From positions 1 through 20,667 of the IMG/VR virus record IMGVR_UViG_3300027906_003867: a DNA stretch of 20,667 bases. The stretch is one strand, 5' to 3'. A program made the position numbers and the translations under genes. The stretch is from a virus. Under the pieces are notes generated by a model. It ran no database searches. It was not told the DNA's origin and was given only the letters and a program-made list of their open reading frames with translations. Shown here in pieces: positions 1 to 20,667 of the stretch (within the stretch, counting starts at the first letter, position 1; each line of letters begins with the position of its first letter).

Positions 1-30
1 TTAGAGGTAGCCCACTCTGTCTTTGATTGA
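1..30 (+). CDS. possible 3' end of an upstream gene (partial)
   Basis: Frame 1 is open from the window edge and ends with TGA at 28-30, encoding nine residues (LEVAHSVFD). It ends 13 bases before the terminase ATG, which fits the tight packing of the later genes. Nothing about function can be said from nine codons, and an open frame this short could be chance. Confidence 0.25.
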   Translation, partial: LEVAHSVFD

Positions 31-33
31 TCC

Positions 34-40
34 AAGGGGG
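34..40 (+). promoter_or_regulatory. ribosome binding site of the terminase gene
   Basis: The purine run AAGGGGG lies 3 bases upstream of the ATG at 44. Its spacing is shorter than usual. An in-frame TTG at 23 would put this run inside the coding region and has no comparable purine run before it, so the site favours the ATG at 44 as start. Confidence 0.45.
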
Positions 41-43
41 GCC

Positions 44-1762
44 ATGACTAACGCTACGCATGAACAACATGGCGGCAACGTCAGCAAAGTCAGGGGACAG
101 AAGACTCGTGAATTGTTCCTTGAAGGACTCGCGGAGCATGGAACTATCTCTAAGGCGTGTGCTATCGCTGGTGTCACACGATCCGCTTATGACAAGTGGA
201 GACAAAGGATACCTGACTTCGCTGAGAAAGCTGACTCCATCAGGGCGAAAGCTCTCGCTGACGGCGGTGTAGATAAGTGGGACGGCACGTTTCAAAGTTT
301 CAGAAGTCACTATTTCGGCCACATGTCCCCTTGGTTCCATATCAAAGCCATCGAAGCGTATGAAAACACACCACCCGGAAACATCACCCTCATCCTTTGG
401 CCTCCAGAACACGGCAAAACAACGTTGGCCGAGGACTACTTCTGCTACAAACTGGCGACCAACCCCGAATTCAGGATCACCGTCGGATCTGAGGGCCAAG
501 ACATGGCTCGCAAAATTCTTGGGCGTATACGTTCTAGGATGGAACCTCATGGACCTTTCCCTAAATATGTAGCTAAATATGGGCCTTTCGTACCTCAAAA
601 CCAGAGTGGTCGTAAAACTGCTCAAGCGTGGGGTGCTGATTATTTTAACGTATTTAAGAAGGCTAGTCACGATGAGCGTGACTATTCGATGGTTTCTTTA
701 GGTTGGAGATCGAAGATCGCTGGTACACGTACCGATCATTTGCATATTGATGATATTCAATCTCGTGTTTCGTTGAACCTTACCGAACAGATGTTCGAGA
801 TTTTCCGTCAGGACTGGTTAACCCGTCCGGGTGAGAATGGTCGTACAAGTATTAATGGTACTCGTGTGGGTGAAGGCGATTTTTATGAACGTGTAATGAA
901 TGAGATAGATCCAGATATTCTTTCTGTGATTAGATTCCCTGCGATAGTGACTAACGATGAGGGTGAACCTGAACCGTTGTGGCCTGAAATGTTCTCTATG
1001 GATGCGCTTGACAGGATTAGACGCAAGGTTGGTGAAGAGGCATGGTCACGTAACTATATGCAACAGCCAAGTTCTTCTGCTGAAGCTACGTTCGATGAGG
1101 AATCTATACAGAAATGTTTGAATCCTTTACGTTCAGTGAATCATCATCCACCAAAGGACTGCACTGTTTACATTGGGTTAGATCCTGCTTTGGGTTCTAA
1201 TAACTGTGTTATAGCGGCTACTCCGCATGAGGATAAGTTAAAGATTCTTTTCGTTAGAGAGGATGTCGGGCTTACCCGTAATGAGCAGATACTAGGCATT
1301 GTTGAAGAAGCGATACTTAGATGCGGGCAGAATGGTGCATCAGTATCAGATGTTGTTATCGAAGCGATGGTATTCCAGAAAGGTTTATCTCGTGATGAGC
1401 GTCTTATAGAGATGACTGAACGATATGGATTTCGTGTGAGAGAACATTTAACTGGTGTGAATAAGTATGATGAAACTATTGGAGTTCCTTCTATGGCTTT
1501 ATCGTTTATGCGTGGTGAAATTGACATTCCTTATGCAGATGATCCATCCACACGCCATCAGGCTGATGAACTAATAAGACAGTTGAAAGCATGGCGGCCA
1601 TTAAAACGTGGTACTAAACTAAGACAGGATCAAGTTATGGCATTATGGTTCATTTGGATACTCTGGCGGCAAAGGAAACAATCATATAGTGTTGACTCTT
1701 CACAATTCAGCTTTAAAGGACTACCTTGGAAGACAAGTGTATCTAATAGTAGGGTTTTTTAA
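44..1762 (+). CDS. terL: terminase large subunit with N-terminal helix-turn-helix
   Basis: This is the ATPase and nuclease of the DNA-packaging motor, which docks on the portal and cuts and pumps phage DNA into the prohead. From the ATG at 44 it has 572 residues. Residues about 21-54 look like a DNA-binding helix-turn-helix (TISKACAIAGVTRSAYDKW), as in small terminase subunits. The ATPase follows: a Walker A-type loop PPEHGKTT at 120-127 (Lys125) and Walker B LHIDD at 233-237. The C-terminal RNase H-like nuclease shows its expected acidic residues: Asp380 in YIGLDPALG, Glu440 in VVIEA and Asp529 in RQDQVMALW. All expected catalytic positions are present, so it should be active. No separate small subunit is seen in the window. 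Bases 300-540 are about half G+C, against about 40% downstream. The stop overlaps the portal ATG (TAATG). Confidence 0.93.
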   Translation: MTNATHEQHGGNVSKVRGQKTRELFLEGLAEHGTISKACAIAGVTRSAYDKWRQRIPDFAEKADSIRAKALADGGVDKWDGTFQSFRSHYFGHMSPWFHIKAIEAYENTPPGNITLILWPPEHGKTTLAEDYFCYKLATNPEFRITVGSEGQDMARKILGRIRSRMEPHGPFPKYVAKYGPFVPQNQSGRKTAQAWGADYFNVFKKASHDERDYSMVSLGWRSKIAGTRTDHLHIDDIQSRVSLNLTEQMFEIFRQDWLTRPGENGRTSINGTRVGEGDFYERVMNEIDPDILSVIRFPAIVTNDEGEPEPLWPEMFSMDALDRIRRKVGEEAWSRNYMQQPSSSAEATFDEESIQKCLNPLRSVNHHPPKDCTVYIGLDPALGSNNCVIAATPHEDKLKILFVREDVGLTRNEQILGIVEEAILRCGQNGASVSDVVIEAMVFQKGLSRDERLIEMTERYGFRVREHLTGVNKYDETIGVPSMALSFMRGEIDIPYADDPSTRHQADELIRQLKAWRPLKRGTKLRQDQVMALWFIWILWRQRKQSYSVDSSQFSFKGLPWKTSVSNSRVF

Positions 1763-3579
1763 TGTATACCTTTGATGAAATAGTAGGAATTATAAGACAA
1801 AGGCAGGATATCCAAAGTCCTTTATTGGAAAGAATGCTTGAAGTTAAAGAAAGATATAACGGGGAATATGTAATTCCTTTGCCTTCGATGGAGAATGAAC
1901 CTGTTTTACCTCCATTAACTCCTGCTCTTATAGCAGAGAACATTGATGCTGTAGCTCAACGAGCCTCATCAGTTATGCCTTTCATCGGATGTCCTGCTAT
2001 AGACCAGTCTAAAGAACGAGGTGTTCGTTCCCGTGAGTACGCTGATATCCGTAGACGCGCACTTGCCGCTACGTGGTATTCTTCAAAGTATAAACTAAAG
2101 ATGCGTAGGGCATATCGTCATCTAGCTGGATACGCCACATCATGTCTAGTAGTTACTCCTGATTTTGACAAGGGGGTACCACGTATTGATGTTCGTGATC
2201 CTCTTGGTGTGTACCCAGAACCTAAAGCATATGAAGATGTAGAAGTTCCACGTAACTGTGGTTTCATTTACGGCAAGTCAGGCGACTGGCTACGTGCTCA
2301 TTATCCTGCCGCTAGGCAAGAGAATGGTGGACCTGTGCCTTCAGATAAGAACGCCCGTCAAGAATTGTGGGATGTGTGCGAATGGGTGGATGAAGAACAC
2401 ATTGTTATTGGAATAATGGGACCACGTTATAATCATCATAATCAAACCTACCCATATCATAGTACGCAAATAGAACTATCTCGTGCGCCTAACAAATCTG
2501 GTATGCCTTGTGTTATAACTCCGGGTCGAGTTTCATTAGATAAGATAGCTTCCTCTGTTTCTAACGTAGTTGGAATCGTAGATCTTATGTCAAAAATGAT
2601 GGCATTGGAAATACTTGCACAAGAAAAAGCAATCTTTCCTGATAGGTATATAATAGGACGATCGGGTCAGGTACCCATGATCGTCGGAGGTGAATGGAAA
2701 GACGGTCGTGAAGGAGAAGTAAATGTACTCCTCGATGCAGAAGCTATCGGCGAATTAAAATCAACTCCTGATCCGAGCACAAACATTGCGATCGACAGAT
2801 TGGAAAGAAATGCTCGTATTTCAACAGGAACCGTCCCCCAGATTGGTGGAGAAACCTATGGAGCGCTCCGTACCGGAAGAGGAATTGATTCCCTTATGGG
2901 CGCGGCGCTTGATCCGCGCATCCAAGAGATGCAAGAGATTATGGAGGCTCATCTTCCTCATCTAAATGAATGCCTGTTCGCTACTTACAAAGGTTACTTT
3001 GGTAGCAAACAGTTCTCTATGTTCACTGGCTACGCTGGAGATTTTGGACAAGTAGAGTTCACTCCAAACGAACACTTTGAAACACATGACAATGTTGTTT
3101 CGTACTCAATTCCCGGCGCAGACATTCAAGGCACGACGATACAATTAGGTCAGTTGCTTTCAATGAAAGGAATCAGCTTACGTACTTTCCGTACTAAGCA
3201 TCCATTCATTGAGGATGCTGAAGCTGAAGGACGTAGGGTAGATGAAGAACAACTTGAGGAGGCAGTTATGGCGGCGATACAGCAACAAGCATTGTCCGGT
3301 CAGTTGCCAGTGGTGTATGTCTCTAAGATTGAGAAGCATCGTAGGAAGGGTCTTGATATTTTTGAGGCTATCGAAAAAGCCGATAGTGAGATTCGTGAAG
3401 AGCAAGCGGCTGTAGCACCACCACCTGAACAGGGTATGGCTATGGCTCCAGAACAAGCACCCGGTTTAGCGGCTGGTCCAGAAGGTATGGCTCCGCAAGG
3501 AGGCCCTCCTACTGGTGGGCAAGAGATGACTCCTGAAGCCGCCGCTCAATTAGTGGGTGCATTACAGGCAGGTATCTAA
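1762..3579 (+). CDS. portal protein
   Basis: Portal proteins form the dodecameric ring at one capsid vertex through which DNA enters and leaves, and they bind the terminase and the neck. The call rests on the position directly after terL, a length of 605 residues, and the block GGETYGALRTGRGIDSLMG at about 362-380 followed by ALDPRIQEMQ. From memory, that block resembles actinobacterial-phage portals (a Gly-Gly, Arg-Thr-Gly-Arg-Gly stretch before the long helix). The N-terminal half is mixed alpha/beta with no signal peptide. Residues about 550-605 form a low-complexity tail rich in Pro, Gly, Met, Gln and Ala, probably disordered and perhaps facing the capsid interior. That tail ends with EAAAQL, also found at the end of the next protein. 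Start and stop overlap the neighbours by one base each. Confidence 0.85.
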   Translation: MYTFDEIVGIIRQRQDIQSPLLERMLEVKERYNGEYVIPLPSMENEPVLPPLTPALIAENIDAVAQRASSVMPFIGCPAIDQSKERGVRSREYADIRRRALAATWYSSKYKLKMRRAYRHLAGYATSCLVVTPDFDKGVPRIDVRDPLGVYPEPKAYEDVEVPRNCGFIYGKSGDWLRAHYPAARQENGGPVPSDKNARQELWDVCEWVDEEHIVIGIMGPRYNHHNQTYPYHSTQIELSRAPNKSGMPCVITPGRVSLDKIASSVSNVVGIVDLMSKMMALEILAQEKAIFPDRYIIGRSGQVPMIVGGEWKDGREGEVNVLLDAEAIGELKSTPDPSTNIAIDRLERNARISTGTVPQIGGETYGALRTGRGIDSLMGAALDPRIQEMQEIMEAHLPHLNECLFATYKGYFGSKQFSMFTGYAGDFGQVEFTPNEHFETHDNVVSYSIPGADIQGTTIQLGQLLSMKGISLRTFRTKHPFIEDAEAEGRRVDEEQLEEAVMAAIQQQALSGQLPVVYVSKIEKHRRKGLDIFEAIEKADSEIREEQAAVAPPPEQGMAMAPEQAPGLAAGPEGMAPQGGPPTGGQEMTPEAAAQLVGALQAGI

Positions 3580-3980
3580 TGCCAAGGAAAAGACAAAACG
3601 TAGGGTTAGAACACGGTGGCGATTACGGCACTGTTCAAGCTACAGCAGATAGTATGAATCCTAATATGGGTGGGGTACCCCTCCAAGGTGGTGAGGTAGC
3701 TCCAGATTTAAGTGGGATGCAACAAGCATCTCCTCCTATTAGACCACAGCGACCAGAGCAACCAACTACGTTAGGTCAACCTATACCTATTGAAGCGGCG
3801 CAAGCATTTACTCCACAGGTTAAACCTTTAACTGCACCGGGACAAACCTTTGGGCAAAGACCCTCTATAACTTCTATGCCATCTCCAAAACAAGAAGCCG
3901 CTGTATTGGTTTCTTCTTGGGCTTCTGCTACAGGAGATCCGCTACTCGCTGAAGCGGCGGCACAATTAGCTAATGGCTGA
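3579..3980 (+). CDS. small Pro/Gln-rich disordered protein, unknown function
   Basis: I do not recognise this 133-residue protein. It begins with a basic patch (MPRKRQ), is rich in Pro, Gln, Gly and Thr through about residue 105, and ends in a short Ala-rich helix containing EAAAQL. It lacks membrane segments and enzyme motifs and is probably largely disordered. It lies between the portal and the giant gene, overlapping the former by 1 base and the latter by 8 (ATGGCTGA). The position and composition would suit a scaffold-like, linker or portal-associated factor, but that is inference. The start overlaps the portal stop and has only a weak purine-rich site, so translation is probably coupled. 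It could alternatively be a detached extension of the portal tail, which has similar composition. Confidence 0.75.
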   Translation: MPRKRQNVGLEHGGDYGTVQATADSMNPNMGGVPLQGGEVAPDLSGMQQASPPIRPQRPEQPTTLGQPIPIEAAQAFTPQVKPLTAPGQTFGQRPSITSMPSPKQEAAVLVSSWASATGDPLLAEAAAQLANG

Positions 3981-6900
3981 ACGGGCTGGCAATAGAAAAG
4001 CCATAGGAACTTTCCAAGAGTATTCGTCTTTTGATGAAGAGCATTACGGTAGGCGTATGCAACTTTTGCTTAAAGCAGGAGGTGACCGTTATTTAAAAGA
4101 TGCTCCTGATACTCTCATTGCTTTAGCTAGTTCTTCTAAATCAGATAATGATATGCTTGATACTTTTCTTGATGGTCACACTCAAGTTGATTTCAATATG
4201 ATGAAAGAAAAAATGGAGGCTATGCCTCACCAGTTACAAGAGGCAGAATTTAATTCTCTTCCTGTAGCTACGCAGAATGTTCTTTTAAACGCAGGGTATG
4301 AAATACCTGATGCTAGTAGAGATGCTTTGTGGAAACGTATGTTGACATGGGATATCCCACTATTACCTGAAGAACATTTTGGTTCAGCAGTTAAATGGGG
4401 GATGGCTCCTATACGTGCTGTCGGTTTCGTAGCTGGTAAAGCAACAAGCACTCTTTGGGAAAAAGCAGTAATGGAACCTTCACGTTTTGCTACTCGACTT
4501 GGTAGAACAGGAGCTTATCTAACACAAAGGTATGGTGGTATTGCAAGTTGGGATCCATTAGCAGGCGCTCAAATGGGTAACCCTGCTAAATGGAGAGAAG
4601 CGTGGAATGCGACTAAACGGCAGAACGATTCTTTTTATGCTGGTACGTTAGAAAAATCTATTGAGCTTGTAGGTAAAGAACAAACAAATCTTTTGAGATC
4701 ATATCTTGCTGATGGCCAGCAAGGAGTTTATGAACTTATTTTAAATCAAGCACAAGGTGATGAACGAACGGCACAAGCAAGATTTGAAGCGTGGCAATCT
4801 ACGTTAGATAATCAAAATTCTTTAGATGCTTTACAAGTATTAGAGACTGGGAAGCTGACAATCTTTGATGCTTCCATCAGAGGATTTAATGCTGTGTCTC
4901 CTTATGATGTTTCTCCTAATAGTGTAGGTGGAAAGATAGTTGGAAGTGTCGGCGCTCTTGGTATAGAGATCCTTTTAGATCCTATGACTTGGGCTGGTGG
5001 TGCTTATGTAAAGATTTATAAAGCTATTAAATCTGGTGTGCGGGGTAGTGAGTACACAAAGAATCTAATTGATCTTCAAAGAAGAATTGCTATGACTGTT
5101 CGCACAGAGGACAGGATTTGGAAAACGATTAGAGGGGGACAAGGTGGGCAACTTTTTAAAGATTTAAAAGTTTGGAATCCTACTACTGGAACTTTCTCTG
5201 ATCCTACAGATGAGATTGCTGATTGGATTAAACAACCTAAAAAAGCTCGTGATGCCGCCGCTACCATAGATGGCATTCCTGTTTTCCAACCGCTACGTGA
5301 TCTATGGCAATCAGCCGCAGTTAGGATAGGAACAAGCCCACTTGTTTTACGCGCACAAGGTCATGCACACAATCGGTTTATTGACAGGGTGACTGATGCT
5401 TTCGGAGAGTTAGATGCACAGCAATTAGCTGAGATGCAGTTTAAAAAAACTGAAGCCTACTTAGATGGGTCTAAGACTTGGAAACAGAAACAAGCTGAAC
5501 TAATAGATGCAGGAGAATTCAATGTAGTTGATCCGATAGGACAGTTGCTACGTGATGTTCCCGGACTGCGTTCAATAATGCCAGACATGCTTAAACATCA
5601 CATGATGCGAAGGAAAATGAATCTTGTAGTAGATCAAGCGTACATTAATGAAAATGGTTACTTTGAAATCATAGATGATTTTACTGGTGAAATAATCAGT
5701 CAAGCTGATATAAGTGGATTCCATAATGTTCCAGATAGTGGTGTGTATGGAAAGAAGTTTTCACCTACAGACGAAGGTTGGATTGTTTGGGATGACATTC
5801 TTAAAGATCCAATAGAGATGAGAGGGATGACTAATAGGTCATTCCCTAGTCTTGCAGATCACGAAGGCTACTGGGAATTCTTAGAGAGTGCTGAAGGTAT
5901 GAAAGGGTTGGCAAGTAGTTTAGGTGGTGTTGATCCTGAAGCTATGTGGATACCTGCTATCTCAGCTTTCGGTGAACAGTGGATTAAAACTAAACGATGG
6001 GTTCGGAAGACACAAGACTTTTATAATGTTGACCTAGAAGCTAAAGCTGATATGGCTCGTTTAACTGCACAGTTTTTAGTTAAGCAAGGAAATTATGTAC
6101 ATAGAAAAGTATGGGAAGGTATCGAAGAAGGGGCAATTCAATTAAGTAAAGATATAGATGAACTTGATTTAGACAGACTTCTTAAAGACCCAAGACTCAC
6201 AGACAAAGCAGAACTCTCTCATAGCTACGATGAGTTGGGGTTGAACCATGACGACTACCAACAGATACAAGACGCAGTAGAAATTTTTGAGAAAGAAGCA
6301 CCTCTCTTTATTCTTGAGGATGCAGAGATGTCTGACCTTTACCATTGGTATGAAGCTGATGGATGGCATTTCCAAAAAAATCCAGACACAGGTGTATTAG
6401 AATTAACTGTAAAAAAACCTCCTGCATTTAAAAAGACTAAAGATCTTTATACAAGAAAAAGAAAAGAGCTAGAAGATAAATACTTTGACTCGAAGATACA
6501 TGGCGCTGGTAGCCAGAATGGTGAACTTGATTGGTTGACTAGAACAGGTATCATAACGAGATCGACTGCTACAGCTTTGATGTATCATCCTGCTAAGTTC
6601 GCAGAGAAACTAACAACCTATGTTCCCAAGGCAAGGCACTTAGATTTAACTGATCCTAATCTTGGACTTCAAGAGTTCCAAGCATTAGTTGATATGGGTG
6701 TTCTAGCTGATATGCCACGGACACAGATAGATCACTTCTTCCGTGACTACGTTCTAGGCAATGAAGCTGATAGGTGGAGAGTAACTACAGAATTTTATCT
6801 TGACTTCTTAGGTAGATCAGGAGCTATCTTAATGGGTGGTTCAGATGTAACAAAATTCATCGAACGATTTGTTAGACACGGCTACCATAAATATGGTCAA

Positions 6901-9900
6901 GTAGCAGAAGACTTTGTTGGAATACATGGTCTTAATGTTCGTGTAGCTGTTCATCCAAGCCAAGAACATTTAGCTCAGTTTGCTAAAGCAAATGTAATTC
7001 CTGATTACAGAGAGTTGGCGGCTGTTTCAAGATACATGTCTATGTATAGAAGACTCGGATGGGGGCTACCGTTACCGCAGATAGATAAGTTTATTGCTCG
7101 TGCTTGGCGACCAGCAGTTCTATTACGATTAGGTTACGTTGCTCGTAACGGTGGGGAAGAGCTTGCTACATGGTGGTGGCGTGAAGGTCCTACTAATTAT
7201 TTGAAACAGAAGATGGCACGTAAAGCTGTAGATATGCATCCAGTATGGGATGAGTACGGTCGCCGTGTAATGATGAAAGGTACTGACAAATTAGCTGATG
7301 GTCAAACTGTAGCTGATGCTGTAAGAGCGCCATTGTTCTGGCGGCCTTTCTCTAGACTGTGGAGATCATTCAATGAGTTCGCTGGTGTAGGAGACTACGC
7401 AATTACTACTAGAGCTATTAAAGAATCTATTGAAGCGAAGCCATACAAATGGCAATTTATGACTGAGGATCAAAGAGTAGAAGTTTTCAAACAAGTACGT
7501 GCAGGTATTGAAAAAGATATCAAAGCAAAGAAATGGTACAGCCCAAGTAAAACCAGTAAAAGATTATTTGAATTTGCTGATTCTAAAGCCAATGAGTTTA
7601 GTTTACTGTTAGATAATGTAAGAGATAAAATTCCGGGGCTACCATCAAAACATAAGCTTGCTGAAAAAATTGGTCGTGCAGTAGATGTAGATCACGATAA
7701 AAGAGTAGATGCGATTATACGTACTTACACTCATCCAACAATATTAGATGCACAAATGAAAGATGTTCTCGGTGGGTTTGATAACTATCTTAACTATTCA
7801 AAAAATACTTTAGATGATGCTTTAAGACAGACAGGTGTAGATAACCCAATCAATAATCTTGTTCAAATGGCAATGGTTGGTGTTCGTGAAAATACAGATT
7901 TGAAATACATCAGTACCATTGATAGCAGTTCTGTTCATGGTGTTCCTAAATCTGTAGCTGTCGCTCAAAGACTTGACATGATTAGTGAAGATAAAGCCGC
8001 TAGAAGATTTATACAAGAAGCAATGCATCATGTACCTGTAAACACTAGAGAAAAGTTACGACATCTTTCAGAGCAACTTCTTATAGCAGATCTTGATTTA
8101 GCACATTTAGCTACTGCTAATCCAGAAGAGATTGTTTTAACAGCTTTAAGAAAAGACCCCAAATCATTCGATAAACTCAGCAAAGCTTATAACAATATTA
8201 TTCCTGACGAAGCGATAGATGAAACAGGAGAATTAATATCTTCTGTAGTCTCAGGTGACATGGGTTACATAGATGCTGTGGATGAGTTCATTGAAGGCAG
8301 AGCCGGAGAAGAGCAATGGATTTGGGATATGCTTTTAAATCCTAAAGATGCCGCTGGTGTTGAAATAGGTGCCGATTGGAACCTCATGGCATTTCTATTA
8401 AGTGACCCAGATCAACTTGATATTGCAAAACTTACTGACAATTTTGATGAAGCAATAGATCGTGGCATGAAAGCATACGTAAGTTATCTTTCTGGCACAC
8501 CTGAAGGACAGCAATTCATTATGTCTTCTCACCGTGGTTCCGCTGGTGGCAGAGCAAAAGGTAGAATGGATCTTCCTTTACCTCCCGGAATGTCACGCTT
8601 ATTCATGCCGATGGTACCTGTTAGATTGGCGCAAAAATATACAGACATGCTACGTCCCGGTGGTGGGTTAACAAAAGAATGGTTTAACACATTTGTAGAT
8701 TCGCTTGGAGAAAGATTAACAACTATTGGTATATCTGCTGACGAAGCTACTAAAGCCGCTAGGTTGCTACATCCGGGTAATGTAGGTGAAACTTTATCTG
8801 CTCAAGTAGCTTTGATGGAAGAGTGGACACAGACTGGAAATTATTTCCCTGTGGTAGTTGGTAGTGCTGATGATCGTGTAGCTAGTGCTATATCCGAAAC
8901 GCTTATTGACATGTTGGATGATGGTCTAGCAACTGCTTCTGATGTTGCGACAGGTTCAGCAAGAGGAATGATTGGTTCTTTAGATGTGAACTCTGAATCT
9001 TTGTTTAATCAAGGTGGGTTTGCTTCTCATAGCCGTCCTGAGTTTAGAACTACCGTAACAAGAAACGGTGTTAAAGGTACTACTGAGTATAAAACATTAG
9101 CTGACGATATATCTGGTGAGCATTGGAATGACTTCTTTGGATTTGAAGGTGGTCGTGATCCTATTACTGGAGAAGTAACAGGGCGTGGTGTTGTTGGTGC
9201 TAAAGAATTTGGTGAAGGTGGATTAAAGAATGAAACAATGATAGGTGTTGGAGGGACTCATCTTCTATCTCCTAAGCCCGGAGGTTTCACTCCTATTCAT
9301 ATGCTTGATGGGCAACCACAAGTAGGCACAGTCAAGATTTATAAAGATAAAACTGGCAGGTTTATTCTTTTAGAAGAAGGAACTGAAATAGATCCTGACG
9401 CTGTTGATTGGTTTGCAAACGCAGAACTTGTAGAAGAACAACGTGTGCCTATGAATGGTATTCGTGCTACTGCTGAAGAGTACGCTTTGTTAGCTAAACA
9501 AGAACTCATTGATCTTTTGTCAAGTGGTTCACGGCGTGGTGTCGGTCAAGAAGAATGGTTCTACCCTTGGATACGTGAAACCATAAGTGGTCAACCTGTT
9601 AGCGCTCATAGAGTTCATCGTGCCGCTACAGATGGTAGATGGTGGCCTCATGCACCTAAAGATATTTTAGCTTTCGTTCCTGTTACTAATGAAGCTGGTG
9701 GGATTGGAGAAAAAATTAGTGACGCTTGGACTACTGTTTTAAGAAACTGGTTTGATGGTGTTGTTAATCCCATGATTGGTGCGATGGTAAGGGAACCTAT
9801 GTTCCAGCATTATTTGATGCTTGGTTGGGATCAAACGATAGGTATCCGTCGTAATTTTGATAGAGCGAAACGTGATGTTGTCTCTAAAGAAACTATTAGA

Positions 9901-12210
9901 AATAAAAAAATTAGAGGCAGAAGAACATACGACAGAGGTAATATTTATGCTGAAGTATCAGAGAAAGATGTAAAAGCAGGATTTGCTACTCAGACTGGTC
10001 AAGCAAGGATTGGTACGTATGAGTACAGATCACAGTTCGCTGAAGAAGATTTACATTATGTAATAACAGGAGATGAAACAGATAATATTTTTGATGAGTT
10101 TGGACAATACGATCAGCAACCTTTCACAGATTTTGCAGAAATAGATTGGCAGTTAGCTCATACAGATCCAGATGATGTAATGACTCAGATAGCTTTTGCT
10201 TTAGAAGCTAGAGATCCTGAAGCGTTAGCTGTTGCTATAAGTAATGCAAATATGAATAGTCCTGAATGGGATGGCGTTGAAAGACTTATGTCTATGAAAC
10301 GAAAAGATATTAACGGTAAAGATGTTCGTATATCTATGCGCCCAACAAGAAATAAAAAAGGCAATATAACATTTAGACGGAAGAGATCAGTCGGAGGTGT
10401 GCAAGACGATTTCTTTAACATGATGCACCACAAGAAACGAGTCTTTGAAACACACAGAGATGTAGCGACACAAAGAGCAATGACACTAACAAGCGCATAC
10501 ATCGACGATCATCGGATACGTTCACAATTCCAGCAGATGGTAGGGACAATGGTTCCATTCTGGTTCGCTGAAGACAACTTCCTTCGTCGTGTCGGACGAA
10601 GCTTAAAGCACAATCCGTTGATGTTACGTAACCTGCATCTAACAATGACTGCTGGCGTGTATAGCGGACTTGTTCAAACAGATGAATTCGGTGAAAGGAA
10701 ACTAATCATTCCGGGTAGCGAAGTAGCTACAACAGCGATGTTAGCTATAGCTGACAGCACTCCGATAGTTAAGAATGTTTTCGGTGGGGAACTCGGTTCA
10801 GTTATTAGACCATCAATGGGATTAGCTACAAGCCTTAAAGTCATTCCGGGTTATGACCTTGAAACAATAGGACGTATGGGATTTGGTCCATTGTTAGCTA
10901 CACCAATTAATTATCTATCAGGTCGTGACCCTGAGATCAGAAAGATGTTTGAAGCTAATCTAGTTGGTGGCAGATACAGAGGTGTGAGTGAGGTTTCCTC
11001 TAACGCTGAGTCATTGTGGAAAGCTACTTGGTCTTCTTTCATGCCAGCGATTTTAACAAGAAGTTTGCAGATAGCTAATATTGATGGGCCTGAAGGTGAA
11101 GCTAGGAACAAAGCAAAGATTGATGTTCTCAAGTTTTTAGCTATGCAAGATAAGATACCTACTGAGCAAGAGATTGCTAGTGCCGATAACCCTGCTTTAT
11201 TTCAAGAAGCATTCTTAGAGAAGGTTGATGCTATGGCGAAGCAATACCAGTTGCTTCAAGCTATGACATGGTTCTTTGGTACTGGTACAGGTTACTTAGC
11301 TGACCTTACATTAAATGAGAATTGGGAATGGAACTCAGAGTTTTATGATCTTCTTGAATTAGGTATGCCTTATGAAGAAGCTTACCCTCAATGGGTTAAG
11401 AACATAGAAGCTAGAACGGGTGAGGATTTTAATGCTATGCAGTTCTCACCATTCCGTACCAGTGCTTATGAAAAGATTCCTTTCGCTGTTTTAGAAACAA
11501 CACAAGATGCTAATCGTTGGCTAGTTAATAACGACGAGTTCACTAGATCATTCAAGATGGCGAGTCCTTTCTTTATGCCTAGAGATTTTGATCCTGAAGA
11601 TGATGAGTATGTAGCTGAAGCTAAACAAAGACAAGTGAATATAGGGTTGCGTTCTTTACGAACACCTGAAGAATTCTTAGAGAGTCTTTACTTTAATGTT
11701 TCTTATGGTATTTACAGTCAACATAGGGTCAGGTATTTGAAACAAAAGGAAGCGCTTAAAAGTGCTGGCATGGACACTAAGGAGGTGCAAAATAAGTGGG
11801 ATATATGGCTTGAATCGTTTAAGAGTCAACATCCTGTATTCAATCATTCTATTACTACTGGTACTTCTAGGTTACGTAGGGAGGAAACTATACACCAGTT
11901 TAGGCTCATTTTAGAAACACCTGAACTAGCTCCTGAAGGGTTACATAAGGAAGATGTGTTAACTGCTATGGCTACGATTGTAGGGTTCCAAGACAAGATG
12001 GATGCATTGCAAGGGTTGACTACTCCTGACGCTCAAGCAAAACGTGACGCTTTAAGAGCGCAGTATTATAGAGTATTAGAATCATTTAGCAATAACAAAC
12101 CATGGTTGAATGAGCTATTCTATAGTGTATTCGTACCTTTGATCGGAGAGAGTTGGTTAGCTAAATATGATGGTGGCAATATTAATATCAACACAGGGGT
12201 TCTTGTCTAA
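3973..12210 (+). CDS. giant virion-associated protein, 2745 residues
   Basis: One uninterrupted frame fills 40% of the window and encodes about 310 kDa. Codon use matches its neighbours, so this is a real gene. It is mostly helical-looking, with many Trp-, Arg- and Asp/Glu-rich stretches. It has no signal peptide and no tandem repeats, unlike a typical tape measure. Landmarks: a hydrophobic glycine-rich stretch at about 319-346; WRPAVLLRLGYVARNGGEE from about 1046; MVPFWFAEDNFLRRVGR from about 2193, followed by a hydrophobic, Pro/Gly-punctuated segment at about 2246-2317. The second and third resemble, from memory, conserved blocks of very large proteins in marine and actinobacterial podoviruses, including LPD38-like polyvalent-protein domains. 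I found no credible RNA polymerase, lysozyme or nuclease motif. Placement behind the portal suggests a protein packaged with DNA and ejected into the host. No ribosome binding site is evident; it overlaps the upstream stop by 8 bases. Confidence 0.9.
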   Translation: MAERAGNRKAIGTFQEYSSFDEEHYGRRMQLLLKAGGDRYLKDAPDTLIALASSSKSDNDMLDTFLDGHTQVDFNMMKEKMEAMPHQLQEAEFNSLPVATQNVLLNAGYEIPDASRDALWKRMLTWDIPLLPEEHFGSAVKWGMAPIRAVGFVAGKATSTLWEKAVMEPSRFATRLGRTGAYLTQRYGGIASWDPLAGAQMGNPAKWREAWNATKRQNDSFYAGTLEKSIELVGKEQTNLLRSYLADGQQGVYELILNQAQGDERTAQARFEAWQSTLDNQNSLDALQVLETGKLTIFDASIRGFNAVSPYDVSPNSVGGKIVGSVGALGIEILLDPMTWAGGAYVKIYKAIKSGVRGSEYTKNLIDLQRRIAMTVRTEDRIWKTIRGGQGGQLFKDLKVWNPTTGTFSDPTDEIADWIKQPKKARDAAATIDGIPVFQPLRDLWQSAAVRIGTSPLVLRAQGHAHNRFIDRVTDAFGELDAQQLAEMQFKKTEAYLDGSKTWKQKQAELIDAGEFNVVDPIGQLLRDVPGLRSIMPDMLKHHMMRRKMNLVVDQAYINENGYFEIIDDFTGEIISQADISGFHNVPDSGVYGKKFSPTDEGWIVWDDILKDPIEMRGMTNRSFPSLADHEGYWEFLESAEGMKGLASSLGGVDPEAMWIPAISAFGEQWIKTKRWVRKTQDFYNVDLEAKADMARLTAQFLVKQGNYVHRKVWEGIEEGAIQLSKDIDELDLDRLLKDPRLTDKAELSHSYDELGLNHDDYQQIQDAVEIFEKEAPLFILEDAEMSDLYHWYEADGWHFQKNPDTGVLELTVKKPPAFKKTKDLYTRKRKELEDKYFDSKIHGAGSQNGELDWLTRTGIITRSTATALMYHPAKFAEKLTTYVPKARHLDLTDPNLGLQEFQALVDMGVLADMPRTQIDHFFRDYVLGNEADRWRVTTEFYLDFLGRSGAILMGGSDVTKFIERFVRHGYHKYGQVAEDFVGIHGLNVRVAVHPSQEHLAQFAKANVIPDYRELAAVSRYMSMYRRLGWGLPLPQIDKFIARAWRPAVLLRLGYVARNGGEELATWWWREGPTNYLKQKMARKAVDMHPVWDEYGRRVMMKGTDKLADGQTVADAVRAPLFWRPFSRLWRSFNEFAGVGDYAITTRAIKESIEAKPYKWQFMTEDQRVEVFKQVRAGIEKDIKAKKWYSPSKTSKRLFEFADSKANEFSLLLDNVRDKIPGLPSKHKLAEKIGRAVDVDHDKRVDAIIRTYTHPTILDAQMKDVLGGFDNYLNYSKNTLDDALRQTGVDNPINNLVQMAMVGVRENTDLKYISTIDSSSVHGVPKSVAVAQRLDMISEDKAARRFIQEAMHHVPVNTREKLRHLSEQLLIADLDLAHLATANPEEIVLTALRKDPKSFDKLSKAYNNIIPDEAIDETGELISSVVSGDMGYIDAVDEFIEGRAGEEQWIWDMLLNPKDAAGVEIGADWNLMAFLLSDPDQLDIAKLTDNFDEAIDRGMKAYVSYLSGTPEGQQFIMSSHRGSAGGRAKGRMDLPLPPGMSRLFMPMVPVRLAQKYTDMLRPGGGLTKEWFNTFVDSLGERLTTIGISADEATKAARLLHPGNVGETLSAQVALMEEWTQTGNYFPVVVGSADDRVASAISETLIDMLDDGLATASDVATGSARGMIGSLDVNSESLFNQGGFASHSRPEFRTTVTRNGVKGTTEYKTLADDISGEHWNDFFGFEGGRDPITGEVTGRGVVGAKEFGEGGLKNETMIGVGGTHLLSPKPGGFTPIHMLDGQPQVGTVKIYKDKTGRFILLEEGTEIDPDAVDWFANAELVEEQRVPMNGIRATAEEYALLAKQELIDLLSSGSRRGVGQEEWFYPWIRETISGQPVSAHRVHRAATDGRWWPHAPKDILAFVPVTNEAGGIGEKISDAWTTVLRNWFDGVVNPMIGAMVREPMFQHYLMLGWDQTIGIRRNFDRAKRDVVSKETIRNKKIRGRRTYDRGNIYAEVSEKDVKAGFATQTGQARIGTYEYRSQFAEEDLHYVITGDETDNIFDEFGQYDQQPFTDFAEIDWQLAHTDPDDVMTQIAFALEARDPEALAVAISNANMNSPEWDGVERLMSMKRKDINGKDVRISMRPTRNKKGNITFRRKRSVGGVQDDFFNMMHHKKRVFETHRDVATQRAMTLTSAYIDDHRIRSQFQQMVGTMVPFWFAEDNFLRRVGRSLKHNPLMLRNLHLTMTAGVYSGLVQTDEFGERKLIIPGSEVATTAMLAIADSTPIVKNVFGGELGSVIRPSMGLATSLKVIPGYDLETIGRMGFGPLLATPINYLSGRDPEIRKMFEANLVGGRYRGVSEVSSNAESLWKATWSSFMPAILTRSLQIANIDGPEGEARNKAKIDVLKFLAMQDKIPTEQEIASADNPALFQEAFLEKVDAMAKQYQLLQAMTWFFGTGTGYLADLTLNENWEWNSEFYDLLELGMPYEEAYPQWVKNIEARTGEDFNAMQFSPFRTSAYEKIPFAVLETTQDANRWLVNNDEFTRSFKMASPFFMPRDFDPEDDEYVAEAKQRQVNIGLRSLRTPEEFLESLYFNVSYGIYSQHRVRYLKQKEALKSAGMDTKEVQNKWDIWLESFKSQHPVFNHSITTGTSRLRREETIHQFRLILETPELAPEGLHKEDVLTAMATIVGFQDKMDALQGLTTPDAQAKRDALRAQYYRVLESFSNNKPWLNELFYSVFVPLIGESWLAKYDGGNININTGVLV

Positions 12211-14630
12211 TGAGTGATATGGGTTTACCTGATCCGACTGGTCTTAATGAAGCGATGGCTCCAGCAATAGAAGAGATTCGTGATGAAGCGCATGACATTA
12301 TAGGTCGAGGTGGTGATGCCTTATATGACACAATCATGGGACCAGAAGGGGATCATTACCGAACAGGTGTTGAAAACTTTGGTCGAGGTATTCAGTCTTT
12401 AGATAGACACTTGGGTAGACCACTTGAGGGATGGGTAAAAAGAACTGGAGAATATGGTGAGGCCGCACTTGATTTTATAGGCCCATTCACATGGCTTGAT
12501 GAATGGCTCTTAGGAACAAAAGAAGAAAGAGAACAAGATGCAAGAAGAGACTCTGCTGATTACTATGACTCTGACGGTGGCGATCTAACAGAACAAGGCA
12601 CTGGTCGTGAAACAATAAAAGAAATTCATTTCGATTCCATGAGTAAAGAAACTGCTTTCATAAAGTTTATTAACTGGCTTACTGGTCATGGCATTTCCCG
12701 ATTAGAACGTGAAGGCGCACCATTAGGACAATCAATCCTGTTAGGTGGAACACAGTTCATGGGAGAGGATGGTAAACCGTCTGCTGAATTATTGGATCTG
12801 AGTAATATAGAAAACCGCAATATGGTTTACAATTATATTGCGGACAACTGGACTAAGATCCCTCAAGTTAAAGACAAGGTGCAAGCTGAACTGCAAAGAG
12901 CTTTTGATATTATGGCTTCAGCTAACCCTGACGAGGATTGGGATTGGGAAGAAAGAGGATGGGATAAACCTTACCTACCTGAAGATGAACTCGGCAGAGA
13001 AACAATGGCTGAGATTCTTAGAGTGCTAGGGAACTCTGTGAGTAATCAGATGGACACACCTAGTTATAGAAGAGCAGGTGAATCAACTGCTAGCGTAAAC
13101 ATAGCGAACATGAACCAAATGTGGGGGCATAACGCTTTTGAGCATCTAGTAGCAGAAAACTTTGAGAAAGCAATAATGGCCGCTACTGAAGATCTTATAG
13201 GAAACAACAGAGCGCTTTTATTAGGACCAGATGTTGCAACTCTTGGCGAAGGAATACTACCTTCTGTCGATGGAGATGATGAATCCTTAGCAAACAAAAT
13301 AGGTTTCATTACTTCTTTCGACGGCACAGCTTTCGGAGATATTGAAAGCGTTAAAGATTTATTTTCAAATGGCAAGATCGGTCCAATGGATGCCCACTAT
13401 TTCATGGACAGACTATATAACGAGACGAGAGATGGAAACGGATACTCTTCGCTTGTTGCACAAATACAACAAGAGTTATACGCATGGGGTTACATGGGCG
13501 CTCCTGCCGAATGGGGCAAGTTAGAAATTCCGGGTCTTGTACGTGGAGAAGCAGGAGCTACTGCCGATCCAACTACTGACGCTCTTCAAATGTTGCAGGT
13601 AGATTTTCTCCAAGAAGGATTAAATACACCTAAGGCAGAACTTTCACCTGATGGTTCCGCATACTTAGACACTGTTATAAACAGAAGTGTTGCTCGTAAA
13701 TTAGAAACTCTTCCGGGTAGGGGTGGGCAAGAAACAGGGTACTTGAATGCTATAGAGAGTGTGATCGGTGGGTTAGATAGTCTTGCTAGTAGAAGTGGTA
13801 GAACTTTTTCTGATGAAGGTAAAGCTAATGTACGTGAGAAACTTAAAGCTCAGATAAAAGAAATGAGAGATTCTCCTTTGGGTGAGGATCAAGAAATGTT
13901 TGAGGAAGCTTTTGGTGGAGGTGGTTTACCTGCACAGCAGGCGGTTGCTGATATTGCTATGAGATTATTTTACCAAGATGAAAACTGGGATGAGAATGTT
14001 TTCATAGGAGCTAACGATTCTGATTTTGATTACTATCGTTACGCTAAACAATCAGGTGCTTTAAGCGAAGAAGAAATATTTGCAATAGAAAACTCGCCAG
14101 CGTGGGGTTCAGGTACAGCTACGAAACCTTTTTATCAGGCAGGTTTAAATCCGGGTCAGTTCCAAAAGGTTCCTAATGTTACAACTCAAGATCGAGGGAC
14201 AGTATTTAATCAAATGGATGTTACTTATGACGATTACGTAGACCCTAGAGCCGTTACTAGAAAAGCGGCGAGGGATGTTATCGTTAGTTTCTTCTTGGAT
14301 CTTATACAGCAACAAGGAGAAGAAGCCGCTGTTGGTGAGAGTGGTTCGTTAGCTAATGCATTAAATACTTTTGGTCATACTTTAGGAGCGAGAGTTGGTA
14401 CAGATTATGCATACACGATGCGTGATTATGAACGTATGGCACGAGAGATACGTGAAGAGTTAGCGTTAGAACCTACTCCTGAACAGCCTGAATTGTTTAG
14501 AACTTTAGAGGAACGTATAGCTAAAGCTAATCAGTTGACTGGTGTGAATCCACAACCGTTCGCTCAGATAGCTAATGTTATATCTAGAAGACGTAACTTA
14601 ACCAACATGCCGACAGGAAGAAACCAATGA
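12210..14630 (+). CDS. large acidic protein, unknown; probable virion component
   Basis: I do not recognise this 806-residue protein. It is acidic, with many Asp and Glu residues and a cluster DEDWDWEERGWDKP at about residue 230. The first 60 residues look like amphipathic helices with Gly and Asp, and the C-terminal 150 residues are helical and charged, ending in a basic tail (ISRRRNLTNMPTGRNQ). There is no signal peptide, no convincing membrane segment and no known catalytic motif. It begins inside the stop of the giant gene (TAATG) and ends in a 4-base ATGA overlap with the next gene, so it is probably translated from the same message. The context suggests a structural or ejected internal protein; a neck or tail component is the main alternative. 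Confidence 0.85.
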   Translation: MSDMGLPDPTGLNEAMAPAIEEIRDEAHDIIGRGGDALYDTIMGPEGDHYRTGVENFGRGIQSLDRHLGRPLEGWVKRTGEYGEAALDFIGPFTWLDEWLLGTKEEREQDARRDSADYYDSDGGDLTEQGTGRETIKEIHFDSMSKETAFIKFINWLTGHGISRLEREGAPLGQSILLGGTQFMGEDGKPSAELLDLSNIENRNMVYNYIADNWTKIPQVKDKVQAELQRAFDIMASANPDEDWDWEERGWDKPYLPEDELGRETMAEILRVLGNSVSNQMDTPSYRRAGESTASVNIANMNQMWGHNAFEHLVAENFEKAIMAATEDLIGNNRALLLGPDVATLGEGILPSVDGDDESLANKIGFITSFDGTAFGDIESVKDLFSNGKIGPMDAHYFMDRLYNETRDGNGYSSLVAQIQQELYAWGYMGAPAEWGKLEIPGLVRGEAGATADPTTDALQMLQVDFLQEGLNTPKAELSPDGSAYLDTVINRSVARKLETLPGRGGQETGYLNAIESVIGGLDSLASRSGRTFSDEGKANVREKLKAQIKEMRDSPLGEDQEMFEEAFGGGGLPAQQAVADIAMRLFYQDENWDENVFIGANDSDFDYYRYAKQSGALSEEEIFAIENSPAWGSGTATKPFYQAGLNPGQFQKVPNVTTQDRGTVFNQMDVTYDDYVDPRAVTRKAARDVIVSFFLDLIQQQGEEAAVGESGSLANALNTFGHTLGARVGTDYAYTMRDYERMAREIREELALEPTPEQPELFRTLEERIAKANQLTGVNPQPFAQIANVISRRRNLTNMPTGRNQ

Positions 14631-17485
14631 CAGTTAACCCATCTGATTGGAAAGCGGCCGAAGCTTATTTGGAATTATTAAGAGCGATACATATATCTGT
14701 TATGGAGATGGGTGTACCTATGGCTCATCAAAGATCAATAGGTAATACTGTTACTTCTGATCCGGGTGAATGGGCTGAAGGGCTTGATACTAGACTTCCA
14801 AAAACTTCGGAGATAGGGAATGTCCCATTTGAACATCCTGTTGAATCCGATTTGTTTATTAAACAAGCTGATGTTCTAGCGAACCAATGGGGTTTACCTA
14901 GTTATAATTCTATAGTTGGTAATCTTAAAACTTTGGGTGTTTCAACAAGAGAACTTATGTATGCGTGGGATGTGAAACCAGAAGTTATTCCTGCAACAAG
15001 AGGTGGTTCTTCATCTGGTAGGGCTGGTTTTAATCCTAATGTCGGATTGCAAAATGAAACAGTTTATACAAATCAGTTTTATACACAGAATCCTTTTTCA
15101 GAGAAACCCGGCATATTTGAAGCTGGTTACACTCATGGTGTTTACCGACCTAATAATGTTTTAACTGGTAGGCAAGGGACATTTGTTGGACCTAACACTG
15201 AAGAAGTTCTAGCTTCTGGTGGTGATCCTAGACGACCGGGAGTAAAGCTACGCCCTGATGATGAGTGGATGAATGCAACTGAAGACGAAAGAAAATGGAT
15301 GCAAGCCGAGCAAAATACATTGCTTAATCGTTTTACTTCTAGTAATCAAGAATTTAAAATTGATCCACACCCTGCAAAGATACCACATCAAGGCAAGTTC
15401 GATCATCTGATACCTCTCATCCCTAATAGCGCTCTTGAATGGGGACTTGAATTAGGTATAGGTATGGCTCTTGGACCTGCTGGTCGAGCCGCTATGGGTA
15501 AAGCAGTTACATCTTTTACACGTTGGCTTAATCCTGCAAACAGATTAAAGAGTAGAGAATTAATCCTTTTACCAGACGGCACTATATCAAGATCAACTCC
15601 GAGATTAGCTGGTCCAGATCAAGGACCAAATCCAATAGGAATGATTAGACGCGATATGCCTGATCCTTCAGATTATGCTTCAGTGCGTGAATATGAAATA
15701 GCTTTAGAAGAATGGCAGAAACGTGCTTATCCTGATCCGGGTGTAAAAGAGTTTACTGACATGGTGCAAGGCAGTGGTGGTGACAATATTGTTCCTCTTA
15801 ATAGAGCGGCTAATAGAGAAGAATGGGATGACGAGTTGATGGAACTCGAACACCAGATGAATGAATATGAAAATTATATTAGAGCCAAAACTGCGGCACA
15901 TGGAGGGATGACTCCGAAACAAATCCGACAAGTTTTAGATGAGTTATCTCAATCTGATTTACTTGATGATGCTTTTTATAGCCAAAACGCAGAAAGAGTA
16001 CAGTCTCTTTGGGATCGTGCCGCTCCAATGATTGATGATGATCCTTGGCGTGATCCTAATACTTTAGCTGAGGCTTTAAGTTTGTTTAAACAAGAACATA
16101 AAGCTAACCCTATTAAGGGTGGGATGGGTTACGAATACCCTGAGATGATTACTAAAGAAGATCTGTTGCCTTATATGAGGACTGCTATAACTAACCGTGA
16201 AAGAAGAGCGCTTCATGAAAGTCCTGAGTGGGGCATAGAAAAAATGGAAGAGATGTTAACAGAGGATAGTCCTGATGCTGGCATACAGAAACTTTTAGAT
16301 GAAATAAATTCACCAAAACCAGATGAATGGGATGAGGGCATTACTGATTTTGTTAAAAGGGTAAGCGACGAAATGGGTATCCCTCGTTATGATGGTTGGG
16401 ATTCTTTTATGGCTAACGCCGCTGATGCGGATTATCAAAAAATAAAAGACTTAGGATTTGATGAAGATTGGTTACGAACAAATGTTCATAACGACGATCA
16501 GTTAGCGCAATTTTTTGAGCTAATAGATATGGATGTGAATGTTCAAGAATTAGATCGAATGATAGCAGACTACGACGCGCAGATTGCACAGCAACCTCAA
16601 GATCCATACTTTGGAGATGGCATAACTGATGACGAAATAATTGATGGTTTAGATTTATCTAGACAACCGTTTAATCAAGATGATGAAATTCTTCCTGATG
16701 GTAGTTTTAATACTGGTGAAACACCAAAAGAACAAGAAGCATTAGCAAAATTTTTACGTGAAAGAAAATACCATCTTGATGATGTTAAGGAAGCGCTTGA
16801 TATAACTAGAGGCAAGTCTTCGGGTGAGTTACCAATTAATACTGGGTCAGGTAGCGGTCCGGGTAAAGGTAAGGTATTCGATCAAGATAGCGTTTATGGT
16901 CAAGAAAATAGTAGGAGATTATATGGTTGGCTACTAGCTGGTGCTGGTGGCGCGGCAGTAACAACATGGTTAGCAACAAACCCAGATCACGTAAGTAAAC
17001 TTATTGATTTCACTAGCAAATTAGGAAATGTAATAGGTAAAGGTGCGCGAGGTACTGGGCATCAGAGCATTGATTCTTTAAATCCGGGGCTTGCTAATCA
17101 AATTTTTGGTATGAACTCTGCTTTAGCTGGTTCGACGATTATCGCTGGCGCGGAAGATCCTTCTATATTTGATGGTATGAATGGTGAGCTTCGTCGGGTA
17201 GGACAGAACCCTGAGAAGGTTTTACCTAAAGATGTTCAAATAGATTTACAGAATGGTGACGCTGTGTTCGTTGGTTATGACAGTATAAAAGATCAAGAAG
17301 AAGCTATTAGTTTAGCTCCGAGATTTGGGGTGGAAGTATCTGCTGATCTTCCTCATATATGGAGGAAACCTAATCGTAAAACTATTATGCCTCCTGCCGA
17401 TCAGGGATGGGATTCTGATCGGTTGAAGAAGTTTGCTATGCAACAGCAGTTTTATCCTGATGCTGGTTTGAGAAGGAGAACTTGA
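14627..17485 (+). CDS. large protein with a hydrophobic segment, unknown; probable virion component
   Basis: I do not recognise this 952-residue protein. The first 250 residues are Asn-, Gly- and Pro-rich with aromatic residues. Residues about 270-294 are a glycine-rich, partly hydrophobic stretch (LELGIGMALGPAGRAAMG). Residues about 385-735 are strongly acidic and probably helical. Residues about 765-785 (LYGWLLAGAGGAAVTTWLA) are the best membrane-spanning candidate in the window, and another weakly hydrophobic stretch (GMNSALAGSTIIAGA) follows at about 826-840. The last 110 residues look like a small mixed alpha/beta domain. A late hydrophobic helix in a big virion protein would suit insertion into the host envelope during DNA ejection, but that is inference. 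AGGAAG lies 8 bases upstream of the ATG, and the start overlaps the previous stop by 4 bases. Confidence 0.85.
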   Translation: MTVNPSDWKAAEAYLELLRAIHISVMEMGVPMAHQRSIGNTVTSDPGEWAEGLDTRLPKTSEIGNVPFEHPVESDLFIKQADVLANQWGLPSYNSIVGNLKTLGVSTRELMYAWDVKPEVIPATRGGSSSGRAGFNPNVGLQNETVYTNQFYTQNPFSEKPGIFEAGYTHGVYRPNNVLTGRQGTFVGPNTEEVLASGGDPRRPGVKLRPDDEWMNATEDERKWMQAEQNTLLNRFTSSNQEFKIDPHPAKIPHQGKFDHLIPLIPNSALEWGLELGIGMALGPAGRAAMGKAVTSFTRWLNPANRLKSRELILLPDGTISRSTPRLAGPDQGPNPIGMIRRDMPDPSDYASVREYEIALEEWQKRAYPDPGVKEFTDMVQGSGGDNIVPLNRAANREEWDDELMELEHQMNEYENYIRAKTAAHGGMTPKQIRQVLDELSQSDLLDDAFYSQNAERVQSLWDRAAPMIDDDPWRDPNTLAEALSLFKQEHKANPIKGGMGYEYPEMITKEDLLPYMRTAITNRERRALHESPEWGIEKMEEMLTEDSPDAGIQKLLDEINSPKPDEWDEGITDFVKRVSDEMGIPRYDGWDSFMANAADADYQKIKDLGFDEDWLRTNVHNDDQLAQFFELIDMDVNVQELDRMIADYDAQIAQQPQDPYFGDGITDDEIIDGLDLSRQPFNQDDEILPDGSFNTGETPKEQEALAKFLRERKYHLDDVKEALDITRGKSSGELPINTGSGSGPGKGKVFDQDSVYGQENSRRLYGWLLAGAGGAAVTTWLATNPDHVSKLIDFTSKLGNVIGKGARGTGHQSIDSLNPGLANQIFGMNSALAGSTIIAGAEDPSIFDGMNGELRRVGQNPEKVLPKDVQIDLQNGDAVFVGYDSIKDQEEAISLAPRFGVEVSADLPHIWRKPNRKTIMPPADQGWDSDRLKKFAMQQQFYPDAGLRRRT
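17473..17478 (+). promoter_or_regulatory. ribosome binding site that fixes the start at 17485
   Basis: AAGGAG ends 6 bases before the ATG at 17485, an ideal spacing. A TTG immediately before that ATG is also in frame, but the strong site and the TGATG overlap with the previous stop favour ATG. Confidence 0.6.
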
Positions 17486-19179
17486 TGGCAGATCCAACAG
17501 AGCAACCACCCGGAACTTTACCTAACTATCCGGGAGTTATGTTAAGTGCTGAAGGGTTAAAAACTTTCATTCAAGAACTTGCTGACTTTTACATAGAGGG
17601 AGGGTACGAAGCGTCCGCTATCAGTGACGAAATCTATGAGGTGTTTAATAATTCTCGTACTCGTGGTGGTGGTGGGTTTGGAACCCGTGAAGAAATAATA
17701 GCTTTGTTAACTATGGAAATGGGTTCTGAAGGTGAAGCTGTTTTAGAACAATTCGCAGATTTCTTTATGATGGCTAGTAATATATGGCAGTTCGCTGATT
17801 ACGCTGGTACTGGTGAGTACACGTTCCAAGATTTTGTAGACGCTCAAATAGATTCTTATGAGGCTGGTTCTCTTACTGACTTCCCAGAAGCCTTCTCAGA
17901 ATTTACAGGCATAGCTTCTCCTGCAAATCCCATAGAATCTTTAGAGGGTGAACCATTCTCACCTGAAGGTCAGCCGGCACAACAAGGGGAAGGTTTACCC
18001 GTTGCACCTCCTATCCCTATCAGCCAGATCCCTTACATTCCGGGTGCTGATGGTAAGCTAGGTGATTGGAATTGGTTAGATTTATGGGGTGACACCAATC
18101 CTTTGGTTGAAGATTTCTTTGATTTTTGGGTAGATAAATTTAATGAACCTGATCCTGAAGGCTCAAATTTTGGTTACGAAGTTGAAACTTTACAGCATGA
18201 TTTTTTCTATAATCCGACTCACGGTTTATATGCACAAGACTGGTGGATAGATCAACAACAATCACTCTTAGATCACATGGAGTTCTTCTACAATTATGGC
18301 GGCGAAGGTAATATCGAAAGTGTTATAAACACTACGATGGGTGGGGATGCTTGGCGGCCTTGGACTGGGATCGTTGGTATTGCAGATCGACCTGAAAGTA
18401 ACGCATACAACTCAGCTATTCTAGAATTTACAGAATGGGCGAGGGAAGCCATACGAGAAGCAGGTGGTAAGGATGCTTTGCTTAATGGTATTGTAGATGA
18501 TTTTGAACTTGCAGGTTACGCATATCTTATTATGTCTAATGGTGGTGCAACCTTTAAATTAGGTAGAGACAGAGAAGGTTTCAGACCAGACGAGTTTAAA
18601 GAGAAAGCTAAACAACTTGTTGAAAAACAATTCCTTGATAACTGGACTGACGAAGACGGCAACTTTATTGAGAAGATGTCTGGCACAATGTCCTTCGGTG
18701 TTGGGAGTATACGTTCTCTTATGAACGAATGGCGCGCTTTAGGTAAACGAAACTTCCAAGACTTCTCTGATAATGAACTACGTAAATGGGCTGTTGATGT
18801 TAAATCTGAAAAGATAACTAAAGAAATGGTGGATGCTGAGATAACTAAACGTGCGTTCCATCGTATTGAATGGCCGTTCACGCCAGAAGAAAGAGAAGAT
18901 TACATAGCTAAAGGCGCTACGTTAGATGACGTTTTGAATGGACAGTATCTTTCTGTTAAAAGCTTATGGGAAGACGCGAGTCTTTTACCTGATGACCCTT
19001 GGTTGCTTGCTAACTATGCGTTCACAGATGAGAATGGGAACCGCCGGTTCAGAAGTTCACAAGAGTTAATGACTCATGCTCGTACCAATATGGATAAGTT
19101 TCAGTATTCTAACGAATCAAAAGATTTTCACAATGACTTTATTACAGGGGCGGCACGTATGTTTAGGAGTAGTTACTAA
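17485..19179 (+). CDS. acidic aromatic-rich protein, unknown; probable virion component
   Basis: This 564-residue protein is unrecognised. It is very acidic and rich in Trp, Phe and Tyr. A Pro/Glu/Gly-rich linker at about residues 145-185 separates an N-terminal helical domain from a larger C-terminal region. That region begins around GDWNWLDLWGD and holds many Trp-containing helices, for example QDWWIDQQQ and DAWRPW. I see no membrane segment, signal peptide or catalytic motif. The two-domain layout with a flexible linker is common in virion proteins and gives no specific function. It overlaps both neighbours by one base (TGATG and TAATG) and has a strong ribosome binding site, so it is probably made in good amounts. 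A minor tail or internal core protein would fit the position. Confidence 0.85.
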   Translation: MADPTEQPPGTLPNYPGVMLSAEGLKTFIQELADFYIEGGYEASAISDEIYEVFNNSRTRGGGGFGTREEIIALLTMEMGSEGEAVLEQFADFFMMASNIWQFADYAGTGEYTFQDFVDAQIDSYEAGSLTDFPEAFSEFTGIASPANPIESLEGEPFSPEGQPAQQGEGLPVAPPIPISQIPYIPGADGKLGDWNWLDLWGDTNPLVEDFFDFWVDKFNEPDPEGSNFGYEVETLQHDFFYNPTHGLYAQDWWIDQQQSLLDHMEFFYNYGGEGNIESVINTTMGGDAWRPWTGIVGIADRPESNAYNSAILEFTEWAREAIREAGGKDALLNGIVDDFELAGYAYLIMSNGGATFKLGRDREGFRPDEFKEKAKQLVEKQFLDNWTDEDGNFIEKMSGTMSFGVGSIRSLMNEWRALGKRNFQDFSDNELRKWAVDVKSEKITKEMVDAEITKRAFHRIEWPFTPEEREDYIAKGATLDDVLNGQYLSVKSLWEDASLLPDDPWLLANYAFTDENGNRRFRSSQELMTHARTNMDKFQYSNESKDFHNDFITGAARMFRSSY

Positions 19180-20570
19180 TGGCAGATAATCTTTTTGATT
19201 TAGCTAGAGCAGTTCCGGGTTTAGATGTAGATGAGATGGATCCGTTAAATCTTTTAGCTCAAACTATTGAGAGGTTAGGGGCAGTAGGTCAAGGCAATTT
19301 AAAATCTGCTGTTACTCAAGAGGATATTGCACGATGGGCTGGAGAAATAGGTGGCACGGTTGACGGTGGCCGTGGCAGAGGTTGGGAAGCCGCTGAACAA
19401 ATCCGTAGTGATATTTTAAAATATCGTGTCGGTGTAGACCAGTTAGAAGAAACATTTGGTATGACTACTGCTCAGGCAGAAGCGGCTGTGGAACTAGGCG
19501 GCGATATCGCTGGAACAGTGATCCAGTCAGGTGGCAAACATCCGGGTACTATCAATCCTTACTCTCCATCTAAGACAATAACTGAAACTATTTACAATGA
19601 TGATGGGACAGTAACATATGTTTATAGTGACGGCACTATCCAAATTGTTGGCACTCCAAAGGTTGAGTCTACGGAAAGTATTATTAACAGAATGCAAGAT
19701 GCATTCATGCTTGCTTTACGCAACGCAGGGATGAGTACAGAAAATATTACTACTCTTTGGAATTGGGCTCATGCAAAATTTAAAGCAGATTCTTCTTTTA
19801 CTGCTGAACGTGCGCTATTAGAAATGTATGACCAGCCAGCTTTCAAAGAAAGATTCCCTGCTATTGCTAACATGAGGGAACGTGGAGAGAAAAACATTCC
19901 AACTCCGGGTGAGTACATTGCTTTTGAAAAGGATGTAGGTACTTCTTTGAAACAGTTCGGTGTGGAATATACTACGGGTGAACACAGGGATCTAATAACA
20001 ACTCTTATTGAGAATAATGTAGGTATGCCTGAAGTCAATGAAAGGCTAACTGAAGCAGAACGTATTACTTATTCTGTGCCTAGAGAAGTTCAAGAAACAT
20101 TGATGCAATGGTATTCGCCAACGTGGGCTAAATCTATTGAGATGAAAATGTTTTTAGATCCTACTCAGGATTGGGCATCAGTTCAGGATGATATAGAAAC
20201 TGCTGAAGTAGGTGGTTGGGGTAAGATGGTAGCTGGTTTGGATGAAGGTTGGAACGCAGAGATGGCTAATCAGATAGCTGATCTTGGTTTATCTCAGGCT
20301 CAAGTATGGAACTCTTTCGCTAGTCTTAAACAAGAAGAAGCTTTGTTCGCTGAACAAGTAGGTGAGGATACTAATTTACAGTATGAAACACATGGTGTTA
20401 GCTCACAATTTGGTATTGATATAGCTGGCGAGGATGATGCTTTAGAATTAAAAGATATGTTAGAACGTAGAAAGCAACGAAGAATATCTAGATTCGCTGG
20501 TGGAGGTACTGGTCAAGCTGGTGCTATTATTAGTGGACAGACTACAGGTATAGGGAGTGCCAATGCCTAA
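19179..20570 (+). CDS. virion-associated protein with FPAI/EYIAFE motif and Gly-rich tail
   Basis: 463 residues. Residues about 219-262 contain PAFKERFPAI, then TPGEYIAFEKDV and LKQFGV. From memory this follows a pattern seen in large structural proteins of actinobacterial and marine phages: a Tyr/Phe-Lys-x-Arg-Phe block, a short linker, then Glu-Tyr and a helix. The following helical region (LIENNVGMPEVNERL, then LGLSQAQVWNSFASL) and the end, a basic helix RRKQRRISRF followed by GGGTGQAGA and TTGIGSANA, match the same remembered layout. Such proteins are mostly labelled hypothetical or minor structural. The N-terminal 150 residues include a short beta-rich stretch (GTVTYVYSDGTIQIVG). There are no catalytic motifs. 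AGGAG precedes the start by about 10 bases, and the ATG overlaps the upstream stop. Confidence 0.85.
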   Translation: MADNLFDLARAVPGLDVDEMDPLNLLAQTIERLGAVGQGNLKSAVTQEDIARWAGEIGGTVDGGRGRGWEAAEQIRSDILKYRVGVDQLEETFGMTTAQAEAAVELGGDIAGTVIQSGGKHPGTINPYSPSKTITETIYNDDGTVTYVYSDGTIQIVGTPKVESTESIINRMQDAFMLALRNAGMSTENITTLWNWAHAKFKADSSFTAERALLEMYDQPAFKERFPAIANMRERGEKNIPTPGEYIAFEKDVGTSLKQFGVEYTTGEHRDLITTLIENNVGMPEVNERLTEAERITYSVPREVQETLMQWYSPTWAKSIEMKMFLDPTQDWASVQDDIETAEVGGWGKMVAGLDEGWNAEMANQIADLGLSQAQVWNSFASLKQEEALFAEQVGEDTNLQYETHGVSSQFGIDIAGEDDALELKDMLERRKQRRISRFAGGGTGQAGAIISGQTTGIGSANA

Positions 20571-20646
20571 ATTACAAACAAGCTCTTCCAAAGGGAAGGC
20601 AAAGAAAGTACCTTATAAGAAGGTAAAGAAAGGTAAACGTAAATAA
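20563..20646 (+). CDS. 27-residue lysine-rich mini-protein
   Basis: This short frame starts with ATG inside the end of the 463-residue gene (8-base overlap ATGCCTAA) and stops where the next ATG begins (TAATG). AGGGAG lies about 6 bases upstream. The product has 11 Lys and 1 Arg among 27 residues, with no acidic residue, so its charge is about +12. Most of the charge is in the second half (YKKVKKGKRK). Such a peptide would bind nucleic acid or an acidic partner; a DNA-condensing, packaged or scaffold-like role is inference. It keeps the overlap pattern of every other gene here and has a ribosome binding site, which argues that it is translated despite its length. The alternative is a spacer that only passes ribosomes to the next gene. 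Confidence 0.7.
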   Translation: MPKLQTSSSKGKAKKVPYKKVKKGKRK

Positions 20647-20667
20647 TGTTTAACAAAGACGTACTTG
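20646..20667 (+). CDS. 5' end of the next gene (partial)
   Basis: The ATG at 20646 overlaps the preceding stop (TAATG), and seven codons (MFNKDVL) follow before the window ends. The purine-rich GAAAGG lies upstream. Because every other junction in the window has this form, it is very probably a real start. The product cannot be identified. A capsid or scaffold gene is plausible because neither is recognisable upstream, but seven residues cannot show it. Confidence 0.6.

Follow-up and report, generated by a model that had tools for sequence, protein, structure and literature searches.

CCWGG is a known orthodox Type II restriction site, and we take MvaI to cut CCWGG, BcnI CCSGG and NgoFVII GCSGC. 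For the C5 methyltransferases of SPbeta-like Bacillus phages, the targets (GCNGC, CCWGG and GAGCTC) overlap with the words considered here. About one viral genome in ten, usually that of a non-temperate phage, shows an almost complete loss of Type II sites, and GCWGC is among the listed recognition sites, the palindromic Type IIM sites also being orthodox Type II sites (Rusinov et al. 2018, PMC6286503). Here we compare with these systems a 20,667-base virus record that carries eight collinear genes (the window; Table 1). The literature search turned up no relevant account of a phage that avoids CCWGG together with GCWGC.

Motif-specific absence of GCWGC and CCWGG in the window

Counted on both strands over all 20,667 bases, the window contains no GCAGC, GCTGC, CCAGG or CCTGG, and the neighbouring words are plentiful (GCSGC 42, CCSGG 29, CCWGC 29 and GCWGG 51). 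An order-2 Markov model expects 32.3 occurrences of GCWGC (Poisson p = 9e-15) and 28.7 of CCWGG (Poisson p = 4e-13), the two strongest depletions of all the degenerate palindromes tested in the window. We also made the shuffled-codon count proposed in the first-pass annotation. In 500 synonymous codon shuffles, performed gene by gene, 31.5 GCWGC and 31.0 CCWGG were expected, with a minimum of 22 for either word; GCSGC, which the annotation had described as frequent, exceeds its shuffled expectation of 12.6, and CCWGC and GCWGG occur at normal levels (22.9 and 48.2 expected).

Table 1. Features of the window (1-based positions).
Feature	Position	Strand	Remarks
Whole window	1..20667	.	region without GCWGC, CCWGG, SAGCTS and TGATCA
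Terminase large subunit gene	23..1762	+	phrog_38
Portal protein gene	1762..3579	+	phrog_104
GCCGCCGC	3538..3545	.	two overlapping GCSGC, the form replacing GCWGC in Ala runs
133-aa gene	3579..3980	+	no assigned function; between portal gene and giant gene; no PHROG match
Giant gene, 2745 aa	3973..12210	+	G002 homologue of the same length, with GCWGC apparently regained
GCCGCCGC	5254..5261	.	two overlapping GCSGC
806-aa gene	12210..14630	+	no assigned function; without GCWGC
952-aa gene	14627..17485	+	no assigned function; without GCWGC
565-aa gene	17482..19179	+	no assigned function; without GCWGC
463-aa gene	19179..20570	+	phrog_8424 (unknown function)

The choice of alanine codons follows the same rule. 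In the 35 Ala-Ala pairs of the window, the first codon is GCC (19) or GCG (16) and never GCT or GCA, and where the second codon is free to vary it is GCT or GCA in 27 of 32 pairs; our recount thus reproduced exactly the figures given in the annotation. Its use of this within-pair contrast as a control for codon preference is sound: across all eight genes, GC follows a GCT or GCA codon in 0 of 457 cases and a GCC or GCG codon in 35 of 123. Because of this contrast, dinucleotide or codon bias fails to account for the absence of GCWGC. Had bias of the dinucleotide, codon or codon-pair kind, or chance, produced the zeros, the rarity of GCC as an alanine codon outside these contexts might be cited in its favour, but the codon shuffles and Markov models expect about 30 occurrences of each word and never fewer than 21, and GCWGC is present in close relatives of similar codon usage. 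Bias and chance are already refuted, and we leave them a negligible probability. The absence of both words is real, strong and motif-specific, which bears out the earlier suggestion of a motif-specific pressure.

Independent switching of motifs among relatives

A search with the terminase retrieved 80 IMG/VR contigs (terminase identity 81–100%), giving 81 sequences with the window, and CCWGG is avoided in 76 of these 81. In the clade at 41–44% GC, GCWGC is avoided as well (pooled observed/expected: GCWGC 5/559, CCWGG 1/543), and SAGCTS is avoided in most members but not in one subgroup. All 45 contigs at 49–57% GC lack CCWGG and AGCT and have GCWGC in excess; pooled over this AGCT-avoiding clade, the counts are 1/533 for CCWGG, 3/652 for AGCT and 820/497 for GCWGC. 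Four contigs at 58–60% GC avoid neither CCWGG nor GCWGC. Both depletions, for which the annotation proposed to test related contigs, are therefore seen together in most of the 41–44% GC clade, and of the two words the 45 contigs at 49–57% GC lack only CCWGG.

Single contigs break the pairing in both directions. Two members of the window's own clade carry GCWGC again (L007, that is, contig G002: 40 against 76 expected in 44 kb; L015: 14 against 12 expected) with CCWGG and SAGCTS at zero, and in L078 the situation is reversed (GCWGC 1/13, CCWGG 5/10). The terminase tree requires at least three changes of state for GCWGC and at least two each for CCWGG, SAGCTS and AGCT. The direction of change in G002 and L015 is taken from parsimony: nearly all the other clade members lack such sites, so that the two contigs are read, most simply, as having regained GCWGC independently.

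The first-pass annotation had proposed either a second specificity in addition to that for CCWGG or a single enzyme reading both palindromes; the former is upheld, the latter is not. If one enzyme, or one host system, read GCWGC and CCWGG, both absences would be a single event, as their joint absence from the window and the bulk of its clade would allow, and multispecific C5 methyltransferases do exist in Bacillus phages. However, the excess of GCWGC beside the near-zero CCWGG of the AGCT clade, the reappearance of GCWGC alone in G002 and L015 and the reversed state of L078 all separate the words; in addition, these phages have no C5 methyltransferase, and CCWGC and GCWGG are undepleted. We consider a single enzyme very unlikely. 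As the two states dissociate among relatives, GCWGC and CCWGG reflect separate pressures.

The aligned sequences record how the sites differ. Over 20 kb, the DNA of G002 is 91.3% identical to that of the window, and 10 of the 11 aligned GCWGC sites of G002 are GCSGC in the window, with the centre base alone differing. In control words (GCWGA/G/T and A/C/TCWGC), an exchange of A/T and G/C at the centre is seen in only 3 of 260 cases (Fisher p = 6e-15 against 10 of 11). Likewise, 9 of the 14 GCWGC sites of L015 are GCSGC in L014. GCSGC, the product of a centre-base change of GCWGC, is enriched 2.8-fold. Judged from these alignments, what is at work is selection against the word GCWGC, which would be removed by the cheapest silent change. 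Mutation rather than selection would have emptied the genome of sites if methylated cytosines in GCWGC and CCWGG were deaminated, or if a Vsr-like repair removed them, and C5 methylation does raise cytosine mutability. Nevertheless, the deamination products GTWGC (1.23) and GCWAC (1.28) are no higher than other one-step neighbours (1.0–1.4), CTWGG/CCWAG stand at 0.8, and the enriched product is GCSGC; moreover, mutation alone does not reach zero, and GCWGC shows no depletion in the genomes of the candidate hosts. The substitution spectrum already refutes this account, to which we give hardly any probability.

The erased set extends beyond these two words. In the window, SAGCTS (0 against 21 expected) and TGATCA (0 against 11 expected) are missing, as are CAATTG, SACGTS and the non-palindromic AGACCT by codon shuffle, and across the window and its relatives G000–G018 about ten further words are missing or nearly so. 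Pooled within each of the two subgroups of the low-GC clade, the observed/expected counts are 2/64 and 0/80 for SACGTS, 0/70 and 0/91 for AGACCT, 2/40 and 0/55 for GAGACC, 0/44 and 0/53 for CAATTG, and 2/70 and 3/85 for TGATCA; GDGCHC is avoided in one low-GC subgroup only (4/184). The pooled 49–57% GC clade avoids, besides AGCT, GRGCYC (2/160), GCCGGC (0/72), TGGCCA (1/77), CGATCG (1/87) and CCMKGG (4/250). The earlier statement that avoidance covers precisely the palindromes whose ends match is accurate among the SCWGS words but not beyond them, since about ten unrelated words, AGACCT among them, are gone too. Some of these words (the degenerate palindromes SAGCTS and SACGTS and the non-palindromic AGACCT and GAGACC) may mark undescribed restriction specificities.

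General palindrome avoidance was considered as a cause and rejected: six-base palindromes as a class stand at 0.5–0.6 of expectation, a level that lambda and a Streptomyces phage share and that cannot yield the zeros, and those two phages have no comparable zeros among well-expected 4–5 bp palindromes. Separately, GGCC falls to 10 against 73 expected (0.14) in G006 (L093–L094), lower than in its relatives, which suggests another recent restriction pressure.

Phage genes, candidate hosts and their restriction systems

Methyltransferases of the families PF00145, PF01555 and PF02086 (C5, N4/N6 and D12-type) were found in 0 of 20 related records, four of them 44–48 kb long, the window's own genome being incomplete. 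No integrase was present among the families matched in the part of the gene set that was scanned, and a relative of the Gp3-like recombination directionality proteins, related to those of Streptomyces phages, occurs in the phage family. A comparison of the terminase with bacterial genomes found no provirus relative; cultured phages gave distant terminase matches alone, mostly from Streptomyces phages at about 25% identity, and no match to the WhiB-like and DUF932 proteins. The length of the giant gene varies across the family, from 2745 aa in the window to 4463 aa in G017 (24918–38309), and it is far larger than the other genes.

The lack of a methyltransferase would also suit a phage that makes its own site-specific endonucleases to destroy host DNA, so that the words missing from a lineage are the sites of its own enzymes. 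Near-absolute absences that track phage lineage agree with such an arrangement, and these phages do encode a PD-(D/E)XK and an HNH protein. Neither protein follows the motifs, however: the PD-(D/E)XK protein (Cas4/RecB-like) turns up in each of the seven contigs spanning its locus, regardless of which motifs they avoid, and the HNH protein is found with either motif state. A 48-aa open reading frame is the sole gene cluster that the four long GCWGC-avoiding contigs possess and that G002 and G017 lack, and PADLOC detected no restriction enzyme among the phage genes scanned. Phage-encoded endonucleases thus seem to us a very unlikely cause.

Clues to the hosts come from genes of the relatives. 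A WhiB-like Cys4 protein (L087:6457-6789, L083:1017-1325 and L090:5736-6104), which marks actinobacterial hosts, has the four cysteines of this actinobacterial family and a Pfam score of 23.0, just below the cut-off of 23.6. The Gp3-like factor, with its kinship to Streptomyces phages, is another such clue. A phage ferredoxin occurs in two forms of 81 and 91 aa (L082:8088-8333 and L087:18968-19243); of its 80 best matches in GTDB genomes, nearly all belong to Acidimicrobiia, one of these being the marine single-cell genome AG-410-I20, and it is probably an acquired metabolic gene. No tRNA genes, sought as a host marker, were found in the phages. By tetranucleotide profile, the low-GC phages match members of the AG-410-I20 family at 42–44% GC, and the AGCT-clade phages match members at 58–60% GC. 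In the marine MedAcidi-G1 family (Acidimicrobiales), photic members average 42% GC and deep ones 57–72% (PMC10205998), a split that fits the two GC classes of phages. A contig of this phage family that lacks CCWGG and AGCT (L123, PAOV01000021.1) is binned in the metagenome-assembled genome Chloroflexi bacterium SAT206; this points either to contamination of the bin or to a broader host range, and the label says little in favour of a different host. On the strength of these relatives, the window itself holding no host marker gene, the hosts are most likely marine Acidimicrobiia. The proposal that shared avoidance could link phage to host did not survive: six sampled genomes of the AG-410-I20 family carry GCWGC at 1.2–1.5 and CCWGG at 0.6–0.75 of expectation, and a link through shared GCWGC avoidance fails because the candidate hosts carry that word above expectation.

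Restriction genes are present in this host group. Of 48 genomes from the AG-410-I20 family, 8 encode a C5 methyltransferase; in AG-410-I20 itself it adjoins an NgoFVII-type endonuclease (L202), and one adjoins an endonuclease of the MvaI/BcnI family (L209; PF15515, E = 3e-46), whose nearest solved structure, R.MvaI, hints at CCWGG. Only 9 of 298 genomes in the order have an enzyme of the MvaI/BcnI type, although draft genomes lose such genes. No host genome proved to carry a demonstrated GCWGC system, and a search of the host family for an EcoRII-C endonuclease gave no match but is uninformative, its control having stayed silent too. A PF01555 methyltransferase scores above the cut-off in 41 of the 48 host-family genomes (L215–L244), with the same neighbours and no endonuclease adjoining; considered as a CCWGG system, it was set aside as a core orphan.

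Probable loss of Type II sites by selection and its known counterparts

We infer both the agent and the host from these observations, and we assign a probability of roughly 85% to the full explanation, in which host Type II restriction selected for site loss in a phage of marine Acidimicrobiia. The absence is most likely the footprint of host restriction. The window would be part of a tailed, probably lytic phage of about 47 kb that infects uncultured marine Actinomycetota, most likely Acidimicrobiia, and GCWGC and CCWGG would be the targets of two different Type II systems met in the host population. With no recognised methyltransferase, the phage would survive by having no sites; GCWGC would be removed mainly by replacing the A or T at its centre with G or C, a synonymous change wherever a GCN alanine codon precedes GC, and sites would return at the same positions once a lineage leaves the pressure. 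Because about ten erased words per lineage exceed what one strain usually restricts, it must be a population of strains that exerts the pressure.

Read in this manner, the erased words would be a record of the restriction enzymes used by the hosts of an uncultured phage. Close relatives that differ by single words could make the loss and return of restriction pressure traceable in the ocean, and the erased set could predict, before cultivation, which restriction systems are carried by marine Acidimicrobiia populations.

Among known systems, the MvaI/BcnI type (CCWGG/CCSGG) has a counterpart in the L209 pair of the candidate host family, whose putative site by kinship to R.MvaI is CCWGG; the type is rare in the host order. 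The NgoFVII type is matched by the full pair L202 in AG-410-I20, and its site family, GCNGC, agrees; however, NgoFVII reads GCSGC, which this phage keeps, and L202 could be the agent only after a switch to GCWGC. Unlike the Bacillus phages with multispecific C5 methyltransferases (SPbeta), these phages encode no C5 methyltransferase in any of the 20 records, and the words dissociate between lineages. A close counterpart is the elimination of Type II sites in non-temperate phages (Rusinov et al. 2018, PMC6286503), with which this case shares observed/expected ratios below 0.1 for palindromic words of 4–6 bp, the absence of any phage methyltransferase found and of any sign of an integrase. What sets it apart is that its hosts are uncultured, that some ten words have gone at once and that the erased set switches motif by motif between close relatives. 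Site elimination is thus a strategy already known, and the case is of an ordinary kind. Its unusual features are its completeness across an uncultured phage family, the many words jointly erased, and the loss and regain of single words seen between close relatives.
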